Below are positions 1 to 64,000 of a stretch of DNA of 64,000 nt, piece by piece. This DNA is from Cronobacter malonaticus LMG 23826 (lineage in GTDB: Bacteria > Pseudomonadota > Gammaproteobacteria > Enterobacterales > Enterobacteriaceae), in contig NZ_CP013940.1 of the NCBI RefSeq assembly GCF_001277215.2, forward strand, positions 2,728,001 to 2,792,000, in the 5' to 3' direction. The position numbers were made by a program, and so were the translations under genes. Position 1 is the first letter of the stretch. Each line of letters begins with the position of its first letter. The notes beneath the pieces were generated by a model, which was given only the letters and a program-made list of their open reading frames with translations, made no database searches and was not told the DNA's origin.

Positions 1-455
1 CCGACGATATTCATCTGCAAATTAACGGTGCCATTATGGCAGCGTCCTGTGAAGTGGAAGGTGGCAGTAAAAACAAAACGGTAGAAATGGGTGAGGCGCT
101 GGCCAGCGACTTTTCACAACCCCACGACTGGGGGCCGAGAGTGCCTTTTGAACTGAGCGTGATCAACTGCCCTGCAACGATCACAGCCGTTGAGGCTGCC
201 TTTAGCGGAGTAAGAGATCCGCATGAAAATAACGCTTATTTAAATAATGGTACAGGACGCGGGCTGGCGTTACAGATTATTGAAAGCAACAGCGGAATGT
301 ATATGTTGCCAGACGGTGAACCCGCCACTGCGCCCGTCGACCCCACGACGCACAGCGCCACCTGGGACTTTAGCGCACGGTACATCCGCACCACCGACGC
401 TTTCGCACCAGGCTCATTCGATACGGCGGTCCAGGTGACGTTTACTTACCGGTGA
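1..455 (+). CDS. Fimbrial subunit, 3' part (5' end outside window)
   Basis: The frame is open from base 3, so the first ATG at 36 is internal and the gene starts upstream of the window. The visible 150 residues look like a chaperone-usher pilin or minor tip subunit. There is a G-x-I-x-A-A-S-C stretch, a second Cys in VINCPATI that would form the usual pilin disulfide, a glycine-rich middle (NNGTGRGLALQI), and an alternating C-terminal strand ending VTFTYR, the type of beta strand recognised by periplasmic chaperones. The stop overlaps the 3' end of dinG by 10 bp. A fimbrial cluster is therefore expected to the left, where E. coli K-12 has ybiB. The exact fimbrial type cannot be told from this fragment. 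Confidence 0.8.
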   Translation, partial: DDIHLQINGAIMAASCEVEGGSKNKTVEMGEALASDFSQPHDWGPRVPFELSVINCPATITAVEAAFSGVRDPHENNAYLNNGTGRGLALQIIESNSGMYMLPDGEPATAPVDPTTHSATWDFSARYIRTTDAFAPGSFDTAVQVTFTYR

Positions 456-2626
456 GCGTTGCGTCGCCGGGCAGGCGCGCCCTTGCGGCCTGTTGCCGGG
501 CGTTTTGCTGGGGCTTTTTTGATTAACGCCTCCGGCGCTTCGGGCTGCTCAATCGCGAACACCGGCAGCGCGTCCAGCAGCCGCTTGCCGTAGGATTTGG
601 TGAGCAGGCGGCGGTCATAAATCACCACTTCGCCCCAGCAGCTGTGGCTGCGGATAAGCCGCCCCACCTGCTGAATGAGGTTGAACGACGCCGCGGGCAG
701 GCTTTGCACTTCAAACGGGTAGCGGTTGAGGCTTTTCAGCCATTCGCCCTCCGTGACCACCACCGGGCTGTCCACCGGCGGAAAGGCGATTTTATGGATA
801 TGCACCTGGCTTAGCAGTTCGCCCTTAAGATCAAGCCCCTCAGCAAACGACTGCAACCCCACCAGCACGCTCGCCTCGCCCTGCTCTATTTTTTTGCGGT
901 GTAGCTCCACCAGCCGATAGCGCGGCTGATCGCCCTGCACCAGCAGGCCGAGGCGCAGATCGGGCACAAAGGACAAAAAGGTCTGCATCGCGCGGTTACT
1001 GGCGAACAGCACCAGCATCCCTTTATGCTCGCCCTTTTTATATTCCGCGCGGAAATAGGCCGCCATCTCGGCGAGGTGCGCCTCTTCATGCTCCATCAGC
1101 GGCTCATGGCGCAGACGCGGGATCACAATTTTGCCCTGCTCGATATGATTAAACGGCGAATCGAGCGTCACGAAGCGGTCGCCCGCTTTATCGCGCAGGC
1201 CGCTCATCTCCTGTAACCGCGCGAAGCTGTTCAGCGAGCGCAGCGTGGCGGAGGTCACCACCACGTGCGGCACCTGCCGCCAGATGAGCTTTTCCAGCTG
1301 ATCGCTGACGCGAATGCCCACGCAGTGGAAGAAAATATGCGGCTGCCCTTCGCGGGTCTCGCGCGTCACCCATTTCGAGACCGGCGCGCCGGAGGCGTGC
1401 GCCAGCGAGGCGAGCCGCCAGAGCTTGCTCTGCGCTTCAAAGTGGCCGAGCGCGCGGTTCATCTGCAACAGCACCCGGTGCAGACGCACGATGTCATGGC
1501 TGCCGGTTTTTTCGCTGAGATCGTTTAAGAAAAGCTCCGCCAGCCCGCGCAGGTTTTCGGTGAGCTTCGCCAGCCGCTCGCAGATTTCCATGACCTCCTG
1601 CGGCAGCTCGCCCATCGGGAAGCGAAACTCGCTCTCCTCGCCCGGCGGCAGCAGCAGCCCGACGATACGGTTCATGCTGGCGACCAGCTCGTAGACTTCT
1701 TCGCAGTGATTGTTCAGCCGCTCCGGTGTGGAGAGCGGCGGCACGGTTTTGGGTCGGAACTGCTCAAGGCAGGTGGCGACAAGCTTACAAAAGAGATCGA
1801 GCTGCAACCGCGTCCAGGGCGCGCTGATGTCGGCGCTCATCTCCAGCGCGTCACGGGCGACGTCCGGCAGATGGTGGCCTTCATCAAGCACCAGCAGTAG
1901 ATGTTTTGGCTCCGGCAGAACAGATTCGCTTTCCAGCGCCGCCATCACTAGCGCATGGTTGGCGACCACCACTTCCGCCTCCTGAATCTCACGGCGCGCC
2001 ACAAAGAACGGGCATTCACGATAGTAATGGCAGTTGCGGTTAAGGCAGCTCGCTTTATCGGTGCTGAGCCGCGACCAGAGGTTATCGTCAATCGCCTGGT
2101 CGGTATGATCGCGAAGGCCGTCCCACTTGTAGCTGTCGAGATCGGCTTTGAGCTTCGCGCAGCGCTGTTGTTCTTCTTTGCTGTTGGGCGTCAGCTCGTC
2201 GTCAAGAAACGCCAGCAAGTCGCCCTGCGAGGCGCTGTCGGTGGAGAGCGCCGCGAGGTTGCGCGGACAGACATAACGCCCGCGCCCGAAGGCGGCGGTA
2301 AAGCGCAGTTCAGGGATGATTTTGCGCAGCAACGGCAGATCTTTACTGAAGATCTGATCCTGCAACGCCACGTTGGCGGTGCTCACCACCAGCGTTTTTT
2401 GCTCTTCGCGGGCGATGGCGATACCGGGGATCAGGTAAGAAAGCGTTTTGCCAACGCCGGTCGGCGCCTCGATAGCCAGATGCCGCCCTTCATCGCCGCC
2501 GAGGGTTTTCGCCACTTCCGCAATCATCTGCCGCTGCGGAGCGCGGGGAATGAAGTCCGGAATTTGCTGCTGAAGCGCCTTATACCAGGCGGCGATTTGC
2601 GATTTCTGCGCGGCGGTTAATGCCAT
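446..2626 (-). CDS. dinG: ATP-dependent DNA helicase DinG (SOS-inducible)
   Basis: DinG is an XPD-like superfamily 2 helicase with 5'-3' polarity. It unwinds R-loops, D-loops and forked DNA and is induced in the SOS response. Visible motifs are Walker A APTGVGKT at residues 54-61, the iron-sulfur cysteines C120, C194, C199 and C205, and a DEGH box around 248-251. The start at 2626 (MALTAAQ) matches E. coli DinG. The frame remains open upstream to 2677, but that extension would run through the LexA box. The product is about 726 residues, slightly longer than E. coli's roughly 716 because of a Lys/Arg/Ala-rich C-terminal tail. Translation starts 15 bp after a LexA-type operator. Confidence 0.96.
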   Translation of the reverse strand: MALTAAQKSQIAAWYKALQQQIPDFIPRAPQRQMIAEVAKTLGGDEGRHLAIEAPTGVGKTLSYLIPGIAIAREEQKTLVVSTANVALQDQIFSKDLPLLRKIIPELRFTAAFGRGRYVCPRNLAALSTDSASQGDLLAFLDDELTPNSKEEQQRCAKLKADLDSYKWDGLRDHTDQAIDDNLWSRLSTDKASCLNRNCHYYRECPFFVARREIQEAEVVVANHALVMAALESESVLPEPKHLLLVLDEGHHLPDVARDALEMSADISAPWTRLQLDLFCKLVATCLEQFRPKTVPPLSTPERLNNHCEEVYELVASMNRIVGLLLPPGEESEFRFPMGELPQEVMEICERLAKLTENLRGLAELFLNDLSEKTGSHDIVRLHRVLLQMNRALGHFEAQSKLWRLASLAHASGAPVSKWVTRETREGQPHIFFHCVGIRVSDQLEKLIWRQVPHVVVTSATLRSLNSFARLQEMSGLRDKAGDRFVTLDSPFNHIEQGKIVIPRLRHEPLMEHEEAHLAEMAAYFRAEYKKGEHKGMLVLFASNRAMQTFLSFVPDLRLGLLVQGDQPRYRLVELHRKKIEQGEASVLVGLQSFAEGLDLKGELLSQVHIHKIAFPPVDSPVVVTEGEWLKSLNRYPFEVQSLPAASFNLIQQVGRLIRSHSCWGEVVIYDRRLLTKSYGKRLLDALPVFAIEQPEAPEALIKKAPAKRPATGRKGAPARRRNAHR

Positions 2627-2640
2627 CTGAAGCCCTGAAA

Positions 2641-2660
2641 TACTGTATAAACAGCCACTA
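2641..2660 (-). promoter_or_regulatory. LexA box of dinG (atypical left half)
   Basis: Read on the minus strand the site is TAGTGGCTGTTTATACAGTA. The right half ACAGTA is perfect. The left half has GTG where the consensus has CTG, and E. coli dinG is also atypical here with TTG. The position just upstream of the dinG start fits SOS control. Confidence 0.75.
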
Positions 2661-2773
2661 TTGTGGCACTTTTCCACCGCCAGCTGAACCTTTTTTTACC
2701 CGCGCGGCGCGGCCCGATTCGCAAGGCGGATCACAAATTATCGTCACGCTAATCATAAATCGCGGGTCATTCA

Positions 2774-2802
2774 TTGACCGAATACCAGGCGGGTGTTAGG
2801 TT
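2774..2802 (+). promoter_or_regulatory. Candidate promoter of the beta-glucoside operon
   Basis: TTGACC (2774-2779) and TAGGTT (2797-2802) are separated by 17 bp. The -10 element is weak. A start near 2809 would place the RAT site at the very 5' end of the leader, as antitermination requires. No CRP site could be defined with confidence. Confidence 0.4.
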
Positions 2803-2815
2803 TTTTAACATTGCA

Positions 2816-2849
2816 TTGTGCTTGTTACCGTTCGGCGGGCAAAACCTGA
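2816..2849 (+). promoter_or_regulatory. RAT antiterminator site 1 (BglG family)
   Basis: The segment contains CTTGTTACCG, a short loop, then GCGGGCAAAACCTGA. This is the pattern of the ribonucleic antiterminator bound by BglG/LicT proteins. Its 3' part (2836-2845) is also the 5' arm of the following terminator, so binding of the antiterminator protein and formation of the terminator exclude each other. Confidence 0.85.
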
Positions 2850-2901
2850 ATGCAGCCCCGGGGAATTCCCTGGTGCCTGTATTTATGTTTTGCCCGTTTT
2901 T
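2836..2901 (+). terminator. Leader terminator controlled by RAT site 1
   Basis: CGGGCAAAAC (2836-2845) pairs perfectly with GTTTTGCCCG (2887-2896), followed by TTTTT. The 41-nt loop contains a further GC-rich palindrome around CCCCGGGG. The hairpin lies just before the antiterminator gene. Confidence 0.85.
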
Positions 2902-2918
2902 GCTTTCAGGAGTCGGCG

Positions 2919-3764
2919 ATGATCATTAAGCAAATCCTTAATAATAATGTCGTCAGCGCCGTCGACGAACGCGGCCAGGAAGTCATTGTCACCGGCCGGG
3001 GGCTTGGATTTAACGCACGCGTGGGCGAAACGGTCAATAGCAGCCATATTGAGAAAACATTTCGTCTGCATGACGATACGGTCTCGGCGCGTTTTAAAGT
3101 GTTGCTGGATGAAATACCGGTAGAAATCGTTCAGCTCACCGACGATATTGTGGCGCTGGCGCGCCAGACGCCCGGCATAAAATTAAGCGAAGGCATTTAT
3201 GTCACGCTCGCCGATCATCTTTTTTACGCCATTGAGCGCCGCCAGAAAGGCATTGAAATCGCCAACCCGTTACAGTGGGAAGTGCGACATTTTTATCAGG
3301 AAGAATACGCCATCGGACGTCAGGCGCTGGCGCTGATTGCCGCGCGCACCGGCGTGCTGATGCCGGACAGCGAGGCGTGCAGCATCGCGCTGCATATTGT
3401 GAACGCCGGGCTTAACGATCCGAAAGGCAAGATCAACGACATTATCCGGCTGATTTATCAGATCCAGAATATTGTAAAATACTGGTTCGCCGTCGGCCCC
3501 GATGAACAGTCGCTCAATTACCAGCGCTTTATTACCCACGTGAAGTTTTTCGCCCAGCGGGTAATAGAGGGCCAGCGGCTGGAAAACGACGACAGCGAAT
3601 TATTCGCGATGGTACAGCAGCGGTATAAAAATACCGTGGCGTGCGTGGAAGCCATTAGCGAATTTGTGGAAAAGAATTATCGCCACGCGATGACGCATTC
3701 GGAAAAGCTCTATTTAACGGTGCATATCGATAACGTCGTACACCGTTTAGCGCATTCCCTTTAG
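2919..3764 (+). CDS. BglG/LicT-family transcriptional antiterminator
   Basis: The protein is RNA-binding and prevents premature termination in beta-glucoside operons. Activity is set by PTS phosphorylation. The 281 residues comprise an N-terminal CAT RNA-binding domain (about 1-60, MIIKQILNNNVVSAV) and two PTS regulation domains. Conserved histidines are visible at H100 and H159 (PRD1) and H207 and H269 (PRD2), as in BglG. The start at 2919 follows CAGGAG and is preferred over an upstream in-frame ATG at 2850, which lies inside the terminator loop. It is first in the operon and has a RAT-terminator on each side, so it probably controls both itself and the permease. The role is by homology; the true inducer sugar is unknown. 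Confidence 0.93.
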   Translation: MIIKQILNNNVVSAVDERGQEVIVTGRGLGFNARVGETVNSSHIEKTFRLHDDTVSARFKVLLDEIPVEIVQLTDDIVALARQTPGIKLSEGIYVTLADHLFYAIERRQKGIEIANPLQWEVRHFYQEEYAIGRQALALIAARTGVLMPDSEACSIALHIVNAGLNDPKGKINDIIRLIYQIQNIVKYWFAVGPDEQSLNYQRFITHVKFFAQRVIEGQRLENDDSELFAMVQQRYKNTVACVEAISEFVEKNYRHAMTHSEKLYLTVHIDNVVHRLAHSL

Positions 3765-3854
3765 GCTTGTTACTGTTTATTCAGGCAAACCCCAGAGGCA
3801 GCAACGTGCCGGTCATCATACCGGCGACTGTTTAATGAAACCGCAGGGTTTCAT
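3764..3854 (+). promoter_or_regulatory. RAT site 2 and hairpins before the PTS gene
   Basis: GGCTTGTTACTG followed by TTCAGGCAAACCCC (3764-3793) is a second RAT, overlapping the antiterminator stop codon. Downstream hairpins are GCCGGT/ACCGGC (3808-3825) and ATGAAACC/GGTTTCAT (3835-3854). No T-run follows, so the terminator half is less clear than at the first site. AAACCC in the RAT could also pair with GGGTTT at 3846-3851. Confidence 0.65.
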
Positions 3855-3871
3855 TCTGGAGAGGAATAGCC

Positions 3872-8613
<4,742 letters not shown>

Positions 8614-8626
8614 GGGGCAGGGTTTT

Positions 8627-8947
8627 CGTAGGGCGGGTAAGGGTAAGCGCACCCGCCGTTAACGCCGCTGCCAGATGAAAGGCATTACCGGTTATAGGCG
8701 GGTGAACCGCGTAACCCGGGAATATGCACGCCCGGTTACCCGTTCCGTTCGCCACAACGCTGATTTTCTCTGTCACGTTTACTCACGCGAACGTGTTTAG
8801 GGGGCTCGCGGCCAGAGGGCAGCCGCAAGGGAAAACACCCGGCATCGGCGGTGGCATTGGGTTTTGTGGTTTCGTAGGGTGGGTAAGCGTAAGCGCACCC
8901 GCCGTTGAATTAAATGGTGGGTGCGCTTACGCTTACCCACCCTACGC
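8627..8947 (+). repeat. Intergenic palindromic repeat cluster A (3 units)
   Basis: Three copies of a roughly 30-bp element lie in the 443-bp gap between the convergent beta-glucoside operon and rhlE: 8627-8660 (direct), 8873-8905 (direct) and 8916-8947 (inverted). The last two form one long hairpin with arms of about 30 bp. Each unit begins GTAGGGYGGGTAAG and ends AGCGCACCCRCC. Between the units I see no convincing gene; a 75-codon open frame at 8724 has no supporting features. Confidence 0.85.
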
Positions 8948-8985
8948 ATGAGATAAACCGCCCGTTTACACCGCCGCATAACCAT

Positions 8986-9009
8986 AAAAAAGGTGCGCTT
9001 GCGCACACC
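8986..9009 (-). terminator. rhlE terminator
   Basis: On the minus strand GGTGTGC and GCGCACC form a stem (one G-T pair) around a GCAA loop, followed by TTTTTT. It lies 47 bp after the rhlE stop. Confidence 0.8.
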
Positions 9010-9056
9010 CTTCTTCATTTACCGGCATTGTCAGGCTCCGCTAACACACCCGTGGA

Positions 9057-10481
9057 TTATTCCCCGGACGGTTTACGCGGCGCGCGACGGGTGCGCGGTT
9101 TGCTACCTGCCGGACGGTTGCCCTCGCCTGCCGGGCGACGTGAACGCTCACCGGACGGACGATTACCTTCGCCATCCGGACGACGACCGCGCTCACCGGA
9201 CGGACGGCTGCGTTCGCCGGATGAACGGTTGCCTTCGCTGTTCTGACGACGCGGCTGGCCCTGACCACGACCGCCGCCGCCCTGACCACCACGTCCGCCG
9301 CGGCCCTGGCGACCATTCACGATAGGCTCCGCCGGGATAGACGGATCCGGCTCGTAGCCCGGAATAGCCATGCGCGGGATTTCGCGCTTCAGCAGGCGTT
9401 CGATATCGCGCAGCAGTTTGTGCTCATCGACACACACCAGCGACAGCGCTTCGCCGGTCGCGGCGGCGCGCCCGGTACGGCCGATACGGTGAACATAATC
9501 TTCCGGCACGTTCGGCAGCTCATAGTTCACCACGTGCGGCAGCTCTTCGATATCCAGACCGCGCGCGGCGATGTCTGTTGCCACCAGTACGCGAATACCG
9601 CCGGTTTTGAAATCCGCCAGCGCGCGGGTACGGGCGCCCTGGCTCTTGTTACCGTGGATAGCCGCGGCGGTAATGCCATCTTTATTCAGCTGTTCCGCCA
9701 GATGGTTAGCACCGTGTTTGGTGCGGGTAAACACCAGCACCTGCTGCCAATTGCCGTCGCCAATCAGATAAGAAAGCAGCTCCCGCTTGCGTTTTTTATC
9801 CACGAAATGCACATGCTGCGTCACCTGCTCAGAGGCGGTGTTGCGGCGCGCCACTTCCACTTCTTCCGGGTTATGCAGCAGTTTTTCCGCGAGCGATTTA
9901 ATGTCGTCGGAGAAGGTCGCGGAGAACAGCAGGTTCTGACGCTTCGGCGGCAGCTTCGCCAGCACGCGGCGGATATCGTGAATAAAGCCCATGTCCAGCA
10001 TACGGTCGGCTTCATCCAGCACCAGCACTTCCACCTGGTCAAGCTTCACGGCGTTCTGGTGTTCGAGATCGAGCAGACGGCCCGGCGTTGCGATAAGCAC
10101 ATCCACGCCGCCGCGCAGTTTCATCATCTGCGGGTTGATGCTCACGCCGCCAAACACGACCAGCGAGCGGATGTCGAGATATTTGCTGTATTCGCGCACG
10201 TTCTCGCCCACCTGGGCTGCGAGTTCACGCGTCGGGGTCAGGATCAGCGCGCGCACCGGGCGGCGGCCTTTCGGGTGCGGCTGGTTCGCCGTCAGGCGTT
10301 GCAGCAACGGCAGCGTAAAGCCTGCGGTTTTGCCGGTGCCGGTCTGGGCGCTGGCCATCAAATCTTTGCCTGAAAGCACCACCGGAATGGCCTGGCGCTG
10401 GATCGGAGTCGGTTCGTTGTAACCCTGCTCGGAAATGGCGCGCAGGATCTCAGGGCTTAAGCCCAGTGAATCAAAAGACAT
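9057..10481 (-). CDS. rhlE: ATP-dependent RNA helicase RhlE (DEAD box)
   Basis: RhlE is a cytoplasmic RNA helicase linked to 50S ribosome maturation and RNA turnover. It has 474 residues. All motifs are present: Q motif ([10 protein letters not shown]), Walker A AQTGTGKT at 45-52, [19 protein letters not shown] at 156-159, [13 protein letters not shown] and HRIGRTGR. From about residue 385 the tail is low complexity, first Gly/Arg-rich, then several copies of a GERSRRPxGEGNRPS-like unit. Such basic tails bind RNA non-specifically. The tail is coded by imperfect DNA repeats at about 9090-9240, so its length may vary between strains. It is divergent from cecR, and in E. coli CecR controls rhlE. 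Confidence 0.96.
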
Positions 10482-10677
10482 AGTTATTCCTGACTCGTCC
10501 CGACCGCAAAGGGTGTAGTTTCAGGGAGTCTAATGGCCGTCTGGCCGGAGAAGGGACATAAACCACAATGTCGCAGAGGAACGGAGTGTAACAGTTTTTG
10601 TGAACTACCGCATAAATTCTCGCGCCTGTACGTAAATCGCTGCTTTTTTCATCTCGACAGGCGCACGTTTCGGGCAT

Positions 10678-10705
10678 AAAGTTAATCAATCGATTGATTA
10701 ACTTT
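10678..10705. promoter_or_regulatory. Probable CecR operator, 28-bp perfect palindrome
   Basis: The sequence is a perfect palindrome with half-site AAAGTTAATCAATC, ending one base before the first possible cecR start codon. It lies between the divergent genes rhlE and cecR. TetR-family regulators usually bind such sites, and E. coli CecR is known to control both rhlE and its own operon, so autoregulation here is the straightforward reading. Confidence 0.8.
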
Positions 10706-10706
10706 T

Positions 10707-11405
10707 ATGGATCTCATCGATATGTCGCTCTCCGTCACGCCGCCCACCTCGCGCGGCGAACAGGCTAAAGAGAAGCTCATCAGCGCCGCCATTAACCAGT
10801 TTGGCGAGTACGGCCTGCACGCCACCACGCGGGATATCGCCGCCGCAGCCGGGCAGAATATCGCCGCCATTCCTTACTACTTTGGCTCAAAAGAAGATCT
10901 CTACATGGCCTCGGCGCAGTGGATAGCCGATTTCATCCGCGCCCATTTTCAGCCCCACGCCGATGCCGCCGAAGCGCTGCTTCGCGAGCCCGAGCCGCCG
11001 CCCGCCGCGATGCGCGCGCTGATTGACGACGCCTGCCGCCAGATGATCCAGCTGATGACCGCCGACGAGACGCTAAGCGTCAGCAAATTTATCTCCCGCG
11101 AGCAGCTCTCTCCGTCGCCCGCATATCAGCTCATCCACGAGCAGGTCATCGCCCCCCTGCACCACCACTTTACGCGGCTGATCGCCCGCCTGACCGGCGC
11201 CGATCCGGACGCCACCGAAACGGTGCTGCACACCCACGCGCTGATTGGCGAAATCCTCGCATTCCGCCTCGGGCGTGAAACCATTCTGCTGCGCGCCGGA
11301 TGGCGCGGGTTCGACGATGACAAAGCCGCGCAGATCCACCGGGTCGTCACGCTGCATATCGACTGGATCCTCGCGGGTATTTCAGGGAGCCTGAGTGATG
11401 AATAA
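10707..11405 (+). CDS. cecR: TetR-family regulator CecR
   Basis: CecR (YbiH) represses the ybhGFSR exporter operon and influences sensitivity to cefoperazone and chloramphenicol in E. coli. The N-terminal helix-turn-helix is clear ([20 protein letters not shown], then [12 protein letters not shown]). The rest is a ligand-binding dimerisation domain. There are two start candidates, 10707 (232 aa) and 10722 (227 aa); neither has a good ribosome site because the palindromic operator sits immediately upstream. The second is closer to E. coli's length. The gene overlaps ybhG by 8 bp and heads the operon. Confidence 0.93.
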
Positions 11406-12399
11406 AAAACGCGTCGCGCTACTGGCGCTGGTGGTGGTCATTATCGTTGCAGCTATTGCCGGGTGGCGCTGGTACGCCGCGCGCCACACCCCGCTGACGC
11501 TCTATGGCAATGTCGATATTCGTACCGTGAATTTAAGCTTTCGCGTCAGCGGCCGTCTGGCGTCGCTTGCCGTCGATGAAGGCGACGCGGTGCGCGCAGG
11601 CCAGCCGCTCGGCGATCTTGACCCGACGCCCCAGCAGAACGCGCTGCGCCAGGCGCAGGCGAACGTCGCCGCCGCGCGCGCCAAATATGATCTTACCGTC
11701 GCCGGTTTTCGCGATGAAGAGATAGCCCAGGCCGCTGCCGCCGTGCATCAGGCGCAGGCCGCGTATGACTACGCGCAGAATTTTTATCAGCGCCAGCAGG
11801 GGCTGTGGCGCACCAAAGTTATCTCCGCCAACGATCTGGAAAACGCTCGCTCGGCGCGCGATCAGGCGCAGGCGCAGCTGAAATCCGCGCAGGATAAGCT
11901 CAGCCAGTACCGCGCCGGTAACCGCCCGCAGGAAATCGCGCAGGCGCAGGCGGCCCTTGAACAGGCGCAGGCGGAGCTGGCCCAGGCGCAGCTTAACGCG
12001 CAAGACACGCGCCTGGTTTCCCCGTCTGACGGCACCATCCTGACGCGCGCGGTGGAGCCCGGCTCGATGCTCAACGCGGGCAGTACGGTGTTCACGCTCT
12101 CGCTGACCCGCCCGGTCTGGGTACGCGCTTACATTGATGAGATGAATCTGGGCCGCGCCGTACCGGGGAGCAACATCCTGATTTATACCGATGGCCGCCC
12201 CGACAGGCCGTACCACGGCCAGATCGGGTTCGTCTCGCCGACCGCTGAGTTCACGCCGAAAACGGTCGAAACCGAAGATCTGCGCACCGATCTGGTCTAT
12301 CGCCTGCGTATTGTGGTGAACGACGCCGACGACGCGCTGCGCCAGGGGATGCCGGTCACGCTGCGTTTCCAGGATGAGGCGGCGGATGGAAACCGCTAA
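11398..12399 (+). CDS. ybhG: Membrane fusion protein YbhG of the YbhGFSR exporter
   Basis: This HlyD/EmrA-like periplasmic adaptor has an N-terminal signal anchor (about residues 6-24, [15 protein letters not shown]), a barrel-sandwich half motif ([19 protein letters not shown]) and a long Ala/Gln-rich coiled coil (about 85-205). The second half follows ([13 protein letters not shown]). It would link the inner-membrane YbhFSR ABC pump to an outer-membrane channel. ATG at 11398 is preferred over GTG at 11395. It overlaps cecR, so expression is coupled to the regulator. Confidence 0.94.
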
Positions 12400-14116
12400 C
12401 GACAGCATCGTGCTCGATGGGCTGGTTAAACGCTTTCCGGGCCTCGAAAAACCGGCGCTCGCGCCGCTCAGCGTGACGATCCGCGCAGGCAGCGTCACCG
12501 GTCTGGTGGGGCCGGACGGCGCGGGTAAAACCACGCTGATGCGTATCCTCGCGGGGCTGATGCGCCAGAACGACGGCCGCGTGCAGGTGCTCGGGCTGGA
12601 CCCGATTGCAGAAGAAAACGCGCTGCACGCGGTGCTCGGCTACATGCCGCAGAAATTCGGCCTGTATGAAGATCTCACCGTCCAGGAGAACCTTAACCTG
12701 TATGCGGATCTGCGCAGCGTCACCGGCGCGGTGCGCGAGCAGACATTTGCCCGGCTGCTGGAATTCACCGCGCTCGGCCCGTTCACCGGGCGGCTCGCGG
12801 GCAAACTCTCCGGCGGCATGAAGCAAAAGCTCGGCCTTGCCTGCACGCTGGTGGGCCAGCCGAAGGTGCTGCTGCTGGATGAACCGGGCGTCGGCGTTGA
12901 CCCTATCTCCCGCCGCGAGCTCTGGCAGATGGTGCATGAGCTGGCGGGCGACGGGATGTTAATTCTCTGGAGTACTTCTTACCTCGATGAAGCCGAGCAG
13001 TGCCGCGAGGTGCTGCTGATGAACGAAGGCGAGCTGCTCTATCAGGGCGCGCCGCAGGCGCTCACCGAGAAAATGGCGGGCCGCAGCCTGCTGTTGCGCC
13101 CGGATGACGGCGATAACCGCGCGCTGCTGCGAGAGATCATGCAGCGCCCGGACGTCAGCGACGCCACCATTCAGGGCGCGGCGGTGCGGGTGATTCTGAA
13201 AGAGGGTTCCGACGCAGACGCCCTGCGCGCCCTGCCCGGCGCGACGCTTCGTGAAACCGCGCCGCGCTTTGAGGATGCGTTTATCGATCTGGCGGGCGGC
13301 TCCGCGCTGCGTGAATCGCCGCTCGGCGCCATTCTGCATGACATTCCCGGCAGCCGCGACGACGTGGTGATTGAGGCGCGCGAACTCACCAAAACCTTCG
13401 GCGATTTCACCGCGACCGACCGTGTGAATTTTACCGTGCGGCGCGGCGAGATTTTCGGCCTGCTCGGGCCGAACGGCGCGGGCAAATCTACCACCTTTAA
13501 GATGATGTGCGGGCTGCTGAAACCAAGCGACGGCCAGGCGCTGGTGCTGGGCCTCGATTTAAAAACCGACTCCGGCAAGGCGCGCCAGCGGCTCGGCTAT
13601 ATGGCGCAGAAGTTTTCGCTGTACGGCAACCTGACCGTCGAGCAAAACTTACGCTTTTTCTCCGGCGTCTACGGCCTGCGCGGCCGGGCGCAGCAGGAAA
13701 AAATGGCGCGCATGAGCGAGGCGTTCGGGCTGAAAAGCATCGCCAGCCAGCCGACGGACGCGCTGCCGCTCGGCTTTAAGCAGCGTCTGGCGCTGGCCTG
13801 CGCGCTGATGCACGAGCCGGATATTCTGTTTCTCGACGAGCCGACCTCCGGCGTTGACCCGCTGACCCGCCGCGAATTCTGGCGGCACATCAACAGCATG
13901 CCGGAAAAAGGCGTGACGGTGATGGTCACGACCCACTTTATGGATGAGGCGGAGTATTGCGACCGTATCGGGCTTGTCTATCACGGCAAACTTATCGCCA
14001 GCGGCACGCCGGATGATTTAAAGCGCCAGGCGGCGCGCGATGCAAACGACGAGCCGACGATGGAAGAAGCCTTCATCCGCCTTATCGAGGCCTGGGATAA
14101 GGAGCACAGCCAATGA
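12386..14116 (+). CDS. ybhF: ABC exporter ATPase YbhF (two fused nucleotide-binding domains)
   Basis: This is the ATP-hydrolysing subunit of the YbhFSR drug and Na+/Li+ exporter. It holds two ABC domains in one chain. The first has Walker [10 protein letters not shown], signature LSGGMKQK and Walker B VLLLDEP. The second, from about residue 330, has GPNGAGKST and LFLDEPTSG, but its signature reads LPLGFKQR instead of LSGGxxQ. The same substitution occurs in E. coli YbhF as I remember it, so it is a family trait. ATG at 12386 is preceded by GAGG and overlaps ybhG by 14 bp. The stop overlaps the ybhS start. Confidence 0.94.
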
Positions 14117-15234
14117 TGAAACTGCGGCGCGTGCGCGCGTTGTGCGTGAAAGAGACGCGCCAGATCCTGCGCGACCCGAGTAGCTGGCTTATCGCGGTGG
14201 TCATTCCCCTGCTGCTGCTGTTTATTTTCGGCTACGGCATTAACCTCGATTCCAGCCGCCTGCATGTCGGCGTCCTGCTGGAGCAGCGCAGCGAAGAGGC
14301 GCTCGACTTCACGCACACCATTACTGCCTCGCCCTTTATCGCGCCGACCATCAGCGACAACCGCCAGCATTTGATTGAACTGATGCAGGCCGGGAAAATC
14401 CGCGGGCTGGTGGTTATCCCAGTGGACTTCGCGGCGCGGATGGCGCGCCCCGGCGACAGCGCGCCGATTCAGGTGATCACCGACGGCAGCGAACCGAACA
14501 CCGCCAACTTTGTGCGCGGCTATGTGGAGGGCATCTGGCAGCTCTGGCAGGCGGAGCGCGCAGAAGACCGCGGCGAGACGTTCGAGCCGCTGATTGATGT
14601 GCAGCTCCGCTACTGGTTTAACCCGGCGGCGATAAGCCAGCACTTTATTATTCCCGGCGCGGTGACGATCATCATGACGGTTATCGGCGCGATACTGACC
14701 TCGCTGGTGGTCGCCCGCGAATGGGAGCGCGGCACTATGGAGGCGCTGCTTTCGACCGAAGTCACACGCGGCGAACTGCTGCTGTGCAAGCTTATCCCCT
14801 ACTATTTCCTCGGTATGCTGGCGATGCTGCTCTGTATGCTGGTGTCGGTGTTTATTCTCGGCGTGCCGTATCGCGGCTCGCTGCTGGCGCTCTTTTTTAT
14901 CTCCAGCCTGTTTCTGCTGAGCACGCTCGGCATGGGGCTGCTTATCTCAACGCTCACCCGTAACCAGTTCAACGCCGCCCAGGTGGCGTTGAATGCGGCG
15001 TTTCTGCCTTCGGTGATGCTTTCAGGGTTTATTTTCCAGATAGACAGTATGCCCGCCGTGATCCGCGCGGTGACGTATATCATTCCGGCGCGCTATTTCG
15101 TCAGTACGCTGCAAAGCCTGTTTCTCGCGGGCACGCTGCCGGGCGTGCTGCTGGTCAACGTGCTGTTTCTGCTGGCTTCCGCCGTGATGTTTATCGGACT
15201 GACGTGGGTGAATACCCGACGCCGCCTCGATTAA
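14113..15234 (+). CDS. ybhS: ABC-2 type permease YbhS
   Basis: This is an inner-membrane subunit of the YbhFSR exporter, 373 residues. Topology is typical of ABC-2 exporters: one N-terminal membrane segment (about 20-38, [17 protein letters not shown]), a large periplasmic domain, then five more segments from about residue 180 ([28 protein letters not shown]). The [12 protein letters not shown] motif marks the family. The start overlaps ybhF by 4 bp (ATGA). The N-terminus is a little shorter than E. coli's. Confidence 0.94.
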
Positions 15235-15243
15235 GGAGACGCT

Positions 15244-16350
15244 ATGTGGCACCGCTTATGGACGCTTATCCGCAAAGAGTTGCAGTCGCTGCTGCGCGAG
15301 CCGCAGACCCGCGCGATTCTGATCCTGCCTGTCGTCTTGCAGGTGCTGCTGTTTCCGTTCGCGGCGACGCTGGAAGTGACCAATGCCACTATCGCCATCT
15401 ATAACCAGGATAACGGCGCGCACGCGGTAGAGCTGACCCAGCGCTTCGCCCGCGCCAGCGCATTCAGCCATGTGACATTGCTTAACAGCGAGCAGGCGAT
15501 CCGCCCGACCATCGATGCGCAGAAGGCGCTGCTGGTCATCCACTTCCCGGCGGATTTCTCCCGCAAGCTGGCGCGCGGCGAACCCGCGACGCTGCAAATT
15601 CTGCTCGACGGGCGCAACTCCAACAGCGCGCAGATAGCCGCCAATTACCTTCAGCAGATCGTCAAAGATTATCAGCAGGAGCTGCTCGCAGGCCGCGCGA
15701 AGCCTAATAACAGCGAGCTGATTGTGCGTAACTGGTATAACCCGAATCTTGACTACAAATGGTTTGTGGTGCCGTCGCTGATTGCGATGATTACCACTAT
15801 CGGCGTGATGATTGTGACGTCGCTGTCGGTGGCCCGCGAGCGCGACCAGGGCACGCTCGACCAGCTGTTAGTCTCCCCGCTCGCCACCTGGCAGATTTTC
15901 ATCGGCAAAGCGGTGCCGGCGCTGATTGTTGCTACCTTTCAGGCAACGATTGTGTTGGCGATTGGTATCTGGGGCTATCAGATCCCGTTCGCCGGGTCGC
16001 TTGCGCTCTTTTATTTCACCATGGTGATTTACGGGCTGTCGCTGGTGGGGTTCGGGCTTTTGATTTCGGCGCTCTGCTCGACGCAGCAGCAGGCGTTTAT
16101 CGGGGTGTTTGTCTTTATGATGCCCGCGATTTTACTCTCGGGCTATGTCTCGCCGGTGGAGAATATGCCGGTCTGGCTGCAAAACCTGACGTGGATTAAC
16201 CCGATCCGGCACTTTACCGATATTACGAAGGCGATTTATCTCAAGGATGCCAGTCTCGATATCATCTGGCATAGCGTGTGGCCGCTGATAGTGATTACGG
16301 CCACAACAGGCTTAGCGGCGTATGCCATGTTTCGACGAAAAATTGGCTGA
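15244..16350 (+). CDS. ybhR: ABC-2 type permease YbhR
   Basis: This is the second permease of the YbhFSR exporter, 368 residues, probably a heterodimer partner of YbhS. It has the same fold, with an N-terminal segment near residues 20-40, a periplasmic domain, and a C-terminal membrane block beginning with the motif [14 protein letters not shown]. It starts 9 bp after ybhS with AAGGAG upstream. The last 39 bp overlap the 3' end of ybhQ, which is read from the opposite strand. Confidence 0.94.
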
Positions 16351-16728
16351 ATCACGCTTGCGCTCTTTAACCAGCAGTGAGAGCAGCGCAGGCCCGGCCA
16401 GGATCACCACGCCCGCCAGCGCCAGCAGCAGATTGTTATGCAGAACGCGGGAGAGCAGCCAGAGCGCAATCAACGCCGCGCCAAAATACCAGGTGGTAGT
16501 CAGCTCTTCGAGGAAATCGCCCACCTCGCGCCAGAGGCCGTCGTGGTGGCGCTGGAACGCCAGCATCAGGACCACCGTCAGCGCGTAAAACGCGCATAAC
16601 ACCAGGCCGACTTTCACCAGCGCCCCGCTCATCCAGCCCGCCACCAGCATGGCCACGACCGCCAGATGCAGCATAATCTGCCAGCAACTCAGGCCCGTCA
16701 CCACGCGAATATATTGTTGCCACTTCAT
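16312..16728 (-). CDS. ybhQ: Inner membrane protein YbhQ
   Basis: A small protein of 138 residues with about four hydrophobic segments (around 14-31, 38-54, 80-97 and 100-117) and a basic C-terminus ([13 protein letters not shown]). It matches E. coli YbhQ in length and position. The function is unknown. It overlaps the end of ybhR tail to tail by 39 bp, so the two transcripts are partly complementary. Confidence 0.9.
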
Positions 16729-16863
16729 GGCCGCACTCCTGTGGGATTTTCAACTCATTCTTCAGAGTACCGCAGTTTACGGAAAATTCCGTATCCCCGC
16801 CGCTTTTTGTGACTGGGACTACACTTTAAACACATCAGGAGAATAAGAAGTGGCTGGGGAAAC

Positions 16864-17625
16864 ATGGCAGAAAACACACAGCGATTTTCATTTAACGTTT
16901 TAACGATTAATACCCACAAAGGTTTTACCGCGTTTAACCGACGCTTTATTTTGCCGGAACTGCGCGACGCGGTGCGGACGGTCTCGGCGGATATTGTCTG
17001 CCTGCAGGAAGTGATGGGCGCGCACGAAGTTCACCCACTGCATGTGGAGAACTGGCCGGACACCACGCATTACGAATTTCTGGCCGACACCATGTGGAGC
17101 GATTACGCCTACGGGCGCAACGCCGTTTATCCGGAAGGCCATCACGGCAACGCCGTGCTGTCGCGCTACCCGATTGAACATTACGAAAACCGCGACGTCT
17201 CGGTGCCCGGCACCGAAAAGCGCGGCGTGCTGCACTGCCGTATTACCCCGCCCGGCTTTCCAAAAGCGATTCATGTGATTTGCGTTCATCTGGGGCTGAA
17301 AGAGGCGCACCGCCAGGCGCAGCTCATGATGCTGGCCGAACTGGTCAACAGCCTGCCGGAAGGCGAGCCGGTGGTCGTGGCGGGCGATTTTAACGACTGG
17401 CGTCAGCAGGCTAACCGTATTCTGCGCAACGAGGCCGGGCTTGATGAGGTGTTTACCCGCGCTCACGGCCGCCCGGCGCGCACATTTCCGGTGAGTTTCC
17501 CATTGCTGCGCCTTGACCGAATCTATGTGAAAAACGCCTCGGCGAGCGCGCCGACCGCGCTGCCGCTGCGTAACTGGCGCCATCTTTCCGACCATGCCCC
17601 GCTGGCAGTGGAGATCCATCTATGA
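16864..17625 (+). CDS. ybhP: Endonuclease/exonuclease/phosphatase family protein YbhP
   Basis: This 253-residue protein has the EEP fold. Visible catalytic-type motifs are [19 protein letters not shown], the metal/catalytic GDFNDWR near residue 178, and [19 protein letters not shown] at the C-terminus. Family members cleave phosphodiesters in nucleic acids or lipids. Since the stop overlaps the start of cardiolipin synthase clsB (ATGA), a phospholipid-related role is plausible. E. coli work reports that co-expression of ybhP increases ClsB activity. Confidence 0.92.
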
Positions 17626-18863
17626 AAACGACCTGGCGTGACGGAAACCATATTGAGCTGTTAGAGAACGGCGACGAGTTTTATCCCGCCGTGTTTGACG
17701 CCATCGACAAGGCGCGCAGCAAAGTCATCCTCGAAACCTTTATCTGGTTCGACGATAACGTGGGCCGCCAGTTGCATGACGTCATCCTGAATGCCGCCCA
17801 ACGCGGCGTCAGCATTGAAGTGCTGCTGGACGGCTACGGCTCGCCCGATCTTAGCGACGAGTTTGTCGGCACGCTGACCTCGGCGGGCGTGATGTTCCGT
17901 TATTACGATCCGCGCCCGCGCACGATGGGCATGCGCACCAACGTGTTCCGCCGTATGCACCGCAAAATCGTGGTAATTGATGGCGAAGTGGCGTTTGTCG
18001 GCGGCATTAACTACTCCGCCGAGCATATGAGCGATTACGGCCCGGAGGCGAAACAGGATTACGCGGTGCGCGTCGAAGGGCCGGTGGTGCAGGATATCTA
18101 CCATTTTGTGCTCAGCAATCTTGGCGAAGAGCGCGTGAGCCGCTGGTGGCAGCGTCACTATCAGCAGGCGGTGGAGAACACCACGCCGGGCGAGGCGCAG
18201 GCGCTGTTTGTCTGGCGCGACAATAACGATCACCGCGACGATATCGAACGGCATTACCTCAAGATGCTGGCGAACGCCAAAAAAGAGGTGATTATCGCCA
18301 ACGCCTATTTCTTCCCCGGCTACCGCCTGCTGCATGCGATGCGCAACGCCGCCCGCCGCGGCGTGAAAGTGAAGCTGATTGTGCAGGGTGAGCCGGATAT
18401 GCCTATCGTTAAGGTAGGCGCGCGCCTGCTTTATAACTATCTGGTGAAAGGCGGCGTCGAAGTCTATGAATATCTGCGTCGTCCGCTGCATGGCAAGGTG
18501 GCGCTGATGGACGATCACTGGGCGACGGTCGGCTCCAGCAACCTCGACCCGCTGAGCCTGTCGCTCAATCTGGAGGCGAATCTGATTATTCACGACACGC
18601 AGTTTAACCAGACCCTGCGCGATAACCTGACGCGTCTGATCCGCGAAGACTGTAAACAGGTGGATGAGAGCATGATGCCAAAGCGCACCTGGTGGAATCT
18701 TGCCAAGAGCGTCATCGTGTTCCACTTCCTGCGCCACTTCCCGGCAATGGTGGGCTGGCTGCCCGCGCATACGCCGAAGCTCGCGCAGGTGCCGCCGCCG
18801 GTACAACCTGAAATCGAAACCCAGGACCGGGTGGAGACTGAAAATCCGGGAGTGAAACCGTAA
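17622..18863 (+). CDS. clsB: Cardiolipin synthase B
   Basis: ClsB belongs to the phospholipase D superfamily and makes cardiolipin from two phosphatidylglycerols at the inner membrane; it can also make phosphatidylglycerol. The two HKD motifs are present, [16 protein letters not shown] (H113) and [18 protein letters not shown] (H290). Unlike ClsA it lacks N-terminal membrane helices. At 413 residues it matches E. coli ClsB. It overlaps ybhP by 4 bp and ybhN by 1 bp, indicating a translationally coupled operon. Confidence 0.95.
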
Positions 18864-19891
18864 TGGCGAAATCGCATCCGAAATGGCGCATCGCGAAGAA
18901 AATCCTCACGTGGGTGTTTTTTATCGCCGTCGTCGTGCTGATTGTGATGTATGCGCAAAAAGTCGACTGGGAAGAAGTCTGGAAGGTCATTAAAAATTAC
19001 GACCGCACCGCCCTGCTTATCTCGGTGGCGCTGGTTATCCTGAGTTATCTGCTTTATGGCTGTTACGATCTGCTGGGCCGCGCCTATTGCGGCCATAAGC
19101 TTGCCAAACGGCAGGTGATGCTGGTCTCTTTCGTCTGTTACGCCTTTAACCTGACGCTCAGCACCTGGGTGGGCGGCGTGGGGATGCGCTACCGGCTTTA
19201 CTCACGCCTCGGGCTGCCGGGGAGCACCATCACGCGCATTTTCTCGCTGAGTATTACGACCAACTGGCTCGGTTATATTCTGCTCGGCGGCGTGATTTTC
19301 ACCTTTGGCGTGGTGAAGCTGCCGGCGCACTGGTATATCGACGAGATGACGCTGCGCATTATCGGCATCGCGCTGCTGGCAGTGATCGCGGTCTATATGT
19401 GGTTTTGCGCGTTTGCCAAACGCCGCCATATGACGATTAAGGGCCAGAAGCTGGTGTTGCCGTCATGGAAATTCGCGATAGCGCAGATGGTGATTTCCAG
19501 CGCCAACTGGATGGCGATGGGCGCGATTATCTGGCTGCTGCTGGGCCAGGAGATTAACTATTTCTTTGTGCTGGGCGTGCTGCTGGTGAGCAGTATCGCC
19601 GGGGTGATTATCCATATCCCGGCGGGCATCGGGGTGCTGGAAGCGGTGTTTATCGCGCTACTCGGCGGCGAGCATGTGAGCCACGGCGCGATTATCGCGG
19701 CGCTGCTCGCCTACCGTATGCTCTATTTCTTCGCCCCGCTGCTGCTGGCTATCGTTATCTATCTGGTGCTTGAGAGCCGCGCGAAGAAGCTGCGCGCCAA
19801 AAACGAGCAGAAGCTCGCAAAGGCGCAGGGCTCTGACAGCGTGCGTGAGGAGAACGAGGAGCCGTCGCTGAGTCTCGCGAAAGAGAAGTGA
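18863..19891 (+). CDS. ybhN: YbhN, lysylphosphatidylglycerol synthase-type membrane protein
   Basis: An integral membrane protein of 342 residues with about eight hydrophobic segments, in the family of the MprF flippase domain (UPF0104). The A of its ATG is the last base of the clsB stop, so it is tightly coupled to cardiolipin synthesis; a role in phospholipid movement is inferred. The C-terminal 35 or so residues (KAQGSDSVREENEEPSLSLA) are charged and extend beyond the E. coli protein of about 318 residues. Confidence 0.9.
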   Translation: MAKSHPKWRIAKKILTWVFFIAVVVLIVMYAQKVDWEEVWKVIKNYDRTALLISVALVILSYLLYGCYDLLGRAYCGHKLAKRQVMLVSFVCYAFNLTLSTWVGGVGMRYRLYSRLGLPGSTITRIFSLSITTNWLGYILLGGVIFTFGVVKLPAHWYIDEMTLRIIGIALLAVIAVYMWFCAFAKRRHMTIKGQKLVLPSWKFAIAQMVISSANWMAMGAIIWLLLGQEINYFFVLGVLLVSSIAGVIIHIPAGIGVLEAVFIALLGGEHVSHGAIIAALLAYRMLYFFAPLLLAIVIYLVLESRAKKLRAKNEQKLAKAQGSDSVREENEEPSLSLAKEK

Positions 19892-19943
19892 TAGGTTTTT
19901 AGGTGCTGGCGGGTTTGTGGGTAATGGTGGGTTTGTGGGAGCT

Positions 19944-20196
19944 GGCGGGTGCGCTGCGCTTACCCACCCTACAACATCACACATCACGCATTTTCGTAGG
20001 GCGGGTAAGCGCCAGCGCACCCGCCATGCAAAACCAACATCAGCCTCATCACCGTAGGGCGTGTAAGCGCAGCGCACCCGCCATACAAAACCAACATCAG
20101 CGTCATCTTCGTAGGGCGTGTAAGCGAAGCGCACCCGCCATACAAAACCAACATCAGCCTCATCACCGTAGGGCGGGTAAGCGCAGCGCACCCGCC
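19944..20196 (+). repeat. Intergenic palindromic repeat cluster B (5 units, 57-58 bp period)
   Basis: Units lie at 19944-19972 (inverted), then 19995-20025, 20053-20082, 20110-20139 and 20167-20196 (direct). The four direct copies begin 57-58 bp apart and share linkers rich in CATACAAAACCAACATCAG, so this is a small tandem array. It fills the gap between the convergent genes ybhN and ybhL. No gene is visible here. Confidence 0.9.
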
Positions 20197-20210
20197 GTGC
20201 CCCCGCCATA

Positions 20211-20234
20211 AAAAACCCTCTGCAGAGGGTTTTT
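20211..20234. terminator. Bidirectional terminator, ybhL / ybhN side
   Basis: AAAAACCCTC and GAGGGTTTTT form a perfect stem around TGCA, with A and T runs on both sides. It would stop ybhL transcripts and anything reading through from ybhN. Confidence 0.85.
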
Positions 20235-20250
20235 ATTGCTTCAAAGCTGG

Positions 20251-20958
20251 TTATCGGCGGTTACCGAAAATCCGCAGCAGCATCAGGAACAGGTTGATGA
20301 AATCGAGATACAGGGTCAGCGCGCCGAGAATCGAATATTTGCGCAGGTTCCCGTGGTCGTTCATATCAATCTGCTCGCCCAGGCTCTTCAGCTTCTGCGT
20401 GTCATACGCCGTCAGGCCCACGAACACGATAACGCCGATATACGTCACCGCCCACATCAGCGCCGGACTCTTCAGCCAGAAGTTCACCAGCGACGCGATA
20501 ATCAGCCCAATCAGCGCCATAAACAGGATATTGCCCCAGCCGCTGAGATCGCGTTTGGACGTATAGCCATACAGGCTCATCACGCCGAACATCCCCGCCG
20601 TCACCACAAACGTGCTGGCGATAGACGCGTAGGTATAGACCAGAAAGATGGATGAGAGCGTAAGCCCCGTCAGCGCCGAATAGAGCATAAAGAGCGCGGT
20701 GGCGACCGCCGGGCTGAGCTTATGCACAAGACCTGAAAGAACAAACACCAGCGCGAGCTGGGCGATGATAAGCCCGAAGAACACAAACCGGCTGGAGAAG
20801 ATATACATCATCAGGTTTTCGTTGTTGGCCGAATACCAGGCGACGAAGGCGGTCAGCAACAGACCGCAGGTCATCCAGCCATACACCTGAGCCATAAACG
20901 TTTGCAGCCCGGCGCGCGGCTGCACAATGCTTTCATTTGAGCGTGGGAATCGATCCAT
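20251..20958 (-). CDS. ybhL: Bax inhibitor-1 family membrane protein YbhL
   Basis: 235 residues with seven hydrophobic segments and the conserved C-terminal block VGLTAYDTQKLKSLG..NLRKYSILGALTLYLDFINLFL of the BI-1/YccA family. The aspartates in that block form a pH-sensing pair in the bacterial homologue BsYetJ, a calcium leak channel. The function in enterics is unproven. The gene is monocistronic, with a terminator immediately downstream. Confidence 0.93.
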   Translation of the reverse strand: MDRFPRSNESIVQPRAGLQTFMAQVYGWMTCGLLLTAFVAWYSANNENLMMYIFSSRFVFFGLIIAQLALVFVLSGLVHKLSPAVATALFMLYSALTGLTLSSIFLVYTYASIASTFVVTAGMFGVMSLYGYTSKRDLSGWGNILFMALIGLIIASLVNFWLKSPALMWAVTYIGVIVFVGLTAYDTQKLKSLGEQIDMNDHGNLRKYSILGALTLYLDFINLFLMLLRIFGNRR

Positions 20959-20991
20959 GACGCTGCCTCATTCATTCAGTTAACTTGTGTC

Positions 20992-21014
20992 GAGACGCGC
21001 GCAACGCGCGTCTC
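20992..21014. other. Strong hairpin between moaE and ybhL
   Basis: GAGACGCGCG and CGCGCGTCTC form a perfect 10-bp stem with a CAA loop. No T-run follows in either direction. It sits just after moaE, so it may end or protect the 3' end of the moa transcript; it is not a canonical terminator. Confidence 0.6.
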
Positions 21015-21053
21015 CCCACCGTTAAGACTAGAACAAATGACCGGGCGCGCCAT

Positions 21054-21506
21054 TTACCAGCGCTTCGCCGCCTCCTGATCGCTGTCGCGCGCTTCCACCC
21101 AGCGGTCGCCTTCCGGCGTGGCCTCGCGCTTCCAGAACGGCGCGCGGGTTTTCAGGTAATCCATAATAAACTGCGCCGCGTCAAACGCCTGGCTGCGGTG
21201 CGCGCCGGTCACGCCAACAAAAACGATTTCATCGCCCGGCCACAGCTCGCCCACGCGGTGGATAACCGACACGCGTTGCAGCGGCCAGCGCTCACGCGCC
21301 TCGGCGACGATCTCCGCCAGCGCTTTTTCCGTCATGCCCGGATAGTGCTCAAGCGTCAGCGCGCTCACGCTGTCGCCAAGATTATGGTTGCGCACTTTGC
21401 CGGTAAAGGTGACGACCGCGCCGTCTTCATCGCACTGCGCCAGCCACTGGTACTCATCGCCGACGCTGAAATTTTCATGGCCGACGCGGATGCGGGTTTC
21501 ATTCAT
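21054..21506 (-). CDS. moaE: Molybdopterin synthase catalytic subunit
   Basis: MoaE (150 aa) converts cyclic pyranopterin monophosphate to molybdopterin, taking sulfur from the thiocarboxylated C-terminus of MoaD. Characteristic stretches are VTFTGKVRNHNLGDSV, LEHYPGMTEKAL, VSIIHRVGEL-type VSVIHRVGELWPGD, VTGAHRSQAFDAA and the C-terminal PFWKREATPEGDRWVEA with the conserved lysine. It begins 1 bp after the moaD stop and is last in moaABCDE. Confidence 0.96.
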   Translation of the reverse strand: MNETRIRVGHENFSVGDEYQWLAQCDEDGAVVTFTGKVRNHNLGDSVSALTLEHYPGMTEKALAEIVAEARERWPLQRVSVIHRVGELWPGDEIVFVGVTGAHRSQAFDAAQFIMDYLKTRAPFWKREATPEGDRWVEARDSDQEAAKRW

Positions 21507-21507
21507 C

Positions 21508-21753
21508 TCAGCCTCCGGTCACCGGCGGGAAAAAAGCCACTTCATCGCCATCGGCGAGCGGATGATCAAACGGCACCAGCGTCTGGTTAACGGCCGCCAG
21601 CAGCTTGCCCGACTCCAGCGCCAGGGCGTAACGGCCGCCACGCGCCGCAAAATGTTCACGCAGCGCCTCAACGGTCGGGAATTCCGCCGCCACACGCTCG
21701 GCGTCCACCCCGATAAGCTCGCGCACCTGCGCGAAGAAAAGCACATTAATCAT
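21508..21753 (-). CDS. moaD: Molybdopterin synthase sulfur carrier subunit
   Basis: An 81-residue ubiquitin-like sulfur carrier. The essential C-terminal Gly-Gly is present (FFPPVTGG); it is adenylated by MoeB and loaded with sulfur, then inserted into MoaE. The start overlaps moaC by 8 bp. Confidence 0.96.
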
Positions 21754-22231
21754 GAGCGTCTACCTGAAAATCGCCCGATTTGCCGCCGCTCTTCGCCAGC
21801 AGCCGCACCGGGCCAATGGCCATATCTTTCTGCACCGCTTTGCACATGTCGTAAATCGTGAGCGCCGCCACCGACGCCGCCGTGAGCGCTTCCATCTCGA
21901 CGCCGGTTTTGCCGGTCAGTCGGCACAGCGATTCAATCCGCACGCGGCTTCGCGCTTCGTCGGCGAAAAGCTGCACTTCAACTTTGCTCAGCAGCAGCGG
22001 ATGACAGAGCGGGATCAGCTCCCAGGTGCGTTTGGCGGCCTGAATGCCGGCGATGCGCGCGGTGGCGAACACATCGCCTTTGTGATGGCTGCCGCTTACG
22101 ATCATCGACAGCGTCTCGGGGCGCATTTCAACAAACGCTTCGGCGCGCGCCTCGCGCACCGTCTCCGCTTTGCCGGAGACATCCACCATATGGGCTTCGC
22201 CCGCGGCGTTGATGTGGGTCAGTTGCGACAT
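21746..22231 (-). CDS. moaC: Cyclic pyranopterin monophosphate synthase
   Basis: MoaC (161 aa) completes formation of cyclic pyranopterin monophosphate from the MoaA product. Family motifs are visible: [29 protein letters not shown] and [27 protein letters not shown], including the conserved lysines and the MEAL aspartate region. It lies 3 bp after moaB. Confidence 0.96.
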
Positions 22232-22234
22232 AAC

Positions 22235-22747
22235 TTACTTCTTCAGATGAGGGTGAAAATTACAGGGGCGCGTGCGGGCGTCGAGCTGCGGCGCGATGAT
22301 ATTTTCCCAGGCGGTGCGGCAGGCGCGCGTCGAGCCCGGCATCGCGAAAATCAGGGTGTCGTTGGCCATCCCCGCTACCGCGCGCGACTGCATCATCGCG
22401 GTGCCAATCTCTTCAAACGAGAGCATACGGAACATTTCGCCAAAGCCCGCGATTTCGCGATCGAACAGCGGCTGTAGCGCCTCCGGCACCTGATCGCCCG
22501 CGGTAAAACCGGTGCCGCCGGTAATCAACACCACCTGGACATCGTCGCTCGCAATCCAGCGGGAGACTTCCGCGCGAATGGCGTAACGGTTCTCTTTGAC
22601 GATGGCTTTATCCACGACCTGATGGCCCGCTTCGTGAGCAGCGTCTTTCAAAAAATGGCCGGAGGTATCGTCCTCTTCCCCGCGACGGCTGGACACCGTA
22701 AGAATGGCGACGCGCGCCGGCACAAACTCTGCGCTAACCTGACTCAT
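22235..22747 (-). CDS. moaB: Molybdenum cofactor biosynthesis protein B
   Basis: A 170-residue member of the MogA/MoaB family, with the molybdopterin-binding motif TGGTGFTAGDQVPEA and PGSTRACRTAWENIIAPQLD at the C-terminus. The related MogA adenylates molybdopterin. The role of MoaB in E. coli is largely dispensable. It is the second gene of the operon, 21 bp after moaA. Confidence 0.95.
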   Translation of the reverse strand: MSQVSAEFVPARVAILTVSSRRGEEDDTSGHFLKDAAHEAGHQVVDKAIVKENRYAIRAEVSRWIASDDVQVVLITGGTGFTAGDQVPEALQPLFDREIAGFGEMFRMLSFEEIGTAMMQSRAVAGMANDTLIFAMPGSTRACRTAWENIIAPQLDARTRPCNFHPHLKK

Positions 22748-22768
22748 AGTGACTCCTTGTACGCGGCG

Positions 22769-23758
22769 TCAGCCGCCGATATAGGACAGATTCTGGGTGA
22801 TGCCGGTGTTGCCCTGATGCAGGAAATGCGTCTGCTTTTTGCCGAGCAACGCCGTTTCAATACGCGCCATCAGCGCCGCCTGCTGCCCCTCTTCGGCCAG
22901 CAGATCGCGAAGATCCACGCCGCCGTCGCCAAACAGGCACAGGTGCAGCTTACCTACCGACGACACGCGCAGGCGGTTGCAGCTCGCGCAGAAATCTTTC
23001 TCATACGGCATGATAAGGCCGATTTCGCCCTGATAATCGGGGTGGCAGAAGACCTGCGCCGGGCCGTCAGCACGGCTGCGCAACTGATGGATCCAGCCGC
23101 GCTTAAGCAGTTCGTCGCGAATCGTCGCGCCAGAAATATGGTGCTTGCGGAAGAGATCGCTCCCCTCACCGGTTTCCATCAGCTCAATAAAGCGTAGCTG
23201 GATGGGGCGGGATTTGATCCAGTTGAGGAAGGTGTCGAGCTGGTGATGGTTCACGTCGCGTATCAGCACGGTGTTAACCTTCACTTTTTCAAAGCCCGCG
23301 TCGAAGGCGGCGTCGATGCCCGCCATCACCTGGCGGAATTTATCCTGGCCTGTGATCGCGTGAAACTGGCGGGCGTCGAGGCTGTCGACGCTGACATTAA
23401 CCGCCGTCAGCCCGGCCTCGCGCCACTGCGCGACATCGCGCGCCAGGCGGTAGCCGTTGGTTGTGACGGCAATCTGGCGGATGGAGGGGTTTTCACGCAC
23501 GGCGGCGATGATGTCGCAAAAATCGCGGCGCAGCGAGGGTTCGCCGCCGGTCAGCCGCACTTTTTCAGTGCCGAGATTCGCGAACGCGCGCGTCACGCGA
23601 CGAATTTCGTCGAGCGAGAGGAAGCCTTTGTTGGTGACGCCTGCGGGCTTGTAGCCATCCGGCAGGCAATAGGTGCAACGAAAGTTGCAGACGTCAGTCA
23701 CTGACAGGCGCAAGTAATAGAACTTACGCGCAAACGCATCGGTAAGTTGAGAAGCCAT
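22769..23758 (-). CDS. moaA: GTP 3',8-cyclase MoaA (radical SAM)
   Basis: MoaA catalyses the first step of molybdenum cofactor synthesis. The N-terminal radical SAM cluster is C24-x3-C28-x2-C31 (VCNFRCTYC). A second cluster is set by C-terminal cysteines around [12 protein letters not shown] and KLHLC. The conserved C-terminal Gly-Gly is present (SYIGG). The start at 23758 (MASQLTDAF) gives 329 aa as in E. coli; an upstream extension of the frame falls inside the riboswitch. It is controlled by that leader and probably by ModE. Confidence 0.97.
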
Positions 23759-23760
23759 GT

Positions 23761-23870
23761 ACACCTTTCCAAATCGGGAGATGCAGTCATTTCTTCCTGC
23801 ACCCTGGTGGCGTTTCGCCACGGCCAGAGCACCATATTTCTTAAAAACGTAGGCGCAAAGGCTTGAGTGT
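23761..23870 (-). ncRNA. Moco (molybdenum cofactor) riboswitch, moaA leader
   Basis: The minus strand begins ACACTCAAGCCTTTGCGCC, continues through GGTGCTCTGG, a CCGTGGCG-AAA-CGCCAC hairpin and GGGTGCAGGAAGAAATGA, and ends GGAAAGGTGT just before the moaA ATG. Order and sequence resemble the E. coli moaA leader, the founding Moco RNA. The AAGG ribosome site lies inside the 3' end, so cofactor binding would plausibly block translation. Confidence 0.85.
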
Positions 23871-23941
23871 CTTTTTTCAGGTTTTTAAACCTGCCAGCGG
23901 CGATAGTAGCGTGTTATCGCGGGTTTCGCCACGCGCGATTT

Positions 23942-23965
23942 CGCTATATAAATTGGTACATAACG
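23942..23965. promoter_or_regulatory. ModE box upstream of moaA
   Basis: CGCTATAT, 8 bp, ACATAACG. This is two changes from the perfect half-sites seen before modA in this window (CGTTATAT / ATATAACG) with identical spacing. ModE-molybdate is known to activate moaA in E. coli. Confidence 0.7.
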
Positions 23966-24103
23966 GCATTATTCGCGTAACGTGGACCAGAATACGTAAA
24001 AATCACGGTTTCACTTTGATATGTGTCATTTTCAGCGCCAGCAGATCGTTTTTCTCGCGCTTTTCAGCTAACGTAGGCGAGTTTTGAATAATAAGGATTA
24101 GGT

Positions 24104-25012
24104 ATGCGCAATCGCACGTTTGCGGATCTCGACCGGGTAGTGGCGCTCGGCGGCGGTCACGGTTTAGGACGCGTTATGTCCTCGCTCTCTTCTCTGGGCT
24201 CGCGCCTCACAGGCATTGTCACGACGACCGATAACGGCGGCTCGACGGGCCGTATCCGTCGCTCAGAAGGCGGGATCGCCTGGGGCGATATGCGCAACTG
24301 TCTCAATCAGTTAATTACCGAACCGAGCGTCGCGTCGGCGATGTTTGAGTACCGTTTTGGAGGTAATGGGGAACTTTCGGGGCATAACCTCGGAAATCTC
24401 ATGTTAAAGGCGCTGGATCACCTGAGCGTGCGGCCTTTAGAGGCGATAAATCTTATCCGCAACCTGCTTAAAGTGGACGCGTTCCTGATCCCGATGTCTG
24501 AGCAACCAGTCGATCTGATGGCTATCGATCGCGAAGACAACGAAGTATATGGCGAAGTCAATATCGATTTGCTGAGCCATCCGCCGAAAGAGCTGATGCT
24601 CTACCCTGCCGTGCAGGCGACGCGCGAGGCCGTTGAGGCGATTGCCGAAGCGGATTTAATCGTGATTGGCCCCGGCAGTTTTTACACCAGCCTGATGCCG
24701 CTGCTGCTGCTTGACGATCTCGCCAAAGCGCTGCGCCGCACGCCTGCGCCGATGGTTTACATCGGCAATTTAGGCCGCGAGTTAAGCCCGGCCGCCGCCG
24801 CGCTCAGGCTTGAAGAGAAGCTGGCGCTGATGGAAGCGCATATCGGTAAACGCGTGGTGGACGCCGTAGTTGTTGGCCCGAAGGTGGACGTGAGCGGCGC
24901 GCAGGACAGAATTGTGATTCAGGAGCCGCTGGAAGCAAGCGATATTCCTTACCGCCATGACCGCCACCTGCTGCGCGCGGCGCTGGAAAAGGCGATTCAG
25001 GCGCTGGGGTAA
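24104..25012 (+). CDS. yvcK: YvcK-family protein (gluconeogenesis factor-like)
   Basis: 302 residues, known as YbhK in E. coli. It has the CofD-like fold with a nucleotide/phosphosugar-binding glycine stretch ([12 protein letters not shown]), [13 protein letters not shown] and [11 protein letters not shown]. Bacillus YvcK binds UDP-sugars and supports growth on gluconeogenic carbon sources and cell-wall synthesis. Whether the enteric protein does so is not established. It lies divergent from moaA and is followed by repeat cluster C. Confidence 0.93.
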
Positions 25013-25040
25013 GAGCTATGGGTGCAATGGGTTGCGATTA

Positions 25041-25366
25041 CGGCGGGTGCGCTGCGCTTACCCGCCCTACGGCTCCCGGAATGGGCTTTGATGATATGTA
25101 GGGTGGGTAAGCGAAGCGCATCCACCACACGGCTCACAAAGCAGGCGTTGATGCAATGTAGGGTGGGTAAGCGAAGCGCACCCATCACACGGCTCACAAA
25201 GCAGGCGTTGATGCAATGTAGGGTGGGTAAGCGAAGCGCACCCACCACACGGCCCACGGAGCGGGCGTTGATGGAATGTAGGGTGGGTAAGCGAAGCGCA
25301 CCCACCACACGGCCCACAAAGCAGGCGTTAATGAAATGTAGGGTGGGTAAGCGAAGCGCACCCACC
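25041..25366 (+). repeat. Intergenic repeat cluster C: five-copy 60-bp tandem array plus one inverted unit
   Basis: An inverted unit occupies 25041-25070. Five direct units start at 25097, 25157, 25217, 25277 and 25337, exactly 60 bp apart. The linkers are nearly identical too (CACGGCTCACAAAGCAGGC, then GTTGATGCAAT), so the whole 60-bp block is the repeat. It fills the gap between the convergent genes yvcK and uvrB. Open frames on both strands across it arise only because 60 is a multiple of three. Confidence 0.95.
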
Positions 25367-25420
25367 ACATCACAGATAATCACACCTCACCACAACCCCT
25401 CCCGCCGCAACGAGAAGAGC

Positions 25421-27442
<2,022 letters not shown>

Positions 27443-27518
27443 GAAGAAACACCTGATGAAGATTTGCGCGGACAGAGCGTTAATTTTACTCGCCGCAGCG
27501 ATTTTTGCCAACGATAAA

Positions 27519-27538
27519 TACTGGATATAAAATCAGTA
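27519..27538 (-). promoter_or_regulatory. LexA box of uvrB
   Basis: The site is TACTGGATATAAAATCAGTA on the plus strand, with CTG and CAG spaced exactly as in the SOS consensus. It lies 77 bp upstream of the uvrB start codon, and E. coli uvrB is also LexA-controlled. Confidence 0.85.
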
Positions 27539-28331
27539 GCAGGTTAGCGGATTTTGTTCACACCGCATTTTTACCATCTGGTATGAACCAAATTTGGCCG
27601 TGCGCCGGATAAAACACTATACGAGGGCGGTTATCCCCAAAATTTTTTATCCTTTAACATTTGTCAAGCGAGGCCATGATACTTTTGTTGCAGCAGATGA
27701 CACTTTTCCTTCAGCGCTTGCTTTTAAATAACCCGTTAATTTTAAAATGATTTCCTGAAAAGACGGCTTTCGCGCCAGATCGGGTGCAAGCCGCATCGGC
27801 TCTCGCTTACGGCGCGTTTTCTAACTCTAATACACAAGGTTATCCACAGGAATAGTGGATAACTGCGTCCAGCCCTGAAAGCGCGCCGCATCGCCGCTTC
27901 GCATCACTCGCCCGCGTCTGGCTCAGAAAAAAATTTTCCCGGTGGGTTTTGAAGTATTTTCCTTGCTTTCCGCGCGGCGCTTTGCGCGATCCTTTTCACA
28001 TATTTCTGCTTTGCTTTTGCGCAACGCTGCACCAAAACCACGCCCTGACCAGCACTCAAAATGTGCACGCCGCCCGGCTTTTTCCAGGATAACCCACTGC
28101 GCCTGACGCAGGCTTTCAGGTTTAGTCTCAATTTCAGACGCGATCGAAGGGCATTTCACTGGCTGGCAAGAGAATTGCAGTATCCCGTTTACCGGAACTA
28201 CACCCTCTTCCCGTCGTTGGCGGGAAGCGACTGCAGGACGCACGGGCAGGCCGGGGAAGTCATCGCGCACGCGGCATCAGAGCACGTGCGCTAACGCTGT
28301 TTTCCGATACCCTGTCTGAAGGAGAAGCGCC
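27539..28331. other. Long intergenic region upstream of uvrB
   Basis: About 790 bp without a gene I can support. The part near uvrB is AT-rich (27540-27760). DnaA-type boxes lie at 27839-27863. From 27900 to 28270 an open frame on the minus strand (up to 115 codons) and an overlapping one of 75 codons exist, both Lys/Arg-rich. They have no recognisable domain or clear ribosome site, so I treat them as unproven. Confidence 0.5.
27839..27863. promoter_or_regulatory. Inverted pair of DnaA boxes upstream of uvrB
   Basis: GTTATCCAC and GTGGATAAC form a perfect 9-bp inverted repeat with 7 bp between. The left arm reads TTATCCACA, the DnaA consensus; the right arm, read on the other strand, is TTATCCACT (8 of 9). 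TTATCCCCA at about 27632 is a weaker third match. E. coli uvrB has a DnaA-linked upstream promoter. Confidence 0.65.
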
Positions 28332-29039
28332 ATGTTAAGTCTGCACGCAGTTAACCACTTTTACGGCACGCAGCATACGCTGTGGGACGTCAGCCTCGAT
28401 CTTCTGCCCGGCGAGTGCACCTGCGTTATCGGCGCGCCGGGCATGGGAAAAACCACGCTGCTGAACTGCGTGGCAGGCTATCTGCCGGTTAAGAGCGGCA
28501 GCATGCTCTGGCATGAGGCTGGCGCCGCGCCGCAGGAATTAATGCGCGTCGGCCCGGACGCCCGCGCGGCGCTCGGCATCCGCTACGTGCCCCAGGAGCG
28601 GCGCTATTTTTCACAGCTGACGGTGGAAGAGAATCTGCATATCGCGCTGCGGGCACAGCCCGAGACCGCGGCCAGCCCGGAGCCGGTGTTTGAACTGTTG
28701 CCGACGCTCTGGACACATCGCCACACCCAGGCCGCCGGGCTTGCGCCGGAAGTCGCACTCCAGCTGACGCTCGCCCAGGCGCTGGTGACGCGGCCACGGC
28801 TGCTGATTCTGGATGAGCCGACGCGCGGCCTCGGGCAGGCGTTCATTCCGAGGCTTGCGGATCTGCTGACACGGCTTAGCCGCGAATGGGGAATGAGCCT
28901 GTTAGTGGTGGAGCGCCATCTGTCTTTTATCCGCCGGATAGCGGATCGCTTCTGCCTGCTGCACCGCGGGCGCGCCGTGGCCCGCGGTAGCGCGGCGCAG
29001 TTAACCGATGCGCGGCTTATGCACTGGATAACGCCCTAG
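28332..29039 (+). CDS. Orphan ABC transporter ATPase, UrtE/LivF-like, degenerate signature
   Basis: The protein has 235 residues and resembles the UrtE/LivF ATPases of urea and branched-chain amino-acid importers (YVPQERRYFSQLTVEENL; LLILDEPTRGLG; LLVVERHLSFIRRIADR). Walker A GAPGMGKTT and Walker B are intact. The ABC signature, normally LSGGQQQ, is replaced by LAPEVALQ, so normal ATP-sandwich catalysis is doubtful. No permease or binding protein gene is nearby. The start is well supported by GAAGGAG at -13 to -7. The stop overlaps bioD by 4 bp. In K-12 nothing lies between uvrB and bioD. The function is unknown; it may be a relic or a repurposed regulator. Confidence 0.8.
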   Translation: MLSLHAVNHFYGTQHTLWDVSLDLLPGECTCVIGAPGMGKTTLLNCVAGYLPVKSGSMLWHEAGAAPQELMRVGPDARAALGIRYVPQERRYFSQLTVEENLHIALRAQPETAASPEPVFELLPTLWTHRHTQAAGLAPEVALQLTLAQALVTRPRLLILDEPTRGLGQAFIPRLADLLTRLSREWGMSLLVVERHLSFIRRIADRFCLLHRGRAVARGSAAQLTDARLMHWITP

Positions 29040-29725
29040 CGCGTCAGTTTGCTGAGATCAATCCACTGCGCGGCAGGCGTCACGTCAGGCTCGGCCCCCA
29101 GCCACGGAATTTCGCCGAGCATAGGGGCCGGTAACAGACGCTCAAGCGTGGCGAGATACTCCTGATGACGGCGGCCTGGCGGCTGCACATCGTTCGCCAC
29201 CCAGCCCGCGAGACGCAGGCCCGCGGCCTGTACCGCCTGCGCAGTCAGCAGCGCGTGGTTGATGCAGCCAAGCTTAACGCCGACCACTAAAATCACCGGC
29301 AGGCGCTCCTGCTGCACCCAGTCGGCGAACGTCGCGTCGTCAGAGAGCGGCGTAAACCAGCCGCCTGCGCCTTCCACCTGCACCCAGTCGGCGAGCGGCT
29401 CCAGCGCGCGCAGGCCAGCGGACATCACCGTGAAATCAATCGGCAGCCCCTCTTCCTGGCTTACGATATGCGGCGAGGTTGGCTCTTCGAACGTCAGCGG
29501 GTTCACCTGCTCGTAGCGCAGCGCCACGCTGCTGTGGCGCTGCAACGCCAGCGCGTCGCTGTTGCGAAGCCCCTGCGGCGTGATATCGCTGCCGGAGGCG
29601 ACCGGCTTATAGCCTGCGGTGCTAAAGCCTGCGGCTTTCGCGGCCTCCAGCAGCGCGCAGCTCGCGATAGTTTTGCCTACTTCCGTGTCGGTTCCGGTAA
29701 TAAACCAGCGTTCAGTCACGTTCAA
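29036..29725 (-). CDS. bioD: ATP-dependent dethiobiotin synthetase
   Basis: BioD closes the ureido ring of biotin by carboxylating 7,8-diaminopelargonic acid with ATP. 229 residues. The N-terminal P-loop is FITGTDTEVGKTIASC, with the substrate stretch YKPVASGS and VEGAGGWFTPL. It is the last gene of bioBFCD and overlaps bioC by 14 bp. At its 3' end it overlaps the orphan ABC ATPase gene on the other strand. Confidence 0.95.
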   Translation of the reverse strand: MNVTERWFITGTDTEVGKTIASCALLEAAKAAGFSTAGYKPVASGSDITPQGLRNSDALALQRHSSVALRYEQVNPLTFEEPTSPHIVSQEEGLPIDFTVMSAGLRALEPLADWVQVEGAGGWFTPLSDDATFADWVQQERLPVILVVGVKLGCINHALLTAQAVQAAGLRLAGWVANDVQPPGRRHQEYLATLERLLPAPMLGEIPWLGAEPDVTPAAQWIDLSKLTR

Positions 29726-30470
29726 TTACTCCAGAAATCAGTTGGTAAGTCAGCGGAAAACGCCCGTCCTGACGCGGCCAGGCGTCTTCAAGCATACGAA
29801 GCTCGCGGCGCGTGAGCGTGCGGCTGTCACGCCCGGCGTGCAGATGCGTGGCACCGATGCCCTTGAGCGACTGCATGGCGCTGAGCGCATCGCCAAAGAG
29901 CAGCGTCACGGGATGCTGGCGCAGCGTCATGCGTGCATCAGGAGCGGCAGCGTGAACCGCGTCGGCGCTCGCGAAACGGTTAGCGTGCGGACGGTCGTCC
30001 ACCGCCGCCCACGCCTGATGCAGCTCGCCAAGCGAGCCGTGCGCCAGCGTGCTGAACGCCACGCGGCCGCCAGGGCGCGCCACGCGCAGCATCCCGGCGA
30101 GCGCGCCTGACAGGCTCTGGCACCACTGCACCGCCAGATTGCTCCACACCAGGTCAAAACTGCCTTCGGCAAACGGCAGCGCCTCGATATCGCCCTGCAC
30201 GTAGCAGTGCGCCGCGCCGCGTTCGCGGGCGCGCGCCAGCATGGCCGGGCTTAAATCAAACGCCGTGACGTCGCAGCCGCGCGCGCGCCAGTCGAGGCTG
30301 CCTGCGCCGGTGCCGCAGCCGGCATCCAGCACCGTGTTAATGCCCTGCGCGCCACAGTGTTCAGCCAGCAACTGCGCGCTCTGGCGCTGAAGCGCCGCAA
30401 AATCGTCATAGGTTTGCGCCGCGCGGCCAAACGCCGCCGCCACCGCGCGTTTATCAACGGCAACAGTCAT
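29712..30470 (-). CDS. bioC: Malonyl-ACP O-methyltransferase BioC
   Basis: BioC methylates malonyl-ACP so that it can be elongated by fatty acid synthase to pimeloyl-ACP methyl ester, the first dedicated step of biotin synthesis. The 252-residue protein has class I methyltransferase motif [13 protein letters not shown], then [11 protein letters not shown] and [11 protein letters not shown]. The start at 30470 ([18 protein letters not shown]) aligns with E. coli BioC; the longer frame to 30503 lies inside bioF. It overlaps bioF by 17 bp. Confidence 0.95.
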
Positions 30471-31605
30471 ATAACGCCTCCAGCAGCGCGTCGATGTCGT
30501 CATCCTGATGCGCGGCGCTGAGCGTCAGGCGCAGGCGCGCCGTACCCGCTGGCACGGTCGGCGGGCGAATGGCTGTGACCCAGCAGCCGCGTTCGCGCAG
30601 CTTTTCCGCAAGCGCCAGCGCGGCACCGTTCTCACCGACAATCAGCGGCTGAATGGCGGTCTGCGAATCGGCAAGCGTCAGCGGTAGCTGCGACGCGCCC
30701 GCGCGAAACCGCGCGATGTTGCGCGCAAGCCGCGCGCGTAAGTCGTCGCCCTCGCGAATAACCGTTAAGGCCGCGTTCAGCGCACAGGCCTGGGCGGCGG
30801 GCATCGCGGTGCTGTAGATGAGATGGCGCGCGGTTTGCAACAGATAGTCCGCCATCGGCGCGCTGCACAAGAGCGCCGCGCCGCTCAGCCCGAAGGCTTT
30901 GCCAAATGTCACCAGCAGCAGATCGGGCCGGATGCCCGCCACATCGCAGCTGCCCCGCCCTTCGCGCCCCAGCACGCCGACGCCGTGGGCGTCATCCACC
31001 ATCATCAGCGTCTGCGCGCCCTGCGAGATGCCTGCGATATCCGCCAGCGGCGCGCTGTCGCCATCCATGCTGAACACCCCTTCGGTAAAGACGAGCGTCA
31101 GTCCGTCGCAGGGTTTGTCCAGCAGGGCTGCGAGCGCGCCCGAATCGTTATGCGCGAAGCGGCGCAGCGTCGCCGGGCTGAGGCTTGCGGCTTCGAGCAG
31201 CGAGGCGTGGCTTAAACGGTCGGCGAGAATGCGGTCAGGCTGCTGCATCAGCGCGGCGACCACCGCCTGATTGGCGGCGAAGCCGGAGATAAACAGCAGC
31301 GCGCGGTCAAAGCCGAGCCACTGCGCCAGCGCGTTTTCCAGCGACTGATGCGCGTCGCTGTAGCCGCTGACGTGGCCGGACGCGCCGCTTCCCACGCCAT
31401 ATGTCTGCGCGCCCTGTTGCCAGGCCGCGATGAGCGCCGGGTGCTGGCTTAAGCCCAGATAGTCGTTGCCGGAAAAGTTACGGTAGCGCACGCCCTGATG
31501 CACCAGCGCGCCGCCGGGCGCGGGTGTGCAGACGACGCGGCGGCGCAGGCTGTGGCTGGCTTCGCGCGCGCTCAGCGTTGCATCGATTCTCGCCTGCCAG
31601 GTCAT
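30454..31605 (-). CDS. bioF: 8-amino-7-oxononanoate synthase
   Basis: BioF is a PLP enzyme condensing pimeloyl-ACP with L-alanine. 383 residues, close to E. coli's 384. The PLP lysine is K236 in [10 protein letters not shown]. Other family features are [19 protein letters not shown] and [15 protein letters not shown]. It overlaps bioB by 4 bp. It is co-transcribed from the bioB promoter and therefore under BirA control. Confidence 0.96.
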
Positions 31606-32642
31606 ACCGCCGCCGCGTTGTAGTATTGCTGGTTATCCGCGTCGCGCAGCGCGTGCTCCAGGCGTTCCTGCTGCTCGTTATCGCCCGCCAGCACCGCCGT
31701 CTGCTGCGGGTTGAGGCCCAGCTTGCGGAACAGTTGCAAATCTTTGTCCTCTTCCGGGTTCGGGGTGGTCAGCAGTTTGCAGCCGTAGAAAATCGAGTTG
31801 GCCCCCGCCATAAAGCACATCGCCTGGGTCTGCTCGTTCATCTGCTCGCGACCGGCGGAGAGGCGCACGTAAGACGTCGGCATCATGATGCGCGCCACCG
31901 CGATAGTGCGGATGAAATCAAACGCGTCGACATCCTCGTTATCGGCAAGCGGCGTGCCCTTGACCTTCACCAGCATGTTGATCGGCACGCTTTCCGGCGG
32001 CGTCGGCAGGTTGGCGAGTTGCAGCAGCAGCCCGGCGCGGTCGGTGACGGTTTCGCCAAGCCCCACGATGCCGCCGGAACAGACCTTAATGCCCGCCTCG
32101 CGCACTTTCTCCAGCGTATCGAGACGCTCCTGATAGGTGCGCGTGGTGATGATGTTGCCGTAGAACTCCGGCGAGGTGTCGAGGTTGTGGTTGTAGTAAT
32201 CGAGGCCCGCTTCGCCGAGGCGCTGCGCCTGATCGTCGCTCAGCGTGCCGAGCGTCATGCAGGTTTCCAGGCCCAGCGCTTTAACGCCCTGCACCATCTG
32301 CTCCAGGTACGGCATATCGCGGTCGTTCGGGTTTTTCCAGGCAGCGCCCATGCAGAAGCGCGTCGAACCCGCCGCTTTGGCCTTGCGCGCGGAATCGAGC
32401 ACCTGCTCCACTTCCATCAGGCGCTCGGCCTCAAGGCCGGTTTTGTAACGTGCGCTCTGCGGGCAGTATTTGCAGTCTTCCGGGCAGGCGCCGGTTTTGA
32501 TCGACAGCAGCGTGCTGACCTGCACCTGGCGCGGATCGAAGTGCTGGCGGTGCACCTGTTGCGCTTCAAACAGCAGATCCAGCAGCGGTTTTTCAAATAG
32601 TTCAGTGACTTGCGACAAAGTCCAGCGTGAAAGGTGAGCCAT
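31602..32642 (-). CDS. bioB: Biotin synthase (radical SAM)
   Basis: BioB inserts sulfur into dethiobiotin. 346 residues. The radical SAM cluster cysteines are C53, C57 and C60 ([11 protein letters not shown]); further cysteines for the sacrificial 2Fe-2S cluster are present (MGAAWKN region, MTLG, VCSGG). The first gene of the leftward operon, it faces bioA across the BirA operator. Confidence 0.97.
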
Positions 32643-32686
32643 CGGGCGTCTCCAAAGGGTTTTATTTATCTGGGTTATGGATATAC

Positions 32687-32720
32687 TCGTAAACCTAAAT
32701 CTTTTTAAAATGGTTTACAA
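32687..32720. promoter_or_regulatory. bioO, BirA operator
   Basis: TCGTAAACC (32687-32695) and GGTTTACAA (32712-32720) are arms separated by 16 bp, matching the E. coli bio operator. It lies between the divergent genes bioB and bioA, and the BirA repressor with biotinyl-AMP would shut both. The bioA ATG is only 3 bp from the right arm, so the bioA mRNA leader must be very short. Confidence 0.9.
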
Positions 32721-32723
32721 GTC

Positions 32724-34016
32724 ATGTTAACACCCGCCGATCTCGCCTTCGATCGTGACCATATCTGGCACCCTTACACCTCCATGAGCGCGCCGCTGCC
32801 GGTCTACCCGGTGACGCACGCCGCCGGCTGCGAACTGCATCTGGCGAGCGGCGAACGGCTGGTGGATGGTATGTCGTCGTGGTGGGCCGCCATTCACGGC
32901 TATAACCATCCGCGCCTCAACGCGGCGATGAAAACCCAGATTGACGCGATGTCGCACGTCATGTTTGGCGGCATTACCCACCCCGCCGCAATAGCCCTGT
33001 GCCGCAAGCTGGTGGCGATGACCCCGGAGGATCTCGAGTGCGTATTTCTTGCCGACTCCGGCTCGGTGGCGGTGGAAGTGGCGATGAAAATGGCGTTGCA
33101 GTACTGGCATGCCCGCGGCGAGCCGCGCCAGCGCTTTCTGACCTTCCGCCACGGCTACCACGGCGACACCTTCGGCGCGATGTCGGTGTGCGATCCGGAT
33201 AACTCGATGCACAGTCTCTGGAAGGGCTACCTGCCGGAAAACCTCTTCGCGCCTGCGCCGCAGAGCCGCTTTGACGGCGAGTGGGATGAGCGAGATCTCG
33301 CGCCATTCGCCCGCCTGCTGGCCGCGCACCGCCATGAGATAGCCGCGGTTATCCTGGAACCGATTGTGCAGGGCGCAGGCGGCATGCGGATGTATCACCC
33401 GGAGTGGCTTAAGCGCATCCGCCGCATGTGCGATCGCGAAGGGATTTTGCTTATCGCCGATGAGATAGCGACCGGCTTTGGCCGCACCGGCAGGCTGTTC
33501 GCCTGCGAGCACGCGGGCGTGACGCCGGATATTCTCTGTCTTGGCAAGGCGCTGACCGGCGGCACGATGACGCTTTCCGCCACCCTCACCACGCGGCATG
33601 TCGCCGAAACTATCAGCAACGGCGAGGCGGGCTGTTTTATGCATGGCCCGACGTTTATGGGCAATCCGCTCGCCTGCGCAGTGGCGGCCGAGAGCCTGGC
33701 GCTGCTGGAAACCGGCGAGTGGCGCGCGCAGGTCGCGGCCATTGAGCAGCAACTGCGCGATGAGCTGACGCCGTGTCGTGAGCTGCCGCAGGTCGCCGAT
33801 GTGCGCGTGCTCGGCGCTATCGGCGTCGTGGAAACCACCGCGCCGGTCGAGATGGCCGCGCTTCAGCGCTTTTTCGTGGAACAGGGCGTCTGGGTGCGCC
33901 CGTTTGGCCGCCTGATTTACCTGATGCCGCCCTATATCATCACGCCTGAACAGCTCACGCAGCTTACCCGCGCGGTGTGCGAGGCCGTGAAAAACCCGCC
34001 GTTTTTCAGACAGTGA
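32724..34016 (+). CDS. bioA: Adenosylmethionine-8-amino-7-oxononanoate aminotransferase
   Basis: BioA is a PLP aminotransferase using S-adenosylmethionine as amino donor to make 7,8-diaminopelargonate. 430 residues. N-terminal HIWHPYTSM and [13 protein letters not shown] are typical. The PLP lysine is K275 in CLGKALTGG, with [15 protein letters not shown] before it. No Shine-Dalgarno precedes the ATG because the operator lies there; the arrangement is like that of E. coli. Confidence 0.96.
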
Positions 34017-34083
34017 GCGCCCGGCAAGCCGTGAGGGATGCACTACACTTTCAGGATTTGCGATAAACAACCAGGAGAGCGCG

Positions 34084-34764
34084 ATGAAGATTCTGATGGT
34101 ACTGACTTCCCACGACAAACTGGGTGATACCGGGAAAAAGACCGGCTTCTGGCTGGAAGAGTTTGCGGCGCCTTACTTTGTGTTTCGCGACGCGGGGATC
34201 GACGTGACGCTCGCCACGCCGCAGGGCGGCCAGCCGCCGCTCGATCCGAAAAGCGACGAGCCGGATGCGCAGACCGCCGACACCCGACGTTTTCGTGAAG
34301 ATCCTGAGGCCCAGGCGGCGCTGGCGAATACCGCGCGGCTTGATGAAATCAACGCCGACGAGTATGACGCGCTGTTTTATCCGGGCGGCCACGGCCCGCT
34401 GTGGGATCTCGCCGATCACCCGATTTCCATCGCGCTTATCGAACACTACTGGGGCAGCGGCAAGCCGGTCGCGACGGTGTGCCACGCGCCGGGCGTGTTG
34501 CGTCATGTGAAAAAGCCCGACGGCAGCCCGTTGGTGGAAGGCAAACGCGTCACCGGCTTTACCAACAGCGAAGAAGAGGCGGTCGGGCTGACAAATGTCG
34601 TGCCGTTCCTCGTGGAAGATGCGCTCAAGGAGGCGGGCGGCCAGTTTGAGCGCACCGATGACTGGGGCGTGCATGTGGTCGTTGACGGGCATCTGGTGAC
34701 CGGCCAGAACCCGGCCTCTTCCGCGGCGACTGCCGAAGCGCTGTTAAAATTGCTTCATCTGTAA
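34084..34764 (+). CDS. DJ-1/PfpI family protein (class I glutamine amidotransferase-like)
   Basis: 226 residues of the DJ-1/ThiJ/PfpI superfamily, nearest to Hsp31-like glyoxalase III or deglycase proteins. The nucleophile elbow contains C133-H134 in ATVCHAPGVL, with YPGGHGPLWDL before it and an N-terminal glutamate in WLEEFAAPY. Such proteins remove methylglyoxal or act as holdases; which applies here cannot be told. The start follows AGGAGAG. It sits between bioA and ybhB, which are adjacent in K-12, so it is an insertion. It starts 13 bp before ybhB and is probably co-transcribed with it. Confidence 0.88.
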   Translation: MKILMVLTSHDKLGDTGKKTGFWLEEFAAPYFVFRDAGIDVTLATPQGGQPPLDPKSDEPDAQTADTRRFREDPEAQAALANTARLDEINADEYDALFYPGGHGPLWDLADHPISIALIEHYWGSGKPVATVCHAPGVLRHVKKPDGSPLVEGKRVTGFTNSEEEAVGLTNVVPFLVEDALKEAGGQFERTDDWGVHVVVDGHLVTGQNPASSAATAEALLKLLHL

Positions 34765-34777
34765 GCGGGGAAACGGC

Positions 34778-35254
34778 ATGAAGTTAATCAGTGTGAATTT
34801 TAACGACGGGGATAAACTCCCCGCCCGCCACGTGTTTAACGGCATGGGCTACGAGGGCGATAATATTTCACCCCATCTCACCTGGGATGAGGTGCCGCCC
34901 GGCACGAAAAGTTTTGTGGTGACCTGTTACGATCCTGACGCGCCTACCGGCTCCGGCTGGTGGCACTGGATCGTTGCGAATCTGCCCGCCGATACCCGTG
35001 TGCTGCCGCAGGGCGCAGGGTCTGGCCAGGCGGAACTGCCGGACGGCGCTATCCAGACGCGCACCGATTTTGGCACCGCTGGCTATGGGGGCGCGGCCCC
35101 GCCAAAAGGGGAAACACACCGCTATATTTTCACGGTGCATGCGCTGGATGTGGAGCGCATCGACGTTGATGAAAACGCCAGCGGCGCGATGGTCGGGTTT
35201 AATGTGCACTTCCACCGGCTCGCCAGCGCCTCGCTGACGGCGCATTACATCTGA
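34778..35254 (+). CDS. ybhB: PEBP-family protein YbhB
   Basis: 158 residues of the phosphatidylethanolamine-binding protein (Raf kinase inhibitor-like) family. The conserved ligand-site blocks are present: CYDPDAPTGSGWWHWI and PPKGETHRYIFTVHAL. The cytoplasmic function in bacteria is unknown. It marks the bio-proximal side of the lambda attachment site. Confidence 0.93.
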   Translation: MKLISVNFNDGDKLPARHVFNGMGYEGDNISPHLTWDEVPPGTKSFVVTCYDPDAPTGSGWWHWIVANLPADTRVLPQGAGSGQAELPDGAIQTRTDFGTAGYGGAAPPKGETHRYIFTVHALDVERIDVDENASGAMVGFNVHFHRLASASLTAHYI

Positions 35255-35262
35255 ATCATTTT

Positions 35263-35287
35263 GAAGCCGGTTATCACAATCGGCTTC
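35263..35287 (+). terminator. Weak terminator after ybhB
   Basis: GAAGCCG and CGGCTTC form a 7-bp stem with an 11-nt loop, followed by CCCGTTT. The T-run is poor, so termination may be partial. Confidence 0.4.
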
Positions 35288-35301
35288 CCGTTTCGCTCAA
35301 C

Positions 35302-35316
35302 TTAGTATAAAAAAGC
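35302..35316 (-). other. Phage lambda attB core, unoccupied
   Basis: TTAGTATAAAAAAGC is the exact reverse complement of the 15-bp lambda att core. Flanking sequence (TTTCGCTCAAC on the left, AGGCT on the right) also follows the E. coli attB region. It lies between ybhB and ybhC, the same place as in K-12, and no prophage is present. The AT-rich core may also supply the -10 region of ybhC. Confidence 0.85.
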
Positions 35317-35366
35317 AGGCTCTTGTGCGTTCCCCCATTTTAAACAGGCTTAGCAAGGAGCAACCC

Positions 35367-36677
35367 TTGAACACATTTTCGGTTTCCCGTCTGGCGCTGG
35401 CGTTCGCTTTTGGCGTGACACTGACTGCATGCAGCTCAACGCCACCGGACCAACGTCCTTCTGAACAACGCGCGCCGGGTACGTCGGCTCGCCCGGTGCT
35501 GTCTGCGGATGAAGCGAAAAATTTCGTCCCGGCCCGCTATTTCTCCAATGTCGATCCGAATGCCGCGCCGTGGGCGCCCTCCCCGATTCGACTGCCTGAA
35601 AAAGCGGACTTTGTGGTCGGCCAGGCGGGCGAGCAGGGCGTGACCCACACCAGCATTCAGGCGGCCGTTGACGCCGCTATTGCGCGCCACGCGACGGCAC
35701 GTCAGTACATCGCTGTGCTCCCCGGCACCTATGAAGGCACCGTTTACGTGCCTGCGGCACCGGGCAGCGTGACGATTTACGGCACCGGCGAAAAACCGCT
35801 GGATGTGAAAATCAGCGCCGCGCTGGACAGCGAAATGGATGCCAACACCTGGCGTCGTACCGTGAACCCGTCCGGCAAATATATGCCCGGCAAACCGGCC
35901 TGGTATATGTTCGATAACTGCCAGAACCGCCGCAACGGCACCGTCGGCCTGATGTGTTCCGCGGTGTTCTGGTCGCAGAATAATGGCCTGCAACTGCAAA
36001 ACCTGACCATCGAAAACAGCCTCGGCGACGCCGCAGGCGAAGGTCAGCACCAGGGTGTCGCGCTGCGTACCGATGGCGACCGCGTGCAGATCAACAAAGT
36101 GAATGTCCTGGGCCGCCAGAATCCGTTCCTGGTGACCAACAGCGATATCCGCAACCGCTTCACGCCGGATCGTCTGACCCGCACGCAGGTGACGAACAGC
36201 TACGTGGAAGGCGATGTGGATCTGGTCGCGGGCCGCAGCGCGGTAGTGTTTGATAACACCGAATTCCGCGTGGTGAACACACGTACCCAGAAAGAAGGTT
36301 ATGTGTTTGCGCCAGCGACCATGCCGAACTTCTATTACGGCTTCCTCGCCGTGAACAGCCGCTTTGTGGCGGCAGGTGAAGGCGTGGCGCAGCTTGGCCG
36401 CGCATGGGATATGGACGCGAGCGCCAATGGTTATACCCCAGGCCAGACGCCGAACGGTCAGGTGGTTATCCGCGACAGCGTGATTGACGCCGGTTTCAAC
36501 ACCGCGCAGCCGTGGGGCACCGCGCTCGGTTCACAGCGTCCGTTCACCGGCAACACCGGCGCGCAGGACGATAAAGGCAATATCCAGCGCGATCTGAACG
36601 ATGCGAACGCCAACCGTCTGTGGGAATACAACAACCGCGGACTGGGCAGCAAAGTGGTTGCCGAACCGAAAAAGTAA
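35367..36677 (+). CDS. ybhC: Outer-membrane lipoprotein YbhC, pectinesterase family
   Basis: 436 residues. A lipoprotein signal ends at C22 (VTLTACSS). The mature part is a right-handed beta-helix of carbohydrate esterase family 8 (TIQAAVDAAI; GTVYVPAAPGSVTIYG; LQLQNLTIENS; VALRTDGDRVQI; NSYVEGDVDLVAGRSAVVF). E. coli YbhC is an outer-membrane acyl-CoA-thioesterase-like or pectinesterase-like protein whose real substrate is uncertain. The start is TTG at 35367 after AAGGAG, aligning with E. coli MNTFSVSRL; an upstream ATG at 35325 would spoil the signal peptide. Confidence 0.92.
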   Translation: MNTFSVSRLALAFAFGVTLTACSSTPPDQRPSEQRAPGTSARPVLSADEAKNFVPARYFSNVDPNAAPWAPSPIRLPEKADFVVGQAGEQGVTHTSIQAAVDAAIARHATARQYIAVLPGTYEGTVYVPAAPGSVTIYGTGEKPLDVKISAALDSEMDANTWRRTVNPSGKYMPGKPAWYMFDNCQNRRNGTVGLMCSAVFWSQNNGLQLQNLTIENSLGDAAGEGQHQGVALRTDGDRVQINKVNVLGRQNPFLVTNSDIRNRFTPDRLTRTQVTNSYVEGDVDLVAGRSAVVFDNTEFRVVNTRTQKEGYVFAPATMPNFYYGFLAVNSRFVAAGEGVAQLGRAWDMDASANGYTPGQTPNGQVVIRDSVIDAGFNTAQPWGTALGSQRPFTGNTGAQDDKGNIQRDLNDANANRLWEYNNRGLGSKVVAEPKK

Positions 36678-36701
36678 TCGCCCGGCATTAACGGACGTCA
36701 G

Positions 36702-36730
36702 AAAAAAGGGGGAGCAATCCCCCTTTTTCT
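36702..36730 (+). terminator. ybhC terminator
   Basis: AAAAAGGGGG and CCCCCTTTTT pair around AGCAAT, followed by a T-rich stretch 25 bp after the ybhC stop. Confidence 0.85.
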
Positions 36731-36830
36731 TTGCCTGTTTGTTGACGCAAGGCAATCGCCTGACGGCGGCGGTCCGTATGATTAAAGCGTTGAGAACAAC
36801 AGACGTGCAGGGTGGCTCACCACCGCCCAT

Positions 36831-36858
36831 AAAAAACCTCGCCGCGGCGAGGTTTTTT
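36831..36858. terminator. Bidirectional terminator, mainly for pgl
   Basis: A perfect palindrome with half-site AAAAAACCTCGCCG, giving a 12-bp stem ending in A/T runs on both strands. It abuts the pgl stop on the minus strand. Confidence 0.88.
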
Positions 36859-36862
36859 ATTT

Positions 36863-37864
36863 TTACGCGTCGAAGGCGTTAATGACGACCCACATCGGGC
36901 CCTGTCCTACTGCGTAACGGCCTTTCTCCGCGAGCAGCCCCTGCTCGCCTTCAATGCCGTAAACCGCAATGTGATGCGATTTCTGGCCGGCGGCAATCAG
37001 ATACTGCCCGCTGTTGTCGATGTTGAAGCCGCGCGGCTGGGTTTCGGTTGGCTGGTGCCCCTGCACCGCCAGGACGCTGCCATCTTCAGAAACGGTGAAG
37101 ACCGTAATGACGCTCGCGGTGCGGTCACAGGCGTAGAGATGACGGCCATCCGGCGTAATGTGAATATCCGCCGCCCAGCGGGTGTCGGAGAAATCGGCCG
37201 GCATCATATCCAGCGTCTGCACGCATTCAATGTTGCCGTGCGGATCGCTCAGCGCCCACACATCCACCGAGCTGTTCAGCTCATTCACACAGTAGGCGAA
37301 CGGCTTGCTCGGGTGGAAGACCATATGGCGCGGCCCGGCGCCCGCGACGGTGGTGACTTCCGCTGGCGTTTGCGGCTCAAGGTGGCCATCGTCGGTCAGC
37401 GTAAACAGGCAGATGCGATCCTGCTTCAGCGCAGGCACCCACAGCGTGCGGTTATCCGGGGAGATATTCGCGGAGTGGCAGCCTTCCAGCCCTTCTACCA
37501 CAGTGACGGTCTCGCCCGGCAGGCCGTCGTTCAGGCGCACCACGCTCACGCTGCCTGCGTTATAGGAGCCGCTGAACAGGAAACGACCGGTATGATCGGT
37601 CGAAATGTGCGTCGGGCTGCCCGGCAGCGGCGCTTCGCCCGCCTCGCTGAGCGTGCCGTCATGTGCGGCGATGCGATACGCGATAATGCGAAACTCCGGG
37701 CGCACGCCAACATAGAGGAAACGCTTGTCAGGACTGATGACCATCGGCTGAACCTGCCCTGGCGCATCCACCACCTGCAACAGCGTCAGCGTGCCCTGCG
37801 GCTCCAGACGCCAGACGTGGATCTGCTGGCTCTCCGGGCTTGCGGTATAAACGGTTTGTTTCAT
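36863..37864 (-). CDS. pgl: 6-phosphogluconolactonase (YbhE type)
   Basis: Pgl hydrolyses 6-phosphogluconolactone in the oxidative pentose phosphate pathway. 333 residues, a seven-bladed beta-propeller with repeated [44 protein letters not shown] blocks. Conserved catalytic-region residues occur in [10 protein letters not shown] and [11 protein letters not shown]. The start at 37864 (MKQTVYTAS) follows AAGGAG and aligns with E. coli; a frame extension of six codons is not needed. It is divergent from ybhA. Confidence 0.96.
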
Positions 37865-38015
37865 GAATACTCCTTGCTTCACTGAGCCTGAAAGACTGTT
37901 TCAAGGGTAGCGTGTTTTATCTTCCTGTGCCGACGCAGGCCTTGCGGGTTTTGCGCGACGTCTGTCGCGGTGTACCATCAACCGGATATTCTGACTGACG
38001 ACTCTGGAAACCTGC

Positions 38016-38834
38016 ATGACTTTTCGCGTAATCGCTCTCGACTTAGACGGCACATTGTTAACTGCTCAAAAAACCATCCTCCCGGAATCCCTCGACGCGC
38101 TGGCGCGCGCGAAAGCGGCCGGGCTGAAACCGGTGATCGTCACCGGGCGCCACCATAATGCCATCCACCCTTTTTATCAGGCACTGGCGCTCGATACACC
38201 TGCCATTTGTTGTAATGGCACTTATTTGTATGATTATCAAGCGGAAAAGGTCATTACGGCCGATCCGATGAGCCCGCAACAGGCTGAAGGGCTGCTGGAA
38301 TTACTGAGCGACGCGGGAATCCCGGCGCTGATGTATATGGATGACGCGATGCTGTATGAACACGCCTGCGGCCATATCGAGCGCACCCAGAACTGGGCGC
38401 TGCGCCTGCCTGAAGCTCAGCGCCCGGTGTTCCGTCAGGTCGATTCGCTGCGCGAGGCGGCCCGCTCGGTGGAGAATATCTGGAAATTCGCGCTCACCGG
38501 GGAAGACATTCCGCGTCTGCAAAGCCTCGCGCTGACGATTGAGCGCGAGCTGGGCCTCGCCTGTGAGTGGTCATGGCACGATCAGGTGGATGTGGCCGCA
38601 CCCGGCAACAGCAAAGGCAAACGCCTGGCGCAGTGGGTGGAATCGCAGGGATTATCGATGGATCAGGTGGTAGCCTTCGGGGATAACCATAACGACATCT
38701 CCATGCTGGAGCGCGCCGGGCTTGGCATCGCCATGGGCAACGCCGACGACATTGTGAAATCACACGCCGACAAAGTCATTGGCCCCAATAACGAGGCCAG
38801 CATTGCCGACGCGCTGCGTCAGTGGGTGCTTTAA
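38016..38834 (+). CDS. ybhA: HAD-family phosphatase YbhA (pyridoxal phosphate phosphatase)
   Basis: 272 residues of the Cof-type HAD subfamily. Catalytic motif I is DLDGTLLT at 9-16, motif II VTGRH, motif III at KGKRL, and motif [14 protein letters not shown] near residue 226. E. coli YbhA dephosphorylates pyridoxal 5'-phosphate and some sugar phosphates. The stop overlaps the 3' end of modC by 4 bp, tail to tail. Confidence 0.94.
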
Positions 38835-39889
38835 GTCGTTATCGAGACGCTTTTTATCTGGGCGTAGAGCCACAGGCCGGGCTTGATGGCCAGTTCATCG
38901 CGCGCCCACGGGCTGATGCGCGCCCAGAGGGTGCGCGAGCCTACCTCCAGTTGCACTTCCACCTGCCCGTTGTCGTCGTAACACTGCGCCACACGGGCGC
39001 GCAGAATGTTGCGGATGCTGCTTTGCAGCGGCGGCTGTAACACCAGCGACACGTCAGACGCCTGAATGCGAATGCGCAGCGCCGTCTGAAGCGGCTTTTC
39101 GATACGGTTAACCCACAGGTGCTGATCGCCCAGCGCCAGCGCCGTCATCGCGTAATGCGGATGATGCTCAAGCACCGTGACTTTCAGCACGCTGCTCTGC
39201 TGCTCCGGCGGCAGCCAGGGGTGCATCACGCTGCTGCCCCAGATATCCTCCAGGCTACCGAACGCTTTCACCTCGCCCTGCTCCAGCACCAGCACTTTAT
39301 CGGCCAGATGCAGGATCTCCTCCAGCGAATGGCTGACATAGAGCATGGGGATATTGATTTCGCGCGCCAGTCGTTGCAGGTACGGCAGCAGCTCGCGCTT
39401 GCGCGGCACGTCGAGCGAGGCGAGCGGTTCGTCAAGCAGCAGCAATTCCGGCGCCGTCAGCAGCGCCCGGCCAATCGCCACGCGCTGTTTTTCACCGCCC
39501 GAGAGGGTCCCCGGCAAACGGTCGAGCAGCGGCTCGATGCCGAGCAGCGTCACCAGTTTGTCAAACTGCGCCGCCATCTCTTTCGCCATGCCATATTTCA
39601 GGTTGCCGCGCACGTTGTAGTGCGGGAAGAGCCGCGCATCCTGAAAGACATAACCGACGCGGCGTTTTTCCGGCGGCAGAAAAGTGTCGGTTTCGGTGTC
39701 GCTCAGCACGCGATCGTTTAAGACGATGCGCCCGTGCTGCGGGCGGGTCAGGCCGCTAATGGCGTTAATCAGCGAGGTTTTGCCCGCGCCCGACACGCCA
39801 AACACGGCGGTAATGCCGCTCCCCGGCAGAGTTTCGTTAACCGTCAGGCGATGCTTGCCGAGCACCTGGGTGAAATTGAGTTCCAGCAT
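38831..39889 (-). CDS. modC: Molybdate ABC transporter ATPase
   Basis: ModC (352 aa) energises molybdate import. Walker [10 protein letters not shown] is at 31-39, signature LSGGEKQRV and Walker [13 protein letters not shown]. The C-terminal quarter is a Mop domain that binds oxyanion and can inhibit transport ([18 protein letters not shown]). The ATG shares one base with the modB stop (TGATG), so it is translationally coupled. The frame extends upstream inside modB, which is not used. Confidence 0.96.
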
Positions 39890-40581
39890 CAGGATGCCCC
39901 CAGACGGCGGCGGCTCTGGCGCGCCAGCCATTCAGAAAACATCAGCGAGCAGAGCGCCAGCACAATGGCGATAACGCACAGGCGCGCGGCGGCACCCTCG
40001 CCGCCCGGCGTCTGGATAAGCGTATACATCGCCGACGGCAGCGTGCGGGTTTCGCCAGGAATATTGGAAACAAAGGTAATGGTCGCGCCGAACTCACCGA
40101 GCGAGCGGGCAAAGGCCAGCACGGTGCCGACGATAATGCCGGGCAGCATCAGGGGCAGCGTGATAGTGAAAAAGACGCGCCAGCGGCCGGCACCGAGCGT
40201 ACGGGCCGCGGCCTCAAGACGGATATCGACCGCCTCCAGCGAAAGGCGAATGGCGCGCACCATCAGCGGAAACGCCATCACCGCCGAGGCGAGCACCGCC
40301 CCGCGCCAGGTAAACGCGAGCGTGATGCCGAAGAGATCGTAAAGCCATTCGCCTATCAGACCGCGACGGCCAAACACCACCAGCAGCAGATAACCGACCA
40401 CTACGGGCGGCAGCACCAGCGGCAGATGAACCACGCCGTCCAGAAGCGTTTTGCCCGGGAAGGTGCAGCGCACCAGCACCCAGGCGAGAAGAACCCCGAA
40501 GGGCAAACTGATAACTACCGCAAGCGTAGAGACTTTGAGGCTAAGCAGTACCGCCTGCCATTCGGGTTCCGTCAACATCAT
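39889..40581 (-). CDS. modB: Molybdate ABC transporter permease
   Basis: An inner-membrane channel subunit of 230 residues with about five or six hydrophobic segments and the cytoplasmic coupling EAA motif ([20 protein letters not shown]). Two adjacent ATGs (40581 and 40578) follow the modA stop; either overlaps it. It works as a dimer with two ModC. Confidence 0.95.
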
Positions 40582-41354
40582 TGGCTGGTTGTAAATCCGT
40601 ATCGTTTAAACACTGCGGCAGCTTCCGGGCCTTGCAGATAGTGGTAAAACGCGCTGACCGTCGGGTTGTTATGCCCGTCGATGATCGCCAGCGGGTATTC
40701 CACTTTCTGATGGGAATCCTCCGGGAAGGTGCCAACCACTTTCACACCGTGGCTTGCCACGGCGTCAGAACCATACACGATGCCCAGCGGGGCTTCGTTG
40801 CGCTCCACCAGCGCCAGCGCGCCGCGCACATCTTCCGACGGCGCGAGTTGCACAGAGAGCGTCTCCCACGCGCCGAGTTTTTGCAACGCCTCTTTGGCGT
40901 AAATCCCGGCCGGCACATGCGCCGGATCGCCCACCGCCAGACGGCCGCCTTTCAGCAGGCTTTTCCAGTCGGTGCTGCGGTTAATCACGATATCGCCCTG
41001 CGCGCTTTTTGCCGGTGCCATCACCACAAGACTATTGCCGAGCAGCGTTTTACGGCTCTGTGCGTCAATCGTTTTTTTATCAGCGGCGTAATCCATCCAC
41101 TTCTGATCGGCGGAGATAAAAATATCCGCAGGTGCCCCCGCTTCAATCTGGCGCGCGAGCGTGGAAGAGGACGCGAACGACGAGACCACTTTCACCTGAT
41201 GCCCTTTGGCATAGTCTTTAGCGATATCCTGCAGCGCGTTAGTCAGCGACGCGGCGGCGAACACCGTTACCGTGTTGTCCTGCGCCAGAGACGCGCCAAC
41301 TGCGCCCGCGCTTAAGGTGACGCCGAGCGCCAGTTTTAACCACAATTTTGCCAT
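40578..41354 (-). CDS. modA: Molybdate-binding periplasmic protein
   Basis: ModA (258 aa) captures molybdate and tungstate in the periplasm. A Sec signal peptide occupies about residues 1-24 (LALGVTLSAGAVGASLA). The mature part has the ligand-site stretches TVFAAASLTNAL and SFASSSTLARQIEAGAPADI. The first gene of modABC, transcribed behind a perfect ModE box. Confidence 0.96.
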   Translation of the reverse strand: MAKLWLKLALGVTLSAGAVGASLAQDNTVTVFAAASLTNALQDIAKDYAKGHQVKVVSSFASSSTLARQIEAGAPADIFISADQKWMDYAADKKTIDAQSRKTLLGNSLVVMAPAKSAQGDIVINRSTDWKSLLKGGRLAVGDPAHVPAGIYAKEALQKLGAWETLSVQLAPSEDVRGALALVERNEAPLGIVYGSDAVASHGVKVVGTFPEDSHQKVEYPLAIIDGHNNPTVSAFYHYLQGPEAAAVFKRYGFTTSQ

Positions 41355-41373
41355 GAGAGAGTCCTTACCGTTT

Positions 41374-41397
41374 CGTTATATATTAAATAATATAACG
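41374..41397. promoter_or_regulatory. ModE box of modABC
   Basis: CGTTATAT, 8 bp of AT-rich sequence, ATATAACG: perfect dyad half-sites, 20 bp upstream of the modA start. ModE-molybdate represses modABC in E. coli. Confidence 0.92.
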
Positions 41398-41462
41398 CTG
41401 CGGACAGGGTTTTCCCAGTAATTATCTATCGGCAAAAAAAGCGGCGGCTTGAGGGTTCAGAA

Positions 41463-41488
41463 AGGAAAACGCCCGGCAAAGCCGGGCG
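41463..41488 (-). terminator. acrZ terminator
   Basis: On the minus strand CGCCCGGC and GCCGGGCG pair around TTT, followed by TTTTCCTTT, 11 bp after the acrZ stop. Confidence 0.85.
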
Positions 41489-41498
41489 CGGGGGGGAA

Positions 41499-41648
41499 TC
41501 AGCGGTGCTGTTTAGACTGGTCTTTGTGACCGATGCCGGAGAAGATATTGAACACTTCACCGAGGCCCCAGATTAACCCCAGGATCACGGCCATCACCAC
41601 CGGCACCATAATCACGGCAAATGCCAGACTTTTCAACAACTCGAACAT
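41499..41648 (-). CDS. acrZ: AcrZ, small accessory protein of the AcrAB-TolC pump
   Basis: A 49-residue single-helix inner-membrane protein ([20 protein letters not shown] then [16 protein letters not shown]). It binds AcrB and changes its drug preference. The sequence matches E. coli AcrZ closely through the helix and varies only in the last ten residues. The start at 41648 follows a GGAGG-type site (TCAGGAGGCAACC on the minus strand). A longer in-frame upstream extension is not credible. It lies between modA and modE as in E. coli. Confidence 0.95.
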
Positions 41649-41776
41649 GGTTGCCTCCTGAAAACAGTAAACCGTCATTCTAGCGGCATTGGCACGAAAC
41701 ATCCTGCCCTTTTGTGCCATTTGCGCCAACCCGCCGCTTTCCTTCACAATAGTCTTTTGCCCGGCTGGAGGCCACC

Positions 41777-42568
41777 ATGCAGGCCGATATTCTCCTTACG
41801 CTTAAACTGCACGACAAAATTTTTGCCGACCCGCGACGCATCCATCTGCTGAAACAGGTGGCGCTGACGGGCTCCATCAGTCAGGGCGCGAAACTCGCGG
41901 GCATCAGCTATAAAAGCGCGTGGGACGCCATCAACGAGATGAACCAGCTTGGCGATAAACTCCTGGTGGAACGCGCCACCGGCGGCAAAGGCGGCGGCGG
42001 CGCGCAGGTGACGCCTTACGGCGAGCGGCTTATCGCACTCTACGATTTGCTGGGGCAGATCCAGCAAAAGGCGTTTGACGCGCTTTCTGACGACGCGCTG
42101 CCGCTGGACAGCCTGCTGGCCGCCATCGCCCGCTTCTCGCTGCAAACCAGCGCCCGCAATCAGTGGTTCGGCGAAGTCGTCAGCCGCGACGCCTGCCCGG
42201 TTCAGGAAACTATTGAGATTGCACTCGCCGGGAGCGGCACGCGGATCAACGCCGCGGTCACTACGCAGAGCGCCGAGCGGCTGGCGCTTTCGCCGGGCAA
42301 AGAGGTGCTGGCGCTCGTTAAAGCGCCGTGGGTGCATCTCACCCGCGATCCGCAGGAGGCCGCCCATGCCGATAACCAGCTCGCCGGCACCATCAGCCAT
42401 ATCGCCCGTACCCCGCAGCACTGTGAAATTCTCCTGACGCTGCATGACGGGCAGACGCTCTGCGCCACGCTGACGCCGGAAGCCGCGCAGGCGTTAGACC
42501 CGCAGGAAGGCCTGCCGGTGACGGCCTGGTTTAACGCCGACAGCGTGATCGTCGCCACCCTCTGTTAG
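41777..42568 (+). CDS. modE: Molybdate-responsive regulator ModE
   Basis: ModE (263 aa) is a dimeric DNA-binding protein that represses modABC and activates moa and molybdoenzyme genes when molybdate is bound. The N-terminal winged helix contains [21 protein letters not shown]. Two C-terminal Mop domains bind the oxyanion ([28 protein letters not shown]). Two ModE boxes in this window are likely targets. It is followed by modF after 71 bp. Confidence 0.96.
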
Positions 42569-42598
42569 CACGCGACGTTGACATTGCGCCGTGAAAAA

Positions 42599-42637
42599 CG
42601 TATCCCTGTGGTTTTGCGCTGCAAAAAATGGGATACG
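42599..42637 (+). other. Inverted repeat over the modF ribosome site
   Basis: CGTATCCC (42599-42606) and GGGATACG (42630-42637) can pair across 23 nt. The right arm contains the purine-rich ribosome site of modF (start 42640), so the hairpin could reduce modF translation relative to modE. Confidence 0.5.
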
Positions 42638-42639
42638 GG

Positions 42640-44112
42640 ATGACAACGTTGCAAATTATGCAAGGCACGTTTCGCATTGGCGATACGCGCGCGCTTCATA
42701 TTGAGGATCTGACCATCCAGGCGGGCGAAAGCTGGGCGTTTGTCGGCGCTAACGGCAGCGGGAAATCGTCCCTTGCGCGGACGCTGGCGGGCGAACTCAT
42801 CACAGAAAAAGGCGAGCGCGTTTGTCACTTCTCCCGCATCGCCCTGCTCTCGTTTGAACAGTTGCAAAAGCTGGTCAGCGCCGAGTGGCAGCGTAATAAC
42901 ACCGATTTGCTAAGCCCCGATGAAGACGACACCGGGCGTACCACCGCGCAGATTATTCAGGATGAAATCCATGACCCGGCGCGCTGCGCGGCGCTGGCGG
43001 CGCGTTTCGGCATCGACGCGCTGCTGGCGCGGCGATTTAAATATCTCTCCACCGGCGAAACCCGCAAAACACTGCTCTGCCAGGCGCTGATGTCGCAGCC
43101 CGATTTACTGATCCTCGACGAGCCGTTTGATGGCCTCGACGTCGCCTCACGCGAACAGCTCGCGCAGCTGCTTGGCGAGCTGAATGCGCAGGGCCTGACG
43201 CTGGTGCTCATTCTGAACCGCTTTGATGAAATCCCCGATTTTGTGCAGCACGCGGGCGTGGTGGCGGACTGCACGCTGGTGGAGACAGGCGATAAAGCCA
43301 CGCTCCTGAACCAGGCGTTAGTGGCGCAACTGGCTCACAGCGAGCGATTGTCGGGCGTGCAACTGCCGGAGGCGGACGCCCCCGCGGCGCGCCACACGCT
43401 CAATGCCAGCGAGCCGCGCATTGTGCTGCGCAACGGTGTGGTCTCGTATAACGACCGCCCGGTCCTCAACAACCTGAGCTGGACGGTGCGCCCCGGCGAA
43501 CACTGGCAAATCGTCGGCCCCAACGGCGCGGGGAAATCGACGCTGTTAAGCCTCGTGACGGGAGACCATCCGCAGGGCTACAGCAATGACCTGACGCTCT
43601 TTGGCCGCCGTCGCGGCAGCGGCGAAACCATCTGGGATATCAAAAAGCATATCGGTTATGTGAGCAGCAGCCTGCATCTCGATTACCGCGTCAGCGCCTC
43701 GGTGCGCAGCGTGATCCTTTCCGGTTATTTCGACTCCATCGGCATTTATCAGGCCGTCTCGGACCGCCAGCAGCAGCTGACGCGCGAGTGGCTCGATATT
43801 CTCGGCATGGACGACGCCACCGCCGACGCGCCGTTTCACAGCCTCTCCTGGGGCCAGCAGCGGCTGGCGCTGATTGTACGCGCGCTGGTAAAACACCCGA
43901 CGCTGCTGATCCTGGATGAGCCGTTGCAGGGACTCGACCCGCTGAACCGCCAGCTGGTGCGCCGTTTTGTGGATGTGTTGATTAGCGAAGGCGAAACGCA
44001 GCTGCTGTTTGTCTCGCACCACGCCGAAGACGCGCCGCAGTGCATGACCCACCGTTTAACCTTCATTCCTGACGGCGACAGCTACCGTTATCAGTTCGAT
44101 ACGCTGCGTTAA
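42640..44112 (+). CDS. modF: ModF, duplicated ABC ATPase (PhrA)
   Basis: 490 residues with two ABC domains: the first has GANGSGKSSL, LSTGETRKTL and LLILDEPFDGLD; the second has [23 protein letters not shown] and LLILDEPLQGLD. It was once taken for a photorepair protein (phrA). It is co-transcribed with modE but is not needed for molybdate uptake in E. coli, and its true role is open. ATG at 42640 is preferred to 42628 by alignment with E. coli. The stop lies inside a perfect 20-bp palindrome (44101-44120). Confidence 0.93.
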   Translation: MTTLQIMQGTFRIGDTRALHIEDLTIQAGESWAFVGANGSGKSSLARTLAGELITEKGERVCHFSRIALLSFEQLQKLVSAEWQRNNTDLLSPDEDDTGRTTAQIIQDEIHDPARCAALAARFGIDALLARRFKYLSTGETRKTLLCQALMSQPDLLILDEPFDGLDVASREQLAQLLGELNAQGLTLVLILNRFDEIPDFVQHAGVVADCTLVETGDKATLLNQALVAQLAHSERLSGVQLPEADAPAARHTLNASEPRIVLRNGVVSYNDRPVLNNLSWTVRPGEHWQIVGPNGAGKSTLLSLVTGDHPQGYSNDLTLFGRRRGSGETIWDIKKHIGYVSSSLHLDYRVSASVRSVILSGYFDSIGIYQAVSDRQQQLTREWLDILGMDDATADAPFHSLSWGQQRLALIVRALVKHPTLLILDEPLQGLDPLNRQLVRRFVDVLISEGETQLLFVSHHAEDAPQCMTHRLTFIPDGDSYRYQFDTLR

Positions 44113-44243
44113 CGCAGCGTTGTTACGCGGGCCGGGCGTTTCCCTGCCCGCGCCCCGCTGTCACTTTCAGATTACCTGCAAATGCGCGCTTCGCGTTTTG
44201 TTTTACAATGGCTTAGCGTTGTGAGCCAGATGAGTGAAAAGCA

Positions 44244-44259
44244 GTGTAAACGATTCCAC
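44244..44259 (+). promoter_or_regulatory. gal external operator OE (GalR/GalS)
   Basis: GTGTAAACGATTCCAC is, as I recall it, identical to the E. coli OE operator. It lies 94 bp upstream of the galE start. Confidence 0.92.
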
Positions 44260-44306
44260 TAATTTATCCCATGTCACACTTTTTAGCGCTCTGTTATGCT
44301 ATGGTT
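44260..44306 (+). promoter_or_regulatory. gal promoter region P1/P2 with CRP site
   Basis: The CRP region ATCCCATGTCACACTTTT follows the operator. Overlapping -10 elements are TATGCTA (44295-44301, P2) and TATGGTT (44300-44306, P1), 5 bp apart as in E. coli. CRP activates P1 and represses P2. Confidence 0.85.
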
Positions 44307-44337
44307 AATACATACCATAAGCGTAATGGAGCCAAAT

Positions 44338-45354
44338 ATGCGAGTTCTGGTAACAGGTGGTAGCGGTTACATCGGAAGTCATACTTGTGTACAGCTGCTG
44401 CAAAACAATCACGATGTCGTCATTCTTGATAACCTCTGCAACAGCAAGCGCAGCGTTCTGCCGGTGATTGAGCGTCTGGGCGGTAAAGCCGCGACGTTTA
44501 TCGATGGCGATATCCGCGATGAAGCGCTGCTGCGCGAGATTTTCCACGACTACGCCATCGACACGGTGATCCATTTCGCCGGTCTGAAGGCGGTCGGCGA
44601 ATCCGTCGCGAAACCGCTGGAGTATTACGACAACAACGTCAACGGTACGCTGCGCCTGATCTCCGCGATGCGCGCTGCGGGCGTCACCAATTTTATTTTC
44701 AGCTCCTCCGCGACCGTTTACGGCGACCAGCCGAAAATCCCTTATGTCGAAAGTTTCCCGACCGGTACGCCGCAAAGCCCGTATGGCAAAAGCAAGCTGA
44801 TGGTCGAGCAGATCCTGACCGACCTGCAAAAAGCCTGCCCGGAGTGGAGCATCGCGCTGCTGCGTTATTTCAATCCGGTCGGCGCGCATCCGTCAGGCGA
44901 TATGGGCGAAGATCCGCAGGGCATCCCGAACAACCTGATGCCGTATATCGCGCAGGTGGCGGTCGGTCGTCGTGAGTCGCTGGCGGTTTTCGGTAACGAT
45001 TACCCGACCAAAGACGGCACCGGCGTACGCGACTATATCCACGTCATGGATCTCGCCGACGGCCACGTGGCCGCGATGCAGCAACTGGCCGATAAGCCGG
45101 GCGTGCATATCTACAACCTCGGCGCGGGCGTCGGCAGCAGCGTGCTGGATGTCGTGAACGCGTTCAGCAAAGCCTGCGGCAAGCCTATCAATTATCATTT
45201 CGCGCCGCGCCGCGACGGCGACCTGCCCGCGTACTGGGCGGACGCCACTAAAGCAGACCAGGATCTGAACTGGCGCGTGACGCGTTCATTACAGGAAATG
45301 GCGGACGACACCTGGCGCTGGCAGTCACGTCATCCCCAAGGTTATCCCGATTAA
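44338..45354 (+). CDS. galE: UDP-glucose 4-epimerase
   Basis: GalE interconverts UDP-galactose and UDP-glucose. 338 residues, as in E. coli. NAD-binding TGGSGYIG is at 6-13; the catalytic set is S124 (FSSSATVYG), Y149 and K153 (SPYGKSK). The start at 44338 follows ATGGAG; an in-frame extension to 44296 lies within the promoter. It is first in galETKM. Confidence 0.97.
44357..44372 (+). promoter_or_regulatory. gal internal operator OI inside galE
   Basis: GTGGTAGCGGTTACAT matches the E. coli OI operator, within galE codons 7-12. It is spaced 113 bp centre to centre from OE, allowing the GalR-HU repression loop. Confidence 0.9.
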
Positions 45355-45364
45355 AGGAAGTCAG

Positions 45365-46411
45365 ATGGAACAGTTTAACCCCGTGGATCATCCGCACCGT
45401 CGTTATAACCCGCTGACCGGACAATGGATTCTGGTTTCGCCGCATCGCGCCAAGCGCCCCTGGCAGGGGGCGCAGGAGACGCCTGCGAAACAGACGCTGC
45501 CGCAGCACGATCCCGATTGTTTTCTCTGCCCCGGCAACACGCGTGTCACCGGGGATAAAAACCCGCAGTACACCGGCACCTATGTGTTTACCAACGATTT
45601 CGCCGCGCTGATGACCGATACGCCGGACGCGCCGCAAAGCGCCGATCCGCTGATGCGTCTTGAGAGCGCCCGCGGCACCAGCCGCGTGATTTGCTTCTCG
45701 CCGGATCACAGCAAAACGCTGCCGGAGCTGACGCTGCCCGCGCTCGAAGAAGTGGTGAATACGTGGCAGACGCAGACCGCCGAGCTGGGCAAAACCTACC
45801 CGTGGGTACAGGTGTTTGAAAACAAAGGCGCGGCGATGGGCTGCTCCAACCCGCATCCGCACGGTCAGATCTGGGCCAACAGCTTCCTGCCGAATGAAGC
45901 CGAGCGTGAAGACAGGCTGCAGCGCGACTATTTCGAACAGCAAGGCTCGCCGATGCTGGTGGATTACGCCCAGCGTGAACTGGCAGACGGCAGCCGCACC
46001 GTGGTGGAAACCGAACACTGGCTGGCGGTAGTGCCGTACTGGGCGGCCTGGCCGTTTGAAACGCTGCTGCTGCCGAAAACGCACATTCTGCGCATGACCG
46101 ATCTGACTGACGCGCAGCGCAGCTGCCTTGCGGTGGCGCTGAAAAAACTCACCAGCCGCTACGACAACCTGTTCCAGACCTCGTTCCCCTACTCGATGGG
46201 CTGGCACGGCGCGCCGTTCAATGGTGAAGAGAACACGCACTGGCAGCTTCACGCCCACTTCTACCCGCCGCTGCTGCGCAGCGCCACGGTCCGTAAATTT
46301 ATGGTGGGGTATGAAATGCTGGCGGAAACCCAGCGTGATTTAACCGCCGAACAGGCGGCAGAGCGCCTGCGCGCCGTCAGCGACGTCCACTTTCGCGAAT
46401 CCGGAGAATAA
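45365..46411 (+). CDS. galT: Galactose-1-phosphate uridylyltransferase
   Basis: GalT (348 aa) exchanges UMP between UDP-glucose and galactose-1-phosphate. The nucleophile H166 lies in [12 protein letters not shown]-terminal [20 protein letters not shown] and zinc-site DCFLCPGN are typical. It starts 10 bp after galE and ends 2 bp before galK. Confidence 0.97.
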
Positions 46412-46413
46412 CA

Positions 46414-47562
46414 ATGAGCCTGAAAGAAAAGACACACGCCCTGTTTGCCGAAAAATTCGGCTACCCTGCCACCACTCACATTCAGGCACCGGGCCGCGTT
46501 AACCTTATTGGCGAGCACACCGACTATAACGACGGTTTCGTGCTGCCGTGCGCTATCGATTACCAGACGGTGATCAGCTGCGCGAAGCGTGACGACCGCC
46601 GCGTGCGCGTCGTTGCTGCCGATTACGATAACCAAACCGATGAGTTTTCTCTTGATGAGCCGATCCTGACGCACGACAGCCAGCAGTGGTCGAACTATGT
46701 GCGCGGCGTGGTGAAGCATCTGCAACAGCGCGACCCTGGCTTCGGCGGTGCCGATCTGGTGATCAGCGGCAACGTGCCACAGGGCGCGGGCTTAAGCTCT
46801 TCCGCGTCGCTGGAAGTGGCGGTTGGCACCGTGTTCCGCCACCTCTATCACCTTTCGCTCGACGGCGCGCAGATCGCTCTGAACGGCCAGGAAGCGGAAA
46901 ACCAGTTCGTCGGCTGCAATTGCGGCATCATGGATCAGCTGATTTCCGCGCTGGGCAAAAAAGACCATGCGCTGCTCATCGATTGTCGCAGCCTTGGCAC
47001 CAAAGCCGTGCCGATGCCGCAGGGCGTCGCGGTCGTTATTATCAACAGTAATTTCAAACGCACGCTGGTCGGCAGCGAGTACAACACGCGCCGTGAGCAG
47101 TGCGAAACCGGCGCGCGTTTCTTCACGCAAAAAGCGCTGCGCGACGTGAGCCTGGATCAGTTTAACGCCGTGGCGCATGAGCTTGACCCGATTGTGGCTA
47201 AACGCGTGCGCCATGTGCTGACTGAAAACGCCCGTACCGTCGAAGCGGCTGACGCGCTGGCGAAAGGCGATCTGACACGCATGGGCGAACTGATGGCGGA
47301 ATCTCACGCCTCGATGCGCGACGACTTTGAAATTACCGTTCCGCAGATCGATACTCTGGTGGAGATTGTGAAATCGGTTATCGGTGACAAAGGCGGCGTG
47401 CGCATGACGGGCGGCGGCTTTGGCGGCTGCGTCGTGGCGCTGGTGCCGGAAGCTATCGTGCCGGAAGTGCAGGCCGCTGTGGAAGCGCAATATGAAGCGC
47501 GCACCGGTATTAAAGAAACGTTTTACGTGTGCAAACCTTCAGAAGGAGCAGGTCTGTGCTAA
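46414..47562 (+). CDS. galK: Galactokinase
   Basis: GalK (382 aa) phosphorylates galactose at C1. GHMP-kinase motifs are present: the galactose signature [19 protein letters not shown], the phosphate loop [12 protein letters not shown], and C-terminal [13 protein letters not shown]. The stop overlaps the galM GTG start region by 7 bp. Confidence 0.97.
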
Positions 47563-48596
47563 AAGAGACGCCACAACTGGCCCCGGATGGCCAGCCGTAT
47601 CGTATCTCCACCCTGCGCAACGCGGCAGGGATGGTCGTCACCGTGATGGACTGGGGCGCGACGCTGCTGTCGGCCCGCGTCCCGATGAAAGACGCCAGCG
47701 TGCGCGAAACGCTGCTGGGCTGCCCGAGCCCGGAAATCTGGCTGGAGCAGACCGCGTTTCTCGGCGCGTCGGTGGGCCGTTACGCCAACCGCATCGCGCA
47801 GTCACGCTTTACGCTCGATGGCGAGACGTATTCTCTTACGCCAAGCCAGGGCGAAAACCAGCTGCACGGCGGCCCGGAAGGGTTCGACAAACGCCGCTGG
47901 CGCATTGTGCGCCAGAACGGACAGGAAGTGCTTTATACGCTGGATTCGCAGGATGGCGACCAGGGTTATCCCGGCGAGCTGCGCGCCACCGCGCATTTCC
48001 GCCTGACCGACGATAACCGCATCAGCATTGAATACCGCGCCCGCGTGGATAAACCGTGCCCGGTCAATCTCACGAACCATGCCTATTTCAACCTGGACGG
48101 CGAGCAGAACGACGTGCGCGACCATCGCCTGCAACTCTTCGCCGAACGCTATCTGCCGGTTGATGAGCAGGGCATTCCGCGTGAGGGGCTGGCGGACGTG
48201 GCGGGAACCGGTTTTGATTTCCGCGAGCCGAAAAAAATCGCGCAGGATTTCCTGAAAGATGAAGGCCAGCAGCGCGTAAAAGGCTATGACCACGCCTGGC
48301 TGCTGGACGCGAAAGGCGATGTGAACCAGCCGGCGGCGCATGTCTGGTCGAGCGATGAAAAGCTCAAAATGACGGTCTATACCACCGCCCCTGCGTTGCA
48401 GTTCTACTCTGGCAACTATCTGGAAGGCACGCCTGCGCGCGAGCAGGGTACGTACAGCGCCTGGCAAGGGCTGGCGCTGGAGAGTGAATTCCTGCCGGAC
48501 AGCCCTAATCACCCGGAATGGCCGCAGCCGGACTGCATTCTGCGCCCGGACCAGGAATACCAGAGCATCACGCAGTATCACTTTATTCCTCAGTAA
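47556..48596 (+). CDS. galM: Galactose mutarotase (aldose 1-epimerase)
   Basis: GalM (346 aa) converts beta- to alpha-galactose for GalK. Motifs include [41 protein letters not shown] (catalytic histidine) and [20 protein letters not shown] (catalytic glutamate). The start is GTG at 47556, preceded by AGAAGGAG and overlapping galK; this aligns with E. coli and is preferred to an ATG at 47529 inside galK. Confidence 0.95.
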
Positions 48597-48600
48597 TCTT

Positions 48601-48629
48601 CAGCCCTCTTTCAAAGAGGGCTTTTTTTC
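48601..48629 (+). terminator. gal operon terminator
   Basis: GCCCTCTTT and AAAGAGGGC form a stem followed by seven T, right after galM. Confidence 0.9.
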
Positions 48630-48758
48630 GCCATTTTGCTGCTATTGCCGCCAGTTACTGACAAAAAAATCACGGCCCATTCACATGCGCCTTACACTGC
48701 ACCGCTATTTTCGCTATGTTAAAGGTTTACGTTGCCGCTAACTTCAACACGGCAATAT

Positions 48759-48777
48759 AATGATAACTGTTATCATT
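48759..48777. promoter_or_regulatory. Fur box upstream of gpmA
   Basis: AATGATAACTGTTATCATT is a perfect 9-1-9 palindrome resembling the Fur consensus, 28 bp upstream of the gpmA start. E. coli gpmA is reported to be Fur-repressed. Confidence 0.8.
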
Positions 48778-48804
48778 CAATCAGGCTTATGAAGGAGTAA
48801 TACT

Positions 48805-49557
48805 ATGGCTGTTACTAAGCTGGTTCTGGTTCGTCACGGTGAAAGCCAGTGGAACAACGAAAACCGCTTTACCGGTTGGTATGACGTTGACCTGTCTGAA
48901 AAAGGCGTCAGCGAAGCGAAAGCTGCGGGCAAGCTGCTGAAAGACGAAGGCTACAGCTTTGACTTTGCTTATACCTCCGTGCTGAAACGTGCCATCCACA
49001 CGCTGTGGAACATCCTGGACGGGCTGGATCAGGCCTGGCTGCCGGTTGAAAAATCCTGGAAACTGAACGAGCGTCACTACGGTGCGCTGCAGGGTCTGAA
49101 CAAAGCCGAAACCGCTGAAAAATACGGTGATGAGCAGGTGAAACAGTGGCGTCGCGGCTTCGCGGTGACTCCGCCGGCGCTGACCAAAGATGACGAGCGT
49201 TTCCCGGGCCACGATCCGCGTTACGCGAAACTGAGCGAGCAGGAGCTGCCGCTGACCGAGAGCCTGGCGCTGACCATCGATCGCGTTATTCCTTACTGGA
49301 ATGAAACCATTCTGCCGCGCCTGAAAAGCGGTGAGCGCGTGATTATCGCCGCTCACGGTAACTCCCTGCGTGCGCTGGTGAAATACCTGGATAACATGAG
49401 CGAAGAAGAGATTCTTGAGCTGAACATCCCGACCGGCGTACCGCTGGTGTATGAGTTTGACGAGAACTTCAAACCGATTAAACACTACTATCTGGGCAAT
49501 GCTGACGAGATCGCAGCGAAAGCGGCGGCTGTCGCAAACCAGGGTAAAGCGAAGTAA
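48805..49557 (+). CDS. gpmA: 2,3-bisphosphoglycerate-dependent phosphoglycerate mutase
   Basis: GpmA interconverts 3- and 2-phosphoglycerate in glycolysis. 250 residues. The phosphohistidine H11 lies in [10 protein letters not shown], with the second catalytic histidine in [10 protein letters not shown] and [11 protein letters not shown] between. Codon use is strongly biased to preferred codons, fitting high expression. AAGGAG precedes the start. Confidence 0.97.
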
Positions 49558-49578
49558 TTCGCAACCGTAAGGTGTGCA

Positions 49579-49608
49579 AAAGGCGTGGTGAAAACCACGC
49601 CTTTTTTA
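49579..49608 (+). terminator. gpmA terminator
   Basis: AAGGCGTGGT and ACCACGCCTT pair around GAAA, followed by TTTTATT. Confidence 0.9.
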
Positions 49609-49654
49609 TTGGCGGGGACGGTGGGAGGATATGACGGGTGCGCTTCGAGTGGGA

Positions 49655-49839
49655 CGGCGGGTGCGCTTTGCTTACCCGCCCTACGATAACCGTATGATTC
49701 GTGCTGGACGGCGGGTGCTTGCGCTTACCCGCCCTACGATAGACGGATTATTCGTGCTGGACGGCGGGTGCGCTAACGCTTACCCGCCCTACTTCGGTGC
49801 CAGAGGTATGTAGGGTGGGTAAGCGTTAGCGCACCCACC
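49655..49839 (+). repeat. Intergenic palindromic repeat cluster D (4 units)
   Basis: Units are at 49655-49685, 49709-49738 and 49762-49792 (inverted, about 53 bp apart, sharing CGTGCTGGACGG linkers) and 49809-49839 (direct). The last two face each other and can form a long hairpin. The cluster fills the gap between the convergent genes gpmA and aroG. Confidence 0.9.
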
Positions 49840-49866
49840 TTTTGTCCCTGCATCTCAACCAGCGAC

Positions 49867-50919
49867 TTAACCGCGACGCGCTTTCACGGCCTCGGCAAGC
49901 TGGCGCAGGATAGCGTCGGTATCTTCCCAGCCGATGCAGGCGTCGGTCACGCTCTTGCCATACACCAGCGACTCGCCGCTCTCCAGGCTCTGGTTGCCTT
50001 CCACCAGATGACTTTCAATCATTACGCCCATAATGGCGCTTTCGCCGCCGGCGATTTGCGCGCAGACATCCGCGCCGACGTCCATCTGCTTTTTAAACTG
50101 CTTGCTGGAGTTGGCATGGCTGAAATCGATCATCACCTGCGGCTTCAGACCCGCTTTCTCAAGACCGGTTTTCACCTCCGCCACATGCGCCGCGCTGTAG
50201 TTCGGCGTTTTACCGCCGCGCAGGATGATATGGCAATCGCTGTTACCGCTGGTGTTAACGATAGCCGAGTGGCCCCACTTGGTGACCGACAGGAAACAGT
50301 GCGGTGCGCTGGCGGCGTTGATGGCGTCAATCGCCACTTTGATAGTGCCATCGGTGCCGTTTTTAAAACCAACCGGACAGGAAAGCCCGGACGCCAGCTC
50401 ACGATGCACCTGTGATTCGGTTGTACGCGCGCCGATAGCGCCCCAGCTCATTAAATCCGCCAGATACTGCGGCGTAATCATATCCAGGAACTCGCCCGCC
50501 GCCGGCAGGCCGGTGTCGTTGATATCCAGCAGCAATTTACGCGCAATCTTCAGTCCCTCGTTAATCTGGAAACTGTTATCCATGTGCGGATCGTTGATAA
50601 GCCCCTTCCAGCCCACCGTGGTACGCGGCTTCTCAAAATAGACGCGCATAACGATTTCCAGCTCATTCTTTAACGCCTTACGCAGCGGCAGCAGACGCGA
50701 GGCATACTCCTTCGCCGCCATCGGGTCGTGAATAGAACACGGGCCAATCACCACCAGCAGACGATCGTCGTCGCCATGCAGAATCTGATGAATCGCCTGG
50801 CGCGCCGCAGAAACCGTCTCGGCAGCCTTTTCAGTAGCGGGAAATTTTTCCAGGAGTGCGACAGGTGGGAGTAACTCGTTGATGCCATTGATGCGTAAAT
50901 CGTCGTTCTGATAAGTCAT
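49867..50919 (-). CDS. aroG: DAHP synthase, phenylalanine-sensitive
   Basis: AroG condenses phosphoenolpyruvate and erythrose-4-phosphate, the first step of the shikimate pathway, and is inhibited by phenylalanine. 350 residues, equal to E. coli. Active-site and metal motifs include VIGPCSIHDP, EKPRTTVGWKG, GARTTESQVHRE and IDFSHANSSK. The start at 50919 (MTYQNDDLRIN) aligns with E. coli; the frame is open 26 codons further upstream without support. Confidence 0.97.
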   Translation of the reverse strand: MTYQNDDLRINGINELLPPVALLEKFPATEKAAETVSAARQAIHQILHGDDDRLLVVIGPCSIHDPMAAKEYASRLLPLRKALKNELEIVMRVYFEKPRTTVGWKGLINDPHMDNSFQINEGLKIARKLLLDINDTGLPAAGEFLDMITPQYLADLMSWGAIGARTTESQVHRELASGLSCPVGFKNGTDGTIKVAIDAINAASAPHCFLSVTKWGHSAIVNTSGNSDCHIILRGGKTPNYSAAHVAEVKTGLEKAGLKPQVMIDFSHANSSKQFKKQMDVGADVCAQIAGGESAIMGVMIESHLVEGNQSLESGESLVYGKSVTDACIGWEDTDAILRQLAEAVKARRG

Positions 50920-50988
50920 GATGGTTCCAGGAGGCCCTGCAGTTTTATGGGAAAGCAATCCCCTCAATCTATCTTGTCGCGCCAGTAG

Positions 50989-51006
50989 TGTAAACACGCA
51001 TTTACA
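50989..51006. promoter_or_regulatory. TyrR box upstream of aroG
   Basis: TGTAAACACGCATTTACA equals the strong TyrR consensus TGTAAA-N6-TTTACA, 70 bp upstream of the aroG start. TyrR with phenylalanine represses aroG in E. coli. Confidence 0.9.
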
Positions 51007-51243
51007 CTTCGCACAGAAAATTCCTGGAAGTTAACTTAAAAACGCCAGAAAGTAGCGTAAAGAGAGATCCAGTCTACACTTTTTAATTGTTAGCACTCTG
51101 TTTTATACATTTTACCGAATCACCTGCTGCCTTTCGGCGATGGTGTGGTTTTTTCGACCGCAACACACACGCTGATCAACTTTTTCGCAGTGCACTGTTG
51201 GAAGAAGTTATCCAGCAATAACGACCAGAACAGGAGCATGACT
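51007..51243. other. Divergent intergenic region aroG / ybgS
   Basis: Apart from the TyrR box (just to the left) and the expected promoters I see no gene. An in-frame extension of ybgS to 51145 has no ribosome site and would remove the signal peptide from the N-terminus. Confidence 0.5.
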
Positions 51244-51636
51244 ATGAAACTGAATAAACTGACTTCACTCTTTCTGACCGCCACTCTGACTCTGGCCAGC
51301 GGCGCGGCGCTTGCCGCCGATTCCGGCTCATCGACTGGCGGCAGCGACACCGGCTCTGCAAACGCAGCCGCTAACGCAGGCCAGGTAGCGCCTGACGCCA
51401 AACAGAATGTCGCTCCGAACGGCGTGGATAACAGCAATATCAACACCTCCGGCACCAACTCCGCGAACAGCGGCGTGAATACCGGCACCGGTACGGCCAC
51501 CGGCACCTCTTCCGGCACCGCGCACAGCACCAGCGGTGAAGCGGGCGCGACCGGCAGCAGCACATCCGGTACTACCGGTAGCGTACAGTGTACTGGCGAC
51601 GCCTGCCCGAGCACGTCTGGCAGCACCTCCCAGTAA
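51244..51636 (+). CDS. ybgS: YbgS-like exported low-complexity protein
   Basis: 130 residues. A clear signal peptide ([20 protein letters not shown], cleaved after AALA) is nearly the same as E. coli YbgS, as is the early mature part ([20 protein letters not shown]). The remainder differs: it is rich in Gly, Ser and Thr ([18 protein letters not shown]) and ends with a spaced cysteine pair ([10 protein letters not shown]) that echoes CKDGRC in E. coli. It is periplasmic or secreted and of unknown function. CAGGAG precedes the ATG at 51244. Confidence 0.88.
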
Positions 51637-51659
51637 TCGCATTTAACGCCTGAATGATA

Positions 51660-51690
51660 AAAGGAGAGCTTCGGCTCTCCTTTATTTTTG
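51660..51690 (+). terminator. ybgS terminator
   Basis: AAGGAGAGC and GCTCTCCTT pair around a TTCG tetraloop, followed by TATTTTTG. Confidence 0.9.
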
Positions 51691-51764
51691 CTATTGTGGT
51701 AGCGCGCGGTGGCCGCGCAAATAACTGATATTGATAATCACAAAAATGTTGAGCGACACACGCT

Positions 51765-52727
51765 ATGGCCCATTCCCATACCCATTCTCATTCACACGAG
51801 CCCCACGAGCACTCCCATAATCATTCCAACAGTAAACGCCTGCTGATTGCTTTCCTGATCACCGCCATTTTTATGGTACTGGAGATTGCCGGCGGCCTGC
51901 TTTCCGGTTCGCTGGCGCTGCTCGCCGACGCGGGCCACATGTTTACCGACGCCGCCGCGCTGCTGGTGGCGTTGATGGCGGTGCGTTTCGCACGCCGCAG
52001 CCCGAATGCGCGTCATACTTTTGGGCTGTTGCGTTTAACCACGCTTGCCGCGTTTGTGAACGCGCTGGCGTTGCTGGTGATCACGGTGATTATCGTCTGG
52101 GAGGCTGTCGCGCGTTTTATTACGCCTGAGCCTGTCGCGGGCGCGCCTATGCTCGGTATCGCCATTGCAGGACTGGTGGCGAATTTGCTGTCATTCTGGA
52201 TTTTGCACCGCGGCAGCGACGAGAAAAACATGAACGTGCGCGCGGCGGCGCTGCATGTGCTTGGCGATCTGCTGGGTTCCGTCGGCGCGATTGTAGCGGC
52301 GGTGGTTATCCTCTGGACGGGCTGGACGCCTATCGACCCTATTCTCTCGATTCTGGTCTCATGCCTCGTGCTGCGCAGCGCCTGGCGGCTGCTTCAGGAG
52401 AGCATGAATGAACTACTGGAAGGCGCGCCCAGCGCGGTGGATGTCGATCAGCTGCGCCGCAGGCTGGTACGTGAAATCCCGGAAGCGCGAGATGTACATC
52501 ATGTGCATCTGTGGCTGGTGGGGGAAAAGCCGGTGATGACGTTGCATGTGCAGGTGGTACCACCGCATGATTATGACGCGCTGATGGAGAGCATTCACGA
52601 CTATCTGCGACACCACTATCAGATAGCGCATGCGACGGTACAGCTTGAGTACCAGTCGTGCAGCGTTAAAGACTGCGATTTGAATGCCGGGGACGTGACA
52701 CCGCACGCCCACGGCCATTCACATTAA
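51765..52727 (+). CDS. zitB: Zinc exporter ZitB (cation diffusion facilitator)
   Basis: A Zn2+/H+ antiporter of the inner membrane, 320 residues. The N-terminal 25 residues are His-rich ([20 protein letters not shown]) and another His cluster ends the protein. Six membrane segments follow; metal-site aspartates/histidines lie in [16 protein letters not shown] and [12 protein letters not shown]. The cytoplasmic C-terminal domain carries [11 protein letters not shown]. The stop overlaps pnuC by 4 bp, tail to tail. Confidence 0.94.
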
Positions 52728-53443
52728 TGAGACAGTGCGCGCGAGCCCCGCTCGTGCGCCGCTTTGATCCACATCCGGCTACCGTTGAGCGCAATGAACG
52801 TCAGGATCAGATACTCAAGCGACATCGCATAAACGCCCTGGCGCGCGAAAATCACCACGCTGATGACGTTAATGATGACCCACAGCAGCCAGTTTTCGAC
52901 ATATTTACGGGTCATCAGGATCATCGCCACCACAGACAGTACCGTCATGCAGGAATCCCAGAACGGGAAGGCGTCTGGCTGAAGCTGCGGCATAGCCACG
53001 TTAAGCCCAACCGCCTGCATGACCTGAACGGCGATGCGCGTCAGAAACGCAAATACCGGGTCAATCCACACCGTCATCATACCAATCGCCACCACGCAGA
53101 CCGCCAGCCAGCCGAAGGCTTTCGGGCGTGGCAGCCAGCGGATGTGCAGAGCCGCCTGGTTGTCGCTGCTCTGGCGCGACCACGCGTACCAGCCGTAAAT
53201 ATTCGCCGCAAAGAAAAAGACCTGTAGCAGCAGGCTCGCATAGAGCTGGATCTGGAAGAAAATAATCGCAAACAGCGTGACGTTAATTAAACCGAACACA
53301 TAGTTGACGATTTTCTCAAGGCTCGCCAGCCAGATGCACAGCAGGCCCGCGAGCGTGCCGATGGCTTCAATCCATGATAATGAGTACCCGCCCTCGCCGA
53401 GCGGAATATGCACCAGAATGTTTTGTACGCTAAAAAAATCCAT
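52724..53443 (-). CDS. pnuC: Nicotinamide riboside transporter PnuC
   Basis: PnuC takes up nicotinamide riboside by facilitated diffusion, driven by intracellular NadR kinase. 239 residues with about seven hydrophobic segments and the substrate motif [13 protein letters not shown] (W-x2-W-x3-N type). It is second in nadA-pnuC, 21 bp after nadA, and shares its NadR control. Confidence 0.95.
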
Positions 53444-53464
53444 ATCTCCCCGAAGCGTAAAACC

Positions 53465-54526
53465 TTACGCGTTTCCTTTAACCGAAAGACGAAGTGTAGC
53501 CGCAAAATCCAGCATGCGGTTAAGCGGCGTTAACGCGGCTTCTCGCAGGCTGGCGTCAACATGAATCTCATGAGCCGCGCCGCCATGCTCAAGCGCCTCT
53601 GCGATGGCCTGAAGGCCATTCATCGCCATCCACGGACAGTGCGCGCAGCTGCGGCAGGTTGCGCCCTCGCCGGCGGTCGGTGCTTCAAGCAGCGTTTTTT
53701 CCGGGCACGCCTGCTGCATTTTGTAAAAAATACCGCGATCGGTCGCCACAATCAGCTGCGGATGCGGCAGCGTTTTCGCGGCGTTGATGAGCTGGCTCGT
53801 GGAGCCTACAGCATCGGCCATATCGACAATCGCCTGCGGGGACTCTGGATGCACCAGAACGGCGGCATCCGGATAGAGCGCCTTCATACGCGCCAGCGCC
53901 TGCGTCTTAAACTCATCATGTACGATGCAGGCGCCCTGCCAGCAGAGCACATCAGCACCCGTCTGTTTCTGCACGTAACGACCCAGATGCCGGTCAGGCG
54001 CCCAGATAATTTTCTCGCCAAGACTGTCGAGATGTTCAATCAACTCTACGGCGATGCTGGAGGTGACTACCCAGTCGGCGCGGGCTTTTACCGCCGCCGA
54101 GGTATTGGCGTAAACCACGACGGTGCGATCCGGGTGACTGTCGCAAAACGCAGCGAATTCCTCTTCCGGGCAGCCGAGATCCAGCGAGCACTCCGCCTGT
54201 AGCGTCGGCATCAGAATCGTTTTTTCGGGGCTTAAGATTTTGGCGGTTTCGCCCATAAAGCGCACGCCAGCAACCAGCAGCGTGGTGGCTGGGTGATTCG
54301 CGCCAAAACGCGCCATCTCAAGCGAGTCAGAAATACAGCCGCCCGTCTCTTCGGCCAGCGCCTGAATTTCCGGGTCAGTGTAGTAGTGCGCCACCATCAC
54401 CGCATTGCGCTCCTTAAGGAGACGCTTAATTTTTTCGCGGTAAACGGCTTTCTCATCCGCACTCAGCGGCGCGGGCTTTGGCGGGAATGGATAAATTGCG
54501 GCTTCGGGATCGAACATTACACTCAT
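53465..54526 (-). CDS. nadA: Quinolinate synthase A
   Basis: NadA condenses iminoaspartate with dihydroxyacetone phosphate to quinolinate in de novo NAD synthesis; it needs a 4Fe-4S cluster. 353 residues. The cluster ligands C113, C200 and C297 are present ([27 protein letters not shown]). The start at 54526 (MSVMFDPEA) aligns with E. coli; the C-terminus is a few residues longer (LRLSVKGNA). Confidence 0.96.
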
Positions 54527-54600
54527 TTGCACCATCTCGTTTTTTGCACTTAACTAAAGCCGCTTAACCGAGCCGTTAAAAGCCACCTGGCAGCTTCATT

Positions 54601-54618
54601 TGTTTTGTATGCTAAACA
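54601..54618. promoter_or_regulatory. NadR operator of nadA-pnuC
   Basis: TGTTTTGTATGCTAAACA differs by one base from TGTTTA-N6-TAAACA, 75 bp upstream of nadA. NadR with NAD or ATP represses this operon in enterics. Confidence 0.8.
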
Positions 54619-54752
54619 AGATAGCGGATTGACGGGGAAAAGTCACAGGAAAAGGTGGCGTGGGGGTGCGCGTAGCGCATCATCGGATGAAAGAGGTGAG
54701 CAAGCGTATGGCGGGAAGCATTTTACAGCATGCGGATGAAGTTACGTCTGAA

Positions 54753-54967
54753 AAGCAAAAAGGCGCCTTTAGGGCGCCTTTTTACACTGGTGGGTCGTGC
54801 AGGATGACTCGCTTCGCTCGCCCTTCGGGCCGTCGCCGCAAGCGGCTCCGTTGTCTCGCCATAAATGGCTCGACCCGAACCTGCTGCAGGTTCGAATCTT
54901 TCTTATGTTCAGATAAGCAAAAAGGCGCCTTTAGGGCGCCTTTTTACACTGGTGGGTCGTGCAGGAT
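54753..54967 (-). repeat. 53-bp direct repeat: tRNA-Lys 3' end plus terminator, duplicated
   Basis: Bases 54753-54805 and 54915-54967 are identical. On the minus strand each holds the last 18 nt or so of a tRNA-Lys including CCA, then the terminator GGCGCCC-TAAA-GGCGCC followed by TTTTTGC. The right copy is the real end of the last tRNA-Lys; the left copy is a tRNA fragment with its own terminator. Between them (54806-54914) lie palindromic stretches such as GAACCTGCTGCAGGTTC, and no gene. Confidence 0.85.
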
Positions 54968-55025
54968 TCGAACCTGCGACCAATTGATTAAAAGTCAACT
55001 GCTCTACCAACTGAGCTAACGACCC
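54950..55025 (-). tRNA. tRNA-Lys (TTT)
   Basis: 76 nt with encoded CCA (TGG at 54950-54952 on the plus strand). The cloverleaf is clear: acceptor GGGTCGT/ACGACCC, D-arm AGCTCAGTTGGTAGAGC, anticodon TTT in GACTTTTAATC, and T-arm GCAGGTTCGAATCCTGC. It is last in the tRNA operon and is followed by a terminator. Confidence 0.97.
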
Positions 55026-55121
55026 CTTTCGGGAACTGCTTCTTTCAGAGGGAGGCATGGAAGATACTTGCTGCCTTGCAACGTTATCCTTCACACCTGT
55101 CTTTAACACCCACGATTTCAA

Positions 55122-55197
55122 TGGTGGGTCGTGCAGGATTCGAACCTGCGACCAATTGATTAAAAGTCAACTGCTCTACCAACTGAGCTAACGACCC
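55122..55197 (-). tRNA. tRNA-Lys (TTT)
   Basis: The mature sequence is identical to the neighbouring tRNA-Lys genes, including anticodon TTT and encoded CCA. It lies 96 bp before the last copy in the transcript. Confidence 0.97.
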
Positions 55198-55275
55198 ATT
55201 CGGGTGTTATCTGAAAGATTTACTGCTTTACCAACAAAAGCGTTGGTTGTCCGCGCATGTTTTAACATGAAGCGT

Positions 55276-55351
55276 TGGTGGGTCGTGCAGGATTCGAACC
55301 TGCGACCAATTGATTAAAAGTCAACTGCTCTACCAACTGAGCTAACGACCC
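55276..55351 (-). tRNA. tRNA-Lys (TTT)
   Basis: An identical mature sequence with CCA encoded. Only 3 bp separate it from the preceding tRNA-Val, so processing of the pair must be coordinated. Confidence 0.97.
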
Positions 55352-55354
55352 GAG

Positions 55355-55430
55355 TGGTGGGTGATGACGGGATCGAACCGCCGACCCCCTCCTTGTAAGG
55401 GAGGTGCTCTCCCAGCTGAGCTAATCACCC
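55355..55430 (-). tRNA. tRNA-Val (TAC)
   Basis: Acceptor GGGTGAT/ATCACCC, D-arm AGCTCAGCTGGGAGAGC, anticodon TAC within CCTTACAAGG, T-arm GGCGGTTCGATCCCGTC, encoded CCA. It is the second gene of the tRNA transcript. Confidence 0.97.
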
Positions 55431-55537
55431 GATACTACGCTGGTTTACTGCGTGTGGTCAGTCGTGGAGGGAATAACACTAACGAAGCGTTGCAACGTTG
55501 CCTTCACGATATCGCTCATTTAAACCACCTGAGCGAG

Positions 55538-55613
55538 TGGTGGGTCGTGCAGGATTCGAACCTGCGACCAATTGATTAAAAGTCAACTGCTCTACCAACT
55601 GAGCTAACGACCC
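55538..55613 (-). tRNA. tRNA-Lys (TTT)
   Basis: The first tRNA of the leftward transcript, identical to the other three tRNA-Lys genes. E. coli has a similar Lys-Val cluster (lysT-valT-lysW and others) beside nadA; here it is shorter, with four Lys and one Val. Confidence 0.97.
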
Positions 55614-55664
55614 ACATTTTTTGCCACCGCGGGTTTGTTTCGTATCCCGTGGCAACGGCGGCAT

Positions 55665-55692
55665 ATATTACTGATTTAAGATTCTGACGCAA
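55665..55692 (-). promoter_or_regulatory. Candidate promoter of the tRNA operon
   Basis: On the minus strand TTGCGT, 16 bp, TAATAT, then a GC-rich discriminator (GCCGCCG). Such discriminators are typical of stringently controlled stable-RNA promoters. Confidence 0.55.
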
Positions 55693-55778
55693 CAAAAATT
55701 TCGAGGCAGATCACTTAACTGCTTACGTTTCATGCGGCAAGACCAGAAATAATACGTTATCTGGTCAAGCCGCATGCA

Positions 55779-56576
55779 TTACATCGCATTCAAGCGTTTT
55801 TGCGCCTGCTTTGCACCATCGGTGCCGGGGTATTTGGAGATAACCTGCTGATAAACGGCCTTTGCTTTCGCGGTATCGCCTTTATCCTGCATGATTACGC
55901 CGACCTTATACATCGCATCTGCCGCTTTCGGTGATTTAGGATAGTTCTTCACCACAGAGGCAAAATAATACGCCGCGTCATCCTTCTTACCTTTGTTGTA
56001 ATTCAGCTGGCCGAGCCAGTAATGGGCATTCGGCTGGTAAGTGGAATCCGGGTATTGCTTAATGAAATTGGAAAACGCGGTGATGGCTTCATCCTGACGG
56101 GCTTTATCCTGCACCAGCGCGATAGCTGCGTTGTAATCGGTATTGGCATCCCCGCTTTGCGTCGGTGCGCTGGCTGCGGGCGCGGAGGCATTCGCATCCG
56201 GTGTGGCTTGCGCCGCGCCGTTTTGCGCCTGATCGCCGCCCTGCGCCGCTGCCGCTCCGCCATTGCTATTTGTCAGACTGTCCATCTGCAGCAAAATCTG
56301 CTTTTGACGTTCCACAATCTGGTTAAGCTGATACTGATTTTCCTGAATCTGTCCGCGCAGGGAATCAATATCGGACTGGTTATCGGAGAGCTGCTGCTGA
56401 AGCTGGGTTAAAAGCTGACTATGAGCGTTGGAAATACGCTCGAGTTGAACGACACGGTCTTCGACCGAGCCTGAGCCGACATCACTGATTGGCGCCTGGG
56501 CATTAGCGGCCCAGGGGGCCGCTACGCCAACCAGTAACGACAGACCCAACAGGTGATGTCTGAAGTTACTGATCAT
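55779..56576 (-). CDS. cpoB: Cell division coordinator CpoB (YbgF)
   Basis: A periplasmic protein of 265 residues that links Tol energy to PBP1B during septal peptidoglycan synthesis. Signal peptide to about residue 27 (GVAAPWAANA), a trimerising coiled coil (about 40-95, SVEDRVVQLERISNAHSQLL), a Gly/Ala/Gln linker, then three TPR-type repeats from about 145 (DYNAAIALVQDKARQDEAI; AHYWLGQLNYNKGKKDDA; AMYKVGVIMQDKGDTAKA). Nine bases after pal; the last gene of the tol-pal cluster. Confidence 0.95.
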   Translation of the reverse strand: MISNFRHHLLGLSLLVGVAAPWAANAQAPISDVGSGSVEDRVVQLERISNAHSQLLTQLQQQLSDNQSDIDSLRGQIQENQYQLNQIVERQKQILLQMDSLTNSNGGAAAAQGGDQAQNGAAQATPDANASAPAASAPTQSGDANTDYNAAIALVQDKARQDEAITAFSNFIKQYPDSTYQPNAHYWLGQLNYNKGKKDDAAYYFASVVKNYPKSPKAADAMYKVGVIMQDKGDTAKAKAVYQQVISKYPGTDGAKQAQKRLNAM

Positions 56577-56585
56577 GCAATTCTC

Positions 56586-57128
<543 letters not shown>

Positions 57129-57138
57129 TTAATTATTA

Positions 57139-58431
57139 TTACAGATACGGCGACCAGGCAGGTGATTTTACCTGTCCATCAGTTGCCGGAAGACGCGCTT
57201 TGAAACGCCCATCTGTAGAAACCAGGTTCAGCACGGATCCCATCCCCTGAGAAGAGCTGTAGATAACCATAGTGCCGTTAGGTGCCAGACTTGGCGTTTC
57301 ATCCAGGAACGTTGACGACAGCGTCTGTACGCCACCCGTTGCCAGATCCAGTTTAGCGATGTTCTGAGCGCCGCCATTGGAGCTCACCATCACCATAAAT
57401 TTACCGTCAGAGCTGATGTCAGCGTCCTGGTTCTGAGAACCTTCCCAGGTCACACGCTGCGGCGCACCGCCGTTGATATTGACTTTATACACCTGCGGAC
57501 GACCAGCCTGGTCAGAGGTATAGGCCAGCGTCTGGCTGTCCGGATACCAGGTCGGCTCGGTGTTGTTGCTGCGGCCATCAGTGACCTGACGGATCTGGCC
57601 GGAGCCGATATCCATTACGTACAGGTTCAGGCTGCCGGTTTTAGAGAGCGCGAAAGCCAGTTTGCTGCCGTCCGGCGAGAAAGCCGGCGCACCGTTGTGG
57701 CGCGGGAACGACGCAACCTGACGCACAGCGCCGTTTGCCAGCGTCTGGATAACCAGCGCAGAACGACCGCTTTCAAAGGTCACGTAAGCGAGTTTGCTGC
57801 CATCCGGCGACCATGCCGGAGACATCAGCGGCTGCGGAGAACGGTGAACAACGAACTGATTGTAGCCATCGTAGTCAGAGACGCGCAGTTCATACGGGAA
57901 CTGACCACCGTTGGTCTGAACCACATAAGCGATACGGGTGCGGAAAGCGCCTTTGATGCCGGTCAGCTTTTCAAACACTTCGTCGCTCGCAGTATGGCCA
58001 GCATAACGCAGCCACTGCTTGTTCACTTTGTAGGAGTTTTGAGCAAGCACAGTACCCGGCGCGCCGCCGGTATCAACCAGCTGATACGCAACGGTATAGC
58101 TGCCGTCGCCGTTCGGCGTCACCTGCCCTACCACGACCGCGTCGATACCGAGCGCAGACCATGCCGCCGGTTGTACTTCCTGCGCGGAAGCAGGCTGTTG
58201 CGGCAGACGAGAGCGATCGAGCGGGTTGAACTTACCGCTGTTACGCAGATCCGCCGCCACGATGCCGCCGATATCTTCCGGCGCAGCGCCTGGACCCGCC
58301 CATTTAAACGGCACCACACCAATCGGACGCGCCGAGTCAACCCCCTGGGTTATCTCGATGCGTACTTCTGCGTGCAGCACCGCTGCCCACAGCATCAGAA
58401 AACTAAATGCTAAACGTAATGCCTGCTTCAT
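57139..58431 (-). CDS. tolB: Tol-Pal system protein TolB
   Basis: A periplasmic protein of 430 residues with signal peptide to A21 ([12 protein letters not shown]). The N-terminal domain is followed by a six-bladed beta-propeller with [35 protein letters not shown] repeats that binds Pal; the mature N-terminal segment binds TolA. ATG at 58431 is better spaced from GGGAG than the adjacent ATG at 58434. Confidence 0.97.
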
Positions 58432-58555
58432 CATATCTCCCTTATCTGGACGTCAAAGCCCACGATAATTTAGCAGAATGTTAACAAACTCAAAGATAGA
58501 CAACCACATCGCACGCCGGCTTAAACCGGACAGTGAAGCCCGGTTTTACCGGAAA

Positions 58556-59842
58556 TCACTGTGGTTTGAAAAGCAACGGCGCGTTTTTAAAGACTTCATA
58601 AACAGCCTGGCTTGGCGGTTTAGGAATCTTAGCCTGTCGGGCGGCGGAAATAGCTGCCTGGCAAAGCGCAGGATCGCCCCCTTCCGACTGGATATCCAGC
58701 AGTAAGCCGTCCGGTGCAAGTTTAATACGCAGCGTACAGGTTTTGCCTGAATACGATGACGCATCATAGAACTTGCTTTCAATGGCCGACTTTATCTGCG
58801 AGGCGTAGCCATTGATTTCAGCGCCGCTGGCACCGTTGTTCTTACTATTACCGCTTCCCGCCGGCGCTGCATTACTGCCTTTCGCCCCGCCGCCGGTTTT
58901 CGGCGCATTCTTACCTGAGCTGAGATCGCCAAGCAGATCGTCGACGCCTTCCGCCGCGGCCGCTTTCTCTGCCGCGGCTTTCGCGGCTGCAGCTTTCTTC
59001 GCCGCAGCTTTTTCAGCTGCCGCTTTCTTATCAGCAGCGGCTTTCTCGGCGGCAGCTTTTTCCGCGGCCGCTTTTTCCGCTGCAGCGGCTTTCTTCTCGG
59101 CCGCCGCTTTTTCTGCTGCCGCTTTCTCGGCCGCGGCCGCTTTTTCGGCTGCGGCTTTTTCGGCTGCGGCTTTCTTCGCAGCCTCGGCTGCCGCTTTCTT
59201 CTCGGCGTCCTGCTGCGCTTTTTTCGCCGCATCGGCGGCCGCTTTTTTCTCTGCCTCTTCCTGCGCTTTCTTCGCGGCGGCGGCGGCTTTAGCGGCCTCC
59301 TCCTGCGCTTTTTTCTGCGCGTCGGCGGCGGCTTTCTTCGCCGCCTCTTCCGCGGCTTTCGCCTGGGCGTCAGCTTTCGCTTTTGCGTCTGCTGCGGCTT
59401 TGGCTGCCGCCTCTTCCGCCTGCTTCTGTTGCTCCTGCGCGCGCTTCGCGGCTTCTTCAGCCTGTTTCTGCTGTTCCGCCTGCTGCTGCGCTTTCTCCTG
59501 TGCCTCAAGACGCTCCTGCTCAAGCTTTTTCAGGCGCTCCTGTTCGGCAGCCTGTTTCTCGCGCAGTTCTTCCTCCTGCTGCTGCGCCTGTTTCTCGCGC
59601 TGCTCGGCGGCTTGCTTAGCGCTTGCCTGCTGTTGCTGCTGGCGGTTGTACTGCTGCACTACCGCGCCGGGATCGACCATCACGGCGTCGATAGCCGATC
59701 CGCCGCCGCCGCCCGCCGCGTCTTCATTGATATGCTCATCGAACGAACTCCAGATCAGCAGTGCAATGAGCAATACATGCAGCACTACGGAAATGATGAT
59801 CGCGCGTTTCAGCTTATCGTTTTGTTCGGTTGCCTTTGCCAC
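58556..59842 (-). CDS. tolA: TolA, energy-transducing envelope protein
   Basis: 428 residues in three domains. The membrane helix (about 14-33, AIIISVVLHVLLIALLIW) interacts with TolQR. A very long periplasmic helix, about 60-320, is made of KAAAEKAAADKKAAAEKAA-type repeats. The C-terminal domain (about 330-428, IKSAIESKFYDASSYSGKTC) contacts TolB and is the receptor for filamentous phage and group A colicins. The repeat DNA is open in several frames on both strands. E. coli TolA is about 421 aa, so the repeat number differs. Confidence 0.97.
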   Translation of the reverse strand: MAKATEQNDKLKRAIIISVVLHVLLIALLIWSSFDEHINEDAAGGGGGSAIDAVMVDPGAVVQQYNRQQQQQASAKQAAEQREKQAQQQEEELREKQAAEQERLKKLEQERLEAQEKAQQQAEQQKQAEEAAKRAQEQQKQAEEAAAKAAADAKAKADAQAKAAEEAAKKAAADAQKKAQEEAAKAAAAAKKAQEEAEKKAAADAAKKAQQDAEKKAAAEAAKKAAAEKAAAEKAAAAEKAAAEKAAAEKKAAAAEKAAAEKAAAEKAAADKKAAAEKAAAKKAAAAKAAAEKAAAAEGVDDLLGDLSSGKNAPKTGGGAKGSNAAPAGSGNSKNNGASGAEINGYASQIKSAIESKFYDASSYSGKTCTLRIKLAPDGLLLDIQSEGGDPALCQAAISAARQAKIPKPPSQAVYEVFKNAPLLFKPQ

Positions 59843-59881
59843 TCTCGGTTTCCAAAACTTGTAGCCCTGTCAGGCGGTGGA

Positions 59882-60310
59882 TCAGATAGGCTGCGTCATT
59901 AAGCCGACAGATTTTACGCCAGCCTGATGTAACAGGTTCAGCGCTTTAATAATCTCGTCGTAAGGAACCTCTTTGGCGCCACCGATTAAAAAGACCGTTT
60001 TCGGGTTCTCCTGCAGGCGACGCTGCGCCTCGGCAACAATTTGCTCGGCAGGCAGCTGATCCATACGGTCTTTTTCCACCACCACGCTGTACTGGCCCAC
60101 GCCGGAGACTTCAATAATCACCGGCGGGTTGTCATTACTGCTGACGGTCTGGGAATCCGTGGCGTCCGGCAAATCCACTTCCACGCTCTGGGTGATGATG
60201 GGCGCTGTCGCCATAAAAATCAGCAGCAGTACCAGCAGCACGTCCAGCAGCGGGACGATGTTGATTTCAGATTTCAGATCACGACGACCACGTCCACGTG
60301 TTCTGGCCAT
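59882..60310 (-). CDS. tolR: Tol-Pal system protein TolR
   Basis: An ExbD-like inner-membrane protein of 142 residues with one N-terminal helix (INIVPLLDVLLVLLLIFMAT) carrying the proton-path aspartate. It forms the TolQR motor that energises TolA with the proton gradient. It lies 3 bp after tolQ. Confidence 0.97.
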   Translation of the reverse strand: MARTRGRGRRDLKSEINIVPLLDVLLVLLLIFMATAPIITQSVEVDLPDATDSQTVSSNDNPPVIIEVSGVGQYSVVVEKDRMDQLPAEQIVAEAQRRLQENPKTVFLIGGAKEVPYDEIIKALNLLHQAGVKSVGLMTQPI

Positions 60311-60313
60311 GAC

Positions 60314-61416
<1,103 letters not shown>

Positions 61417-61506
61417 TCTACATCCCGGTAATGCAAATAAACGCTGCTACTATACGCAAGTGAATGTGGGTTTGGAATGGGGAGAAGTAAACGGAGAGTA
61501 AATATT

Positions 61507-61529
61507 TATGGGCTCCTGAAAGCCCATAG
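61507..61529 (-). terminator. Possible terminator after ybgE
   Basis: On the minus strand TATGGGCT and AGCCCATA pair around TTCAGG or so, followed by AATATTTA. The T content is low; it may only partly separate cyd and tol transcripts. Confidence 0.4.
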
Positions 61530-61549
61530 AAACAGAGGTGTTGCCGCGC

Positions 61550-61846
61550 TCAGGCGAAGAAAAAAATCAACCCGGCCAGCATCACCAGAAAGGCGATTAG
61601 CGGGCAGAAAATTCCCTGCCAGTGGACAGCGCGCAGACGAAAGCCCACGCCGTGAATCACACCCGCGCAGACGGCCCACATCAGGAACAAGCCCTGCCAG
61701 ATTTCAAGGCCGCTGGTCTTCGCCGCGAAGCGCGACGGGTCCCAGAAGATGCAACCGGCCAGCACCAGCGCCATGATTAAGGAAAGAGCCCTTAACGGGC
61801 TCTTATCCATCAGCGCGTAAAGCGCGGTAATGAGGCGTTTCATCAC
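61550..61846 (-). CDS. ybgE: Cyd operon protein YbgE
   Basis: A small inner-membrane protein of 98 residues with three hydrophobic segments and the conserved FWDPSRFAAKTSGLEIW and CAGVIHGVGFR blocks. The function is unknown; it is always next to cydABX. It overlaps cydX by 4 bp. Confidence 0.94.
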   Translation of the reverse strand: MMKRLITALYALMDKSPLRALSLIMALVLAGCIFWDPSRFAAKTSGLEIWQGLFLMWAVCAGVIHGVGFRLRAVHWQGIFCPLIAFLVMLAGLIFFFA

Positions 61847-61956
61847 GACTCGACTTTACCGGCTTTGGTCGCTTCGACGTGTTCCAGCGCCAGCGCGGTA
61901 ATGATTCCGAAAGCACAGGCCAGAAGCGTTCCGAGAATCCAGGCGAAATACCACAT
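61843..61956 (-). CDS. cydX: Cytochrome bd-I small subunit CydX
   Basis: A 37-residue single-helix subunit required for stable, active cytochrome bd-I. MWYFAWILGTLLACAFG followed by ITALALEHVEA matches E. coli CydX. The start at 61956 follows AAGGAG, 13 bp after cydB; the longer frame upstream lies inside cydB and is not used. Confidence 0.96.
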   Translation of the reverse strand: MWYFAWILGTLLACAFGIITALALEHVEATKAGKVES

Positions 61957-61969
61957 AGTCAGCTCCTTA

Positions 61970-63109
61970 TCAGTACAGAGAATGCGTGTTGCTTTCGATA
62001 TGCTCTTTGGTGATACGACCAAACATTTTCCAGTAACACCAGGTGGTGTAGAGCAAAATAATCGGTACGAACACCGCGGCGACATAGGTCATTACGGTCA
62101 GCGTCAGCTGGCTGGAGGTCGCGTCCCACATCGTCAGGCTGGCGTTCAGCATAGTGCTGGACGGCATGATGAACGGGAACATCGCGATACCGGCAGTTAG
62201 GATAACGCAGGCCAGCGTCAGAGAAGAGAATACAAACGCCCAGGCGCCTTTCTCCAGGCGCGACGCCAGCACGGTCAGCAGCGGCAGCACCACGCCCAGC
62301 GCAGGGATCGCCCACAGTGCAGGCATGTGGTTAAAGTTAGTAAACCAGGCACCCGCCTGACGAACCACTTCTTTGTTCATCGGGTTAGACGCCGCACGCG
62401 GATCGATGGCGGACGTCACCACATAACCATCAATACCGTACATCACCCAGACGCCCGCCAGCACGAAGCAGACCATCATCACCAGGGCTGAGATCTGCGC
62501 GGTGGTGCGGGAACGCAGGTGCAGCTCGCCGGTGGTACGCATTTGCAGATAGGTCGCACCCTGAGTCAGGATCATCGCCACGCTCACAACACCTGCCAGC
62601 AAGCCAAACGGGTTCAGCAGCTGGAAAAAGTTACCGGTGTAGAACATGCCCTGATATTTATCGAAGTGGAACGGCACGCCCTGCAGCAGGTTGCCGAACG
62701 CCACGCCAATCACCAGCGGCGGCACAAAGCTACCGGCGAATACGCCCCAGTCCCACATGTTACGCCAGCGCATATCTTCAATCTTCGAGCGGTAGTCAAA
62801 GCCGACCGGACGGAAGAACAGCGAGGCGAGCACCAGGATCATCGCGACATAAAAACCAGAGAACGCGGCGGCATACACCAGCGGCCAGGCCGCGAACAGC
62901 GCGCCGCCTGCAGTGATAAGCCATACCTGGTTGCCGTCCCAGTGCGGCGCGATGGAGTTAATCATCACGCGGCGCTCGGTGTCGGTGCGCCCCAGGATGC
63001 GGGTCAGCATGCCGACCCCCATATCAAAGCCATCGGTAACCGCAAAACCAATCAGCAGAATGCCAACCAGCAGCCACCAGACCAAACGTAGTACTTCATA
63101 ATCGATCAT
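61970..63109 (-). CDS. cydB: Cytochrome bd-I ubiquinol oxidase subunit II
   Basis: CydB (379 aa) has about nine membrane helices and pairs with CydA. Typical stretches are WWLLVGILLIGFAVTDGFDMGVG, APHWDGNQVWLITAGGALFAAWP and the C-terminal TWCYWKMFGRIT. It reduces oxygen at low tension, conserving energy without pumping. It starts 15 bp after cydA. Confidence 0.97.
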   Translation of the reverse strand: MIDYEVLRLVWWLLVGILLIGFAVTDGFDMGVGMLTRILGRTDTERRVMINSIAPHWDGNQVWLITAGGALFAAWPLVYAAAFSGFYVAMILVLASLFFRPVGFDYRSKIEDMRWRNMWDWGVFAGSFVPPLVIGVAFGNLLQGVPFHFDKYQGMFYTGNFFQLLNPFGLLAGVVSVAMILTQGATYLQMRTTGELHLRSRTTAQISALVMMVCFVLAGVWVMYGIDGYVVTSAIDPRAASNPMNKEVVRQAGAWFTNFNHMPALWAIPALGVVLPLLTVLASRLEKGAWAFVFSSLTLACVILTAGIAMFPFIMPSSTMLNASLTMWDATSSQLTLTVMTYVAAVFVPIILLYTTWCYWKMFGRITKEHIESNTHSLY

Positions 63110-63124
63110 TTTACGTCTCCTCGC

Positions 63125-64000
63125 TTAGCGTGCCGGCTGAGAAGCCACAGTGGACTGCTCAAAGTGGTAGCGACCCGTTTTCAGGCTGCTCGGCCCCAGG
63201 CGGGCGAATTTGAACATCAGGAACAGTTCCGCCACCAGGAAGAGCGTGTACAGGCCGCAGATCAGCACCATAGAGAAGAGGATGTCGCCCGCAGACAGGT
63301 TAGAGTGCGCCACCGCGGTCGGCAGAACTTCACCGATAGCCCACGGCTGACGGCCATACTCCGCCACAAACCAGCCCGATTCCACCGCGATCCACGGCAG
63401 CGGAATACCGTAAAACGCCGCGCGCAGGAGCCATTTTTTATCGCCGATACGGTTGCGAATAACGGACCAGAAGGACGCACCGATAATCAGCAGCATCAGG
63501 ATGCCGCACAGCACCATGATACGGAACGAGAAGTACAGCGGCGCCACGCTCGGAATAGAATCCTGCGTCGCTTTCTGGATCTGCGCTTCGGTCGCGTTAG
63601 CCACGTTATCGGTATAACGCTTCAGCAGCAGGCCATAACCGAGGTCTTTCTTCACGCTATTAAATTCGTCGCGAAGCGCCTGGTCGTTCGAGCCGGAACG
63701 CAGTTGCTCCAGCAGCGCGTAGGCTTTCATGCCGTTACGGATGCGCGCTTCGTGCTGCACCAGCAGATCTTTAAGACCAATCACCGGCGTATCCACAGAG
63801 CGGGTGGCGATAATACCAAGCGCGTAAGGGATCTGAATCGCGAAGCGGTTTTCCTGGGTTTTCTGATCCGGAATACCAAACAGCGTAAACGCGGCCGGTG
63901 CCGGCTGGGTTTCCCACTCGGCTTCGATAGCGGCTAGTTTGGTTTTCTGCACGTCACCCATTTCGTAGCCAGATTCGTCACCCAGTACGATAACGGAAAG
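63125..64000 (-). CDS. cydA: Cytochrome bd-I ubiquinol oxidase subunit I, 3' part
   Basis: The last 291 codons are in the window; the 5' end lies beyond base 64000. The frame runs open through the edge (VLGDESGYEMGDVQKTKL), so the ATG at 63961 is internal. The segment includes the end of the quinol-binding Q-loop (GIPDQKTQENRFAIQIPYAL), the GWFVAEYGRQPWAIGEVLPT helix with conserved residues near haem b595/d, and the C-terminal helix. First gene of cydABX-ybgE. Confidence 0.97.
   Translation of the reverse strand, partial: LSVIVLGDESGYEMGDVQKTKLAAIEAEWETQPAPAAFTLFGIPDQKTQENRFAIQIPYALGIIATRSVDTPVIGLKDLLVQHEARIRNGMKAYALLEQLRSGSNDQALRDEFNSVKKDLGYGLLLKRYTDNVANATEAQIQKATQDSIPSVAPLYFSFRIMVLCGILMLLIIGASFWSVIRNRIGDKKWLLRAAFYGIPLPWIAVESGWFVAEYGRQPWAIGEVLPTAVAHSNLSAGDILFSMVLICGLYTLFLVAELFLMFKFARLGPSSLKTGRYHFEQSTVASQPAR

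Follow-up and report, generated by a model that had tools for sequence, protein, structure and literature searches.

The 18 short inverted-repeat units found in the window, a stretch of 64,000 nucleotides, are, as judged by their sequence, members of a family of repetitive extragenic palindromes (REPs) with GTAG heads that has already been described in print. A RAYT gene lies elsewhere in the genome between like units, and it is probable that this RAYT spread the copies as single-stranded hairpins, which would have accumulated behind gene ends since copies inserted in promoters or coding sequence would not have been kept. The finding is largely ordinary: the REP family is known, numbers over 200 copies, and lies mostly behind gene ends.

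REP units, pairs, and the family to which they belong

Counted at up to three mismatches in the first 16 bases, the units of the window form four clusters only (8628–8945, 19944–20196, 25042–25366, and 49656–49839), and both orientations are present in every one of them (Table 1). This is as the sequence-only reading had described them, apart from the start of cluster A, which is 8628 rather than 8627. An Rfam scan of the window returned eight matches at the gathering threshold, and the REPs were covered by none.

Table 1. REP units, spacers, and the second repeat in the window
Feature	Positions	Strand	Source
REP unit A1, C-type, one mismatch in head half	8628..8657	+	half-site list
54-bp core of second interspersed repeat, GTTCCGTTCGCC-N30-CACGCGAACGTG, between A units	8742..8795	+	
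REP unit A2, T-type	8874..8903	+	
REP unit A3, T-type; heads-out pair with A2, 12 bp between	8916..8945	-	
REP unit B1, T-type read on own strand	19944..19972	-	
Spacer of heads-in pair B1/B2, 23 bp	19973..19995		
REP unit B2, C-type	19996..20025	+	
REP unit B3, C-type, tandem copy	20054..20082	+	
REP unit B4, C-type, tandem copy	20111..20139	+	
REP unit B5, C-type, tandem copy	20168..20196	+	
REP unit C1, C-type	25042..25070	-	
Spacer of pair C1/C2, 27 bp; junction's spacer reverse-complemented between relatives G005 and G006	25071..25097		
REP unit C2, T-type	25098..25126	+	half-site list
REP unit C3, T-type, in 60-bp tandem array	25158..25186	+	
REP unit C4, T-type, loop GCGAAGC	25218..25246	+	
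REP unit C5, T-type	25278..25306	+	
REP unit C6, T-type	25338..25366	+	
REP unit D1, C-type	49656..49684	-	half-site list
REP unit D2, C-type, loop region shortened	49710..49737	-	half-site list
REP unit D3, C-type	49763..49792	-	
Spacer of pair D3/D4, 17 bp; recognisably alike in G004, G005, and G006	49793..49809		
REP unit D4, T-type	49810..49839	+	

The 4.47-Mb genome contains 222 exact copies of the 16-mer GTAGGGYGGGTAAGCG, of which 117 are forward and 105 reverse, an abundance far above chance; the reversed-pattern control has no match in either direction. Enterobacter sakazakii is now named Cronobacter sakazakii. For strain ATCC BAA-894 of that species, Table 1 of Nunvar 2010 (PMC2817692) gives GTAGGGcGGGTAAGCGgAGCGCACCCgCC and GTAGGGtGGGTAAGCGcAGCGCACCCaCC and places REPs of these two kinds on the flanks of the RAYT YP_001437784. 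The units here share the consensus and the C/T dimorphism of those REP-A and REP-B elements, of which 159 and 180 copies were counted with up to two mismatches, and the arrangement of a RAYT with both REP types on its flanks is that of the "Esak" system in the same paper, the sections of which used here carry no orientation or spacer analysis for ATCC BAA-894. The GTAG terminus is also common to the GTAG-3 superfamily of Di Nocera et al. 2013 (PMC3733652), in which C. sakazakii has a largely clustered family with the simplest loops.

The units are imperfect palindromes of 29–30 bases, with 95% of stem cells paired among 84 distinct 29-mers. Folds are strong on both strands (z = −4.7 versus shuffles for one 29-base unit). 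Stem pair 7:27 covaries, being C-G in 43 and T-A in 30 of the 84 distinct units, and over the whole stem both-side changes reach 37 cells, against a shuffle maximum of 23. In 216 29-mers the unpaired GTAG end was counted at G 204, T 206, A 215, and G 211 and the recognition positions at T11 215, A12 216, and A13 215, conservation within the first 16 bases being partly built in by the search pattern. The features recognised by the E. coli enzyme, namely GTAG, T11, and a bulge of A12A13 against GC (PMC8266576), sit at matching positions of the units here. The bulged A12A13/GC stem and the GTAG motif are thus held in common with the E. coli BIME/REP elements and their TnpA-REP (group 2; PMC8266576), from which the present units differ in being shorter (29–30 bases) and in having another stem sequence and a simple loop.

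The loop had been said to be often GCGAAGC or a near variant: among the 182 of 272 units that fit a strict pattern, 143 have a loop of the G-N-A or G-NN-A class and 44 have GCGAAGC itself, an exceptionally stable DNA hairpin. Instead of the GNA mini-hairpin, the folding program favours a register shifted so as to give a bulge AA and a stem GCG/CGC; the conserved loop A agrees with the mini-hairpin, so that either register may apply.

Two units in inverted orientation, with the GTAG heads inward and about 21 bp between them, make up the basic module. Such a pair is present at 66 of the 83 REP places, its spacer measures 16–29 bp in 75 of 78 cases, and one C-type is joined with one T-type unit in 66 of the 78. 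Tandem gaps show no preference for the type of the gene-proximal unit (C/T 11, T/C 9, C/C 8, T/T 4). The same spacer recurs at three convergent loci (3 pairs versus 0–1 per shuffle), which suggests that some pairs were copied together; the remaining spacers look unrelated between loci, a pattern not accounted for if the pair is copied as a unit. GTAG-3 elements likewise form more heads-in than heads-out dimers, with a tendency to variable heads-in spacers, a preference for heterodimers, and a predominance of convergent and unidirectional gaps (PMC3733652). Relative to the parts of that account used here, the per-gap rates with background, the stop-codon distances, the pair types by stem, and the cross-species decay and spacer flips reported below are additions. 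The REPINs of Pseudomonas fluorescens (Bertels and Rainey 2011, PMC3116915) are similar: they too are doublets of inverted REPs with a favoured spacing and a RAYT nearby, a single hairpin is predicted for each doublet, and the spacers are less conserved than the REPs. The GI doublets described there have one fixed layout, with 71 bp between 16-mers, and some excisions were observed (PMC3116915), whereas the spacers here are of 16 to 29 bp and nearly all unrelated, and no movement was seen.

Some REP clusters, cluster A among them, also hold a second repeat, a 54-bp module of fixed length with near-invariant inverted arms (GTTCCGTTCGCC / CACGCGAACGTG) and a variable middle, usually followed by AGGGGGCTCGCCG. 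In this genome, all 17 of the matches below 3.0 Mb that were placed against the REP units lie at most 150 bp from one; the genome has four more matches. A literature search by its letters found no description, and Rfam on 8600–8960 gave only scores far under the gathering thresholds, the best being MIR1858 (46 of 137 bits, on the palindrome). Tentatively, and with considerably more doubt than belief, the module may be an apparently undescribed passenger of the REP clusters of the genus, either a composite mobile unit or a putative structured binding site travelling only inside REP arrays, with inverted REP pairs serving as very small sites at which the intervening DNA is flipped.

Position of the units relative to genes

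Four of the five gapped tail-to-tail junctions of the window are occupied by clusters, and its tandem and divergent gaps contain no unit at up to three mismatches in the first 16 bases, as had been claimed; the gene calls used here give nine such junctions, four of them overlapping, where ten had been counted. Extended to the family, the statement that units occur only between convergent genes does not survive the genome scan. The 80 classifiable REP gaps on 68% of the chromosome comprise 46 convergent, 32 tandem, and 2 divergent ones, and the numbers are stable over gene-score thresholds of 8, 11, 14, and 20 (46–47 convergent and 31–32 tandem). A family restricted to convergent junctions would account for all four window clusters being convergent, but not for the 32 tandem gaps, and at a convergent share of 46/80 the probability that all four would be convergent is about 0.11; this explanation is given next to no credence.

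Convergent gaps are enriched in REPs (odds ratio, 6.1) and divergent gaps depleted (0.07). A random-stretch sample restricted to gaps of 50 bp or longer gave units in 5 of 28 convergent gaps, 4 of 86 tandem gaps, and none of 41 divergent gaps. Coding sequence, like divergent gaps, is nearly free of units: only one of 83 places lies inside a called gene, 13 bp from the 3′ end of that gene. Units in tandem gaps stay close to the upstream stop codon, and the gene-proximal unit is 5–156 bp from the stop. The convergent share of 46/78 compares with 38–39% expected from the count of 3′ ends (p = 3e-4 to 7e-4). The valid rule is that units lie just behind a gene 3′ end, with convergent gaps favoured beyond the simple count of such ends.

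Bidirectional termination, proposed as the reason for this placement, finds no support in the terminator scan, in which terminators were predicted at 59 of 92 convergent 3′ ends with REPs and at 34 of 62 without. Nor does base composition beside the units show a T-run after the hairpin: beyond the 270 units counted, A or G usually comes first and T follows in 166, with no run, and the sequence before the head is T-rich, that is, A-rich on the other strand. The idea that REPs replace missing intrinsic terminators was dropped, since convergent gaps with and without REPs did not differ in this way in our home-made scan for terminators. For tandem gaps the scan predicted terminators more often with REPs (18/32) than without (34/98). 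No terminator is predicted between the stop and the first unit at 65 of the 92 convergent 3′ ends (92 minus 27), and the unit would therefore be transcribed there.

It has also been suggested that the units relieve supercoils between converging polymerases. As putative sites for DNA gyrase or a nucleoid protein they would fit the enrichment in convergent gaps, and the discussion in PMC3733652 names E. coli REPs as gyrase targets; the 32 tandem gaps among 80 speak against this role, which we regard as very improbable.

RAYT gene and related genomes

The RAYT-type transposase whose presence had been a matter for search is encoded by an open gene at C1:1917457–1917963, with three units of the window's kind upstream and two downstream. 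The product matches the NCBIfam equivalog NF047646 (186.9 bits; cut-off, 80) and shares 65% identity with E. coli RayT, the alignment extending to the catalytic Y115 and the HMH motif of that enzyme. The earlier suggestion of a mobile unit tolerated in some places gains from this gene and from the near emptiness of divergent gaps and coding sequence; what it loses is the limitation to convergent gaps. A Pfam PF01797 probe had given no match in this genome or in any of seven genus genomes, a false negative at least for G000 and G004, which are matched by E. coli RayT or own-RAYT queries. A reading of REPs without a transposase was accordingly dropped once the E. coli RayT protein query had found the gene.

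Queried with the RAYT of this genome, two of the seven genus genomes gave a match and five gave none; one genome per species was searched, and other strains of those five species may carry a RAYT. Exact 16-mers number 5 to 266 among the seven and 5 to 199 in the five without a match, so that the copies either outlive the enzyme or arrived by another route. The relatives show amplification of units, decay, and rare spacer flips, and at orthologous junctions unit numbers differ and decayed units are present. Within one 300-kb stretch, not picked for REPs in the relatives, 11 orthologous gaps were found in G006 and 11 in G003, and recognisable units are kept at 10 and 9 of them, respectively. Clean empty sites were sought in G001, G003, and G006, and no insertion footprint was readable. 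At its one unit-free convergent junction, G006 has by eye a REP-arm stub, by which a deletion appears more likely than a pristine target; for the pre-insertion alternative, G003 and G001 are also without units there. A near 16-mer occurs in one of 80 Enterobacterales yvcK loci (the best 80 of 314, own genus absent), and not at the junction.

Units kept at many sites across the genus would also fit a retained function. The units could be elements selected by the host, transcribed hairpins that halt RNA decay or convergent read-through and are kept at convergent junctions for that reason. Their occurrence at matching junctions in related genomes, the excess of convergent gaps over the 3′-end count, the short distance to the stop, the strong folds on both strands, and the first units that would be transcribed at 65 of 92 convergent 3′ ends are all in keeping with this. 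Yet terminators are not rarer at REPs (59/92 versus 34/62), exact copies vary from 5 to 266 in the genus, no unit was recognised at 9 of the 12 orthologous gaps found in G001, and a convergent junction with seven units here has none in G006, G003, or G001. On balance, selection by the host is an unlikely reason for the placement.

Origin and meaning of the clusters

Spread by RAYT remains the preferred explanation. The RAYT of this genome would have moved these REP copies as single-stranded hairpins, and units would pile up behind gene ends because those landing in promoters or coding sequence would not be retained. Convergent gaps, having two 3′ ends and no promoter, would for that reason hold most units. 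Most clusters are probably transcribed and would form hairpins at the 3′ ends of mRNAs; there they may slow decay or transcription, although they would not be required for it. Several observations weigh against spread by RAYT: no movement was observed, the tie between RAYT and REPs consisting of location and the printed record; exact copies persist in the five genomes with no RAYT match; most spacers are unrelated; units are kept at many sites across the genus; and the preference for convergent gaps exceeds what the 3′-end count predicts.

The four clusters in four convergent gaps are a local run of the general rule that units lie behind gene ends, and not a dedicated element. With a RAYT match in two of the seven genus genomes and none in the other five, and with 5 to 266 exact copies, these genomes offer a system for following REP decay after loss of the transposase. 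They also allow one to ask why C-type and T-type units pair head to head and to look into the nature of the nested 54-bp repeat.

REP clusters of the window and their probable transposase

A sequence search recovered 18 units in the window, the number proposed by the sequence-only reading, each of about 29–30 bp with a GTAG head and lying in one of four clusters (A–D). Genes were called by codon-usage dynamic programming trained on stretches of the same genome (G000, chromosome contig C1). This caller gave nine convergent junctions in the window, not the ten tail-to-tail junctions counted earlier; five have a gap, and four of these hold a cluster, as had been claimed, the fifth (36677–36863) having none. 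Adjoining genes include rhlE, uvrB, a YvcK-like gene, gpmA and aroG. Elsewhere in the window, five minus-strand tRNA matches with an adjoining RtT RNA match (54788–55613), a molybdenum-cofactor riboswitch match (23746–23881) and a CpoB/ybgF thermometer match (56547–56685) were seen.

Coordinates of the repeats and of the transposase locus (G000, C. malonaticus LMG 23826; C1, its chromosome contig)
Feature	Location	Strand	Content	Basis
REP cluster A	window 8628-8945		3 units	sequence search
REP cluster B	window 19944-20196		5 units	sequence search
REP cluster C	window 25042-25366		6 units	sequence search
REP cluster D	window 49656-49839		4 units	sequence search
Second interspersed repeat	window 8691-8860, core 8742-8795		between REP A units	profile / similarity matches
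RAYT gene	G000:C1:1917457-1917963		open frame	E. coli RayT protein search
REPtron	L088 1285-2120 = G000:C1:1917241-1918076		RAYT gene between REP units, convergent junction	

By its sequence, the unit is assigned to the GTAG class of REPs. A string search of the literature with GTAGGGTGGGTAAGCG led to Nunvar et al. 2010 (PMC2817692), whose Table 1 places both stem versions of the unit (C-type and T-type) under Enterobacter sakazakii ATCC BAA-894, with RAYT (REP-associated tyrosine transposase) YP_001437784; the available text of Di Nocera et al. 2013 (PMC3733652) assigns the C. sakazakii REPs to GTAG-3. The first 16 bases of the unit (the exact 16-mer) occurred 117 times forward and 105 times in reverse in G000, with none on either strand for a reversed-pattern control. 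Counts in G000 and six other species of the genus (G001 to G006) were 222, 5, 72, 25, 266, 148 and 199, and 10 of 119 sampled family genomes, own genus included, contained the 16-mer, with at most four copies outside the genus.

The proposed search for a RAYT-type transposase was productive. E. coli K-12 RayT protein matched a gene in G000 (E = 1.9e-72) with an open reading frame of 168 residues, flanked by three REP units before and two behind. Its product scores as the NCBIfam REP-associated tyrosine transposase (NF047646), has E. coli TnpA-REP (4er8) as its one match among solved structures and aligns with E. coli RayT at the HMH motif and the catalytic tyrosine, given as Y115 of the E. coli enzyme in the text consulted (PMC8266576). 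A Pfam PF01797 search at E 0.001 returned no match in this or the other genus genomes, missing the protein despite 65% identity to E. coli RayT, whereas NF047646 scored well. At the orthologous junction, G004 has the RAYT gene (92% identical) and G006 has the same flanks with one REP pair and no RAYT gene. The G000 protein found a match in only two of the seven genus genomes, the two with the highest 16-mer counts.

Placement relative to genes

Placement was determined in C1:1-2,930,500 (68% of the chromosome), where forward and reverse listings both appear complete; the 171 exact copies there form 78 clusters (600-bp join) in 60 stretches. Tolerating up to two mismatches to the 16-mer gave 272 units, distributed over 83 places: 46 convergent, 32 tandem, 2 divergent, 2 at a stretch edge and 1 within a called gene, 13 bp from its 3′ end. 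The last three places were excluded from the tests. As background, 20 stretches of 15 kb were drawn at random from this part of the chromosome; they held 86 tandem, 28 convergent and 41 divergent gaps of at least 50 bp. Against these, convergent REP gaps were enriched (odds ratio 6.1, p = 1.4e-9) and divergent ones depleted (0.07, p = 1.5e-6); against all junctions, the odds ratios were 5.6 and 0.12. In the random stretches alone, units occupied 5/28 convergent, 4/86 tandem and 0/41 divergent gaps. Class counts of REP gaps were almost unchanged at gene-score thresholds of 8, 11, 14 and 20; the caller is imperfect: it failed to call the RAYT gene, and the RAYT gap was therefore entered as one convergent gap.

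The orientation bias suspected from the window thus held against random gaps, but the statement that units stand only between convergent genes did not, given the 32 tandem and 2 divergent REP gaps. In tandem gaps, clusters begin 8–84 bp past the upstream stop (median 37.5) and end a median of 128 bp from the next start, and the convergent share (46/78) exceeds the 38–39% expected from two 3′ ends (p = 3e-4 and 7e-4). The rule is therefore that units follow a 3′ end, and convergent gaps are preferred more strongly than their having two such ends would predict; the convergent-only pattern of the window is a local coincidence of this genuine bias. The available text of PMC3733652 likewise locates REPs mainly in gaps of convergent and unidirectional genes.

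That REPs stand in for terminators was rejected: a simple hairpin-plus-T-run scan predicted a terminator at 59/92 convergent 3′ ends in REP gaps versus 34/62 in random REP-less gaps. Within REP gaps, only 27/92 convergent 3′ ends had a predicted terminator after the stop and before the first unit; at the majority of the 92, transcription would therefore extend into that unit.

Pairs, arrays and their history

Neighbouring units were oriented −+ in 84 cases, ++ in 48, −− in 38 and +− in 19. The −+ pair, with GTAG heads facing inward, occurs at 66/83 places and is the basic module of the clusters; cluster A is an exception in carrying a heads-out (+−) pair. The heads-in spacer has a median of 21 bp (16–29 bp in 75/78) and a sequence nearly always unrelated between places, and a pyrimidine precedes GTAG in 251/270 units. 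Covariation was seen at lower-stem pair 7:27, and in three window pairs that were folded the spacer formed the loop of a single long hairpin comprising the entire heads-in pair. Stem types were opposite in 66/78 heads-in pairs (12 C/C, no T/T), heterodimers being described as frequent among REPs in the portion of PMC3733652 at hand, whereas tandem neighbours less than 60 bp apart were mostly of the same type (72/77). From these two features, and as clusters B, C and D suggest, an array seems to start as a heterodimer and to lengthen on one of its sides as a unit and its spacer are duplicated in tandem.

At junction D, minus-strand units number three in G000, four in G004, two in G006 and one each in G005 and G002; a shared spacer can be recognised in G000, G004, G005 and G006. 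For a 300-kb stretch with 15 REP gaps in G000 (relatives' units counted at up to three mismatches), gaps with units, without units and not found numbered 10, 1 and 4 in G006, 9, 2 and 4 in G003, and 3, 9 and 3 in G001. Since G003 has few exact copies (25) and units at most orthologous gaps, its copies are mostly decayed ones at old sites; the unit-less G001 gaps may reflect either loss or an original absence of units. A seven-unit array at G000:C1:2683919 corresponds in G006 to a short REP-arm stub, as if deleted, and G003 and G001 are also without units there.

A larger comparison found 42 orthologous gaps in G004, 28 in G006, 4 each in G001 and G002, and 3 each in G003 and G005; the G004 and G006 stretches were mainly picked for carrying REPs, making it informative on spacers only and not on presence. 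In 78 comparisons (of spacers, not places), 57 kept the same orientation, 3 were flipped (one borderline, 0.31) and 18 were too different. The clear flips were at G000:C1:437830 against G004 (score 0.90) and G000:C1:2889449 against G006 (0.63); another, between G005 and G006 at junction C (window 25071–25097, 0.86), was found by reading. With the spacer reverse-complemented and the outer flanks in place, these read as tiny inversions between two REPs. Reverse scores of at least 0.6 occurred in two of 2966 non-orthologous pairs, both within three convergent loci sharing a copied spacer, one in reverse (G000:C1:500188, 733392 and 758033). Between 500188 and 758033, likeness judged by eye extends about 25 bp past the pair on one side, suggesting that pair and flank were copied together.

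A second repeat beside the REPs

The second repeat gave 21 matches in G000, some being pieces of one copy, and 1–22 per relative, all seven genus genomes being matched. Its profile found 18 pieces in G000 REP stretches and one in random stretches, lying in a REP gap; for all 17 matches below 3.0 Mb, a comparison by eye placed a listed 16-mer no more than 150 bp away, and four further matches lie beyond the range of those listings. The core was 54 bp in 20/20 exact pattern hits (16 of 343 loci; 44–68 allowed), with near-invariant arms and a variable middle among 30 distinct rows. The repeat was absent from the plasmid and E. coli collections, its exact pattern from viral contigs, and its sequence string from the bacterial literature searched; no Rfam family reached its threshold.

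The window units are a known REP family having its own transposase; how these REPs spread, and any role they may have for the host, we infer, and the second repeat merits separate study.
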